Shown here: positions 1-64,000 of the stretch, in pieces
How positions within the stretch are numbered: the first letter of the stretch is position 1
How the letters are laid out: the number at the start of each line of letters is the position of its first letter
Assembly: GCA_021292105.1 (NCBI GenBank)
Contig: CM037865.1
Span: 71,289,356 to 71,353,355, forward strand
Direction: 5' to 3'
DNA length: 64,000 nt
DNA from: Anadara kagoshimensis
Taxonomy: Eukaryota; Mollusca; Bivalvia; Arcoida; Arcidae
Translations under genes and position numbers: made by a program
Notes under the pieces: model-generated
The model's input: the letters and a program-made list of their open reading frames with translations, nothing else
Database searches by the model: none
What the model was told of the DNA's origin: nothing

Positions 1-3000
1 CAAGTGTTGCATATTATACCATTAGGTGGCAGAAGAACTTGATCACTGTGAACCTAGAGGATATAAATAAGAAATAGTAGGGAAATGTAACATTATCCGA
101 TATAATATCAAAGTTTTTCTGCTATTTGACATAGTCAACCCGTTCAAATCTAACTAAATTTGACACTGACATACCTAGTGACAATACAAGTGTTACATAA
201 TATATCATTAGGTGGCAGAAGAACTTGATCACTGTGAACCTAGAGGATATAAGTAAGAACTAGTAGGGAAATGTAACAAAATTTGACATAATAGCAAAGT
301 TTTCCTGCTATTTGACATAGTCAACCCCGTTCAAAGCTAACCAAATTTGACACTGACATACCTAGTGACAATACAAGTGTTGCATAATCTATCATTAGGT
401 GGCACGAGAACTTGTTTACTGTGAACCTAGAGGATATAAGTAAGAAGTAGTAGGGAAATGTAACAAAATTTGACATAATAGCAAAGTTTTCCTGCCATTT
501 GACATAGTCAAACCCCGTTCAAAGCTGACCAAATTTGACACTGACATACCTAGTGACAATACAAGTGTTGCATAATCTATCATTAGGTGGCACAAGAACT
601 TGTTCACTGTGAACCTAGAGTATATAAGTAAGAACTAGTAGGGAAATGTAACAAAATTTGACATAATAGCAAAGTTTTCCTGCTATTTGACATAGTTAAC
701 CCCGTTCAAAGCTAACCAAATTTGACAATGACATACCTAGTGACAATACAAGTGTTGCATAATATATCATTAGGTGGCACGAGAACTTGTTCACTGTGAA
801 CCTAGAGGATATAAGTAAGAACTAGTAGGGAAATGTAACAAAATTTGACATAATAGCAAAGTTTTCCTGCTATTTGACAATGTCAACCTCGTTGAAAGCT
901 AACCAAATTTGACACTGACATACCTAGTGACAATACAAGTGTTGCATAATCTATCATTAGGTGGCACGAGAACTTGTTCACTGTGAACCTAGAGGATATA
1001 AGTAAGAACTAGTAGGGAAATGTAACAAAATTTGACATAATTGCAAAGTTTTCCTGATATTTGACATAGTCAACCCGTTCAAAGCTAACCAAATTTGACA
1101 CTGACATACCTAGTGACAATACAAGTGTTGCATAATCTATCATTAGGTGGCACGAGAACTTGTTTAATGTGAACCTAGAGGATATAAGTAAGAAACTAGT
1201 AGGGAAATGTAACAAAATTTGACATAATAGCAAAGTTTTCCTGCTATTTGACATAGTCAACCCCGTTCAAAGCTAACCAAATTTGACAATGACATACCTA
1301 GTGACAATACAAGTGTTGCATAATATATCATTAGGTGGCACGAGAACTTGTTCACTGTGACCTAGAGGATATAAGTAAGAACTAGTAGGGAAATGTAACA
1401 AAATTTGACATAATAGCAAAGTTTTCCTGCTATTTGACATAGTCAACCCCGTTCAAAGCTAACCAAATTTGACACTGACATACCTAGTGACAATACAAGT
1501 GTTGCATAATATAGAATTAGGTGGCACGAGAACTTGTTCACTGTGAACCTAGAGTATATAAGTAAGAACTAGTAGGGAAATGTAACAAAATTTGACATAA
1601 TAGCAAAGTTTTCCTGCTATTTGACATAGTCAACCCTGTTCAAAGCTAACCAAATTTGACACTGACATACCTAGTGACAATACAAGTGTTGCATAATCTA
1701 TCATTAGGTGGCACGAGAACTTGTTTAATGTGAACCTAGAAAATATAAGTAAGAACTAGTAGGGAAATGTAACAAAATTTGACATAATAGCAAAGTTTTC
1801 CTGCTATTTGACATAGTCAACCCCGTTCAAAGCTAACCAAATTTGACACTGACATACCTAGTGACAATACAAGTGTTGCATAATATATCGTTAGGTGGCA
1901 CGAGAACTTGTTCACTGTGAACCTAGAGGATATAAGTAAGATCTAGTAGAGAAATGTAAGAAAATCGAATATAATAGCAATGATTTTCTGCTATTTGACA
2001 TAGTCAACCCCGTTCAAAGCTAATCAAATTTGACACTGACATACCTAGGACAATACAAGTGTTGCATAATATAACATTAGGTGGCACGAGAACTTGTTCA
2101 CTGTGAACCTAGAGGGATAAGTAAGAACTAGTAGGGAAATGTAACAAAATTTGACATAATAGGAAAGTTTCTGCTATTTGACATAGTCAACCCCGTTCAA
2201 AGCTAACCAAATTTGACAATGACATACCTAGTGACAATACAAGTGTTGCATAATATATCATTAGGTGGCACGAGAACTTGTTCACTGTGAACCTAGCGGA
2301 TATATGTAAGAACTAGTAGGGAAATGTAACAAAATTTGACATAATAGCAAGTTTTCCTGCTATTTGACATAGTCAACCCGTCAAAGCTAACCAATTTGAC
2401 AATGACATACTAGTGACAATACAAGTGTTGCATAATATATCATTAGGTGGCACGAGAACTTGTCACTGTGAACCTAGAGGATATAAGTAAGAACTAGTAG
2501 GGAAATGTAACAAAATTTGACATAATAGCAAAGTTTTCCTGCTATTTGACAATGTCAACTCGTTCAAAGCTAACCAAATTGACACTGACATACTAGTGAC
2601 AATACAAGTGTTGCATAATCTATCATTAGGTGGCACGAGAACTTGTTTAATGTGAACCTAGAAAATATAAGTAAGAACTAGTAGGGAAATGTAACAAAAT
2701 TTGACATAATAGCAAAGTTTTCCTGCTATTTGACATAGTCAACCCCGTTCAAAGCTAACCAAATTTGACATGACATACTAGTGACAATACAAGTGTTGCA
2801 TAATATATCGTTAGGTGGCACGAGAAACTTGTTCACTGTGAACCTAGAGGATAAGTAAGATCTAGTAGGGAAATGTAAGAAAATCGAATATAATAGCATG
2901 ATTTTCTGCATTTGACATAGTCAACCCCGTTCAAAGCTAATCAATTTGACACTGACAACTAGTGACAATACAAGTGTTGCATAATATAACATTAGGTGGC

Positions 3001-6000
3001 ACGAGAACTTGTTCACTGTGAACCTAGAGGATATAAGTAAGAACTAGTAGGGAAATGTAACAAAAATTTGACATAATAGGAAAGTTTTCCTGCTATTTGA
3101 CATAGTCAACCCCGTTCAAAGCTAACCAAATTTGACAATGACATACCTAGTGACAATACAAGGTTGATAATATATCATTAGGTGGCACGAGAACTTGTTC
3201 ACTGTGAACCTAGAGGATATATGTAAGAAACTAGTAGGAAATGTAACAAAATTGACATAATAGCAAAGTTTTCCTGCTATTTGACAATGTCAACCTCGTT
3301 CAAAGCAACCAAATTTGACACTGACATACCTAGTGACAATACAAGTGTTGCATAATCTATCATTAGGTGGCACGAGAACTTGTTCACTGTGAACCTAGAG
3401 GATATAAGTAAGAACTAGTAGAGAAATGTAACAAAATTTGACATAATAGCAAAGTTTTTCATGCTATTTGACATAGTCAACCCCGTTCAAAGCTAACCAA
3501 ATTTGACACTGACATACCTAGTGACAATACAAGTATTGCATAATCTATCATTAGGTGGCACGAGAACTTGTTCACTGTGAACCTAGAGGATATAAGTAAG
3601 AACTAGTAGGGAATGTAACAAAATTTGACATAATAGCAAAGTTTTCCTGCTATTTGACATAGTCAACCCCGTTCAAAGCTAACCAAATTTGACACTGACA
3701 TACCTAGTGACAATACAAGTGTTGCATAATCTATCATTAGGTGGCACGAGAACTTGTTTAATGTGAACCTAGAGGATATAAGTAAGAACTAGTAGGAAAA
3801 TGTAACAAAATGTGACATAATAGCAAAGTTTTCCTGCTATTTGACATAGTCAACCCCGTTCAAAGCTAACCAAATTTGACACTGACATACCTAGTGACAG
3901 TACAAGTGTTGCATAATATATCGTTAGGTGGCACGAGAACTTGTTCACTGTGAACCTAGAGGATATAAGTAAGATCTAGTAGGGAAATGTAAGAAAATCG
4001 AATATAATAGCAATGATTTTCTGCTATTTGACATAGTCAACCCCGTTCAAAGCTAATCAAATTTGACACTGACATACCTAGTGACAATACAAGTGTTGCA
4101 TAATATAACATTAGGTGGCACGAGAACTTGTTCACTGTGAACCTAGAGGAAATAAGTAAGAACTAGTAGGGAAATGTAACAAAATTTGACATAATAGCAA
4201 AGTTTTCCTGCTATTTGACATAGTCAACCCCGTTCAAAGCTAACCAAATTTGACAATGACATACCTAGTGACAATACAAGTGTTGCATAATAGATCATTA
4301 GGTGGCACGAGAACTTGTTCACTGTGAACCTAGAGGATATAAATAAGAACTAGTAGGGAAATGTAACAAAATTTGACATAACAACCCCGTTCAAAGCTAA
4401 CCAAATTTGACACTGACATACCTAGTGACAATACAAGTGTTGCATAATATATCATTAGGTGGCACGAGAACTTGTTCACTGTGAACCTAGAGGATATAAG
4501 TAAGAACTAGTAGGGAAATGTAACAAAATTTGACATAATAGCAAAGTTTTCCTGCTATTTGACATAGTCAACCCCGTTCAAAGCTAACCAAATTTGACAC
4601 TGACATACCTAGTGACAATACAAGTGTTGCATAATATATCGTTAGGTTGCAAGAGAACATGTTCACTGTGAACCTAGAGGATATAAGTAAGATCTAGTAG
4701 GGAAATGTAAGAAAATCGAATATAATAGCAATGATTTTCTGCTATTTGACATAGTCAACCCCGTTCAAAGCTAATCAAATTTGACACTGACATACCTAGT
4801 GACAATACAAGTGTTGCATAATATAACATTAGGTGGCACGAGAACTTGTTCACTGTGAACCTAGAGTATATAAGTAAGAACTAGTAGGAAAATGTAAGAA
4901 AATCGGACATAATAGCAAAGATTTTCTGCTATTTGACATAGTCAACCCCGTTCAAAGCTAATCAAATTTGACACTGACATACCTAGTGACAATACAAGTG
5001 TTGCATAATATATCATTAGGTGGCACGAGAACTTGTTCACTGTGAACCTAGAGTATATAAGTAAGAACTAGTAGGGAAATGTAAGAAAATCGGACATAAT
5101 AGCAAAGATTTTCTGCTATTTGACATAGTCAACCCCGTTCAAAGCTAACCAAATTTGACAATGACATACCTAGTGACAATACAAGTGTTGCATAATATAT
5201 CATTAGGTGGCACGAGAACTTGTTCACTGTGAACCTAGAGGATATAAGTAAGAACTAGTAGGGAAATGTAACAAAATTTGACATAATAGCAAAGTTTTCC
5301 TGCTATTTGACATAGTCAACCCCGTTCAATGCTAACCAAATTTGACACTGACATACCTAGTGACAATACAAGTGTTGCATAATCTATTATTAGGTGGCAC
5401 GAGAACTTGTTTAATGTAAAACCTAGAGGATATAAGTAAGAACTAGTAAGGAAATGTAACAAAATTTGATATAATAGCAAAGTTTTCCTGCTATTTGACA
5501 TAGTCAACCCCGTTCAAAGCTAACCAAATTTGACACTGACATACCTAGTGACAATACAAGTATTGCATAATATATCATTAGGTGGCACGAGAACTTGTTC
5601 ACTGTGAACCTAGAGGATATAAGTAAGAACTAGTAGGGAAATGTAACAAAATTTGACATAACAACCCCGTTCAAAGCTAACCAAATTTGACACTGACATA
5701 CCTAGTGACAATACAAGTGTTGCATAATATATCATTAGGTGGCACGAGAACTTGTTCACTGTGAACCTAGAGGATATAAGTAAGAACTAGTAGGGAAATG
5801 TAACAAAATTTGACATAATAGCAAAGTTTTCCTGCTATTTGACATAGTCAACCCCGTTCAAAGCTAACCAAATTTGACACTGACATACCTAGTGACAATA
5901 CAAGTGTTGCATAATATATCGTTAGGTTGCAAGAGAACTTGTTCACTGTGAACCTAGAGGATATAAGTAAGATCTAGTAGGGAAATGTAAGAAAATCGAA

Positions 6001-8256
6001 TATAATAGCAATGATTTTCTGCTATTTGACATAGTCAACCCCGTTCAAAGCTAATCAAATTTGACACTGACATACCTAGTGACAATACAAGTGTTGCATA
6101 ATATATCATTAGGTGGCACGAGAACTTGTTCACTGTGAACGTAGAGTATATAAGTAAGAACTAGTAGGAAAATGTAAGAAAATCGGACATAATAGCAAAG
6201 ATTTTCTGCTATTTGACATAGTCAACCCCGTTCAAAGCTAATCAAATTTGACACTGACATACCTAGTGACAATACAAGTGTTGCATAATATATCATTAGG
6301 TGGCACGAGAACTTGTTCACTGTGAACCTAGAGTATATAAGTAAGAACTAGTAGGAAAATGTAAGAAAATCGGACATAATAGCAAAGATTTTCTGCTATT
6401 TGACATAGTCAACCCCGTTCAAAGCTAACCAAATTTGACACTGACATACCTAGTGACAATACAAGTGTTGCATAATATATCATTAGGTGGCACGAGAACT
6501 TGTTCACTGTGAACCTAGAGTATATAAGTAAGAATTAGTAGGGAAATGTAAGAAAATCGGACATAATAGCAAAGATTTTCTGCTATTTGACATAGTCAAC
6601 CCCGTTCAAAGCTAACCAAATTTGACAATGACATACCTAGTGACAATACAAGTGTTGCATAATATATCATTAGGTGGCACGAGAACTTGTTCACTGTGAA
6701 CCTAGAGGATATAAGTAAGAACTAGTAGGGAAATGTAACAAAATTTGACATAATAGCAAAGTTTTCCTGCTATTTGACATAGTCAACCCCGTTCAATGCT
6801 AACCAAATTTGACACTGACATACCTAGTGACAATACAAGTGTTGCATAATCTATTATTAGGTGGCACGAGAACTTGTTTAATGTAAAACCTAGAGGATAT
6901 AAGTAAGAACTAGTAAGGAAATGTAACAAAATTTGATATAATAGCAAAGTTTTCCTGCTATTTGACATAGTCAACCCCGTTCAAAGCTAACCAAATTTGA
7001 CACTGACATACCTAGTGACAATACAAGTATTGCATAATATATCATTAGGTGGCACGAGAACTTGTTCACTGTGAACCTAGAGGATATAAGTAAGAACTAG
7101 TAGGGAAATGTAACAAAATTTGACATAACAACCCCGTTCAAAGCTAACCAAATTTGACACTGACATACCTAGTGACAATACAAGTGTTGCATAATATATC
7201 ATTAGGTGGCACGAGAACTTGTTCACTGTGAACCTAGAGGATATAAGTAAGAACTAGTAGGGAAATGTAACAAAATTTGACATAATAGCAAAGTTTTCCT
7301 GCTATTTGACATAGTCAACCCCGTTCAAAGCTAACCAAATTTGACACTGACATACCTAGTGACAATACAAGTGTTGCATAATATATCGTTAGGTTGCAAG
7401 AGAACTTGTTCACTGTGAACCTAGAGGATATAAGTAAGATCTAGTAGGGAAATGTAAGAAAATCGAATATAATAGCAATGATTTTCTGCTATTTGACATA
7501 GTCAACCCCGTTCAAAGCTAATCAAATTTGACACTGACATACCTAGTGACAATACAAGTGTTGCATAATATAACATTAGGTGGCACGAGAACTTGTTCAC
7601 TGTGAACCTAGAGTATATAAGTAAGAACTAGTAGGAAAATGTAAGAAAATCGGACATAATAGCAAAGATTTTCTGCTATTTGACATAGTCAACCCCGTTC
7701 AAAGCTAATCAAATTTGACACTGACATACCTAGTGACAATACAAGTGTTGCATAATATATCATTAGGTGGCACGAGAACTTGTTCACTGTGAACCTAGAG
7801 TATATAAGTAAGAACTAGTAGGGAAATGTAAGAAAATCGGACATAATAGCAAAGATTTTCTGCTATTTGACATAGTCAATCCCGTTCAAAGCTAATCAAA
7901 TTTGACACTGACATACCTAGTGACAATACAAGTGTTGCATAATATATCATTAGGTGGTATGAGAACTTGTTCACTGTGAACCTAGAGGATATAAGTAAGA
8001 ACTAGTAGGAAAATGTAAGAAAATCGGACATAATAGCAAAGATTTTCTGCTATTTGACATAGTCAACCCCGTTCAAAGCTAATCAAATTTGACACTGACA
8101 TACCTAGTGACAATACAAGTGTTACATAATATATCATTAGGTGGCACGAGAACATGTTTTCCGTGAAGCTAGAGAATATCGGTTAGAACTAGTAGGGAAA
8201 TGTAAGAAAATCGGACATACTAGCAAAGTTATTTGTTATTTGACATAGTTAACTCC
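1..8256. repeat. Satellite DNA array, ~187 bp monomer, about 44 copies
   Basis: Head-to-tail repeats. Successive CAAGTGTTGCATA starts lie at 1, 187, 374, 562, 749, 936 and 1122, giving a 186-188 bp period to about 8256, where the last monomer decays into unique sequence. Three monomer subtypes differ just after AATGTAA: A (CAAAATTTGACATAATAGC), B (GAAAATCGAATATAATAGC) and C (GAAAATCGGACATAATAGC). From 4381 on, subtypes recur in fixed order with one monomer carrying a 30 bp deletion, making higher-order units of 1280 and 1467 bp. Short open frames inside the array recur because the sequence recurs and are not genes. The left end continues beyond the window. Confidence 0.97.
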
Positions 8257-8329
8257 ATACAATATGAGCTCTATCCCCTGAAAGTCATTAAGCATTTTAA
8301 TGCGACAGTTTGTCTTTAATAATGGGTGT

Positions 8330-8490
8330 AATTGCTGTTTCAAAATAAAATGTTGAATGTTGAAAAAGTAAATAAACTTACTTACTTACTGTTTCAACAT
8401 TGAATGTTGAATAAGTAACTAACTTCAGATATCATTTACTTTTTCAACATTGAATGTTGAATGTTGAAAAAGTAACCAACTTCAGGTGTC
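8330..8490. repeat. Short palindromic repeat cluster beside the satellite
   Basis: Several copies of TTCAACATTGAATGTTGAA, a near-perfect palindrome, are followed by A-rich AAGTAA(C/T) stretches and repeated ACTTCAG. They fill the spacer between the satellite edge and the first exon at 8800. No gene was recognised in 8257-8799. A weak open stretch with a GT donor at 8608 might be another exon of the downstream gene, but it has no convincing acceptor. Confidence 0.6.
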
Positions 8491-8799
8491 CGAAATAAAC
8501 GTGCACTAGGATCTACACAAGCGGGATTAGCCATAGGCTATAATAGGCATTGTTATCCACAAGCTGGTATTTAAATTCGGCCATCAAGGTCCATTTTACA
8601 AGGGAGAAGGTAAGAAAGTCCTGTAACTGGAATTGTTGAGCAACGCAATAAAGCTTACAAATTAGTTGTCGAAATAGGTAACATGATCACGTATTTCTCG
8701 GAAAAGCTTTAAAATTATTCAAATCCAAACCTTGGCAATTTTGCCTTAAAATTTTATGATTTCTTCAAAAATGTTGTTTTTTTTTTAAATTTGTTATAG

Positions 8800-10980
8800 C
8801 TATGTATGGCAACTCGGTGCTTAGTCTTCGATGTTTTAGTTCCAAGACGTCAGAACATGGAGTGAAAGGGACATTGTCATCAGGTAATTGTATTGTAGGG
8901 AGGGTCTGAGTTCGTGCGTTTTGTGTATGTATTTCATGTTTATTTTATTTAAAATTTAACGTTCAATAAATAAAAAACATCATATTTATAAACACGTAAA
9001 TATACTAGTACTCTTGATTCAACTGATTTCAGTTTGATAAGGAGATAAATAACTTTGTAACATATTAATCCCAGCCAATGCTTATCACGGCCCTCAAAAG
9101 TTTGAAGATAATCATCACAAGTATGGTGCTTTTGTATCCAAAATTATCTAGGTTATATTTGACGTATCATAGTTTCATGTCTTTCTTCTCAGCTAGGTAG
9201 ACAGCAAGTGCTTACCTTCTGGAGCACCCGACCTGGATTCCCTTTTGAACGTTTGCCTGTTTAACTAATTAATTTGCCAGTTTTCAAAGTGTTTACTTTG
9301 GTGTTAGGATTGTATTTTAAATATGGACCGATATATTTGTGAACAGTGGACGCTGTTTTATATGTGATAGTCTAATAAACACGTTTATTGAATGAATTAG
9401 TGTTTTTTTTAATTTTAGGTGCGGTATTCGGCATCATATGTTGTATAGTTGGAGTGTTTTTTATTTTCCTGATGTTTGTTGGGTATTTTGTATACTACTG
9501 GTAAGTTCAGCTATTCTCTTGTTCACAATATACCTGGGGCCTTTTCCGAGTAACCATGAGAAACGTGGCAAATTCAAGTTAACTACCGAAGTAGCGATGA
9601 GAAGAAAGTCCTGTAAGTTAGGTATTTCACTATATACCACTGTCGGGGTAGTTGACATGTGCAGAATTTTGTAAAATGTTTGTGGTAAAAATGAAAAAAA
9701 AAAATCTACAAATGTTATTTGTAGACCATGTGTCGATTCAAGGGCAACGCATAGATGTGTTCTTTTACCACAAATATATTTATTTTACCTTCTTCAAGCA
9801 TGAATAATCACTTGTTAGAAAATACATTTACGCATGTTAACACGTATGTATACAATGCTGATGCTAGCGGTGTCTAGTTGCTTACTATGATATATACATA
9901 AATGTGTATTGAAGATTCTACGGTGACCTCTGACGCATAAACACTTTTAAGAATCTTTTTCTAATAATATGATTACTGGTTTCACTAATTCAATTTGCAA
10001 AAAATCAACATAAACTTAAATATGTTTTCCGTTCTATTCAGAAGTATTTGAAGGTGACATCGATAGCTGTGTATGCTTTTGGCGAGACCTGATACGGTAA
10101 CATTTAGCCAATAGCGATTTGTTTTAATGCTATTTTAGTAATGTTATTTTTATTCACTATTTGCTTGCCATGTACAAGGGAATACAGCTGCACTGTAATC
10201 TCCGACAGTTCCGTAAAATAAATGTAGTCTTGATATAGAATGAAACGAAATGCTCTTCATTTCAAAATGTTAGTTTCTTATATTATTTTATAGTTTATCA
10301 TATACTATTACTTGATATATTTCAGGCGCAAACAATTATACTGTAAGCCCAAACCAACAGGCTCAGCATCCAACAGTTCTCTTTCTGGACATACAAATGT
10401 GGCATTGTCGATCGAAGAATCTGTAAATCACGAAGCACCGAAAAGTTCCAAAAAATTACGAACACTGGAAAAAATACTGAAATTGGATACTGATTTCGAA
10501 TTTATCAAAACAACGGTCGATGGAAAAATGCGCTACAGTACTTTACCATATAGAAAGAAACAACCATTTGATAGGACTCAAAGATTCATGAGTTGTCGTA
10601 TTGTGAAGGCAGACGTTCACAAACATGACATTCCACGCATGTGCCCTAGTGGAAGTGTACTTTCCGTTTCCGCCGAGACTAGAACTTCAAAAGAATCCAT
10701 TGTTCCAGAGAGGGACAGTGGGGGTTATATTTCCTTTGATTTGACAGATTTCGACGATCCACAATTGTGCTCAAGTAGAAATATCTCGGTTGTTTTACCA
10801 GAGACTTGTACAACACAGGAAAACATTATACAAGAAGAGACGGCAAATCAAAGAGAAGATAATACATGTAGTACTTTTGACATGTTTGATTTTGATGTTT
10901 TATATTTAGCTGGGGCTACAGACGCGGAGATTGACGTATATAAAGAAACAACCTTCACAGTTTTCAGTAGTAGTAACTGA
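8800..10980 (+). CDS. Single-pass membrane protein, three 3' exons; N-terminus not found
   Basis: Three exons join in frame with consensus splice sites: 8800-8883, 9419-9500 and 10326-10980 (stop TGA). The first gives about 27 residues of juxtamembrane sequence. The second encodes a strong hydrophobic helix (AVFGIICCIVGVFFIFLMFV), and the third gives a 217-residue tail starting WRKQLYCKPK. The positive residues after the helix suggest a type I topology with a cytoplasmic tail. The tail has possible tyrosine sorting or signalling motifs (YSTL, YISF, YLAG) and acidic Asp/Phe clusters near its end, but no domain I recognise. Ectodomain and signal-peptide exons are missing; upstream lies spacer and then satellite. 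The single 655-base last exon and matching phases make it a real gene, but its family is unknown. Confidence 0.7.
9133..9341 (+). mobile_element. Retroelement 3' tail copy (family R), diverged
   Basis: Lies in the intron 8884-9418. It matches the shared tail of the window's main interspersed family: a GACGTATCATAG end-of-ORF segment, then AGCTAGGTAGACAG, the AGTGCTTACC...GGAGCACC hairpin, and a 3' end near GGACCGATATATTTGT. It is 5'-truncated and old. Confidence 0.75.
9501..10325 (+). other. Intron, no recognisable content
   Basis: AT-rich intron between the transmembrane exon and the tail exon. I see no repeat family or coding exon in it. Confidence 0.6.
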
Positions 10981-12124
10981 AGTAGTGTGATCATATACTT
11001 CATGTCATTATCAGACCCAATTTGAAACATTGGAAGGTAAAATTATTGATGACCAAGGTTAAAATCGTTGCTTTACCTCGGAATCATGAATAGCGTAAAC
11101 GGAATGACGCATAGAGACATACATGTACGTGGAGGTATCAGATTTCTAAGACTCTTCAGATACTAAGCTTTTATTTTAGAAATCTATCTAATTAAATTCG
11201 AACATTTTAACATTGTTACTTTAGAGTTTTACATTGCTTGATGATTCTTGCGACTGTTCACAAACATCAAGATAATTTAGCAGTCATATAGTTTTTTATG
11301 CTGTTAAATTTAGTTAATGCATAATTTGAAATTTTCTCACTATTGAAAACTGTAATACGTATAACCGGATCTGTTATTTCAGATGGTGATGTGGCCATTT
11401 CTTGATGTGTTTCTTATTTTCATGCAGAGTCTAATTATAAAATTGTTAGGGTAATATAATTCAACTCATCGTTTTTGCGTTTATATATATTTACTAGTTT
11501 AAGTTAAAATTGAAATAGTCAGTTTAAATGTTGGTAAAAATAGCGTAATCAGTGTTGAATAAGTTTGTAATATACCGGTACATGAACATTTGGGACACCG
11601 ATTTCCGTAATACAGCAATGTTTTTTGTTGAATAAGATCTAATTGTGCTGCCAATTTTTATTGCATAAATACAAAGTGTTTCAATATTCTTTCAAACGAT
11701 ATAATGACCCTATGTGATACCTTGATGCTTTGTATTTTGGCATGGAAGTTGCAAAGGTGTGGTATTTTTTACCGTTTTTGTAATACAAGAGTTACACCCC
11801 CTTGAATCGGTGGCCATTTTGTTCCCCATGTTTGATATGCATTAGATTTGTGACAATTTAAGTCTTTGAAAACCAAAAGAAAATATGGCATTGTTCCCAA
11901 TGATAGTAAAATAATTCTTACCCGATTTTAGGGTTTGAAAGAAGCGTATAAAAGATAGAAAAGTAATCATAATAATACATTGTAATTATAATAATTTTTT
12001 TTGGATACCAAATACCGGTAATATAATAGTTCCGAAAAAAACATCGCTGCATTGGTTCACAATCTTGATATAAAAATAAAACTCTGAATACTTGATTTCA
12101 TTTTACTGAAAACTGCCAGAATAA
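10981..12124. other. Intergenic stretch, convergent gene ends
   Basis: Contains the 3' ends of the plus-strand membrane gene and the minus-strand GM2A-like gene 1, which converge here. It is AT-rich with no open frames, no recognised repeat and no clear AATAAA assignment. Confidence 0.6.
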
Positions 12125-15100
12125 TTAGTTGAAAAAGAATCCCGAAGATTTGGTGTTTGTCAAGGAAATGTCGATATCAAAACAACCTGCTTTGAGATTT
12201 CCAGCATTTGTGTCAACAAGTTCCACGTGAACATGGTAATCGCCCTGGAAAATTACAAAAATATTTTGTTGAAATTTCAAAAACAAGTTAAACAAGAGGC
12301 CCATGGGCCTTAACGCTCACCTGAAGAAGAGTACATATCTTATGCAGAGGTTCAATGGTCAATGACATTAATAAAAGAGAATATCAAAATTTTCAGCAGT
12401 AAGGGCCAATAATATGCAAGTTTTTGCAAATTAATTATAATAATTATTATATAAGTATGCTATATATAACATATTTAAAGTCTAGCTACAATATATTATT
12501 TATAAACAGCTAAAATATCTGTATATTAAAATGTGCATTAGGCCAATACCTACAGTATTCCAATATACATGCCTATACAAAGAGTTTATAGTTTTTGAGA
12601 TAATTAACCATTTAAGTATTCGTTTGCATCTATGACCTTGACCTTTAAACCTATGACCTTCATTCATATATCAAAATTATTGTTGTGCAAATGCCTACAA
12701 TATTCCAATGTACATGCCTATACAAAAAGTTTATAGTTTTTGAGATAATTAACCATTTAAGTATTCATTCGCGTCTATGACCTTGACCTTTTAACCTATG
12801 ACCTTTATTCATATATCAAAATGATTGTTGTGCAAATGCCTACAATATTCCAATATACATGCCTATACAAACAGTTTATAGTTTTTGAGATAATTAACCA
12901 TTTAAGTATTCATTTGCATCTATAACCTTGACCTTTGAACCTATGACCTTCATTCATATATCAAAATGATCATTAGGCCAATACATACCTTATTCCAATA
13001 TACATGCCTATACAAAAAGTTTATAGTTTTTGAGATAATTAACCTTTTAAGTATTCATTTGCACCTATGACCTTGACCTTTGAAACTATGACCTTCATTC
13101 ATATATCAAAATGATCGATAGGCCAATACCTACAATATTTTAATATATATGCCTATACAAAAAGTTTATAGTTTCTGAGATAATTAACCATTTAAGTATT
13201 AGTTTGCATCTATGACCTTGACCTTTGAACCTATGAACTTCATTTATATATCAAAATGATTGTTGTGCAAATGCCTACAATATTCTAATATACATGCCTA
13301 TACAAAAAGTTTATAGTTTTTGAGATAATTAACCATTTAAGTATTAGTTTGCATCTATGACCTTGACCTTTGGACCTATGCCCTTCATTCATATATCAAA
13401 ATGATCGTTAGACCAATACCTACAATATTCCAATAACATGCCTATACAAAAAGTTTACAGCTTTTGAGATAATTAACCATTTAAGTATTAGTTTGCATCT
13501 ATGACCTTGACCTTTGAACCTATGACCTTCATTCATATATCAAAATGATCATTAGGCCAATACCTACAATATTCCAATATACATGCCTTTACAAAAAGTT
13601 TATAGTTTTTGAGATAATTAACCATTTAAGTATTCGTTCGCGTCTATGACCTTGACCTTTGAACCTATGACCTTTATCTATATATCAAAATTATCGTTAG
13701 GCCAATACCTACAATATTCCAATATACATGCCTATACAAAAAGTTTATAGTTTTTGAGATAATTAACTATGTTGGTATTCTCGGCCATCTGTGACCTTGA
13801 CCTTTGAACTCATGACCCTGATCTATTTATCAAAATGATCGTCATGTTAATACCTACAAATAACTGAAAATCCTACGCCATTTTCACAAGAAATGTTAAA
13901 AAAATAGCATTTTTTATCAAAGGTCAAAAACTGGGACATGACCTTGACCTTCGACCTTGACATCAATTGGAAGAAAATTGCAAGAAAAGATCAACAGTGA
14001 AAACTCCATACAATTATCTTCAGCTGTTATGAAGTTATAACAATAAATGTCTCATTTTAAAAATTACGTAATTTTACGCAAAAAACGCGTAACCCATTTT
14101 TCGTCTAATTTTCATGAAAAACACAATTTTTATGTTCCCAGGTATGCTGAATCCAAATATCCAATCAAAATTTGCCTGCACCTTTTGGTTTCAGAGAAGA
14201 AGATTTTTTTGTCTTTTTGCTATTTTTAGTAACAGCCGCCATCTTGTTGGGCGTGGCCAAACCCCGAACACAATTTTGAAAGGCTGCTACCCAGGCATGA
14301 TAATCACTAAGTTTCATCAAATATGGCCCAGTAGTTTTGGAGGAGAAGATTAAAATGTAAAGTTTACACACGACGGACGACGGACGACGCACGACGCACG
14401 ACGGACGACGGACGACGCACGACGGACGGTGATAGATTGCAATAGCTCATCTGAGCCTTTGGCTCAGGTGAGCTAAAAATTTATAGTTTTCGAGATAATT
14501 AACATTTTCGGTATTGTTTCGCATCTGTGACCTTGACCTTTGAACTCATGACCTTTTTCTAATACCTACAACATTCTAATATACATGCCTATACAAAAAG
14601 TTAATAGTTTTCAAGATAATTAACCATTTCAGTATTGATTTGCATCTGTGACCTTGACCTTTGAACCCATGACCTTTTTCTATACATCAAAATGATCGTC
14701 GTATCAATACCTACAACATTCTAATATACATGCCTATACAAAAAGTTATAGTTTTCGAGATAATTAACCATTTCAGTATTGTTTCGCATCTGTGACCTTG
14801 ACCTTTGAACCCATGACCTTTTTCTATACATCAAAATGATTGCTGTATCAATACCTACAACATTCTAATATACATGCCTATACAAAAAGTTTATAGTTTT
14901 CGAGATAATTAACCATTTTGGTATTGTTTCGCATCTGTGACCTTGACCTTTGAACCCATGACCTTTTTCTATACATCAAAATGATCGTTGTATCAATATC
15001 AACAACATTCTAATATAAATGCCTATACAAAAAGTTTATAGTTTTCGAGATAATTAACCATTTCGGTATTGTTTCGCATCCGTGACCTTGACCTTTGAAC

Positions 15101-15777
15101 CCATGACCTTTTTCTATACATCAAAATGATCGTTGTAACAATATCTACAACATTCTAATATAAATGCCTATATAAAAAGTTTATAGTTTTCGAGATAATT
15201 AACCATTTCGGAATTGTTTCGCATCTGTGACCTTGACCTTTGAACCCATGACCTTTTTCTATACATCAAAATGGTCGTTGTATCAATACCTACAACATTC
15301 TAATATACATGACTATACAAAAAGTTTATAGTTTTAGAGATAATAAGTATAATGAGAGGTAAAAAAAATTAGGTCACGACCTTCACAATTGACCTTGACC
15401 TCATTTTGAAGATACTAACAAGAAGATGTCAAAACTGAAAACCCCATGTCATTATCTGGTCAAGTAGTCAAGTTATAACAATTTGAAGCTATTTTACGAT
15501 TTTTTCAAAATTAAACGCAAAAACGCGTAACCCATTTTTCGACCGAATTTCACGAAATGAACAAACTACAGGCTTAAGACCCTAGAGAAGCCAAATATCA
15601 CATCAGATTTTTTCTCCAATCAATACTTTCGGAGAAGAAGATTTTTTAAGATTTTTGCACCCCTAGGTCACCTTGACCTAGTTATGGTAGCCATGGCAAT
15701 GCCACGAACAAATCTGAATTGCACCGACCCAGACATGCTTCTGACCAAGTCTCGTTGAAATCTGCCCAGTGGTTCGT

Positions 15778-15813
<36 letters not shown>

Positions 15814-15842
15814 AACGACGACGACGACGACAGACAACGGAC

Positions 15843-15874
<32 letters not shown>

Positions 15875-18800
15875 TGGCTCAGGTGAGCTAAAAAATTTAG
15901 GATTATGTGTCATATTATAATTTTTTGAATTTTCTGAATGGAATATTCAAAACTTAAGAATATGACACACAGTCATATTAACAACGATTTCTCGGTAGCT
16001 ATATTGGCGGAATGAATGCGTCTCCGCGAAAATCACACCGCCACAAAATATAATCTTCATACCTGGATAATTTGTTCTAGACCGCAAAAATAAAACAACG
16101 CAAATACATTGATCATCGTAAAACAGCGAAATAAAACATAATACATATAGTATTATAGAACAAACATACCTATCCACACCAGAAGCAAAGTAAACACTTT
16201 GAAACTGACAAATTAGGTTAAACACGCTAACTTCTCGGGAAGTTAGGTCGGGTGCTCATTTAGGGAAAGAATATGTAGCTTCTAAGAAGATAATATTTAT
16301 TGTTTTCGTTAATTATACAATATATACACTAGTGTACCTGTCGAACTTACAAAAAGGAGTCGGAGCTGGGATGCCTCGTGACCATGATATCGGTATCAAG
16401 TGACACTTATCCGTTAGCCGAGTGATAAACATTCGACAGATCTGCTTAGTATTTTAACTTACGTTGAGGTTCTGCGACTACAAGGAAACTAACGAATAAG
16501 TGCCACTTATAAATCGATCAAATCTCATTCGATTTTTACTTTATTTAAAATGATAGGTTAGATACTTAATGTAAACAAGGAGTCAAATTATTTAAATTCA
16601 AGGGGCTTCTCCTTTAAATTTGCAAAGAGCTGGGGAAAAATGAAGAAAAAATCGAAAAAGGCATAGCATTGACTTACCGACGCTAACCAGGACCATACAC
16701 CATCAATCTTTGGTACGCTGAATAAATGTGGCGGTAAAGTGTAGGACCCGGCGGTGATTGGACATTTACACGGCAAATGAAGTCCAGCCAGCTCTGATCT
16801 ATCACACTCGTGTGTACTATTTCCGTCAGAGTAACCAATCAAATCACAGAAATCGTACGAGCTGAAATGAACACAAAGATAGCTCGCATTGGTTCTGTAA
16901 AACCCGAGATTAGACTTTGTTGTTTACAAGTCCCTGTTCAAATCACAATTTTAAAAAACAAAGTTAAAACTTTGCAAAGTTCAGTTACACATGTTAACTT
17001 CCACCAGGAAAGTGTAACCGGTAGCTCTGGAAGGGTAAACACCTGTTTATCTGTAACCACTGCGGTAGCTCAGTTGGTAGAGTGCTCGTTCCGTAAGTGG
17101 GAGGTCGTGGGTTCGATCCCCGGCCGGGTCTGACCCAAGACTTGAAAGTGGGTAGTGACTTTTCTTTCGCCAAGCATTCGGCATTACGAAATGAAAGTCA
17201 CGGTTCTTTCGGATGGGAACTTAAAATAAACGAGGTCCCGTGTCACGGTAGGCTTGGCACGCTAAAGAACCCTGCTGTATAATGCCATCAGCGCAACGCA
17301 CAGTCGAAATTTCTGCACCTTCGCCTATAACTGGCGACGTCTCGATATAAGTGAAATATTCTTGACTGGGACGTTTAACACCATTACTCAACTCAACTCC
17401 TGTTTATCTTGCTACATCCGCTACGTAAATCGTTAACTTTCGTGGATTTTCTACAAATGACATAATCTTGTGATATTAAGTTCAGTTTTTTCTGTTCAAA
17501 TATACCGCTATGCCCTTATGTGATGGCAAAGGTGTTAAAACATGTTCCCTGACGGGGCATCGTGTTTGAATTTCTTAACTGTGAAACGGTTCATATTGCA
17601 TGTTAATTAAATTTTACCAACCAGTTTAGATCATGATACAAGCTATTAAATATTCCTTTTAGAAGAAATAATTTTTCACGTGACTGCATGCTTGGCTAAC
17701 GTATTAAAATTTTTTGACGCTTGGTTTTAGAATTAATTATATACATACCAACTACCAACGTTGGAAACACATCCCACCTTTATTTGTTGTCCGAGTAAAG
17801 TTTTGTATATGTTTACATTCATTTCAAGGCCATGACTGGTGATATCTTTATTTATCTGAATGTGTCCCCCCACTGTTAAATTACCAGGTAACTTTACAGG
17901 ATCTGGTTCCAATGATATATTGTCGATTGAGGCATATTGAGTTGAACGTTCAGCTGCACCTAAAAAAAACATGAATTTTATTTCTAATTACAGCAAAAAT
18001 GTATATATAATTACGGGATAACTATGTTACATTTTAAGAGTTCCGACCGTAAAACGTAGATTTTACTGTCGCAATATGCGGAGCCAGGTACACGGTATTT
18101 GCGACAGTAAAATCCACGATTTACGGTATCTCCATTCTAATGCAAATAAAAAATAACGCAAAAAATAATTGAATAAATGGAGAGTTAGACATTGTTTAGT
18201 ACAGACGCATCACTGTAGACCTACGTTACGCCACAAATATAGTTCTATCACTTACGCACTGATATCTATAGGTACTAGTATATTGAATTTATGGTTTGAA
18301 ATACAGATGCCGAATAAATATCAATATTTAAATGTTTCAAAGTCTTTGTTTACAACGAGGAATTATGTCATTGTTGTAAACAAAAGCACGTGTACCGGCG
18401 TGTAGGAATACATGATGTAATCGTAGCACAGACAGCACGCGACGTCATAACTCCGACCGTAAAACGTAGATTTTACTGCAGTCGGGATTCAATCAAAATC
18501 CTGTTTACAAAATCTTTGCATTAGAATTTTGCTTTACATGTTGTGGTTATGCTGGGAAGTTGTTTTTGCACGATCTAGGCATAAATGGTAAAGCTTTGCT
18601 CGTCTGTTAATATTGGTTTTAAATGGATTGGTCACAAAACAAGGTCTGATGACTTAACACATTATATGCAAAACATGCAAACCATTTTTTCATAATTAGT
18701 TTATTTTATAATTAGTCGTGAATTTAATTGTTTACTTCGTAATCAACACGTTTTTATTCATTATTTTACTTCTGGATAGAAACTGCGATTGTGAGAATTT

Positions 18801-20429
18801 GTACATGATCAAACGTTTAGTATTCGTTAGACTATTGCCATATTAACAATCCGATATAAACATACCAATAACAATCTATAACAAAGCATTTGGCAAAATT
18901 CGTTCGGTTACCATATTTCAATCATTCTAAATTCTGGGGAATTTAATTCAAACAAATATAATGCTTAGAGTAATGCATTTTACTTCTTTGCTGCCTTAAA
19001 TAAGACATGACCGTTTTTCCGACGGTTACAAGAATTTTTTACACGGGGTAGACTGTTTTTGTTGGCACTTCCAAAACATCCAAAGTTCCTGCAAATTTTG
19101 AAGTTTTGAAGCGAGAGACATTTAAAACAAATTGTTCTTTCAAAGAAAAATGTGTGTGTGTGTGGGAGGGGGGATGGAATCTATCTTGCAAGGAGTATCA
19201 AACATAAAAACAAATGATCTTCGCTAATTTCCGAGCATTAGAAAGAGGCACCTTGAATATTTGTTTCGAGCAATGCCAAAATAGTCTCACAAAATTGATG
19301 TAAAAGGTTCCAGAGACTGTTAAAAATTTGTTATTTGGAGAAAAATTTTTTTTTGAGGACAAGGCATCAAGAGGTTCTCATTTCTATTTACGTTAAACAA
19401 TAAAACAAACAACGGACATTTAATAAAAAGTATCCTCTCCATAGCAGCACCGGCTTGATCCAGTTTTCATTATTACTAGGTCACCTATGAGGCACGTCAA
19501 TTAAAAATCTCGCGTTAATAAACTTTTACCTATGTACATCTACACGTCACGTGACATTTTAATTAATTATTATGAAACGAAAAACCAATTATTTCTTGGT
19601 TTGGTAAAAACTTTGAAACCGGCAATTTATATTAAACTTTCACCACAGAAGTGAGGCCCGGTGCTCCAAAAGTGTAAGCATCTCCTGTTTAGCTAGCTAC
19701 ACCCGCCACGTGTGTATTTTGATATTTTATTCTTTTTCATGATTATTGTATTTCAAATTGAAAATTAATGCATTCCATATGTAACAACAGAGGCCTTATA
19801 TTTATGTAGCCCCACGGATAAAGTATTGCATTACATGTAAAGATGTTTGTATTGCACGGCAACTCCACTACATCCTAGTTTGTCCAGTTTAATAATTCTT
19901 ATCTGTAGTTCTAATACTTTCAAAGTATATTGTTGTTGATGTTTCTGTGTCTAGGATTGCCATGGATATAATTGATTACACACGTGACGGTTGTAGCAAG
20001 CTAAACAGGAGGTGCTTACCCTTCCGGAGCACCCGACCTCACTTCCCTGGTGGAAGTACACGTGTCATACCTAACTTGTCAGTTCCAAAAGATTTTACTT
20101 TGCTTCTGGATTGTGTTTCGGACATGAATAAGTATGTTTGTTTTTGATGCAACAGAGTCAATAAGAATAGTGTCCAACTTTTAACGATTTTGTATTTTTA
20201 TACCATTGCTTTCGGTTGTCCCTCCAGTTACATGAAACATAATTAAACATACAAGGAATTGTTTTGACAAAAAACAAGGTAAAATTTTGGGGTTTGTATA
20301 TAATGTTTGGTATTTTCGACCATAGTATGGCTTGCTTATTAGATGGAAACAAAGACTATACAAAATTATTATTGAATTATATGGAAGCAGTATAAAGATA
20401 TGTAATTTTAATACTTATATTAAGATGGC

Positions 20430-20466
<37 letters not shown>

Positions 20467-22875
20467 ATACCGATCCATGTCCAAAGCACAACCATAAAGC
20501 CAGACATATGTTTGACCATGGACTGTTTTTGATTCGTTAAAACTGGATATTTTAAATATTGAGAATATGGAATACAAAGATATTTGTCAAAACAATAACA
20601 AAAAAAAAGAAAAAAAAAAAAAAAAAAAACCATACCAATTTATGTCCAAATCACAAAAACTTTGAAACTGACATTAGATTAAACACGCGAACTTTCACCA
20701 TTGAAGTGAGACCGGGTGCTCCGGAAGGGTAAGTGTCTCCTGTTTCGCTAGCTACATCCAAAACGAGTGTAATATAAATGGAAAATGAAGGGAACATGGA
20801 ACCAAGGGACGTCAAATAGATCCCGGACAATCATGGACACAGAGACTTATTATAAAACTTATCAATGTTGATAAAGTTAACAATAAAAAACCTGAAGTCA
20901 TCACATTTACCAAATAGCTTCATTTGTAAGCTTTCGTGGGCGTCGTAATTGAGATATGAGTCTAAATATCAAACGGGACTTGAACAATCAGTCGTATTTT
21001 TTATATCAAGCTCTCTTTCAATTTAGAATGCGGATATTGGTGTAAAGTGTAGAAAAATTAAATGTTTTTATACTTTTTAACAAGATAATGTATTAGAAGC
21101 AAGATGTTTAGATATGTCTTTAAAATGATTTAGAAATTTCATTTGGTTGATGCCTGATATAGAAATGACAGTATATGAATAAGACTGAAAACCATCTTTG
21201 ACAACTGTCAACTTTTTGTTAGATTTACTAATAATGATTCCCTGGTGGAAGTTAACATGTTTTACCTTACTTGTCAGTTTCAAAGTATATACTTTGCTTC
21301 TGGAGTTGTTTCGGGCATGGATTAGTTAGTTTGTTTTTTTATTAGAAGTACATTTAGAGAAACTTGCTTTATAACTTTCCTTGTATGTATATTTGTGAAA
21401 TTGGAGAACCCAATACACCTTCTTCCTCGTTACGATTGATAACAAAAAACTCAAGAACTCCCCAATGATTAGAAACAACTTTATAGTTCTAGTTTATACA
21501 GGGTTATTTGATATACTATCTAAACCAAGCTCGTTAATAAGACATTCAAGCTAGAATATCTTACAAATGAGAATAATAATGTTGGAAGTCTTATCATTTG
21601 GGGCAACATATGTCTGTGAGAATTGCCTAAATGTCTGGACCGTACTGAAAACGGTTTAGTACTCATAGACCGTTTAAAGTTTGACAATCGTTGTTTTAAT
21701 AAAAAAAATCTTACAACCTTTACACAGTAGATATGATGTTAAGTTCAATATCTTTAAATTTAGCCCAACGTCTTGCATACTTTTTAACAGAATCCATTTT
21801 GAAATTCTGCCCTTCCTTTGCTTTGGGATTGTGATTTAGAGATGGATTACTGTCTTTGTTTTTGATTAATTGTATTGTTAATTTGTTCTTAAAATTAACA
21901 TCATGGCAATATCTATTGATTTCATTAATATCAATTGAACTATTAGCTTATTATTTAAATAATAAGTGTTAAATTGAAAGAAAACATTACACAAATGATG
22001 AACATGAAAATATCTAACTAAATAGCAATTATTTTGCTAAAATGTTGTTTACGTATTATATCAATTTTAATTTTAAAGACCTAGACGGCCATTTCGGAAA
22101 ACAATTCTTTATCAGTAGTGCTTGAACTAAAATTGTAAAACCAAAAATATTTTCAAGAGGACCAAAATATAACCAATTTTAGCTAAGGAAATGCATAAGG
22201 GAGTATACTTGAGCTTTTGAAAATTTTCAGATTTTAATTACCAGCAACTTTAGACAATAGTATATTTGACTTATGTTTTAAAAGTTATCATCATGCATAG
22301 AAATAATTATAAAAATAATACATGTAAATTGAAAAAATGCAGAAGTAATCAAAGTAGCAAAAATAATACATGTATTTTACAAAATTGCAAAAGTACTCAA
22401 AGTAGCAAGTACATGTATCATAAATATATGATAATCAATGAAGAGGCTGTTGCTCTAAAAAGCTTCTTTAACCTTGTGACGAATAAGGTCCATGAGCCTT
22501 TTTCTTTTTCTTTTTCGTTTTTTGTTCAATACACAGATTTATATTCTTTTTTTGTCAGATGTTATTATAATGCAGTAAAATTCTTTGTGTCTGGAATACA
22601 AACAGAAGCACAACGCGTGCAAGATATTTTATGCTGTATATAGCATAGCATGCATAGGTCGACCATACCATCTTAAATAACGATGGTACATAAATACATA
22701 TGTTAACCTTTGATGATAGTCTACTATTTCTTAATGTTAAAAAATCAAACTCATACGTACTTAAACAGTTAGTAAACTTGAGTTTTGGTGTAGTTTTCGC
22801 AGGAAGCTGGATTGGGAATATGAATGCTGACACTTGTGTCAGTATCACGACAAACAAAAAACAGAAAATTGCCAT
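12125..22875 (-). CDS. GM2 ganglioside activator-like secreted protein, copy 1
   Basis: Four exons on the minus strand: 22761-22875, 17749-17959, 16678-16861 and 12125-12244 (stop). Phases are 1, 2 and 0, and the product is 209 residues. Exon 1 gives a signal peptide (MAIFCFLFVVILTQVSA) and ends at the first conserved cysteine (FTNC). Exon 2 has the family hallmark SLEPDPVKLPGNLTVGG and ends VGCVSNVGS(C). Exon 3 has LPCKCPITAGSYTLPPHLF, like the GLPCHCPFKEGTYSLP region of GM2A. Exon 4 starts GDYHVHVELVD and carries the last cysteine. The mature part has eight cysteines, enough for the four disulfides of GM2A. Family members fold as a lipid-binding beta cup and present glycolipids to lysosomal hydrolases; the ligand here is unknown. 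Introns are large and full of mobile DNA. It is the first of four tandem paralogues and closest to copy 2. Confidence 0.88.
12291..14475 (+). mobile_element. Helitron-like non-autonomous element with tandem-repeat core
   Basis: Begins near AAGAGGCCCATGGGCC / GCTCACCTGA and ends with a hairpin (CTCATCTGAGCC TTT GGCTCAGGTGAG) directly followed by CTAA at 14444-14474. A terminal hairpin plus CTRR is the Helitron 3' signature, and a tandem-repeat core is usual for Helitron-related short elements of molluscs. The core is nine ~146 bp monomers, followed by a conserved non-repeat block (AACGCGTAACCCATTTTTCG) and a CGACGGA-rich microsatellite just before the hairpin. It sits in intron 3 of GM2A-like gene 1. 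The class assignment is inferred from ends only; there is no Rep/helicase gene. Confidence 0.6.
12560..13860. repeat. ~146 bp tandem array carrying TGACCTTGACCTTTGA motifs
   Basis: The phrase TTTATAGTTTTTGAGATAATTAACC recurs about every 146 bases, and each unit carries TGACCTTGACCTTTGAACC and usually a second ATGACCTT. On the minus strand this reads TCAAAGGTCAAGGTCA, two AGGTCA half-sites with a 5' extension. Nine units are present before the pattern degrades near 13,860. Confidence 0.9.
14476..15892 (+). mobile_element. Second Helitron-like element, related to the one on its left
   Basis: Starts directly at the CTAAAAA end of the first element, already inside repeat units, so it lacks its own 5' end or was split by the first insertion. 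Six diverged TGACCTTGACCTTTGAACC units (14,520-15,260) lead to the same AACGCGTAACCCATTTTTCG block, a GACGACGAC microsatellite, and the terminal hairpin CTCACTTGAGCC TTT GGCTCAGGTGAG with CTAA at 15860-15891. It lies in intron 3 of GM2A-like gene 1. Confidence 0.6.
16160..16260 (-). mobile_element. Retroelement 3' tail copy (family R)
   Basis: Starts with the shared 3' end (AACAAACATACC), then AAGCAAAGTAAACACTTTG, GACAAATTAGGTTAAACACG and a degraded CTTC...GAAG hairpin. It is truncated after GGTCGGGTGCTC. Confidence 0.75.
16325..16455. mobile_element. MITE remnant, same family as 33839-34041
   Basis: The segment GACACTTATCCGTTAGCC...TGATAAACATTCGACAGATCTGC parallels the right half of the TA-flanked MITE at 33839-34041. 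GTACCTGTCGAACTT at 16335 resembles its other end. Diverged and partial. Confidence 0.45.
16925..17440 (-). mobile_element. Retroelement 3' tail copy split by a SINE
   Basis: 16925-17052 and 17399-17437 together form one minus-sense tail copy (AAAGTTAAAACTTTG, ACATGTTAACTTCCACCAGG, GGAAGGGTAAACACCTGTTTATC, then TTGCTACATCCGCTACGT). A tRNA-derived SINE at 17053-17398 interrupts it. It is in intron 2 of GM2A-like gene 1. Confidence 0.88.
17053..17398 (+). mobile_element. tRNA-derived SINE with 11 bp target-site duplication
   Basis: The head is tRNA-like: the A-box region GTAGCTCAGTTGGTAGAGTG and the B-box region GGTTCGATCC are correctly spaced. The non-tRNA body includes GAAAGTCACGGTTC and GTGTCACGGTAGGC, and the tail is ACTCAACTCAACT. 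CCTGTTTATCT occurs on both sides (17042-17052 and 17399-17409), fixing the insertion boundaries. A diverged relative is at 49472-49670. Confidence 0.92.
18043..18128. repeat. Foldback with ~35 bp arms
   Basis: CCGTAAAACGTAGATTTTAC...GTCGCAATATGCG pairs with CGGTATTTGCGAC...GTAAAATCCACGATTTACGG. The left-arm sequence (CCGACCGTAAAACGTAG...) occurs again in the same orientation at 18451-18480 next to ACTGCAGTCGG, so two related pieces lie about 400 bases apart. Confidence 0.75.
19601..19716 (-). mobile_element. Retroelement 3' tail copy (family R)
   Basis: Contains AAAAACTTTGAAACCGGCAA, a degraded CTTTCACCACAGAAG hairpin, CCGGTGCTCC and TTTAGCTAGCTACACCCGCC. Both ends are truncated. Confidence 0.8.
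19927..20145 (+). mobile_element. Retroelement 3' tail copy (family R)
   Basis: Starts inside the ORF-end segment (GATGTTTCTGTGTCTAGGAT), then AAGCTAAACAGGAGGTGC, the CTTACCC...GGAGCACC hairpin and TCACTTCCCTGGTGGAAGT. It ends at the shared AAGTATGTTTGTTTTT. Confidence 0.88.
20630..21025 (-). mobile_element. Retroelement copy with tail plus internal RT remnants
   Basis: Reads from the shared 3' end (CATACCAATTTATGTCC) through the hairpin tail. It then jumps by internal deletion to CCTGAAGTCATCACATTTAC and AATCAGTCGTATTTTTTATA, which match the RT-coding copy near 35,740-35,860. Confidence 0.8.
21238..21337 (+). mobile_element. Retroelement 3' tail copy (family R), inverted relative to its neighbour
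   Basis: Contains GATTCCCTGGTGGAAGTTAA, CTTACTTGTCAGTTTCAAAG and CATGGATTAGTTAGTTTGTT. Together with the opposite-sense copy at 20630-21025 it forms an inverted pair about 710 bases wide. Confidence 0.85.
22058..22240 (+). repeat. Dispersed repeat, copy 1 of 3
   Basis: Core ACAATTCTTTATCAGTAGTGCTTG, then AAGAGGACCAAAATATAACC and GGAAATGCATAAGGGAGTAT. It matches copies at 26000-26195 and 53813-53910. Copies 1 and 2 lie in intron 1 of GM2A-like genes 1 and 2. Confidence 0.75.
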
Positions 22876-23730
22876 ATTTCTTTACACGTTTAAAAAGAAG
22901 AATAAAGGCTCGATAGAAATAGTTCCCGACTTGTTATCGGCAGATGGAACAATTCACATTACATAACACCATTAACATTAAGATGCACTGTCAATAAAAG
23001 TAGTCCATCGGAATTAGAAATAATATAAATACGTATATAATAGAGGTTATCATGTACACTTAATCTTATTTATTCCGCATTTGTTACATATACATCATTT
23101 CCATTTATAATCATGTTTTGTATTTGTATTCTTCGTTCGTTTTTGTTTTGTTTCTGATTTCATTGATTATAGACAAGTGCATGTTTTCAACTTCAAATTA
23201 TAAATATATTTAACTACTAACGCTTTAGAAATACCAAAAGCAACCGAGAAGTCAGATATGTTGTATTATTTTTGGCAATACTTTTTGGACTTCTTTGACT
23301 TTTACGTTGTGCAAGTGATTAAATTTTGTAACCTGCTATTACTTGACTTTGCATCATCGAAAATTGTCGTTTGTAAAACCAAACAAAAGATACGCTACCT
23401 CAAAAGTAGGCTACAAATCTTAAATTTCGTCATGTTAATTCACATGCTTAGATGCGATCAAAAATACTATTTTTATAAAATAATTCCACTGGGAATGTGT
23501 CCAATTTTTAGAATATCGCGACGAAAATCCCAATAATTTGAATCTACACTCAATGAAAAAAAGTTATTATATACAAGACATTACAAGTGGTAGCATAGTT
23601 CATCTGTGGGTTTTGTATACTTGTATTTACCACGATTCACCGGCTTCGTTAATTTAATTCTCTAAATAAATAAAAACAAAACTATTTCTTAATTACTTTT
23701 ACTGCAAACGACAAATAAACAGTTGAACAA
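22876..23730. other. Spacer between GM2A-like genes 1 and 2
   Basis: Upstream region of gene 1 and downstream region of gene 2. It is AT-rich with no recognised repeat, and no clear TATA box stands close to the gene 1 start. An open stretch near 23258-23536 has no coding features I can support. Confidence 0.55.
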
Positions 23731-25787
23731 TTAACCAAATAGAAATCCTTGGTTTTTGTTTGTCATGGAAACGTCGATATCAAAACATGCTACTCTGAGA
23801 TTTCCGGCATTGGAATCGACGAATTCCACATGTACATGATATGAACCCTGAAAAATAATAATTATCGTAGTAATAACTGTTGTTTAAATTGTTAAAAAAC
23901 ATGTACAAGAGTTATTACATTCACTGATGTCATTCCGTATTTGGAATACAAAGAAAATAATTTTTTTGTGTTCATCATTGGAAATTTGTATTTGCTAGTT
24001 ACTGCTAACGAAGATTTAAGATAATGCCAATAATAAATCTTCATACAAATGTGACAAAAGGAAATTACAAATCTCGGAGAATAAATAATAATATTTTACC
24101 TCACCAAAAATTCTTAAACTTTCATTTGCCGATTTTTAATCAGGTGGTATGAAAAAATTCACAATGCATGCATTGCCATGGGATATTGCAATGCTCACCG
24201 CTAGACACGGAAAATCACGGGAACTGCCGAGTTATCATACTCCGCCTCATTTATGATTAAAGGCGCCTAAACTATTTTATGCAATTTAATGCATTTAAAA
24301 AGAGAATTTTCAGACTTTTTCGGTATAATAAAGTAAATTGAGCCCTTGGTTAAGGGAAATATAGAGGATTGTCTTCCCTTGAAAACTTTTGAGATGTTCC
24401 CTCGGGGAGACAATCCCGGTCCATATTTCCCTCAACCAAGCGCACTTTTTATATAATATTCTGTTGTTTCATTGCCCTCTAAAACAGAAGGCTACACGTC
24501 TTTTTACTTACCGATGCTAAAAATGACCATAAACCATCAATCTTTGGTACGTTGAATAAATGTGGCGGTAAAGTGTAGGATCCGGCGGTAATTGGACATT
24601 TACATGGCAAACCAAGACCAACCAGTTCTGTCGTATCGCAGTCGTGTATATTACTTCCGTTTGTATAACCAATTAAATCACAGAGGTCATACGTGCTGAA
24701 TGATAAAAAAAATAAATGAATATATAATCTAAACAAACATACTAACTAATGTTCAAACAAAACCTCAAAGCAAAGTGAAAACTTTGAAGATGCCAAACTA
24801 GGTTTAACACATGAACTTCCACCAGGGACGTGCGACTGGGTGATCCAGACAGGTATGCATTTAGCTAGTTACACCTGCCACATGTGTAATAAAAATCGGG
24901 AATGAAAGGAATATAGAAATTTTGAAAAAAGAGACATCATCTTTATGATCAAAATTGTGATGGCCGTATTTTTTTTGACTTTGGTAAGCCTAGGCCTGCC
25001 ATATCCCTACGTCAACATTTCATTAACCAGTAACTTCCTTCATCTTACAAAGTTCCCGTAGTCAGAAGCATAGCGTAAATACAACAAAAGTAGAAGAAGC
25101 AGGTATATTGTTGTTACATAGAATAATTGAAGTCATTGAAGTCATTACGTTTGTAATACAGTTGTGATAATAATACAAATTGTATACTAGTAATACAACA
25201 GTTAGCTAATAAGGAAATAAAGCAAATTTAGCATGCTTAGAATTCCTTTTGCATTAACATGTGTCCATAGACTAGTGCTTATCATGCGTCTATAGCTTCA
25301 ACCAAAGACATCCGTGTGTTTGAAAATTATAGGATATTTACGGCTATGGAACATTTTAAACAAATCATAGTACTTTAATGGGGAATTTGCAAAATTGCTG
25401 AAAATATAACTTTACATGATGTTTCACAGACCCATCAAAATAATTTTCCGAAACTTAAAATTAATATACAAATGACAATAAGCCTTAGCACGTGACTTTC
25501 GCAACTATTTTTCTTCGAATAAACACTTTGTACTTACCAACTACCAACATTTGAAACACATGGCACTCTTGTTTGCTGTCCGAGTAAAACTTTGTAAATG
25601 TTGACGTTCATTTTTAGACCATGGCTATTTACGTCTTTGTTTACTTGGATGTGTCCACCAACTGTTAAATCTCCTGGTAACACTACGGGATCTGGGCTCA
25701 GTGATACATGATCTATCGACGCATATTCAGTTCTATGTTCAGTTGCACCTGAAATGTTAAATTACTTTTTATATTCAGGTAAAAGTG

Positions 25788-25825
<38 letters not shown>

Positions 25826-27804
25826 CCACCGCCACCACCACCACCACCACCACCATCATCATCATCATTAGTAACAAGATCGCCATTTGATGCAACAAAA
25901 TAAATGTTGTACATATACCAAACTAAATGCTTTACGTATAGAGTTTGTTTTATCTTAGTATTGAATTTTTAATTATGACATACATCGTAGCAAATATATA
26001 TAATACCAGTTTTAATTTACAGCACTATACGGTCGTTTCAGAATACAATTCCTCATCAGTAGTGCTTGGGCCAAAATTATGAATTCAAAATTGTTTTAAT
26101 ATGTTGAAAGATAGCCAAGGGACCAAAATATATTTTATCAAATTTAGGTAAGGAAATACTTTGCATGAAGGAGTATACCTTAGTTTTTGAGGTATTTTAA
26201 AAGCATATTCATCATTATCGTATTTATTTGCAAGTCTTGCTTATTATGTTCATTAAAGATAACGATGACTTTAGGTGTTAAGTGCTTATGTATAGAAAAA
26301 CAACATTGAGTAATCAGTTTGACCTTTAAATTAAATATTTATCATATGTAAAGAAAACATAAGTGTTAATTTTTACATAATTGGAATCACTAATTAAACA
26401 CTGGCGTGTACTGTGTATATATTCGGCGAATCATAACAGTCTATGTATTAGGTTGATCACCCTATATGAATATCCGTAATGAAAGGTTAAGGGGACAGAT
26501 TAATTTTGTTTGCCTATACTAACTCCTCAAAGTCAATTATATATTATGTCGTTGTTCATTAGACATTCTAGTATAAACCAAAAACATAATAGACATTCCC
26601 GCATGAAGGGCAGATGCAAATTGAAATTTCATCAAAACTTTTTTTTTGTGATTGGTGTAGAACATAAAACCTATTTTAAACTCACACTGTTTAATGCTTC
26701 AATTGTGATAAATAACCGATTTTTCAATATATATATATATATATGTTTCGTTAAATGTTGACAATCGTTAACAAAAAATGTGTTTCAAAACGTGGTTTGT
26801 TCTGCAAAACACAAAGACATTTACTACCATAATGAAAATCAATTTATTTTATTAAAGGATGTTTTATGTTGTTGTGCTTCAAACCAAACTTAGTTCATAC
26901 AAGAAGCGGTTTTGGGTAAAATAGATTTCGGTCGTCTGTAAAAATTAAGTGAAAAGTAATAGTATTCCCTTCCAATTATTCATATGTTGACAAAAACAAA
27001 GGTTTATTTTGTTGACATTTTTGCAAGCCCATCTTTATGCGGGTTTACAGTCTTTGTTACTGGTTTTAGAGTAGTTTTTCCGAGGACCGCCTTTTATATT
27101 GCTGTTTGAAAACGTATTTTTTAAAATGCAATCTTTACGAGATGAGGTAAAACGTCTCAATGACGTCTATCTTTTGAAACGATCACGGGATGGAGCTTGT
27201 ACTCAAACAGAATTGGAGAATATAGTTTGATACATTAAAAAAAAAATATTGTTCAAAATCGATATTTTGAAAACAAACGGTGGAGAATAAAATTAATTAT
27301 TGTCTATACTTTTATCAAATAACGATTATAAAAATTGAATTAAACTTTTGCAGAGTTACGAGTATATTATGTTATTTCAATTTATGCATTTTTGATGTAA
27401 TTTTGTAAGCAAGTTGGATTTTTAACTTGCCGTATCTTCGTGTTAGCTTGATTATGTAACGGTTTAAATTATGATATTATAATTGTTTCTTTAGAAAAAT
27501 ATATTATCTTTGTAAAACTTTCATTTTTTGTATATTCAATTTAAATTGTACATCATAAACGAGAAGAATAAAAAAAATAAAATCGGAAACATGATTTTTT
27601 TAAAAAGAAATGATTTAATAAAAACTATTGGGTAAGAAAGGGTACTTAAATTTTAAAAAAAATGACGTCATTGTATTAATTAGTAACCTTTTTAATTACT
27701 AAAAGCATACTTACTTAAACAACTGGTAAATTTAAGTTTGGTGAAGATAAAAAAGCTGAGGCTTGTGTAAGTACAACGGCAAACAACACACAGAAAAGAG
27801 CCAT
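23731..27804 (-). CDS. GM2 ganglioside activator-like gene, copy 2, first exon out of frame
   Basis: Minus-strand exons: 27715-27804, 25538-25748, 24512-24695 and 23731-23847 (stop). Exons 2-4 are intact and match copy 1 closely (SLSPDPVVLPGDLTVGG; LPCKCPITAGSYTLPPHLF; GSYHVHVEFVDSNAGN). Exon 1 starts with a good signal peptide (MALFCVLFAVVLTQASA) but is 90 bases against 115 in copy 1. The 25-base shortfall shifts the frame, so the ATG frame meets TAA exactly at the GTAAGT donor. The expected ending (KLKFTSCL) survives in another frame. This is either a recent pseudogene, a gene with another first exon, or a sequence error. Exons 2-4 show no other damage, which argues for recent loss or an alternative start. 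Confidence 0.8.
24342..24443. repeat. Foldback element with ~38 bp arms
   Basis: CCCTTGGTTAAGGGAAATAT...GATTGTCTTCCC pairs with GGGGAGACAATCC...ATATTTCCCTCAACCAAGCG around an 18-base loop. It lies in intron 3 of GM2A-like gene 2, about 70 bases from the exon 3 donor. No other repeat was recognised in 23848-24341. Confidence 0.8.
24731..25170 (-). mobile_element. Retroelement 3' end copy, includes ORF-end segment
   Basis: Runs from AACAAACATACTAAC through the tail hairpins and the ORF end (GACATCATCTTTATGATC, AAGCCTAGGCCTGCC, AGTTCCCGTAGTCAG) to GAAGTCATTACGTTTG. About 440 bases, with small indels. It lies in intron 2 of GM2A-like gene 2. Confidence 0.88.
25786..25871. repeat. Triplet microsatellite (ATC)n(ACC)n(ATC)n
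   Basis: An uninterrupted ATC run changes to CAC/CCG and then back to ATC. In gene 2 sense this is (GAT)n(GGT)n about 38 bases upstream of the exon 2 acceptor at 25749/25748. Confidence 0.95.
26000..26195 (+). repeat. Dispersed repeat, copy 2 of 3
   Basis: TTTTAATTTACAGCACTATACGG leads into ACAATTCCTCATCAGTAGTGC and GGGACCAAAATATATTTTATC. It lies in intron 1 of GM2A-like gene 2. The remainder of 25872-27714 shows no exon or recognised family apart from a short (TA)n near 26,730. Confidence 0.75.
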
Positions 27805-28040
27805 GTTTCTGTTCTTTCTGGTATTTCAGATGGACACTTTTAAAGTGGCGAAGTTTGGAAGTTCAAAAGTAAAAGTCACTGATAAGTTATCTGAAGGTGT
27901 GATCAGATAGGACCATTACCGTGACAAAACGCGCCATACATCGTACGATGCTTACTTTGTTTAAAGTTCAATATTTCATATTCTTCAATAATGATAGGAA
28001 GGTTATGACGTCATTTAAAAAGAATCAGCAATGATTTACA

Positions 28041-28082
<42 letters not shown>

Positions 28083-28604
28083 AAATCTTTTAATTTGAGG
28101 ATGTTTAGGTATTTCACGTTATGTGTTGCGGAATCATTGTGATACTCTGAACAGGTGCACGGATGCGTTTTTGTACTATATGGCAAACATGCATCAGTAA
28201 TCAATACATTTTGTTTGATGCATCTTGTACTTGCTATGGGCGAGTATATTTTGTAAGAATATTTTTTATAAAAATTTGTTTTTAGTTGATTTCTAAATAA
28301 GTTTGAATAAGCTTTTATTAATTTTTAAATTTTAAATAATTTTTTAATATAAAATAGGAGAGATGCATTTTAATAGAAGACGTAAGAAATTTAGTAATCG
28401 TCAATAATAGTCAAAACCCGGCCATGATCTATAACTTTGGTCTGGCTTGTACGATAGTACGACACCTGCCCTTTTTCACATTAACAAGCTCAGGTCTGTT
28501 TGGTGTTGTGTTAAATATATAGAATTTACACCTTGAACTAAACAAACAAGTATGTCACTGTACAAAGGGAATTTGTTCAGAAAAATGTTTAATTATGTAG
28601 AATG

Positions 28605-30180
28605 TAATAATATTTAACGTCTAAGTCAAAATTCTGAGATTTCAAAACTGAAATTTTTGACATCATGAATATTGACAAGCTTGTTAAACTCGAGGTGGAC
28701 AATACATTCTCACTTAAATCAGCACTGTCTTGACACTCAGCTTTATCGCGATGTTGTAGATTTTGGAAATAAGCAAAAAGTCGTCAATAACTATGTTTCT
28801 ATTTTTACTCTACACAATTATTACCTATTGAGTTTGTGATATCCTCGGGGAAACATGAATTAATTAATGTTAGATTGCAGAATATACACTTTTAACTTAT
28901 CGGAGTGAAAAAAGTTCAAACAAAAAATACAAACACACAAATTAAGTCCAACAAGAAATTAAAAGGTATTTGTGGCAAAATGTTTGCTTAACATCATTCA
29001 CCTTAAAATACACACAAAGCAACAAAATAAAAAAAAATATTGGTGTAAATCAAGTACTAAGATTGGAATGTACTTATGGTATTTAATGTTCAAGTCAAGA
29101 TTCTGAGATTTAGAAATTGATATTTTTACACTCGTTAAACTTCTTAAATGCTGAAAATATTTTTTTAAAACTAGGAGTTAACACATGCATTTCCTGAAAT
29201 CAGCACCGTCTTCACATTGCACTTTGCCATTTTGTGGTAAATGTTCGAAATAAGCAAAAAGTCCTCAATGACTATGTGTCCATTTTTACTCTAGGCTTTG
29301 TTTTAACCTTTTATGAAATGATTGGATTTATTTTCCTAAGACGTTATGCCCTATTTCACACTTATTAGTTCAGGTATCTTTTATGTATTGTTGAAACCTT
29401 GACGACCAGAGTAGTTGCAACAAAAAATTTAAAGATATTTTTTGTAGCAAATTGAAACATTACAAATGTTCACTTTATATCATTCACTTTAAAATATACA
29501 CAAAGCAACAAAATAAATAAACATATTGGTGTAGATCAAGTAGTAACAAGTGGAATGAACGGTTTATGTACAATTCGTACCCATGCCAAGACAACTCCTA
29601 CCCAAGAAAAACTCAAAACCAAAGACAACTCGGATCAAAACCGAGACCATTTGTACCCAGAAAAGCAATTTAAAGAAAATTAACGTTCGTGTTTGTCATG
29701 TCTAAATAGATATGAAATTAAAAAAAAAAATGTTTTCCAGCAATACCAAAAAGGGGGTAAAAATTCGATAAAATTAATTCGAAGATAAAAAATATGTATA
29801 GTTTAGATTAAAAAAAATATGTTAATGTTCTTTATTTTGTTTCTTGGGAACGAATTGTTTCGGGTTGGTTACGAAGAAAACGCATGGGCACGAGTTGTCT
29901 TCGTATGGGTACGAGTTGTTCTGAATATGAGTTGTCTTGATACCGAACGTAGTAAAGGTATTTAATATCTAAGTTTAGATTCTCAGATTTTGGAACTGAT
30001 ATTTCTTTACACTCGTTAAACTTTTTGAATACTGACATGCTTTTTAAGACTCCGGATTAACACTTGCATTATGAAATCATTACTGTCTTTACATCCTACT
30101 GCGTCATGGTGTTGTAAAAAAGTCCCCAATAACTATGTGTCCAATTTTACTTTTTCTAGGCTTTTCAAACCTTTTATGAA
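28605..30180. repeat. Three diverged local repeat units
   Basis: Units begin near 28,613, 29,080 and 29,955. Each has (A/T)ATTCTGAGATTT, then CTCGTTAAACTT or close, TGAAATCAGCAC(C/T)GTCTT or close, and AACTATGTGTCC...TTTTACTCTAGG or close. The first two also share TTAAAATACACACAAAGCAACA and a following TATTGGTGTAGATCAAGTA block, so the full unit is about 470-490 bases. Confidence 0.75.
29566..29945. repeat. Inverted short-motif repeat GGGTACGAGTTGTCTT
   Basis: On the plus strand at 29,830-29,945 the phrase TGGG(T/C)ACGAGTTGTCTTC recurs three or four times. At 29,566-29,680 the same phrase appears as its complement (GACAACTC, GTACCCAT, GACAACTCGG). The two blocks face each other across about 160 bases. 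Confidence 0.65.
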
Positions 30181-31455
30181 AATGTTTTCGATTTTTTCCC
30201 TAAAAAACATTAGTTTGGTTACCTTTGGCGGTATCCGGCATTTTCCCTTTTCGGTTAGCTTGTATTTGAACTTTGCTAAAACATTATTTCGCGGCTTCTG
30301 TCACTTTCTTTTTGATTAATTAAATGCAATGTTTATAAATATTCTGTTCATTTCTTTTTCATTCATCGTCGAATAAAGGTTTGTCGTCCTTCTTGTATCT
30401 TCGTTATTTCAAGTTCCATTTACAATTTAAAGATTTTCAATATCTGGTAATCTGCCTTATAGTAATAACTTATTTTGTGTCAGGTTCGTTGTGGCGTGAA
30501 CTTGGCAACTATATTTTCAAGAACAAATTTTTTTAGTTTGAAATTTGCTATATATTTAAACAATATTTAACATTTTGACGCAGTAAAATAGTACATAAAA
30601 AAAGTGAAACCAACTAAACTTCCAAAGTATTGATTGAAAATTGATGTCCCGTATGTCTTATGTACTATGTAAAAAATACCGATCAGGAAACGATTCTAAG
30701 TTGAGTTTGATTGTATTTTTATCATATTTACGAACAACTTCTAAATCATTTTAGTCTGACACAAGTCCGAATGACTAGACTAAACTGGCTTTCAGATGTT
30801 TATAATTGCCTCGTATTGAAAATAAATACATGTACATCTTATATGTTGCAACTTATATCTGTATTTCATCCTGCAACATAACTATGAGCATACGCATTGT
30901 CGACTCGGAGTAAAGGACGCTGAATAGAGGGGTTTAGAAATATTAGCGGAGTGAATATTATACATTCAATATTAGAATTGATTCTTGATATAAATTGTAC
31001 AGACATAATACTAATTAAACAATAAAAACCCAATGCTGTTCAGTTAACTTTGTTCAAATAAAAACTTGACAAAGCGTAAAACAAAATCGTTATATCAGTG
31101 TCTCAATCTACTCTCGGCACCAAAGAACGACGTTAAACATACTTACCCATTTAATGAGAAAATGCAATGAATACATATAATAAAAAAGACGTTCTGAAAA
31201 AAAAGTTGTGATGGACCAAGATTACAGCTGATAATGTAAACCATATTGCATAACATTTCTGGTTTGATTGGAGATATTCATCAAGTCAGTCAGTGCGGCG
31301 TCTTCAATACAACTAAATACATGAATCATTTCAGGCATGCCACTAAAAAAATGGAAGACGAGGTAAGTTTTTTTCTGCATCGTTGTGTCGTATATACCAT
31401 ATGTTATGTTAGAAACTTTGTGCTTTCAGGCAGATGCTTTCTGAGCTTTAAATAA

Positions 31456-31621
31456 AAAACAAACATACTAATTCATGCCCGAACCACAATCCAGAAGCAA
31501 AGTAAAACTTTCGAACTGACAAGTTAGGTTACACAAGTGAACTTCCACCAGGGAAGTGAGACCAGGTGCTCCGAAAAGGTAAGCACTTCCTGTTTAACTA
31601 GCTACACCCGTAAATATGTGA
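31456..31621 (-). mobile_element. Retroelement 3' tail copy (family R)
   Basis: Well-preserved tail: AAACAAACATACTAATTCATG, GAACTTCCACCAGGGAAGTG, GGTGCTCCGAAAAGGTAAGC and TTTAACTAGCTACACCCG. It is truncated before the ORF end. Confidence 0.9.
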
Positions 31622-32347
31622 GAATTTATTGCATTTTTATTTTTAATTAAGAAAATCGTTTATACATTAAGACAGCTACAGTAATTTTTATTCACTAGCT
31701 ATTCCCCTAACCGCCAAGGCCTAAGGACACATGTATATTTATTATCAAATGCACTTTCTAGTATTGTGTATATTTACGATTTGTAGGGACGTCTTAAATG
31801 GGCATCTCCAATATATAAAAACCAGGGATGATAAGCATTTGGAATTATCTAATTTGTATCCGTTTAGTTCAAACCTTTTTACTTAAATAAACATATTTTT
31901 ACACAACGCTTAGTTTGCATTCGGTGAGGCACAATGAGTACTTAAAATCAACATATGACAGTTATGTTAATTAATGCACCTTTATACTGAGAACAGAGGC
32001 TTGTAAAATTGATTTCCTTATTCTATTTTAATTTTATTTTACAAGCCATTATCAATTATTTGGTGAATTCACAATTATCGTCCCAGATAAGTGGGTTAAC
32101 TACTAGAGATGTTTGGAAAATCGTATGATTCTTTATCTTACGATAACTTAATGACCCCATGTACTACTAGCTTCTCCCTTGGCAGGGAGTCAAAAACGGT
32201 GATGACAGAAATTAATATGCATTTACCGAAGTTCATCAACTCTTAAGCAGGATTGCTGCTCCTTTAGTTTATGAAATTACCAAATTTGCGAAAACAAATA
32301 CCTCATAATGTTATTTATATTGGTCCTACATAACCTACATTGTGTTT

Positions 32348-32800
32348 AAAAAAACAAACATACCAATGCATGTCCAAATCACATAACAAAGTAACACACG
32401 TGATCTTCCACCAGGTAAGTAAGACTGTGTGTTCCGGCAGGACAAGTACCTCATTTTCAGCTAGCTAGATCCGTCACGTGTATAATCAACATTGAGAATG
32501 AAAAGAATATGGAACTATGGGATTTCAAATATAGCCAGGGTTATTTTGGACACAGAGACATGATTTTGGCGATGACGGTCATAAAACATTTTGAGCGCCT
32601 CGATCAGCCTAGGCGTGCAAGTCCATGTGTCCAAAATGTATTTGTGAGCACCTTGCTTCGTTGTATACAGTTCTTATAGTTCATAGCGTATAGATTGTGA
32701 ACCAAATACACCCTAAGCAGGGAATACAGGTTTATTGCAACACATGAAAGGAAAAATAAGAAATAGAAAATTAAAGTCACCACAATTCATCAATAAAGAC
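32348..32800 (-). mobile_element. Retroelement 3' end copy next to a GM2A-like stop codon
   Basis: Tail plus ORF-end segment (ATGGGATTTCAAATATAGCC, CATGATTTTGGCGATGACGG, CGATCAGCCTAGGCGTGCAA, GCAACACATGAAAGG). Its truncated end lies about 40 bases from the stop codon of GM2A-like gene 3 at 32840, so it could supply that gene's 3' UTR or polyadenylation signals. Confidence 0.85.
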
Positions 32801-32839
32801 AACTCAGTTACAAAATACAGTTTATTGGTCACCATGACA

Positions 32840-33010
32840 CTACTTTTTACCAAAAATACAAGAAAAACCGGAACATGCGTGGTCCAATGTAAACTCAATA
32901 TCGTAACATCCGGTTTGTACGTCATTTTCAACAACAGTAGCATGTATATGATAGTCTCCCTGTAATAAAAGAAAACAGATAAATGTACAATTATTCATAT
33001 CTAGATAATG

Positions 33011-33048
<38 letters not shown>

Positions 33049-34324
33049 AAAACTGACATATTAAGCTATATACGTGAAGTTCCAATAAGGCAGGGTGTTC
33101 TGGAAGGGTAGACACTTTTCGTCTTGCTTACTACATCTGCCATGTCAGAAATGATGAATGATTGCAAAAGGCAATCGGGTCTTTACGCTTATACACTAAT
33201 TATTGCGGTTATTTCTTATAGTATTGGTTCCTGTGGAAGCGCATTGCTGCCAACTAAGACGATTTCAAGTCGTACGTATGAGACAATAAATCATATAAAT
33301 AAGACATAGTATCTCGTACGCACGGCTTTATGTTTTTAGTTGGCAGCAAAAGGCTTCTGTGCGTTCCTTTTTGAGATAATGGGAACTATTCCAAATAAAT
33401 TCTTTTTAAACGTTTTGATACGCTATTCCAAAAAACATGGTATCTATAATCTCAAGAACAGAACATATATTATCAAAGCTCATAAAATTAACAGAATTCT
33501 TACTACGTCCTAATATTGAGGACATGCGTCAATGCAGGTATCGTCTTGAAGTATAACAGTTATTTCATATAGATAAAGAAAATATTTTTGTCCTTTTAAG
33601 GATTTTTTAAATATTGTTGAGACTATTCATGTTTTTTAACTGTTTATACATCCAGTACCAAATGGTTTTGTATATCTACGCGAAATAAGGGTGAAAACAC
33701 AGAGAAGAACGGAAGAATAATTCTGGCACCGAAGTCTATATTATACAGTCTGATACGGTATGTTTGGTTTTTGGTTGAGGCGTGCTATTAAGCTATCACC
33801 TTTTTTCGTCCGTATTTAATCCGCGATTTCACATGAACTACAGTACAGACCTGTCAAAAATTTAACACTGAGCTTACGGAAAGGTTCAAAGCTCGGCTGC
33901 CGAGTGACAGAAATATGGATAGCTAGCTACTAAGATATATATCGAAAAGCTGCCATGGTTAATATAACTATTATATGATGAACTACCGATTGGCACTTAT
34001 TCGTAAGACTAGTATTAAACTTTCGACAGGTATGTACTGTATTTACTTACTGATGCAAACACTGTCCATATTCCTGCCAGTTGTGGGATTTCGAACACGG
34101 ATGGATGAAGGTTGTATGTTCCAGCCATTATTGGACATGTACATGGAATATTGTTGTCAGTAAGCTGTGGGGGACACGTTGTTACACCATTCACAACAAA
34201 TGTATCACTCAGTAGTTTACACAGATCATAGTTACTGACAATAAATAATTAAGACGAGTCTTCAGTAAAAGTAAAACAAGAAAACAGAAAATGATAATTA
34301 ATAAACATGTTCTTAGCAACGACC

Positions 34325-34377
<53 letters not shown>

Positions 34378-37300
34378 AGACTTTTGTTGTTATTTAATGG
34401 ATGTAATACCTTAACTGTTAATTATCATGTGAACATTGAATACTGAAACTGAAATTATGAGAAAGGTGAAATTATTGAGCAAATACTAAAAAATCATTAA
34501 AAAGGACTGCAACGATTAGAATTATGCTGTTCTCTAAATCGACAACAAAACATTAACCACACATTAACAGTTCAGATGCATATTTTCTTAGTGTTAATAC
34601 TATCAAAGGACCTAATGTTTCTGTATGATAACCACAGACCTTAAGCTATATAGGTTTAATTAGTTATTCACATTTCGAAATAGACGCCTTGTATTAAAAT
34701 CCATCTAGGCGTTTAGAGCAAAAAGTCATATGGAATAACTCCCCTTTAAACTCCGGGTTACTTTATGTCTTAATTTATTAAAAATAATAAAATCATGACA
34801 TAAAACACATAAACTTACCAAGTTCCTACATTAGACACACATGGTATTGTGGTGTATCCTAATATTGGAAGATGACGCTTTATCGTGACATGTACCTTTG
34901 TGTTAGCGGTAACATTGTGGTAGAGATGTGCCTGTCCATTGACAGTCAGTTTACCAGGAACTATTACAGGGTATGGGTTCAAGTGAGCTGCATCAACGTG
35001 GCCGACTTCTATTGTTCTGTCGTCTGAAATATCGAAATACAAAAACTCAATGTACCATTGTTTTCAACTAATATAAAAGGTTGTTTAAGAATATTTGAAA
35101 TATCTGCCCTGTCAAATGATTAGCATACGCATGTTGTATTGTATGCTGTGTTAGTCTAATGGCCGTCTATATCTACATCTTAAATTAAACCGGAGATTAT
35201 AGGCAAGTAGTTTAATGAGTATAACTCATTAGACATTATCTGGAACGTCTTAATTGTAATTCAATCAAAAACAAACATACTAATCCATTTCCGAATCACT
35301 ATCCAGAAGCAAAGTAAAAACTTTGGAACTGACAAGTTAGGTTAGACACGTGAACTTCCACCAGGGAAGTGAGGCCGGGTGCTCCGGAAGGGTAAGCACC
35401 TCCTGTTTAGCTAGCTACACCCGCCACGTGTGTAATCAAAATTGTGTGAAAGGAACATGGAACTATGAGACGTCAAATATATCCAAGGCAATCCTGGACA
35501 CAGAGACATCAAACTTATCAACAATACTGTGATGACGGCCATAAAACTTTTTGAGGGCCTTGATAAGCCTAGGCTTGCAATATCCCTGAGTCAACAATTT
35601 ATTTGCAAGCAGCCTACTTCGTTGTACAAAGTCCCCGTAGTGGGAACAAGCTCTACTTTAGCGTATTAATTGGGAAACAAATACACCATAAGCAGGAGAA
35701 GCAGGTATATTGCTGCATAAAAAAGGAAAGTTGACAATAGAAAAATTGAAGTCATCACGTTTGTTATAAAGTTTCAAATGTAGCCTTTCCTGTGCGTCAT
35801 AATTCAGTTATAAGTCTAAATATGAAGCAGAACTTGAGGAATCAGTCGTTTCTTTTATTTCAAGCTCACTAGGATAGATGACATTTACATAGTCTCCAAA
35901 TTTAGGATTGTTAAGAGACAGAACGTCATCTATATATCTGTATGTTGAGTTGAATGATTTGGCGACAGTTTTCTCTCCAGATTTAACAAGGTTCTGCATA
36001 AATTCTGCTTCGTAAGAATAAAGAAACAAATCAGCAAGCAATGGTGCACAGTTTGTACCCATTGGTATACCGATTGTTTGCTGAAAAACTATATTACCAA
36101 ACACAACAAATATGTTATCTATCAAAAACTCCAACATTTTGTTGATGGTATCTTCAGTATATTTTTGTTTGGAATCCGTATGGTGCTTGACAAAATAACC
36201 AAAATCCCTGTTCAGCACCAGATATTTGTATCTTGGCTTACCGTTTTTGTAAAAGAATTGATTTTCATTTCCTTTAGCAAATGTTTGTATAACGAAAGTG
36301 TTATCATCAGCCTATTATATGTATTCTAGAAGTGAACAAGTCTTTTACTTTAAATTCAACGTTTTACTTGTTAACATCTGCAAGCAGAAATCACATCAAG
36401 GAAAACTATGTACATGTGTGCAGTGTGGAGTCTCTGGTGCCCAGTACAAACAAATAAACAAACAAGTATAGGCACTATACACGGATTACTGGTTGTTTAT
36501 AGTGCTCCCGTGGCTGCAATCTGTCTAGATCTGGTGCAGCTATAACCCCATTCGGCAACTGGTTCCAGTATATTGTTGCTCTTGGGGGAAAATGAGTGCC
36601 GGTATGCATCAATGGATGTTTCACTTCAAGTGTAATGTTTTCTAGTTTATTGGTGCATGTCAAAAGTCGATAATGAGAAAATTTCTGGACACGTTTTCTG
36701 CTTAAACCTTTCTGTGCCGTGCTGTTTTGTACAGGATATGATGTGAAAACATATTTCTTCATTCACAATATTTTGTTTTTTATCTAACACAAATAAGAAA
36801 CAAATAGCGCACAATTAATTTTAATTTCAGTTATTTTTAATGGTGTCTGTAAAGAAATGTATTTAATATGCATTTCATAACATCTAAAACACATATTTAT
36901 ATATAAACGTTTTTGACATTCGTCTGGTAAAAAAAAAAACTTATGCCCTTTTCCATTGGCCATTCATTACTCTTTGTACTAACTCTGCTGGCTGTATAAA
37001 GGTATCATATAGATACATTATTTAGTTTCATTATCTTTCACTTGTACGTTTTTCTTGTTAAGACATTTCCGTTTTCACAGGCAAGCCGTGAACATTGCTG
37101 ACAGTATAATCCTCATCTCCACAAAATTTTAACCTTCTCGCAAGCATATCTCGTAAAAACTGATGTTTAATAAGTTTGATGTTCAACTAGAAATGTCGGG
37201 CATAGTAACATTTTTTCTTATACAGAACATTCATTATGTTGATCTAGGATTCGGTCTCATTAGGGATCTATTTTCCTAGCTCTGGTAAGTTTTTCAGTTT

Positions 37301-37633
37301 ATTCTCTCAGCGTATGAGTACGGGTTTAGATAAAACAGCGTCAAAACGCCAGGGCTAGACTTTAAAAATTTGAAATTACTCTAAAACAGATAAATCATAA
37401 AACACATATGGACAGACATAAGACAACTAGAATTACGAGCCATATGTACAAATGTTAAGTTGAAATGACATTTAAAAATGTTTTTGTATTTTTACTAACG
37501 TTGTGTGCTACCGTTTCCGCAAGGGATATATGATAATTTACTTACTGCAGTCGGAGTACCTGAATCTAATAGAACAAAGACACCCAGATATGGCACAAAG
37601 CATTAAAATGACGTACTTCAACATGGTTGACAT
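32840..37633 (-). CDS. GM2 ganglioside activator-like secreted protein, copy 3
   Basis: Minus-strand exons: 37546-37633, 34819-35023, 34051-34234 and 32840-32959 (stop). Phases are 1, 2 and 0, and the product is 198 residues. Two in-frame ATGs (37633 and 37624) precede the signal peptide MLKYVILMLCAISGCLC; I used the first. Exon 1 ends RYSDC, the first family cysteine. Exon 2 has AHLNPYPVIVPGKLTVNG and IPCVSNVGT(C). Exon 3 has NYDLCKLL and IPCTCPIMAGTYNLHPSVF. Exon 4 starts GDYHIHATVVEN and ends with CSGFSC, adding two cysteines absent from copies 1 and 2 but shared with copy 4. All splice sites are consensus and the frame is intact. Likely a secreted or lysosomal lipid-binding protein; the ligand is unknown. 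Confidence 0.88.
33013..33046. repeat. (AC)n microsatellite
   Basis: About 17 AC units in intron 3 of GM2A-like gene 3, about 55 bases upstream (gene sense) of the exon 4 acceptor. A longer (AC)n stands at 34324-34376 in intron 2. Confidence 0.95.
33048..33150 (-). mobile_element. Retroelement 3' tail copy, diverged
   Basis: AAAACTGACATATTAAGC, GTGAAGTTCCAATAAGG, AGGGTGTTCTGGAAGGGTAG and TTGCTTACTACATCTGCC follow the family R tail order. It lies in intron 3 of GM2A-like gene 3. Confidence 0.75.
33225..33365. repeat. Foldback with ~30 bp imperfect arms
   Basis: GAAGCGCATTGCTGCCAACTAA at the left pairs with TTAGTTGGCAGCAAAAGGCTTC at the right, with a shorter inner pair (TCGTACGTATGAGAC / GTATCTCGTACGCA). 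MITE-like. Confidence 0.7.
33839..34041. mobile_element. TA-flanked MITE, 203 bp, beside a splice donor
   Basis: Terminal inverted repeats run TACAGTACAGACCTGTC...TTTAACACTGAGC on the left and TATTAAACTTTCGACAGGTATGTACTGTA on the right, bounded by TA, as in Tc1/mariner-derived MITEs. It has no ORF. A relative is at 59223-59440 and a remnant at 16325-16455. The right end is nine bases inside intron 3 of GM2A-like gene 3, directly after GTAAGTAAA. Confidence 0.88.
34235..34818 (-). other. Intron 2 of GM2A-like gene 3
   Basis: Contains a long (AC)n run at 34324-34376 (about 26 units). The rest is AT-rich without a recognised element. Confidence 0.75.
35268..36310 (-). mobile_element. Longest family R retroelement copy, with RT remnant and hairpin tail
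   Basis: In the minus sense it reads: RT-coding region (36310 to 35463), stop codon, then a ~195-base 3' tail ending AGTATGTTTGTTTTT at 35268. The tail has three short stem-loops: GGTGCTTACCC..GGAGCACC, ACTTCC..GGTGGAAGT and CAAAG..ACTTTG, between CACGTG boxes. This is the reference copy for the roughly twenty truncated tails in the window. It sits in intron 1 of GM2A-like gene 3. Confidence 0.88.
35463..36310 (-). pseudogene. YIDD reverse transcriptase remnant (Penelope-like type)
   Basis: About 280 codons stay in one frame from near 36310 to the TAG at 35463-35465, broken only by TAA codons at 35808-35810 and 35658-35660. The RT core includes QQTIGIPMGTNCAPLLADLF and the catalytic YRYIDDVLSLNN, then SYLDL, a NFPF.CSNIP block and KKFYGRHHSIVDK near the end. 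The GIPMG / YIDD type resembles reverse transcriptases of Penelope-like elements, but I could not test the class and no endonuclease domain is visible. The N-terminal half is missing. The two stops and the 5' truncation mean this copy is dead. Confidence 0.8.
36475..36762 (-). pseudogene. C-terminal fragment of a LINE-type ORF2 (uncertain)
   Basis: A 95-residue open frame ends HFPPRATIYWNQLPNG, then VIAAPDLDRL. This resembles the F.PR...WN.LP..V..A.SLD tail that follows the reverse transcriptase in CR1/Jockey-like LINEs. No RT core is seen upstream, and the piece lies just 5' (minus sense) of the family R copy. It is a separate, older insertion or a coincidental match. Confidence 0.5.
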
Positions 37634-37869
37634 GGAGTCGAACTGAATTCTGGCTGTAGAAAGTGCGTCTTGATTTCGGGACAGCTGTCGATCTCAAGCA
37701 TGTGTAACCTCGATTATTGCAGATTTTAAACTTATCGCGATCTTAATAATCTAGATTCTAGGTCTAGGTATTAGTGCATGCATTTACGGTTCTCATTCAG
37801 TATAATTATGTCTATTGAATAAACGTTTCGCCGGCCATGCCTATTATGTTCCGCCATCACAGGTACCAA

Positions 37870-37920
37870 AGCAGTGTCGACGTCACGGCAACTAATGACG
37901 TACTAGTGTCAGTGACGTCA
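37870..37920 (-). promoter_or_regulatory. CRE-like cluster upstream of GM2A-like gene 3
   Basis: A perfect TGACGTCA palindrome at 37913-37920 is accompanied by TCGACGTCAC at 37877 and TGACGTAC at 37896. This is a more GC-rich patch about 240-290 bases upstream of the gene 3 start. CREB/ATF binding is an inference from the motif only. Confidence 0.4.
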
Positions 37921-38303
37921 TTAACGCCACGATTCGGAGTTTTCATTTTTTGCGTGTAATTCAAGCATGCATGCCGGTCCTTTGTCAAAACATTGTGTGC
38001 GTGGCCGGCGATCCGTCAATTCAAGCATTGAAAGATTGAAAGAAATTGAAATTTGCAATATGTAAAAAACATGGTGTATTTTATTATTACTATTTTTGAA
38101 ATTTATTTGGTAGGAATTTAGACTGTTTTGGCGGGAATATCCACAAATACTTGTAAGCAAGATTTTTCTTTCAAAGACACGGGGTTTTACATATTATAGT
38201 TATTTTAAAACGAGAAATACGTTGGGTTATAAACAAAATATTCACAATTTATGTTGGAATTGCCACTTGCAAAATCTTGAAAGTTATTTTTTATATTTAT
38301 GTT

Positions 38304-38353
38304 ATGTGTTACTTTTGAATTTTTATGAAATAATACATTCAAAAGTAGCACAT
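38304..38353. repeat. 50 bp hairpin element, copy 1
   Basis: GTGTTACTTTTGAAT pairs with ATTCAAAAGTAGCAC around a 16-20 base loop (TTTTATGAAATAATAC). A copy in the opposite orientation lies at 63211-63260 and differs at only a few positions. Confidence 0.85.
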
Positions 38354-40309
38354 GGCAATACATTTACAATATTAATATTTGATATTTCTTCTCAGAATTT
38401 GCAACAGGACAATTATGTTAGTATTACAATACTGGTTTTTATTTGGCAACCGCTGGTTCTACCAGTGAACGGCTTAGCGCCATTGATCCCTTCAGAGCGT
38501 TATCTACGCCTTCTTCACGTCACACATTCCGTCAAAGGGTTCAGTCCCGCCTTCTACACAGTCATCGCAAAAAAGTTTTCTAACTTGCGCGACTTGACGA
38601 GCGGTTGACAGCTGAAATGTAGGGATTATTTTTGTCAATAGGTTTTTGTAAAAAGAAAATCAGCGATTGCTAATATATTTATGTAAATTTTGGTATAATG
38701 ATTGAATGAAAAAAATGACTTAAAAATGAAATAGATGGATCTGGGAGTTTGGGATGTAAGTTTTTATATCGTTCCGCACAAACGTTTGATCACGTGACAC
38801 AATGGTAAATGAAAAGTCATTGATACTTATTTTCGAGTCTTGGCTAGACCCGGTCGGGGTCCTGTCTTTTAAGATTTTTTTTTACATCAGTGCGGTGCAA
38901 GCACTCTTAGTAATTATGCAATGATTTAAGATTAGAACTGCCTCTATCTTGTTAGTTTACGATGTTATATTTTTCTATTCAAAATGCATTACGTTTTATT
39001 AAAGATGCATACTTATCCTGTAATGTATATTCACTGTTAAGTTTGACAGTCGTAGAAATAGATTTTCAAACGTTCAAAATAAGGGATGGTTATGGTTATA
39101 CAAAAATACTAAAATTACATTAAAGCTTGCTAGTTTGTGCTTTATGTCGTCACCTTCTAGATTATAGAGCATCATTGAGATAGCACCTTGTTTATTTCAT
39201 ATTGCCAATTTTACGTAGAATGTCTCTTTGTAATGTTTTGCCGATTTTTTATTTGTGTACAAATGTTATGCAAAGTATTTTAAATCTAATTAATGCACAT
39301 GGAAATGAAAGTGTGTTGTACATACTGGTAGATATAGCGGAACGATCTTCAAATTTATGCGTGCAAAACTCGTTTTACTTTGTAATTTTCGGATCCCGAT
39401 ATTTTTCAGATCTTGATCCAGACCGTGGCCTGATATGTAGTTTGTTTGTAGTTTATTATATAGAGTGCTTGGATTGGGAGGTTCAAACATTGTATTGGCA
39501 TTTCCCGATAAAAATTAATGTTTATATTCTTATGATAAAAAGTGATCTTGACTACTTATTATGTGCTGCTTTTTATTACCCTTTATGCACCTTTTTAAAC
39601 TAAAGGTTCATCTTCAGTATATTCAGGAGAAAAACTGGTTAATAAAACATTGCGCTCATAGGTTATGGGCTATTTATGTAGTAAGCTAAAACCATTCATT
39701 GAAATAATAACATAACTGGCAATAAAATCGCCTATTTGCGTTTGTCGTTTCAGAATTTTGAAAATGTGAACGCTATCGATATCCATTTGACTGACTTTCT
39801 AAGCGTACTGTTGGAATTATGTCGGGCAATAAGAATGTTATTGAGTTCAAAGTCACTGATAAGATATACATATGTATGTCAAGACTATATTATATTAAGG
39901 AGTTACAATCAGATCACGCCACATCAGGCCACATGAATGAAAGAATGCAAAACCGACATATTTAAATTATTCTGCTTTGGAACTGATTAATTCCCTCAAA
40001 AACTACCAAAGTATCTACAAATGGTGTCAAGTGGTCATAAAATGTGGCACCGTAAACGACCATCGCTTCTGTTTCTTTTATATTCAAAATTTCAAAACAT
40101 ACTTGTTTGCATATCTATTGTACCTGTATATGTGGTAAATTAAATTGTGAACTTAATTTAAATTTAAGTGATGTCATGGTTATAATTATAACATATTATA
40201 TTGAAATTCACACAATATAGAAGTATAGAATAAATCGCATACGTGTGATTGGTTTACATATGGGAGTCAATCTCACGTGCCACCGACTGATGTTTATCAT
40301 AGATATTTT

Positions 40310-40482
40310 GATTAAACGGGTGTCGGGTGAAGCTAGCTAAACAGGAAGTGCCTACCCTTCCTGAGTACCAAGTCTCACTTCCCTGGTTGAAGTTCATCTG
40401 TTTAACTAATTTGCCAGCTACAAACTTTTAACTATTTTTGGGATTTTAGTTTGAGCATGGATTGGTATATGTGTTTTTTATA
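40310..40482 (+). mobile_element. Retroelement 3' tail copy (family R)
   Basis: Contains GAAGCTAGCTAAACAGGAAG, TGCCTACCCTTCCTGAGTAC, CTCACTTCCCTGGTTGAAGT and TGGATTGGTATATGTGTTTT. It is diverged from the younger copies. Confidence 0.85.
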
Positions 40483-40628
40483 GAACAGTTGAATGTAAAA
40501 ACACATATTTCTCCTCAATGCTATCCTTGGCTCTAATTCCACCTTTTACATCCAACAGGACAATACGTATGTAAGTCATGTTATGTGACTAATGTTAATT
40601 TGCCATTTTCTGGTACAAAAATAGGATA

Positions 40629-40826
40629 CTAAGAAACTGCATCTAATGACATAACTAAACGATTGATCATTGACACGTAGCCGACATCAACGTCTGTTCT
40701 CTCAGCGCTAGCTTCAAAAGGAGGGGGTTCATATTCGGGATTTTCAACTAAACTTTTCAATCCCATTGAATCCACCAGCTTAATTAACCCACGTCTGCTT
40801 CGTGGAATGTGTTTTTGTAAGTTGCA
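40629..40826 (-). CDS. Possible last exon of an unknown protein
   Basis: A 65-codon open stretch follows a good acceptor (CCGTTATGCTTCAG) and ends TAG at 40629-40631. The sequence is hydrophilic and looks more protein-like than surrounding AT-rich frames (LVENPEYEPPPFEASAERTD, then VDVGYVSMINRLVMSLD). No family was recognised. It lies 470 bases beyond the stop of GM2A-like gene 4 on the same strand, so it could be an alternative terminal exon or a separate gene or pseudogene piece. No matching upstream exon was found. Confidence 0.35.
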   Translation of the reverse strand, partial: CNLQKHIPRSRRGLIKLVDSMGLKSLVENPEYEPPPFEASAERTDVDVGYVSMINRLVMSLDAVS

Positions 40827-41102
40827 CTGAAGCATAACGGCACACAAAATGCGATCAATATGTTACGGCCAAATAAAAGCAAGTGACGATCTTATCGAGA
40901 AATCACTTCATACTGACGAAAAATGTGTACTATTGTAAATATGAAAATATAATGTACTTCTTAAATATATGAACGAATTATAAAATTGGAACTGATTTAG
41001 CTGTAAGTCTTAACCTTTTGATCTTTAAACTATAAAACTGATAAAGGTTTGATATTTTATTATCTATAAAATACAAGGACACAGACAACCTTCTTTAGTC
41101 TA

Positions 41103-44100
41103 TTATCTTCTCATAATATTACACAGAAACCCTGTACAGTATGGGTTTTGTATTGTAAGACCATACTGATAACATCCGATCTGCTGGTTGTTGGTTGTAT
41201 CCGTAAGTGTAAATCTGATTTGATAGTCACCCTGCAAAAAAAAAAATAATAATAATAATAAAAAATAAAAAAAGTAAAAAAATGGAAAAAAGTATAAACT
41301 TAAGGTTTAAAAACGGTAAAAACATTTTTCAATGCTCATTTATGTAACTCTTAAATAAAAAAGAGACACAAATCTTAAAAATGCATATGCCAACCGTCAA
41401 AAGCATGGAAAATATTAAGAACACCAGTCAAAACCTTTAATTTATCCTGGTTTGTTGAATATTTTCGTTACTTCAATCATAGTTATTACTAAAAAAATTA
41501 TTCCCATAATTCCAAATTACATGTATCGAACTATTTCAATCCAAATAACCAATCGACCACGAACTCTTAAAACATAGAGGATCTTGCATGAGTGTTTATG
41601 TAATATTGAATTTATTAAACGAGTTGAATAATTTTTTATGCAACGAGCCTTGGCGAGTTGCATAAAACATTATTCAACGAGTTTAATAAATTCAGTATTG
41701 CATAAACACAAATGCAAGATTCTATTTATTATATAATCCGATAAAAAACGAGTTTTTCGTAGATTTAAAAATTGTCTTCTCATTATAAGAAAACAGCTGA
41801 TTGACCGAAACACAACAAATTCACGTAACTGTCTACATGCGCCAAAAGTGATCCTGCTGAAATATTAAAAGTAAATAATAGTCTGTCCGCAGGATACAAA
41901 AACAAAACAAACATTTTTAATTTAAATACAATGTATCTTCTTTTTAGAAGAAAAGTACAAAGTATCGGCTTAAATTAGAATCAACAAGCAGTGTCAAATG
42001 AAACAAACAACTGTGAACTAGGTGTGACGTCACTCTGGAATGACTTTTATGCTTTTATGACGTCATACTCATTCAATACGATTTTTATTGTATGACCGTA
42101 ATGCATGGATTATTGAGTAGATTATATAATAAACTTATTTATCTAACATTAGACTAGTTTTTCTACGAAATACAAGTTTTATCAAACACCTAGATACAGA
42201 ATCTTGTATCACCACACTGTGGTGATACAACATTGGCGGTAAAGTGCACGTGCACGTTATCATTGTGACGTCATTCGGGAGAATGTAGAACAAATGTCAT
42301 AACATAGTTCAGTGGTTTTCTGTGGTAAAATGTATTTTTTTCACACTAAGTATTGTTTTTTTTATTATTTAAAATAACCTAATTGGAAATGTTAGATAAA
42401 AATATTATATACACAGTGTGTAGGTACAACCCTTCGTATCAGGTCTCGTCCTTTTTTCGTAGCTGTATCACTACTCGTCGCGCAAGCGCGACTCGTAGTG
42501 ATACGGCTACGAAAAAAGGACTCGACCTGATACTGAGGGTTGTACCTACACACTGTGTATATAATATGTATTTATACAATAGGTATGCATCGGTATGATT
42601 GTGGTTAATTCTAACTAAGTGGTGCCAGGGGATCATCATCACTGTCACATTTCATTTTTCAAAAGAACACTTACCACTACAAGCCAAGACCACATTCCCG
42701 TTGCAGTCGGAATTCTAAACTGTGAATGCTGAAGAGTATAAGTACCAGCAAGGATTGGACAAGTACAACCGATGTTACTGTTTGTAAGTTGCCATGGGCA
42801 GTTTGTTGTTCCGGTTCTCTTAAAGGCTTGATCCAGAAGTCCACACAAATCATATTCACTTAAATATAAATAAATAAATAAAGTGAAACTTATCTTAAAA
42901 GTAGAAGAAAAATGAAATATAATTAAATACATGTTTTGCAGGTTTACGTTTGACTTTTTTCATTATTTGGAACTAAAATGCTGCTTCTGTGCCTTGTAAA
43001 TTCGAAGAGCGAAAAGATGAGACGATACAAGTCAGTCAGATATGAAAGGTTTTTTTCAATAATTTTAAACACATACGCGATAGTTTTATAAAAGAAAATA
43101 CTAAAAATGCATTTGTATGTTAATACACTTTTAAATTGAAACAAAAGTGAACATAATCGGTATACCTTACCAGCTTCCTATCATGGAGTAGCAGGGGATC
43201 TCCAAGTGTGTCTGGTAATAACCGCCCCACAATGATATGGTTCGTGTTATCTGTACTCCAAGTTTGATTCCTTCTGTCATGTTCCGCATCACCTCGAACT
43301 CAATCGCTGCAGTCAATGTACCCGGCATTTCAACAGGGTACGGACTAACACTGGCACTGTTTACGATAATAGCATCGTTACGTCCACTATCTGTAAAGAA
43401 GGTATATAAACAATACATCTATGAAATTGTACTATATTGCAAATAAGTGTCTTGCACTCAAAGAAATCAAGAGCCGTAAAAAATCGTAAGGCACTACATA
43501 TTATTCCTGTATTATTTTTTGTAGCTCAGCGGCGCTTGGACAAACATTTTGAAACCATTTATTTTTATACAAATAAACACATTAATTATCAAAACCCTGA
43601 TACAATTTTTATAGAACGACCGATTTTAGATGAACAGCTTATTGGTTAGAACGGAAGGAAGTAGAATAGAGTAAAAGAGGTTTACGTCCAAAACAAATTC
43701 GCTTTAGTTTGAGGCGGCTAGTTCAGGGATAGTGAAGTTTACAGAAACCACTAACCTACGACAGAGAACTGACAAACTTTCTTAGTTTGATCGGATTGAG
43801 TGGGATTCTAGTCTAGGCGATTTGAGGCGCTGTGATTTGTCAGCCGGGGCTTTAGACCACTTGAATACCGAGACCTAATATGAGAGTATGAGGTATACTT
43901 GTAGCGATATAATAGAGGGGTTTGTATACATTTCCAGTATCCAGACCAACCGTGCAACTATTTCACGAATGTTATCAGGAACAATCTAGATTTCATGTTT
44001 GTGTTAAAAAGTAATAGAATTTATAGAACTTAAACTGCCTGATTGTCGTGATTTGGGAGAGTAACTACGGGTTGATAATGTATGTACCATTAAAACATCG

Positions 44101-44306
44101 TCTTTGGAACATGGTTACAATGTAAAATATAAACTAAAATCCAAGTTAGTTATTGATAACTTTGTCGACTATTATTAAAATTAACTGAAATTTAAAATAA
44201 CACAAACATTATACTTACTGCAATTGAAATATGTGAATCTTTGATAACCAAAACATCCACAGAGAACAGACACAAAAAGTAACGTTTTGAAAACACTGAA
44301 AAACAT
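41103..44306 (-). CDS. GM2 ganglioside activator-like secreted protein, copy 4
   Basis: Minus-strand exons: 44219-44306, 43171-43390, 42675-42858 and 41103-41231 (stop). Phases are 1, 2 and 0, and the product is 206 residues. The signal peptide is MFFSVFKTLLFVSVLCGCFG, and exon 1 ends TYFNC. Exon 2 has SASVSPYPVEMPGTLTAAIE and a slightly longer loop before IPCYSMIGS(C). Exon 3 has EYDLCGLL, IGCTCPILAGTYTLQHSQF and ends MWSWLVV. Exon 4 starts GDYQIRFTLTD and ends with CTGFLC, the same extra cysteine pair as copy 3. The frame is intact. A TATATAA stands about 85 bases upstream of the ATG. It is most like copy 3; the lipid ligand is unknown. Confidence 0.88.
41580..41721. repeat. Foldback element with ~65 bp arms
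   Basis: GATCTTGCATGAGTGTTTATG...GTTGAATAATTTTTTATGCAAC pairs with GTTGCATAAAACATTATTCAAC...CATAAACACAAATGCAAGATT around CGAGCCTTGGCGA. It lies in intron 3 of GM2A-like gene 4. Confidence 0.9.
42204..42230. repeat. Perfect 27 bp palindrome
   Basis: TTGTATCACCACA-C-TGTGGTGATACAA, with 13-base arms and a single central base, in intron 3 of GM2A-like gene 4. Its GTATCAC/GTGATAC core also occurs within the foldback at 42402-42566. Confidence 0.9.
42402..42566. repeat. Long foldback element, ~80 bp near-perfect arms
   Basis: ATATTATATACACAGTGTG...GTATCACTACTCG on the left and CGTAGTGATAC...CACACTGTGTATATAATAT on the right are inverted copies meeting at CGCGCAAGCGCG. The loop is only about 3-6 bases. 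It ends about 110 bases from the exon 3 donor of GM2A-like gene 4. Confidence 0.93.
43391..44218 (-). other. Intron 1 of GM2A-like gene 4
   Basis: About 830 bases with no recognised repeat, foldback or extra exon. Intron 2 (42859-43170) is likewise empty. Confidence 0.6.
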
Positions 44307-44390
44307 CTTGGAGACTATTTCAATATAAGTGTACCAACATTAAAAGTCAAGAAAAATGTTTTACTTGATGTTTCCTGATCACATCATATG

Positions 44391-44397
44391 TTATATA
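44391..44397 (-). promoter_or_regulatory. TATA-like box of GM2A-like gene 4
   Basis: The minus strand reads TATATAA about 85-91 bases before the ATG at 44306, similar to the spacing in the Kazal gene. Confidence 0.45.
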
Positions 44398-45381
44398 TTT
44401 ACACACTAAAGTAAAATCCGTTTTAATTCACGGGATTTGATACTATAAAATAAAGTATTTTTTCTGTGAAATGTGTTTTCAATTACTTTAACAAGAAATT
44501 TAATTTAAGGTTTATCAAACAAGGATGCTGAGTTCAAGGTCATTGACTTATATTATACCAGGTTGGGCAAGCAACGATATACGCACATCATTTCATTTAT
44601 TGTTATATACGGAGAGTTATTTGTGTCATTACGTGTGCCGTGGACCAAACGCTCATTATATCACGTAACTATTAAAAGCATAATGAATTGTTGAGCTATA
44701 TAGCTAATGGTGGTAATTTCCATTAACTAAATATTATAGATCTAAGTTTCCCACATCTGTCTTTTTGTAGTAAAAATTTATAACAGTTCGGAAAAACCTT
44801 CTTTTGCATTTTACTTATCAAACGAACTTGAATGAACGAGCACTAATCGTATTAAGTTACGATCTATTACCTTGACCTGTACTCCAAATTAATTAGAAGT
44901 ACCATCATGCAATGTTGACTGCTTTAGCCTCGTTTTTGACGGTTTAGACCGACCTGGTTCTTTCGCCAATGTTCATATACGTGTCTTTGAGATACAAACT
45001 AGCGATCGTAAAAGCACAGAAAGAGAATGCATATTGGTGTCACCAGATCTGCACATACGTATTGTCTCAAACCTGCATTGTGTCTCAATACTAAAGAGGT
45101 TACAGTGTTTTATCTTGTGTTTATTCTAAAATTAGATACGCCCTGTACCGAAGTTTTGAAGATAAGATTAAAGTTTGAAGTATACACGCAATTACAAATT
45201 CATATAAAACCAATTAAATGTTTATAATAAACAATACATTTATTTGTCTTAAAACATACATATAAGTGACAACCCAAGGTCACAAATATCTCTGATATGT
45301 TGAGAGGTCATTGGAAATTCAATCGTTATCTCTGTCAACTAACAACAGAAATATTTCCCACACTACTACGACAAATTTAAA
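44398..45381. other. Divergent intergenic region
   Basis: Lies between the starts of the minus-strand GM2A-like gene 4 and the plus-strand esterase-like gene, so it holds both promoters. No recognised repeat. The small open stretch at 45027-45227 has no features. Confidence 0.6.
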
Positions 45382-47932
45382 ATGGGTACTAAGGTTAAAT
45401 TAATTTTGTATTTCATTAGTTTCTGTGTATTTCAATTGGTAAGTGCAAAAAAGGAATACACGGTTACCACAAAGGTCGGTGATATCATTGGACATACGTC
45501 AAAGGCATCTTTTAATGGATCTTCTGCAGGGGTGCTGAATTTTTTGGGTATACCTTATGCCCTCCCCCCAGTCGCAGATTTGCGGTTTAGTAAGCCTCGT
45601 CGTTATCCCAACTTTCAGCTTCCATTTAACGCATCAGAACTGGGACCTGGATGTCCACAAAATGCGTTTTTGAGCTCAACATGGATACCAGGTCCAACTA
45701 TATTCGACGAAGATTGCTTATTTTTAAACATCTTTGTACCATTCAAAGACGACGACGGTATGCACCCGAATATTTCTAGTTTTTCCTATCCAGTAATGAT
45801 TTGGATCCATGGAGGAGCGTATTTAATTGGACAGTCAAGTATGTACTCTGGTGACATCATTTCCGGTTTCAAAGACGTCATTGTTGTGACGCTAAACTAC
45901 CGACTGGGGGCACTCGGATTTTTAACAACTGGTGATAACAATGCTCCGGGCAACAATGGACTCTGGGACCAACATCTTGGTATTAAGTGGGTCCATGAAA
46001 ATATTGGCTATTTTGGAGGTGATCCTAATAAGATAACACTTTTTGGAAATTCGGCAGGAGCATCAAGTGTAATATTTCATTCAATGTATCCTGGTAACAA
46101 AGGATTGATAAAAAGGGTTATATCCCAAAGCGGGTCACCGATGTCTGCATGGGCGTATGTGAAGAAAGAAAAGGCTATAGAACTGACAAAGCGTTTTGCT
46201 ACTAAAATGAATTGCTCCATACTAACTGCTTATGATATGATTGCTTGTCTTAGAAATAGGTCATACGAGGACATTGTACAATACTCAAAAGTAGGGACAA
46301 CGATTGAAACCTTGTTTCGAGCAGAATGGGTTCCGTTTGCAGATGGCGACTTTATCGAGCAATTTCCACCAAATAGTCTTAGGAACCCCCTTTTAATACC
46401 TAAAAATAGAACAGAGATGTTTTCAGAGATAGATATTATGGTCGGAGTATCTAGCGGGGATGGTGGATTTATAGCACAATTTTCTTACATCCCCTTCATT
46501 AAAAGTGTTGTTAAGGCAACAAATGAAAGCGGAAGTGACGTTCTTCAAAAATCATTCATGCCAGTTGTCATCCATGACCAATACAATTTAAGATCTGATG
46601 TCCTACGAGACGCATTTAATTACGTATATTCAACACAGGATCATCCACACGACGAATATAAACATTTCCATATGGCGCAAGATATTTCGACAGACATTAA
46701 CTTTGCAATGCCGGCCACATTCACAGTTATGGACCATAATCTGCTGAGTCATGGCAACAATAATACCTATCTCTTCAGATTTTCACATCTCTCTTCCTTT
46801 AACCACGACAGACCACAGTGGCTGATTGGGGCCAACCACGGGGACGAATTGCCTTATGTTTTTGGATTCCCGGTCGAAATGGTACAGGGCTTTGGGTATA
46901 TCAATAATAAAACACCAGAGGAGATTGAACTGTCGTCTGCAATAATGACATACTGGACTAATTTTGCAAAAACAGGGTATGCACATTATGTAATAATTAC
47001 GTGTATATGAAAAGGGGTAGTTATCATAATAGTTTTTAAAGCTATAATAGATAAGAACGTATCCCATGCCTTAAGTTATTTAAATATTCAAATATTATGT
47101 ATTGTACTTTCAACAAAATAAGTTAAATTTTTTGATTTTTGCTAATTTAGCACGAATTTCTTTTTCAAATGTTACATTAGAAAAATAAGAAAACTAATAT
47201 TATTACATCCTTAAAATCTTCCCGTTTATAATTTTTCATTTACATGTACTTTCGCTTACCTGTTATCAGAATACGATAATCATTTGTTGACAAAATTATA
47301 ATTTAAAATTCAAACATTATAAATAAATCTGGCACGTCTTTAAAAGCGAAATACATCACCAACGGTTCTCAAGGTCTTCAAAATTGTTTTCCAAATTAGT
47401 GCATTTGAAGTTGTTGCTGTCATATAATAGTAAGAAAAAGAGGGGTTTTTAAATATTTTTTATCTATTTAAGCGACCCAAACAAACCAAAAGTAGGTTCT
47501 TCTCTACAACATTGGCCAGCATACAACAGAGACACAGAAGCATACATCGATCTTGAAATACCTCTTACAGTAAGGAACCGGATGTTTTTGTCACGTGAAA
47601 CTCTCTGGACAGATTTGGCGCCAAAATTGATAAAAGATATATCGCAAGGTTTGTTTTCAACCCCTTCTTACCAATGTAAACCACCATACCATGGCTGGTT
47701 ACACTTAGAGGCGGACGTAGCAGACGACATAATACTATGTCTTGCAACATTATGTAGTGTACTTCTGTTATTGTTGTTGAGTACATGTAAAGTTAAGTTT
47801 CAAAATTATAGAGACAATGCTTCATTGGAAGAAAGTTATGTCAATAACATGGCTAATATGGCACTGAAAATCAATAGAAAGGTTTATGATGCTCAGATCT
47901 CTATCTACAAAGACAGAAAAACAGTCAAATGA
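45382..47932 (+). CDS. Membrane-anchored cholinesterase/carboxylesterase-like protein
   Basis: Two exons, 45382-46976 and 47473-47932, join in phase 2 across a GTATGC...AAG intron. The product is 684 residues with a signal peptide (residues 1-22) and an alpha/beta-hydrolase type-B esterase domain. Visible marks are FLGIPYALPPV, EDCLFLNIFVP, the oxyanion loop HGG (143-145), nucleophile elbow FGNSAGAS with Ser224, and GANHGDELPYVFG with His486. The usual acid Glu is replaced: the GVN.DEG block reads GVSSGDGGF, so Asp360 is the candidate. The elbow is GNSAG rather than GESAG. After TG|DPN and HWPAYN comes a stalk, a transmembrane helix at about 617-635 and a 49-residue tail, the layout of neuroligins and other cholinesterase-like adhesion proteins. 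It has about nine N-glycosylation sequons. Activity is possible but unproven. Confidence 0.9.
46977..47472 (+). other. Intron of the esterase-like gene
   Basis: 496-base AT-rich intron at the conserved FAKTG/DPN junction of type-B esterases; no repeat recognised. Confidence 0.85.
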
Positions 47933-48248
47933 ACAGTAACTGTCACTAATATGGCCAGTAGAAAAAGACTGAGTATATGAAATTGGTATAAAGACTGATG
48001 TTCCCTGTTTGAGAGTATAAAATTGTTAGCAGCAATTGTGTGTAGCTTCAAAAGAAAACCGAGCAACAGAAATGCATCTGAAATGTTAAACATAATACAT
48101 GTAGTATATATATGGTTAATTTATCTAAAACATATCCCCGATTCCTCAGTTGTAGAGTAACTTGTATAAATATTGATACGCGTGTTAGTAATACAGCGTT
48201 ATAATAGATTACACAATGTATTTAACATATTTATATCTTATTTTAAAG

Positions 48249-49294
48249 TCGTAAACCCTGCTGTTGGCCAGTGTATACATCAATGCCCGAGAGGTTGCTC
48301 CTGTGTGACTTTTTCGAACTCTAGTGGTTGTTGGTGTCCGGACCAGAAAAATGGTAGGCTTATCAAGGCCCTCAAAAAGTTTTATGGCCGTCATCACAGT
48401 ATTGTTGATAAGTTTGATGTCTCTGTGTCCAGGATTGCCTTGGATATATTTGACGTCTCATAGTTCCATGTTCCTTTCACACAAATTTGATAACACACGT
48501 GACGGGTGTAGCTAGCTAAACAGGAGGTGCTTACCCTTCCGGAGCACCCGGCCTCACTTCCCTGGTGGTAGTTCACGTGTCTAACCTAACTTGTCAGTTC
48601 CAAAGTTTTTACTTTGCTTCTGGATTGTGATTCGGAAATGGATAAGTATGTTTGTTTTTGTTGATTACACAAATAATGTCTTTTAATAAAACACAAACAT
48701 GCTGATAAATGCTTAAACGAAAATCCCAAATGCGAAGCAAAGACGCTAAAATGTTATAAATTTAGTTAAACACTAATACCTCCAGCGGTAAAGTTAGGAC
48801 GGGTGTTCCAGAAGGGTAAAGACCTCTTGTCAAGCTAGCTACACCCCAAACTCCGAACAACGCCTTCCTTCTAGTTCGGTATAAAAGAGATACATGTATG
48901 AATGTTGGTCGCTGTTAGGAGCTTGGCGGCTTTACTCATCATCTGTGAATGATTTCGGCAGATTTATAAACATGAATGTAGTTCCATGTATTATTGCAAA
49001 TTATTAATCTTTATTCGAGCATGACAAAATTAATGAAACTGTTCCTTATTTATTTTTTGACATTAATATTAAACGCGTTCTTTATTTTATGACATTATAG
49101 ACATTCAATGTATAGTAATTTTACATTTGTTTTCCAGAATACACTACACAACAACATTACAACCCCCACCACAAACCCCGTGTCAGGACAGCAGTGGTGT
49201 CGACTGTGATTATCTAGCATTTACTGGTATTTGTACAAATAATGACAAACATACAAGAAATTTGTGTCCAAAAACATGTAATATATGTCATTAA
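48249..49294 (+). CDS. Cysteine-rich secreted protein exons ending in a ShKT domain
   Basis: The terminal exon 49138-49294 has a good acceptor (TTTGTTTTCCAG) and encodes a ShKT domain with six cysteines in family spacing: CQDSSGVDC, DYLAFTGIC, TNND...LCPKTC, NIC, then His and stop. AATAAA follows at 49295. A candidate upstream exon, 48249-48353, encodes QCIHQCPRGCSCVTF and GCWCPDQKN between AAAG and GGTAGG. The phases of these two exons do not match, so another exon is missing or they belong to different genes. No signal-peptide exon was found. ShKT domains occur in secreted enzymes and in potassium-channel-blocking peptides; here the role is unknown. Confidence is high for the ShKT exon and low for the joining. 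Confidence 0.6.
48354..48662 (+). mobile_element. Retroelement 3' end copy with ORF end
   Basis: Begins at TAGGCTTATCAAGGCC, encodes the end of the family R RT ORF (LKKFYGRHHSIVDKFDVSVS) to a TAG, then the full hairpin tail, and ends GTATGTTTGTTTTTG. It is one of the youngest-looking copies, nearly matching 35268-35585. It starts at the possible donor site of the preceding exon. Confidence 0.92.
48689..48847 (-). mobile_element. Retroelement 3' tail copy, diverged, facing its neighbour
   Basis: CACAAACATGCTGATAAATG, AAGCAAAGACGCTAAAATG, GACGGGTGTTCCAGAAGGG and CAAGCTAGCTACACCCC. Its 3' end faces the 3' end of the copy at 48354-48662, 27 bases away. Confidence 0.82.
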
Positions 49295-49471
49295 AATAAA
49301 TAGGTGATTTTGTTATACTTTCTGTAGTTTTATAATTTTTAATAGTTACATGAAAACAAATTGTCTACTAACCATTTGTAATATTCTAAAAAATACAGAG
49401 AGTGTGAAGTATTTTTAGCCGTATCACACCTATATCATACCAAAAACTTACAAACAAATTAACTTATTGTA

Positions 49472-49670
49472 CTACTACTGTAGCTCTGTTGATAGAGTGT
49501 TCATATGTGGGAGGCTAGGGTTCGAAACGCGACCGGGTCTGATCAAGACACTCGGCATTGGAAATGAAAGTCACGGGGTCCTTCGGTAGAGACTCTAAAA
49601 ACCGATGCCACGTGTAACGGTAGGCACAACACAGTAAAGAACCACCCATTTATACTCTTCTCAGTTCACT
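49472..49670 (+). mobile_element. Diverged tRNA-derived SINE
   Basis: CTGTAGCTCTGTTGATAGAG (A box) and GGGTTCGAAACGCGACC (B box) head a body with ACTCGGCATT, GAAAGTCACGGGGTCC and CACGTGTAACGGTAGGC, all in the order of the SINE at 17053-17398. Confidence 0.85.
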
Positions 49671-52390
49671 GCAAAGATTCAACCACAACCATTTGTGATA
49701 TTCTGATACAACGATTAGTGTGTATTTTCGACCATATCGAATCGGTACAAAATATAAAATAGAAATTTACAGTTGTGGAATATTTACAGAAACTTAAAAT
49801 ATGACACAAGAAACGGCATTTATATCCCCCGACGTGGCTAAGCTCGCCGTGTAAAGTGCAAACTTTTTAGAAGAGTCAACGGATGTGAGCGGAGCTTCAT
49901 GTCTGTCATGTCGAAGATGATTGGTTAAGTAGGCGGGGCTTCAAATCTGTGAAAGCCAAAGCTGTGAAAAAAAGATTTCTCGTAACGCCAGTATTAGATA
50001 TCTTTAAAAGACTGTACTACATAAAAACGAGAAATGGGATTTTACTTTTTTACCATGAGGTCCATGAAAACATGAAGTGCTTTGTAATTAAAGGGCCATT
50101 CTCATGCTGTTCATAAACTCATGGTAGAAAATAAAAAATTAAAATTGCACTTTCATACATGGAAACTTTGGTATTTATTTTGCTGATTTAAAAACTCAAG
50201 ATGTAGTCCAGTCAGTCTACCAAAAATTAGGGTTAAACCTTAATAATTCTGACAGAATTTTTTTCATGTGATTGTGTTCAGGAAAGGCGCTATTATTCGC
50301 GATAAGAAATCTAAAAATTTCAATTCTGTGTTATTTGGCTTCTTTAGTCATTTTTCTGTAGAAAAGGGAGATAACTCTGCTCAGTGGGCCTAAATTTATA
50401 CAGAATTTTCAAAAACTTAAGTATTCTCTGCTACTGTATAAAAAGAACAACCTAGAAATCACATAGACTTTAAATGAATCATTTGTGGCAATTAAAATGT
50501 AATATTTGTATGGAATGTAAAAAAAATAAATTATTTTGTCGAAAGACTTTATGCAAAACGGTAATAAGGGAACGGTGAAAAGTTGAAAAAAATTTATTAA
50601 TCATAGATTTATTTTAATATGCACACAAATGATAAAATAAGTGTATCACAGGCTAAAAACTTTTTATATTTCTACAGCATTACTCTGTGTATTCTGTCAT
50701 TAATTCTAAATCATAAATGTTAAATGTATATCAGAAACAATTATGATTGATTATTCCAGCGTCGTTGCTTTACATTTTGATAATTTTTTCAAATAGGGAA
50801 ATAACCATATGATAACGGGGCTAAAAACCCACCTGTTTTACAAGGTATCGCCCTTGTCTATTGACCCCCCCCTAAAGAAATTGAAAATCCTCATAAACTG
50901 TTTTCGATTATCAGATTTTTGCCTATTTTTTTTACCATAAACATTTTATGCATAAAACATCATTCTATTAACAAAATATATTCTGTTGGTATTAGTTTGA
51001 CGTCAAACTGAAAATTGATCGGAAAGATGACAATAACCCTTCTGAAAAAGAATATATAGTAGCGGACAGTATATTCCTTATTCCTGATACTGCTTCTGAT
51101 AAAAAGCAAATTTTAAACATACTTTATTTACTTTGTTTGTTTGTTTATCTGTTTAAACCGGGGCCTGTAGTGATATCACTTATATATAGGAAATAATTCC
51201 ATTTGTACCCTCCACTAAAATTTTAACTTCGACTAAAAAAGTCTAGAAATTACGGAATCGAACCATTTTGAACATTTCTGTGAAAAATTATTTTTCAAAA
51301 AATTTACATAGAATTTAATAGATGGGGTACAAAAGGAACACTCTTACCCATAAATGGCCATTTTTATTTCCTGTAAACAAAACTACTGCTAAATCACTCA
51401 CTGGGAACATGGGGCTATGTGGTATCATGCGCATGCACTTAGTGTTTGAGATATTGTCATTTGAAATATTGTCAAGTAATATATTATTAAACTATTTTTA
51501 AATGTTTGTGAGAACTAAAAACTGATTTTTGACTTTTAATTTTGTCTTCACCGTTCTCCTTTGTCAAACAATATTTATACACAATGAAAAACGGATTAAC
51601 TGTTAATTTAATAAATTGTTTTTTTGGGCAAAATTTTATGGTGACATTCGTAAAAAGAACCTTTTTCGTAATTTTGATATAGTATTTCGTATACTCGCAA
51701 GTTGTTGAAATTGTATTTATAAACACTATTGAGGATATACGAAATCACTTTTGCGAGTACATGAATAATTATTTGCTCAGAAATTAAGATAATTACTATT
51801 GTGAACATGTGGCTTAGTTTCTCCAGAATATGCCAGTAAGGTCTGATTTTATCTTATGTATGATGCTCTTTGTGAAAATTTCTGTCTTATGTGTATTCAA
51901 AAATGCATTCGGTATTTGGCTGTGTGCAATTCAATTGCGAAAACATTGCCAGTTCTTATAGATCATATTGGTTTAATTCTAAGAACGAATTCGAATTTTA
52001 CACAATTGAAAATATAGAAGCAAACAGAATAGAAAGTGATAGGAAACTAGCATATCCACAAGCTTGTACATGCTGCTTATTGGATGGAATATAAAATGAT
52101 GGACATGTAGCTATTAAGCATACAAATGGCCTAATATCAGAAGGAAGACCCTTCAAGAAAACAAACATAATTAGCAGTATAATACAAAACAAATGAGATG
52201 CTGACTCGAAAACGCCCGACTTCGAACGGACACCGAATACAATGATTTTTCTAAGAGTGTATTCCAGGGACTGTTGCAGAATACGATAACTTCCTAACTA
52301 AATTACAAATTGAACTGAATATCTACGTTTGAAAAAAACTTTGTAATTAAGTGTTATTGTACCAACAACAAGGCGAGTAGCAATCCATGA

Positions 52391-52443
<53 letters not shown>

Positions 52444-53533
52444 TTGTAGAGAAAAATGTATTCATATAAGTACCGTTCACTATGGTTTACGAAAACAAAC
52501 ATATGGCGGACGGTGATCGACAGTTGGCAAGGTTATTCAATACTAGAGAGATATTCTACCGACTAAACTACCCGGCCACCTATTTTTCCCGTTCCGCCAC
52601 ATTAGCTACTCTGAACGCTACACATAGATGTTCACTTTAGGTATCTAAAACCATATTGATCTAGTCCTGTTCAGAGGTTTTAGTCATGTTTGAAGCAGCT
52701 GGTCCCAGTTTCACTACTATTCCATAACAACTTAAACCTGGCAAATTTAATACTTAATAGTTTTGCTATTTTTAAATATTCAGGTATTTAACATGTCATT
52801 TAAGAACACTTCAAGCTATTTTATACATTTGTATTTAGTTTTTTCAAAATGTTGAAGTACAAAAAAGATTACCAAACTCTAAAAACGTTAGGAATCTCTT
52901 AGTTGAGAAATGGTTGCTACACTCAGGTCTGCGATTTTTTTTGACTGAAGAAAATAAATAACAAGTACAAACAGTTAAGTTTGTCAATCGGATATAGAAT
53001 GTATCCGTACCATTCACAGACCAACACCGATTGTATCATAATCATAAATTATTACAGGGTGCAAATCATCTCCAGATAAATAGATATATTGACCAATACT
53101 TAAATTTGAGTTTTCAATTTGTTATCGTAATCTTTCATATATATAACAGGTACTTGAACTTATTCAACACACCCGAGAATTAATACATAAGCATCCTTCA
53201 ACTTTATAAAAAATACTACACCATTCAGTGAACTATATTTATGATTCAATGAAGTGACAATAAATACTGCTCCAGCAAAACCTCAAAGCGAATTTAAAGT
53301 GAACGTACAGTTTTAGGTTTACTTCAGGTAAGAGCCAGTATAAATCAGTTATAACGATACGTCATATCAATGTTTGTAGAACACAAAATCTCACGACATT
53401 TTGTATATTCAATGTTGATTTTTTGAGAAAAATGACGATTGTAAATTTTTTAAAAATGTTAAAATTGAAGTTCTTTGTCAATATCGTGGTTGACAGGAAG
53501 ACAGCTCCTGTCCACCTCACCATCAGGATTCAG
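49671..53533. other. 3.9 kb without a supported gene
   Basis: AT-rich, with poly-C and poly-A runs, an (AC)n microsatellite at 52398-52441 and no recognised mobile element. A 64-codon minus-strand frame at 51998-52192 starts with a hydrophobic stretch but has no support. Nothing else stands out. Confidence 0.55.
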
Positions 53534-53540
53534 TATATAA
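53534..53540 (+). promoter_or_regulatory. TATA box of the Kazal inhibitor gene
   Basis: TATATAA followed by GGGGG at 53534-53545, 85-91 bases upstream of the ATG at 53625. This places a start site near 53,565 and a short 5' leader. Confidence 0.7.
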
Positions 53541-53624
53541 GGGGGTTGTGTTACGTGTTTTTCAAACAAGCTTCTACTGCATCTAATACAGTTACCAGTC
53601 GAGAAGAAAGGTCCAGTTTCCATA

Positions 53625-56600
53625 ATGAAGGTTGCCGTATTTGTTCTTGCTTGCATTGGATGGGGTAAGTTTATTTTATATGTATTCATCAATTTATTAG
53701 GTAAACTTAAACATTTTTATCAACAAGAATGGTAGATTGGTCTCAATGTACCTCTTCCTTTTAAGGCATCTGTTCCATTTGGTAAAAACTTATACCACAA
53801 TACATACATGTATATTAAATATTATACCAGTTTTAATTTAACAACACTATATGGCCGTTTTGGAATACAATTCCTCATCAGTAGTGCTTGGATCAAAAGT
53901 AAACAAACCATTTTTGATTATGATACAAGCTTGCAAGTAGTTGATGGTTGTGAAGTTTGTGTATGCTATCTGGTCCTAAATTGTTACAGTTTGATTCTAT
54001 GTTATGAAAATAAATTAATTTGTTTAATCTTAACTGCAATACATAAAGACTGTTTAGAATTAAGCTTGCAGATTACTTACTGATAAAAATTGGTGATGCA
54101 CCAGAATCGTTACTGGTTTAAAAAGTGTTAAACGCCGAAGTATCGGTTTCGGATTTCCATAGTAGATTAAACACCCAGTCTCTAACCTTTGATTATTTTT
54201 TTTAAATTTCCCTTCTGTTTAAGCTACTAGGAAATTAAGATATGGTTAACCTCAGTGTAAACAATTTCCAACACTTGAATTTAACAACATATTAAGATAT
54301 TGGTCGCTCTTTTCTTTTCCTTCCAATTCTTCATTATGCCAACCCAAATATTGGTGCCGGATTAAGTTCCGAAACTATGTATAGAGTTTTTGTTCAAATG
54401 AGCACAATTGCTTTTTGTAAATGAATTGAACTGCATATTCACTAATATTGCAACCATTGAAGCAGAGAGTGAACCACATATACTGTGATTTATATTGTTC
54501 AAATTGTGCTTGTTTGTTTTTTTTCAAATGAACACAGCTGTTTCAGTTGATTAAATGTGTTCATATTTACTAAGGAGCAAAGAGTAAACTCCATATAGGC
54601 CTACTGTGTTTTATATTGTTCTGCCGATTGTTTATTTCATTTTAAATTGGAATATATATAGTCTAAATGATTTGGTATTGCTGTATGTATCTAATATGTT
54701 TTGGTTATTTACATTTTGAAGCTGCTGCTGCAGCGGTTGAGGATCCTATCTGTGCTTGCCCAAGGATTTACCTGCAAGTGTGTGGCACTGATGACAAGTC
54801 TTATGACAACGAATGTATTTTGAAATGTTTGTGAGTACATTAGTACTTGTTTTGTTGTACTACTATAAGGTTTTAGTAGTTTATTTATGGCGCCATATTT
54901 ATTACATTGTCATTTGGAATCACAAGATTTTAAAAAATTTAAATCTGCATGTTATAACTTTTGTAGTAACTGCAACTTTTAAGGAAATTTATTTTTAGTT
55001 TATTTTATGTTGTAACGTTTGTAGTACAGTAATAATTACAACAATAATTAGCTTTCACGAAAAGTAAAAACATAAGTCAATTATAAAAGTGTGAAAGAAA
55101 AAGAAAAATGCGATATTTGTTTAACAAACTTAAAATATCAGTGAAATTCAAACTACATCATTTATCTGCAGTTCTGCTATCCTTAAGTTTTGCATAAATA
55201 TTTTGTCCTTCAGTTGACGCATTTTATGATTTCTCATTTAGATTGAAATTTGCATTTACATTAAGCAGTAAATACTTTTTACAGCAACTTATGTCATTTT
55301 GATTTTATATTATATATACATATATTTACATTTTGCAAAAAAAAAAAAAAAAAAAAAAAAAATAAATAAATAAATAAATCAATAAATAAAAATAAATAAA
55401 ACCATTCTTGCATGCTTGAAATAAAAGATAGGACTGATTATTCAAGTTTTGTTTCATATTGGAATGTTTGTTTTACTGAAAAAGATGTTAATTGTTCTTT
55501 TTACAGTGGTGTTACCAAGGCGCATGACGGACCATGTGCTGAACAAAAGGAAGAGGCAGCAGACTTACCAGTATGCGCATGCCCTTTCATTTACTTGCCG
55601 GTTTGTGGGACAGATGGCAAGACCTACAGTAACGAATGTGGAGCCAAGTGTGCGTAAGTACTACGTTTGTAGTACAGTAATAATTACAACAATAATTAGC
55701 TTTCACGAAAAGTAAAAACATAAGTCAATTATAAAAGTGTGAAAGAAAAAGAAAAATGCGATATTTGTTTAACAAACTTAAAATATCAGTGAAATTCAAA
55801 CTACATCATTTATCTGCAGTTCTGCTATCCTTAAGTTTTGCATAAATATTTTGTCCTTCAGTTGACGCATTTTATGATTTCTCATTTAGATTGAAATTTG
55901 CATTTACATTAAGCAGTAAATACTTTTTACAGCAACTTATGTCATTTTGATTTTATATTATATATACATATATTTACATTTTGCAAAAAAAAAAAAAAAA
56001 ATAAATAAATAAATAAATAAAACCATTCTTGCATGCTTGAAATAAAAGATAGGACTGATTATTCAAGTTTTGTTTCATATTGGAATGTTTGTTTTACTGA
56101 AAAAGATGTTAATTGTTCTTTTTACAGTGGTGTTACCAAGGCGCATGACGGACCATGTGCTGAACAAAAGGTAGAGGCAGCAGACTTACCAGTATGCGCA
56201 TGCCCTTTCATTTACTTGCCGGTTTGTGGGACAGATGGCAAGACCTACAGTAACGAATGTGGAGCCAAGTGTGCGTAAGTAGATTACTCTATAGAACTAG
56301 TCGGTTGGTACATATAATAAACTGTTTATAAATGACATTGTGTTTGCAATGGTACTTTGTTTGCATCCATGAAATCGAAATTTTCTATCAGTTGTCATTT
56401 ATGGCCACAAACAACGAATTTATTGAATGCGATATAGTAAATCCCCTTGTTTTATTCCATTACAGTTTATTTTAAATACCAGGGATGTGAGGCAGGGTGC
56501 TCCGGAAGGGTACGTCCCTCCTGTGCAGGTTGCTACATCCACCACTTGTGAAATAATAGCGTTAAGAAGTAACACGTGTCAGAAACATTGACATTTTTGT

Positions 56601-56727
56601 TAAAATTCGCGTCATTTGAAGTGCATACTCTTGATTTTATTATTGTATCTGTTTTACTATACTAGGCCTATAATGGATTTATTCTCATTTCAGCCATGTT
56701 GAAGTAGCACATACCGGAACATGCTAG
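53625..56727 (+). CDS. Three-domain Kazal-type serine protease inhibitor
   Basis: Five exons: 53625-53664, 54722-54830 (a CAG acceptor at 54733 would also keep frame), 55507-55653, 56128-56274 and 56694-56727. The product is a secreted protein of 158 residues. The signal peptide is [13 protein letters not shown] plus an alanine run. Domain 1 has [20 protein letters not shown]; domains 2 and 3 have [20 protein letters not shown]. Each repeat exon carries the end of one domain (AHDGPC) and the start of the next; the last exon closes domain 3 with AHTGTC. The predicted P1 residue, second after the second cysteine, is Arg28 in domain 1 (trypsin-like target) and Phe77 and Phe126 in domains 2 and 3 (chymotrypsin- or subtilisin-like target). 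Domains 2 and 3 differ by one residue. Bivalve Kazal proteins often act in defence or digestion; that role is inferred. Confidence 0.95.
53813..53910 (+). repeat. Dispersed repeat, copy 3 of 3
   Basis: TACCAGTTTTAATTTAACAAC, then GGAATACAATTCCTCATCAG and TAGTGCTTGG, in intron 1 of the Kazal gene. It matches 26000-26065. The rest of that intron (to 54721) has no recognised element. Confidence 0.75.
55015..56278 (+). repeat. Recent tandem duplication of intron plus Kazal exon
   Basis: 55015-55657 and 55663-56278 are near-identical. ACGTTTGTAGTACAGTAATA starts each unit, and each ends at GTGCGTAAGTA. The exon copies differ by one base (AAGGAAG against AAGGTAG). Most of the length difference (offset 648 at the start, 621 at the exon) comes from the poly-A/(AAAT)n tract before each exon. 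Confidence 0.95.
56480..56560 (-). mobile_element. Retroelement 3' tail fragment
   Basis: CCAGGGATGTGAGGCAGGG, TGCTCCGGAAGGGTACGTCC and GGTTGCTACATCCACCAC. It lacks the usual 3' end and is in intron 4 of the Kazal gene. Confidence 0.75.
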
Positions 56728-57039
56728 ATAGTCGGAGCAGAATAAGTCAATACCATTAATATATTTTGTAAGTTTTATTATATCTACAGTTCGTGCAATC
56801 CATTTATGGCACAATAGAAATTTGTTATTGGTACATAAATTCGTTCATCTATAGTCAACACATTGGTTTTAAGTGGTGATATATTTAATTAACATAATAT
56901 AATATTTTAACCAGGATCTTTACACTCTTGGATGTCAGAACATATTAACTACTGTTTAGTAACCATAACAACAAAAACATTGGTTTGATAAAGTTTCACC
57001 ACTTTTACGTTTGCTGTACACAGATTTGAATCTTAGTAA

Positions 57040-57203
57040 AAAACAAATATACTAATTCATGTCCGAATCAAAATCCAGAAGCAAAGTAATAACTTTGGAA
57101 CTGAAAACTTAGGTTAGACAAGTGAACTTCCACCAGGGAAGTGAGACCGGGTGCTCCGGAAGGGTAATTACTTCCTGTTTAGCTAGCTACACCCGTCACG
57201 TGT
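57040..57203 (-). mobile_element. Retroelement 3' tail copy (family R)
   Basis: AAACAAATATACTAATTCATG, GAACTTCCACCAGGGAAGTG, GGTGCTCCGGAAGGGTAATT and GTTTAGCTAGCTACACCCGT. Well preserved, truncated just past CACGTG. Confidence 0.92.
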
Positions 57204-57342
57204 CAAAACTTGTATTGCTATTCATTACAAAGATAATGTATTGATTTGTAATTGCTTACTACAGTTCTGTTGTCCTGACTCTTGTATCGACTAAAATATA
57301 TATGTAACATGTCTAATATCAAGCTATAGAAATCTCAATCAA

Positions 57343-57376
<34 letters not shown>

Positions 57377-57584
57377 AAAAGAACGCTGAAATATACATGT
57401 AGCTCAAACATATTGTGCAAACCTCCAACTTGGTAAAACCAAGTACTGAATGATATTGTTATAATCAACCAGCAAATAACAACAAAATGTATATTTTATC
57501 TTACTTTGCTCAGTTTTGACTCTCATCTAAAATACTATTCTAGTAATGAACTTTGTACAGCTCTATTATGTGCAGGAGATGACA

Positions 57585-57662
57585 ATCATCTAGTCCCATG
57601 CGAGGTTCGAACTCACAACTCTTGACTAAGAGTGCCAGTGGCTGTACGACTCGGTCATGTCC
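57585..57662 (-). mobile_element. tRNA-like SINE head fragment
   Basis: The minus strand reads GCGGACATGACCGAGTCG...TGAGTTCGAACCTCGC, a tRNA-like A and B box pair. The stems do not pair well enough for a functional tRNA and no body sequence is recognised. Confidence 0.5.
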
Positions 57663-58977
57663 GCACATATATAATTATGCTTTATTATAGAAATTATCAT
57701 ACTGGACTAAATAAAATAGCATAGTGTTAAATGATAATATTTAAACCTACTCTGAAAACCATACTTTATTAATCTGAGACTCATGGTCTTCAAGATTTTT
57801 ATAAGAGATTTTGAACAATATGCTTGTACCAAAATAAACACAATTAAAGTTTGGTTTTTCACCAATGCTTGATGAGAGAATGTAAAAGGATTGATAGTTA
57901 CATTTCATATTATATAAATTTTGTTTTCACTGTTTTATTTATTTTAGTGTTTACTGAAGTTAATTAAAGAGAAGAAAAAAGAAAATCAAGAACGTTTTTG
58001 GAATGATTTTAACATTTAATTCAACACGGCTCTGTTCTGTAATCAACAATATATTGATTCAAGTGACTTTTGTTTACAAACAGTTTTGATGACAATTTGC
58101 TGTCAATAGACTTATATTTCGATGGTGCTACTAGGACTTTTCGAAAATTATTTTGGTCAGACTATTCCTGTCAGCAGTGTAAAAGTATATTGCATACCGA
58201 AAAAAACAAAGTATCGCAAAAATGAAATCAGCAAATTTAATATTGTTTTAAAATTGTTAACTATAACAGTTGTTCTAATAAAACAAAACTATTTACAGAA
58301 AACAAATTCATATTCAAGAGTTGTTGGTTTATCAAAAGATGGAATAAAAAATTACAAGTAATCAAATATTGTGTTACTTTTTTGTTGTTTGTTGTAATGT
58401 ATGATTAGTGATTCTCACTATCGGGCAAGTATTCCCTTCCATTTTCATACTTTCTGTGAGTGAGAGAATTGTTTATTTCACATGCTCTCCCGGGGGTTTT
58501 ATGTTTGGAAAACCCTTTCCGTTTACTTGCAGGAACTAGGGTCAACTTCCAAGTTTTAAAATTCATAACAAATATGTTGTAGCTTACTGATGAAATAACA
58601 GTTTACCTAGAATGATCTCCCTTTCGACGTATATTCAAACTGAAAACGTTCTTTTGACAAAAGTTATTTGTATTAATGTTCTTTCTAAAGGCTCGCTTTG
58701 ATAAAATAATCAGACTCGTCTCTGATAATTTTGTAAATAAAGTGTTTTATAACAAATAGATCTTACACTTACAGTCGTGTGGGATTGATACCAATATACC
58801 AAACTACTACGTTATCTAAATTCATTAAGTACTTGCCCAATACATGAAAGACCATAATATTTACATGTAATTTCATTCCTGGCTAATCAAAGAAATTAAT
58901 GACGGTTATACTGCCACTAAATACACTGCATTAAGTAATGAAAGTAACAGGACTTTAAAAAATGTACTTACCGCAGA

Positions 58978-59160
58978 TGACGTTGAACAAAAACATTGCT
59001 GTTTAATGTACCTTGTCATCGAAGGCGTGGAATGAAAGACCTTGCTGTTTAATGCCCCTTGTCACTGAAGGGTTGGATGAAAAAAAACGTCGCCGCTTAA
59101 TGACTTTTTTCACTCAATGTGCGGGGCGAAAACCATCGATGTTTAATTGCAATAAGCGCT
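58978..59160. repeat. Degenerate ~48 bp tandem repeat
   Basis: Three and a half units of the form TTGCTGTTTAATG(T/C)(A/C)CCTTGTCA...GAAGG...TGGA(A)TGAAA, with increasing divergence to the right. Confidence 0.6.
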
Positions 59161-59222
59161 TTGTCTGCAAACGTCACTTACAAGTTTTAATTTATTGATA
59201 TTAGTGAACTGACGATAATATC

Positions 59223-59440
59223 TACAGTACAAACCTGTAGAAAGTTTAACACTGAGCTATCGAGTTAGTGCCATCTCGGCCTCTCTTGAGCTATATCTCG
59301 ACAGCTTTCCAATAGGCGCAGTGCTATCTATCTCTTGACAGATTATTAGCCAATAGTAACCTATGTCTCGGCCACTCGATCGTCGTACTTCAACTCCTTT
59401 TCGTTCGCTCGGTGTTAAACCTTTGACAAGTCTGTACTGA
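59223..59440. mobile_element. MITE, same family as 33839-34041
   Basis: TACAGTACAAACCTGTAGAAAG...TTTAACACTGAGC at the left and GCTCGGTGTTAAACCTTTG...GTCTGTACTGA at the right form ~35 bp terminal inverted repeats. About 218 bp with no ORF. Confidence 0.85.
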
Positions 59441-60083
59441 ATGCCATTAACTTTAAAAATTCGTAAACAAAACACATTGCAAACTTCATGCATATTCTAC
59501 CTGTAATTGATGTCGCGAGTTGTTTAAAGATTGTTTAATGGACATTTGTAATTTTGTGTATCAAAGAATACTATTGATTATAATAGTAATCTAAAAACAA
59601 GTTTATAAAAGCGCAATTGTTATGTGGTAGTTTCAGAATTTTATCGTATTAAGTTTTAGCACATGATATTATTTTTTACATTACCTAACAAACTAGGAAC
59701 AAAAACGTCGGTGTCCTCTTAACTGAGAGCTAAATTCACATAGAAATCAACATACTTTAATATAAACCTTGTAGTTGTGTACAGAATAATCTCTATTCAT
59801 TGCCATCATTGATTCAGTCAAATTTTATAAAGGAATTTGGCGATAATTTGAAGAAGATTCAAGAAAATTGAAAACATATATATAATTTAAAGTGTCGCTA
59901 AATGAGACCATACTGTTAATGACGGGCTTTTATCTAGGTTTTACTGTATTCGACTACTAGTATAATGTTTTCATGAGTAGTCCCTCCTAATGGTTCTGTC
60001 TGTTCGTTATAATAAATGGTCATATACAGCCTTTCAATGCATTCCAGCTTTTGTGACATTAAAACCTTATATTACTTTTCATA

Positions 60084-60220
60084 CGTGGTGGGTATTGCTG
60101 AAGCTAGCTAGACAGGACGTGCTTACTCGTGGAAGCTCGCGTGTTTACCTTAATTTGCTAGTTTTCAAGTTTTACTTTGCTTTCGGGGTTGTAATTTAGA
60201 CATGGACCAGTATGTTTGTA
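60084..60220 (+). mobile_element. Retroelement 3' tail copy, internal deletion
   Basis: GAAGCTAGCTAGACAGGACG, TGCTTACTC, then directly GTGGAAGCTCGCGTGTTTAC and CATGGACCAGTATGTTTGTA. The GGAGCACC arm of the first hairpin is deleted. Confidence 0.85.
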
Positions 60221-60694
60221 ATTGATTTTATAAGAGTAGTCTCCAATTGAATTGCTAAGTATGGACGGATTATTTTAAATCGTTATATAGTCAAGGTGGT
60301 TATATGCTGAAAATATACATATCTGCCGTCGTACATAATGGAGGAGAGAAAATAGGAAACGTTTTCATTAACTCAATACAGTTATTTGTCGAGTTACCTC
60401 TTGCTTTATAAAATATAGTAAACTTTTGCACAATTTAAACAATAAATAATTTATTATTACAATCCTTATGTATAAATTAAATGTTCACTTTGTGATAAAT
60501 ATACTTGAAAATGTACAACTCTTCGATACCAGAAAGTATCGCTGTCAAAAATCGGAAAATATATTTATAATATTTGAAAATAATAAATTAGTTGAAATCT
60601 TATTTTCATGACGCTTTTCTTGACCAAACGTATCAAACATGATTTGATATCTTGTTTTAAATAATTAAAATTTAAAAGTTTATTTTCATTCTCG

Positions 60695-63045
60695 TCAAGA
60701 TGCTTTCTCTCGACCAAATGCACCAAAAACTCTATTTAAAAATGTCCTTGTTCGTTTTTTAAACTCCACGACTTCTCTTGACAGTGCGTAGAACGCTTCG
60801 TTAACCTGTGACACATCTTCTGAAGCTGAAACTTCTAAAAATGGACACGCGAACTCTGTTGCTAATCTTTGTCCTTAAAAACAAATACAGTGTGTAATTA
60901 TTTTCAATTTTCTCTTACAATACAACTGAATGGTAAAGTATCTAAGTTTGTAATAAAATATGCTCATTACTGAATAAAATTAAAAGTCTCACAATGACAT
61001 GCTAGATGAACAATTCCAATAAAACAGGATGTAATGATAAGGTTACATGTATAGTTCTGTTTGTTCCATCTTCCAACAAACGTTTTATTTTTATATTTGT
61101 AGATATTGTATAATTACTATTACAATATATGAACAACTAATTTTGAAGAATGTGTTAAGTATACTAGACTAGTAGTAATCTAATGTATCCTCTAACAGCT
61201 GGATACCATTATGTGATGTATCTGTCAACATTTGGTTTGAAGTTTTACTCTCGGATTGGCTGTCGGGTTTTGGCTTTGCACAATAAACAAACTGCAAATT
61301 GTTTTACGTCTGCTTTTGTTGTCCTTGATTTTTGTTGGTGTTTATATGCTGAAGTCTCGATGTCTGCGTATATATGTGCATGTGTGTGCTAGCGTTTTTA
61401 TCAAACGTAGTTTAAGCTTTAATATATATATGCAAAATTAATACTTATTAGTATTAAACAAATACCAATACCAATGTTCTCACCTTCGTCTCTGGTCACC
61501 TGTCTCATATGAGCTAGATCACATTTATTACCGACAATGACAAGAGGAATGTTTGTCCCTTTCTTAGAGTCATCAATCTTTCTTCTCATGTCTTCTAAAA
61601 TATCGAAAGTTTTCCTGCTAACTACGGAGTATACTAACATAAACCCATCCGCCCATCTTATAACGTCCTCTCTGGCACCAAGGTCATCATTCTGAAACAA
61701 AATGTTCTCATGGTTTATAATTAAAATACACACCAACCCATGTCAAAATCACAATCCAAAGGCAAAGTAAAAACTTTGAAACTGGAAAATTAAAATAAAC
61801 ACGTGAACTTCCACATGGTTAGACCGGATGCTCCGTAAAGGTAAGCACTTGCCATTTAGCTAGCTACGCCCGCCACGTGTTGAGTCAAAATTGATTTCAA
61901 ATATTTCCATTGTAATCCTGGACACAGAAACATTATATTTGTCAAGAATAATGTAATTACAATCATAAAACAACTTCAAAACAGATTTTTCAGCCAGCAC
62001 CTCTCATCCACACTCCCGCGTGTTAAATAGATATTTATAATCAAAGAAACAAGGAATTATAGGACGCCAAATATATCCAGGGCAAACTTTTATGTCTCCG
62101 TTCAATATTTAAATATTAATGAGTCGTGAGTCCTTTCACCGAATGGTTTGTTTTTTTTTTTAGACATATCTCGTTTTTTTTAAACAAGATTGTCAGAAAA
62201 TATTCAATTGAAGGGACTTAATTTGTATCGTTGTCTTTTTCTATATTCATAATAATGATGAAATACAGAATACATTTATAGTGTAACAACGGTATATTCC
62301 ACAAATAAATCTTCATTGAAAACATCTGACTTAAGCACTAACCAGACGAACCGTAAAGGCATATGACACCTTTTGTTGTTTCCGAACTCCTTTTGCTCTT
62401 GTGCAAACATGCATTAGAAAAAATGAGCATAAAGAAAACCTTAATAAGTAATGATATCTGTTTGTATATTATAGATACGTATATGTAGGGGAATTAGCTC
62501 AAATGGTAGAGCGCTCGCTTAGCATGCGAGAGGTACCGGGATCGATACCCGGATTCTCCATTGTAATTGATATTTGCATGTTTTTATTTTAATATGCAAA
62601 CAAAATTTTCCATCTGAGAAGCTATTCGCGACGAAAACTTTTTTATTAATCGCTAAAGATTAATCTATGAACAATTTCGTGCATGCACGTGAAGTGTGAG
62701 TGTGTTGTATGGTCTGCCTTGTATTAGCGCGCACTCATCGACTTTAAGGTGCTATCTCACGGAGTCAGTATGCCGCAGACAAGCGTACCACTCCCCCAGT
62801 CCATTATACTGATACCATGTGAACCAGTAAAGGCCAACGGCAAGGGAAATTCACTTTCCCACATGTGGTCTGAGCGGGACTCGAACTCACAGCGGTTAGA
62901 GACCATGGATTTGTAGACTGACGTCTTATCCATTAGGCCACCGCGGCCTCTAAATGAAGGATGCATCTTACCTCTGATATAGTGTCCAGGATTTCAAACT
63001 GAACTGATTCACCATCAACTACAGTTGTGTATTTATATTTGGCTT
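60695..63045 (-). CDS. RERG/RASL-like small GTPase, 3' three exons
   Basis: Minus-strand exons 62972-63045, 61484-61691 and 60695-60873 (stop) join with consensus splice sites, giving about 152 residues. They cover the region from just before beta-2 to the C-terminus: AKYKYTTVVDGESVQFEILD, IRWADGFMLVYSVVSRKTFD, GNKCDLAHMRQVTRDEG and EFACPFLEVSAS. G4 (NKCD) and G5 (VSAS) are present. The G3 motif is DTISEN instead of DTAGQE, losing the Gly and Gln that support switch II and hydrolysis. The C-terminus ends FGREKAS with no CaaX box, as in the RERG/RASL group. The P-loop exon or exons must lie to the right of 64,000. A tRNA gene and a SINE lie in the intron between the first two exons. The exact subfamily is uncertain. 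Confidence 0.85.
61726..62100 (-). mobile_element. Retroelement 3' end copy, two pieces
   Basis: 61726-61975 has the tail and part of the ORF end (AAACACGTGAACTTCCACAT, GCTCCGTAAAGGTAAGCAC, TTTAGCTAGCTACGCCCGCC, AATCCTGGACACAGAAACAT). 62035-62100 repeats part of the same segment (GAATTATAGGACGCCAAATA, TATCCAGGGCA), so a second fragment follows. Both lie in an intron of the GTPase gene. Confidence 0.82.
62488..62560 (+). tRNA. tRNA-Ala (anticodon AGC)
   Basis: A 73-base cloverleaf. The acceptor GGGGAAT pairs with ATTCTCC (one G-T), discriminator A. D arm GCTC..GAGC. The anticodon arm CTCGC-TTAGCAT-GCGAG has AGC at the wobble triplet. The T arm is CCGGG-ATCGATA-CCCGG. A box TAGCTCAAATGG and B box GGGATCGATACC are intact. 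A TTTTT terminator follows about 20 bases downstream. All stems pair, so this is a likely functional gene, not a SINE head. It lies within a GTPase intron on the opposite strand. Confidence 0.95.
62757..62953 (-). mobile_element. tRNA-derived SINE (tRNA-Arg-like head)
   Basis: The minus strand reads GAGGCCGCGGTGGCCTAATG, GATAAGACGTCAG and TGAGTTCGAGTCCCGCTC, a good A/B-box tRNA-like head. A body follows with CACATGTGGGAAAGTGAATT and TGGACTGGGGGAGTGGTACG. It is a different family from the SINE at 17053. Confidence 0.82.
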
Positions 63046-64000
63046 CTAAAAATACAAAATTAAAAGCACCTTTAATGACTGCTATAAAAATACTATGATT
63101 TCTGAAGGGCTGTTGAAAAAAGGAACACCCAACATGTCTTTAACTGCACAACACTCTATAAATTTTCAACAAAATTCCTTTGCCAGAAATCACAAATTAG
63201 TATAATTAGCATGTGCTACTTTTGAATGTATTATTTCATAAAAATGAAAAAGTAGCACATGACATAATTAAAACAATAGGAGTTTATTGAAAAAATATAC
63301 GAGGAAGGTGGAAATTGAAAAACCCTTGCTTATAACTCGAAATCCATCAGGTTATACGCAAATGGTTTAATAACCATTTTAAACAATTCACTTCGAAAAT
63401 TATGTTTAGAGGTTTAGAAAAAATACTGTCCTTGAGGTCAGCAATCCAACTCTGAGAGAGAGAGAGAGTTAATTCAGGAATGACAGATGCATTCACATCA
63501 ACACACATTCCTCCTTTGATACTATTACCCAGTGCGTGCCTGTGGGTACATAAAACCGTCAGACATAATTATATATACTATGCATTTACCAATATATCTG
63601 TCTTGTAAATCAATTTAAGGTGCATGTCTTAGAATTCTTTGAAGTTGTATTGACCATTAAATGACCATTTCTGTTGGTATTGTAACTAGATTTCTGCACT
63701 GTAAAGAGTCAATGATGTTGTTACTCATGTACTGTAAATTGGAAATAGTTCGAGTCAGCTGATTTTTGCGAGAAGTGACATTTCAATTCTTTATGCTTTG
63801 CTTATTAATTATAGTCAAAGTAGTTTCAAATAACTTTTTCTCCTATCTGAAAGGTATTATTCCCTGTAGAACAAGGGTAGGTCATGTGCAGAAAATGGTA
63901 TTTGGTTGGTTAAGTTTGTACGTATAGACGGTTTAAAAATAAATAAATAATTATAAAGTATATACTTTAGGCTTGGTTTTATTGGAGTTGTTCGTCTTCT
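63046..64000. other. Right-edge intron sequence of the GTPase gene
   Basis: No P-loop exon was found on the minus strand here. Contains the 50 bp hairpin copy at 63211-63260 and a short GA run near 63,460; otherwise featureless. Confidence 0.6.
63211..63260. repeat. 50 bp hairpin element, copy 2
   Basis: ATGTGCTACTTTTGAATG...AAAAAGTAGCACAT, the reverse complement of the element at 38304-38353 with about three differences over 50 bases. Confidence 0.85.

Follow-up and report, generated by a model that had tools for sequence, protein, structure and literature searches.

The window, a stretch of 64,000 nucleotides of Anadara kagoshimensis contig C9, carries a tandem array of four GM2-activator-like genes. 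The array is real and mostly intact, an ordinary expansion of a gene family, and its recent history is unusual. According to the explanation preferred here, which is given a probability of about 0.6, the genes would encode lipid carriers of the GM2 activator type, mainly digestive in function, and would represent an old separate lineage that has grown by tandem duplication, with a second block in inverted position and with gene B of the window out of frame.

Array structure and protein identity

The gene models were rebuilt from the raw sequence. Positions 12125-44306 are occupied by four minus-strand genes, A to D (copies 1 to 4), of four exons each, as listed below. The limits given in the initial annotation proved exact: copy 4 opens with its ATG at 44306, and the stop codon of copy 1 ends at 12125.

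12125..12244, minus strand: gene A (copy 1), exon 4, stop included
16678..16861, minus strand: gene A, exon 3, 184 nt
17749..17959, minus strand: gene A, exon 2, 211 nt
22761..22875, minus strand: gene A, exon 1, signal-peptide exon, 115 nt
23731..23847, minus strand: gene B (copy 2), exon 4, stop included
24512..24695, minus strand: gene B, exon 3, 184 nt
25538..25748, minus strand: gene B, exon 2, 211 nt
27715..27804, minus strand: gene B, exon 1, signal-peptide exon, 90 nt, one base out of frame
32840..32959, minus strand: gene C (copy 3), exon 4, stop included
34051..34234, minus strand: gene C, exon 3, 184 nt
34819..35023, minus strand: gene C, exon 2, 205 nt
37546..37633, minus strand: gene C, exon 1, signal-peptide exon, 88 nt
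41103..41231, minus strand: gene D (copy 4), exon 4, stop included
42675..42858, minus strand: gene D, exon 3, 184 nt
43171..43390, minus strand: gene D, exon 2, 220 nt
44219..44306, minus strand: gene D, exon 1, signal-peptide exon, 88 nt

Every internal junction printed for the models has a GT donor and an AG acceptor. Exon 3 was of the annotated length of 184 bases in all four rebuilt genes. The intron phases 1, 2 and 0, formerly assigned to the whole array, apply to three of the genes but not to gene B, the exon 1 of which is out of frame.

The proteins of the joined exons, proposed earlier as the material for an ML-domain check, matched PF02221 in all four cases with 44.2-55.8 bits (curated cut-off 22.7 bits; gene B without exon 1). 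The kinship to GM2 activators that had been claimed was also recovered, since the nearest solved structures are GM2 activators. When a profile of the four proteins was compared with the PDB, four GM2 activator sequences were obtained with E values from 1.5e-28 to 1.3e-24 (1.5e-28 for 2agc and 3e-26 for 1g13), followed by one lipid-transfer protein at 0.1; with gene A alone, the four matches were all GM2 activators. Neither the four-protein profile nor gene A returned any MD-2 chain from the PDB at E up to 1. The similarity to GM2 activator, at a profile E value of 1.5e-28, is beyond chance.

The ML domain is common to the array proteins and the vertebrate GM2 activator (GM2A; PDB 1g13, 2agc and 1pu5), although the window-type proteins are only 28-33% identical to the 1g13 chain, which is the human one according to PMC6675134. 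In the alignment, all eight cysteines of 1g13 have counterparts in A, C and D and in A' and B', which are the corresponding copies of the second block described below; for position 94, the counterpart in A, A' and B' sits one column away in the alignment. The eight cysteines of human GM2 activator form four disulfides. Genes C and D differ from the 1g13 chain in having two additional tail cysteines. Where the human chain has Trp63, presumably a residue of the lipid loop, none of A, A', B', C and D shows a Trp; this, like the low identity, counts against the preferred explanation. The motif PGNVT, which we take to be an N-glycosylation site in the human protein, is kept at the human position in A and A', its N being replaced by D, K and T in B', C and D. 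Hydrophobic N-termini are present in A, C and D, and window gene B is out of frame there. Judged from these three N-termini, the array proteins are likely secreted.

The inverted second block and gene B

A second block is located on the same contig, about 4.5-4.6 Mb away, with the genes A', B', C' and D' on the opposite strand. All four have open frames and GT/AG junctions. The part of the window involved is the following.

10884..49067, no strand assigned: stretch collinear with the inverted second copy C9:66724001-66764000 (L033-L036)

The at least two rounds of duplication formerly proposed for the array overlooked this block, which adds either a further duplication or a second haplotype. 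The chance that the second block is a retained alternative haplotype, for example that of an inversion heterozygote, with four genes on each haplotype and gene B of the window as a null allele, is put just short of even. A heterozygous inversion together with an unpurged contig would give an inverted placement megabases away, and the alleles of highly heterozygous marine invertebrates can differ to the level of 95-98% identity. Over 23-49 kb of the window, where identity to the second block is 79-99% of alignable bases, 21 of the 26 1-kb bins reach 94% or more, in favour of a haplotype; the two bins of lowest identity are near gene C. The region around gene A argues against it, since over 11-23 kb eight of the 12 bins have fewer than 400 alignable bases (zero at 13-15 kb) and identity over the alignable bases is 84-91%, a value that depends on the method (74-83% in local matches with gaps counted, 50-80% with whole introns forced into the alignment).

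Probes along C9 detected a second inverted copy at five of the seven places tested, the array itself among them. Three of these places, identical at 95-98%, are compatible with alleles: 71.349 Mb (98%), 71.400 Mb (95%) and 71.240 Mb (98% over 1,314 bases). Against a haplotype, the copy of 71.000 Mb is only 90% identical, over about 3,150 bases, and the duplication is bounded, as the 4 kb probe at 70.000 Mb gave no second copy. This negative result places the bound on the inner side, and it also ruled out a palindrome continuing to its centre. At 72.500 Mb, the best 40 candidates comprised, apart from the probe itself, nothing but repeats and a local tandem array, which is a weaker negative. 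The pieces at 71.400 and 71.000 Mb have more copies nearby on C9, mostly more diverged, so that the flanks are complex. Provided that it is unbroken from one probed place to the next, the duplication spans about 403 kb or more.

Divergence between the blocks was also estimated from exons 2-4, exon 1 being left out of the dN/dS table. The values of dS were 0.14 for A/A', 0.03 for B/B', 0.11 for C/C' and 0.06 for D/D', that of A/A' being high for alleles and thus a further point against the haplotype. The dN/dS ratios were 0.36 (A/A'), 0.10 (B/B'), 0.27 (C/C'), 0.04 (D/D') and 0.19 (A/B), all well below 1. As a real duplication, the second block would bring the total to eight array genes at two locations; as a haplotype, it would leave one gene null on one haplotype. 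Either outcome bears on annotation and on the reading of GM2A-like responses in bivalve digestive gland and haemocytes.

The gene in question is gene B. Its exon 1 (27804-27715, 90 nt) has a stop codon in frame just ahead of the donor, and hence there is no through-going open frame in gene B as assembled, which in this block would be unable to make its signal peptide in frame. The exon 1 of B' is open and one base longer (91 nt). That the frameshift is an assembly error, and window gene B intact, is a real possibility, though judged the less probable outcome. Exons 2-4 of gene B are open and evolve under the B/B' ratio given above, and the region of exon 1 shares 96.7% identity with that of B', with only a single one-base gap, all of which would be expected of an intact gene; the base is, however, absent from the assembly as given. 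A different first exon is possible as well, as other candidates for the signal-peptide exon, e.g. near 29650, were obtained among the best 14 of a hydrophobicity scan and in a motif scan. The exon at 27804 was preferred because it is the sole candidate that resembles gene A exon 1 and is kept in B'. The preferred explanation retains gene B as out of frame.

Relationships among the copies and with other genes of the genome

The copies had been arranged in two pairs, 1-2 and 3-4. The first pair stands, with 73% amino acid identity between A and B', but the second is not supported: C and D are 40% identical (28-35% with the other copies) and non-sister in a weakly resolved tree. In a second alignment, the identity of C was 39% with D and 38% with B. 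The array would have grown by tandem duplication, A and B being the clearest pair.

A search of the genome with gene A yielded at least 25 matches at E up to 1; among those listed, ten correspond to the window array, 11 to the second array on C9 (66.73-66.76 Mb), two to C17, and one each to C15 and C19. The Pfam ML model, run against the whole genome at E up to 0.001, matched seven places, on C2 (four), C13 (two) and C14 (one). None of them is among the gene A matches, and the array was not reported at this threshold. Single exons of the array are weak on their own. The ML genes of C2 and C13 that match PF02221 too appear to be of a different kind, NPC2-type, judging by eye from five of the seven places (L001, L003, L004, L005 and L007).

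The relatives on C17, L027 at 11.95 Mb and L030, are of GM2A-type sequence, and a fragment of L027 reaches 49% identity with the human chain. The exon of L027, from which the C17 intron positions were read (L030 being known as tblastn alignments), crosses GSC without a break and stops close to human residue 111; the genes of the window, by contrast, have introns inside the Cys75 codon and before Gly135 (residue numbers counted by hand). The C15 and C19 genes are split at the same intron positions as the window genes. The 184-nt exon 3 was rejected as a mark of the whole family, as this exon has 211 nt in the C15 model and 196 nt in the C19 model. Two GM2A-like last exons are present on C19 (L054, 839-943 and 7112-7222), which suggests that a further small cluster of tandem genes, with introns placed in this way too, is located there.

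A phylogenetic tree was obtained from 12 rows; it is unrooted, with long branches and weak forks, and the start of C17 exon 4 was guessed. The human chain and C17 were set apart from the ten other rows with support of 94/96, below the starred level of the tool, and A, A', B and B' constituted one fork (90/93). The forks that separate C from D are weak, as is the grouping of D with C15 and C19 (77/79), which carries a long-branch warning. Midpoint rooting, used for the drawing only, placed human and C17 beside A/B (88/91). The tree is compatible with a separate window-type lineage and proves neither such a lineage nor the array as one clade. The array is nevertheless probably an older GM2A-like lineage separate from the C17 genes, for which the intron positions, different in C17 and shared by C15, C19 and the window, are a better argument than the tree. 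That the genome holds a more GM2A-like gene beside the array is supported in outline, the C17 gene grouping with the human one and having other intron positions.

Putative function and gene A divergence

The encoded products would be small proteins of the ML-domain type. Each would begin with a segment like a signal peptide, followed by a cysteine-rich domain for lipid binding, and those of C and D would also have the extra tail cysteines. GM2 activators bind glycolipid and assist beta-hexosaminidase A. After entry into the secretory or lysosomal pathway, the array proteins would extract individual glycolipids or other lipids from membranes, either ingested or internal, and pass them on to hydrolases, chiefly in digestion. 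A role in digestive or lysosomal lipid transfer is likely.

That the proteins are instead soluble immune lipid sensors, similar to MD-2 or to the LPS-binding ML proteins of arthropods, and not digestive cofactors, is regarded as unlikely. In its favour, GM2 activator is listed as 25.86-fold at 8 h post challenge in Manila clam haemocytes (PMC4234419), an induction that also weighs against the preferred explanation, and is tabulated among those activated by LPS, PGN and poly(I:C) (PMC7430831), and an ML-domain protein, of a subfamily not stated, marks one oyster haemocyte cluster (PMC12064177). Against it, the nearest solved relatives of the array proteins are GM2 activators, with no MD-2 chain at E up to 1.

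Returning to the preferred explanation, an expansion of this kind has precedents. GM2A-like genes are among the expanded families of the fan mussels Pinna rudis and P. nobilis, six being listed for P. rudis (PMC13093298), and an expansion of GM2A-like genes in bivalves is common to Pinna and to this array. Bivalve GM2A-like expansion is therefore already in print, and the array is new in detail, not in kind. Its notable points are the frameshifted copy, the inverted second block and the separate intron pattern.

Gene A differs from A' in an uneven manner. In exon 2, 19 of the 21 differences are at exon positions 101-200, a clustering with a permutation value of 0.00045 (20,000 trials; the test was chosen after the pattern was seen). 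The stretch corresponds approximately to gene A residues 72-105, and its ten amino acid changes align to human residues 50-71 (counted by hand), which we take to be the strand and loop lining the lipid pocket, including the lipid-contacting loop. The reading of the two blocks as long-diverged arrangements, with gene A the most different, its ligand loop diversifying under selection and the inversion suppressing recombination, is improbable. Relaxed constraint or partial gene conversion would account for the clustering no less well than selection.

Intron 3 of gene A has 4433 nt and its counterpart in A' has 816 nt. Two 145-base tandem arrays are located in this intron of the window gene, at 12522-13859 and 14561-15344. 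Intron 1 of gene C contains a reverse transcriptase-like fragment (35811-36311, minus strand; E 2.4e-4, under the curated cut-off). Dispersed repeats of about 50-160 bases occur in both orientations, at 19972-20089, 31509-31611, 35322-35439, 40305-40406 and other positions. Positions 1-8253 of the window are a tandem satellite with a 187-base unit broken by 157-base variants; the counts of open reading frames refer to those beginning beyond the first 9 kb.

Head to head with gene D, a carboxylesterase open frame that is not of the family occupies 45343..47007 on the plus strand (555 codons; PF00135, E 1e-125). A common role of both genes in lipid digestion is conceivable. A Kazal-domain exon is duplicated at 55400-55654 and 56021-56275, the 85-residue translations differing at one position, and part of a Ras-family gene is present at 61422-61742 on the minus strand (E 2e-14).
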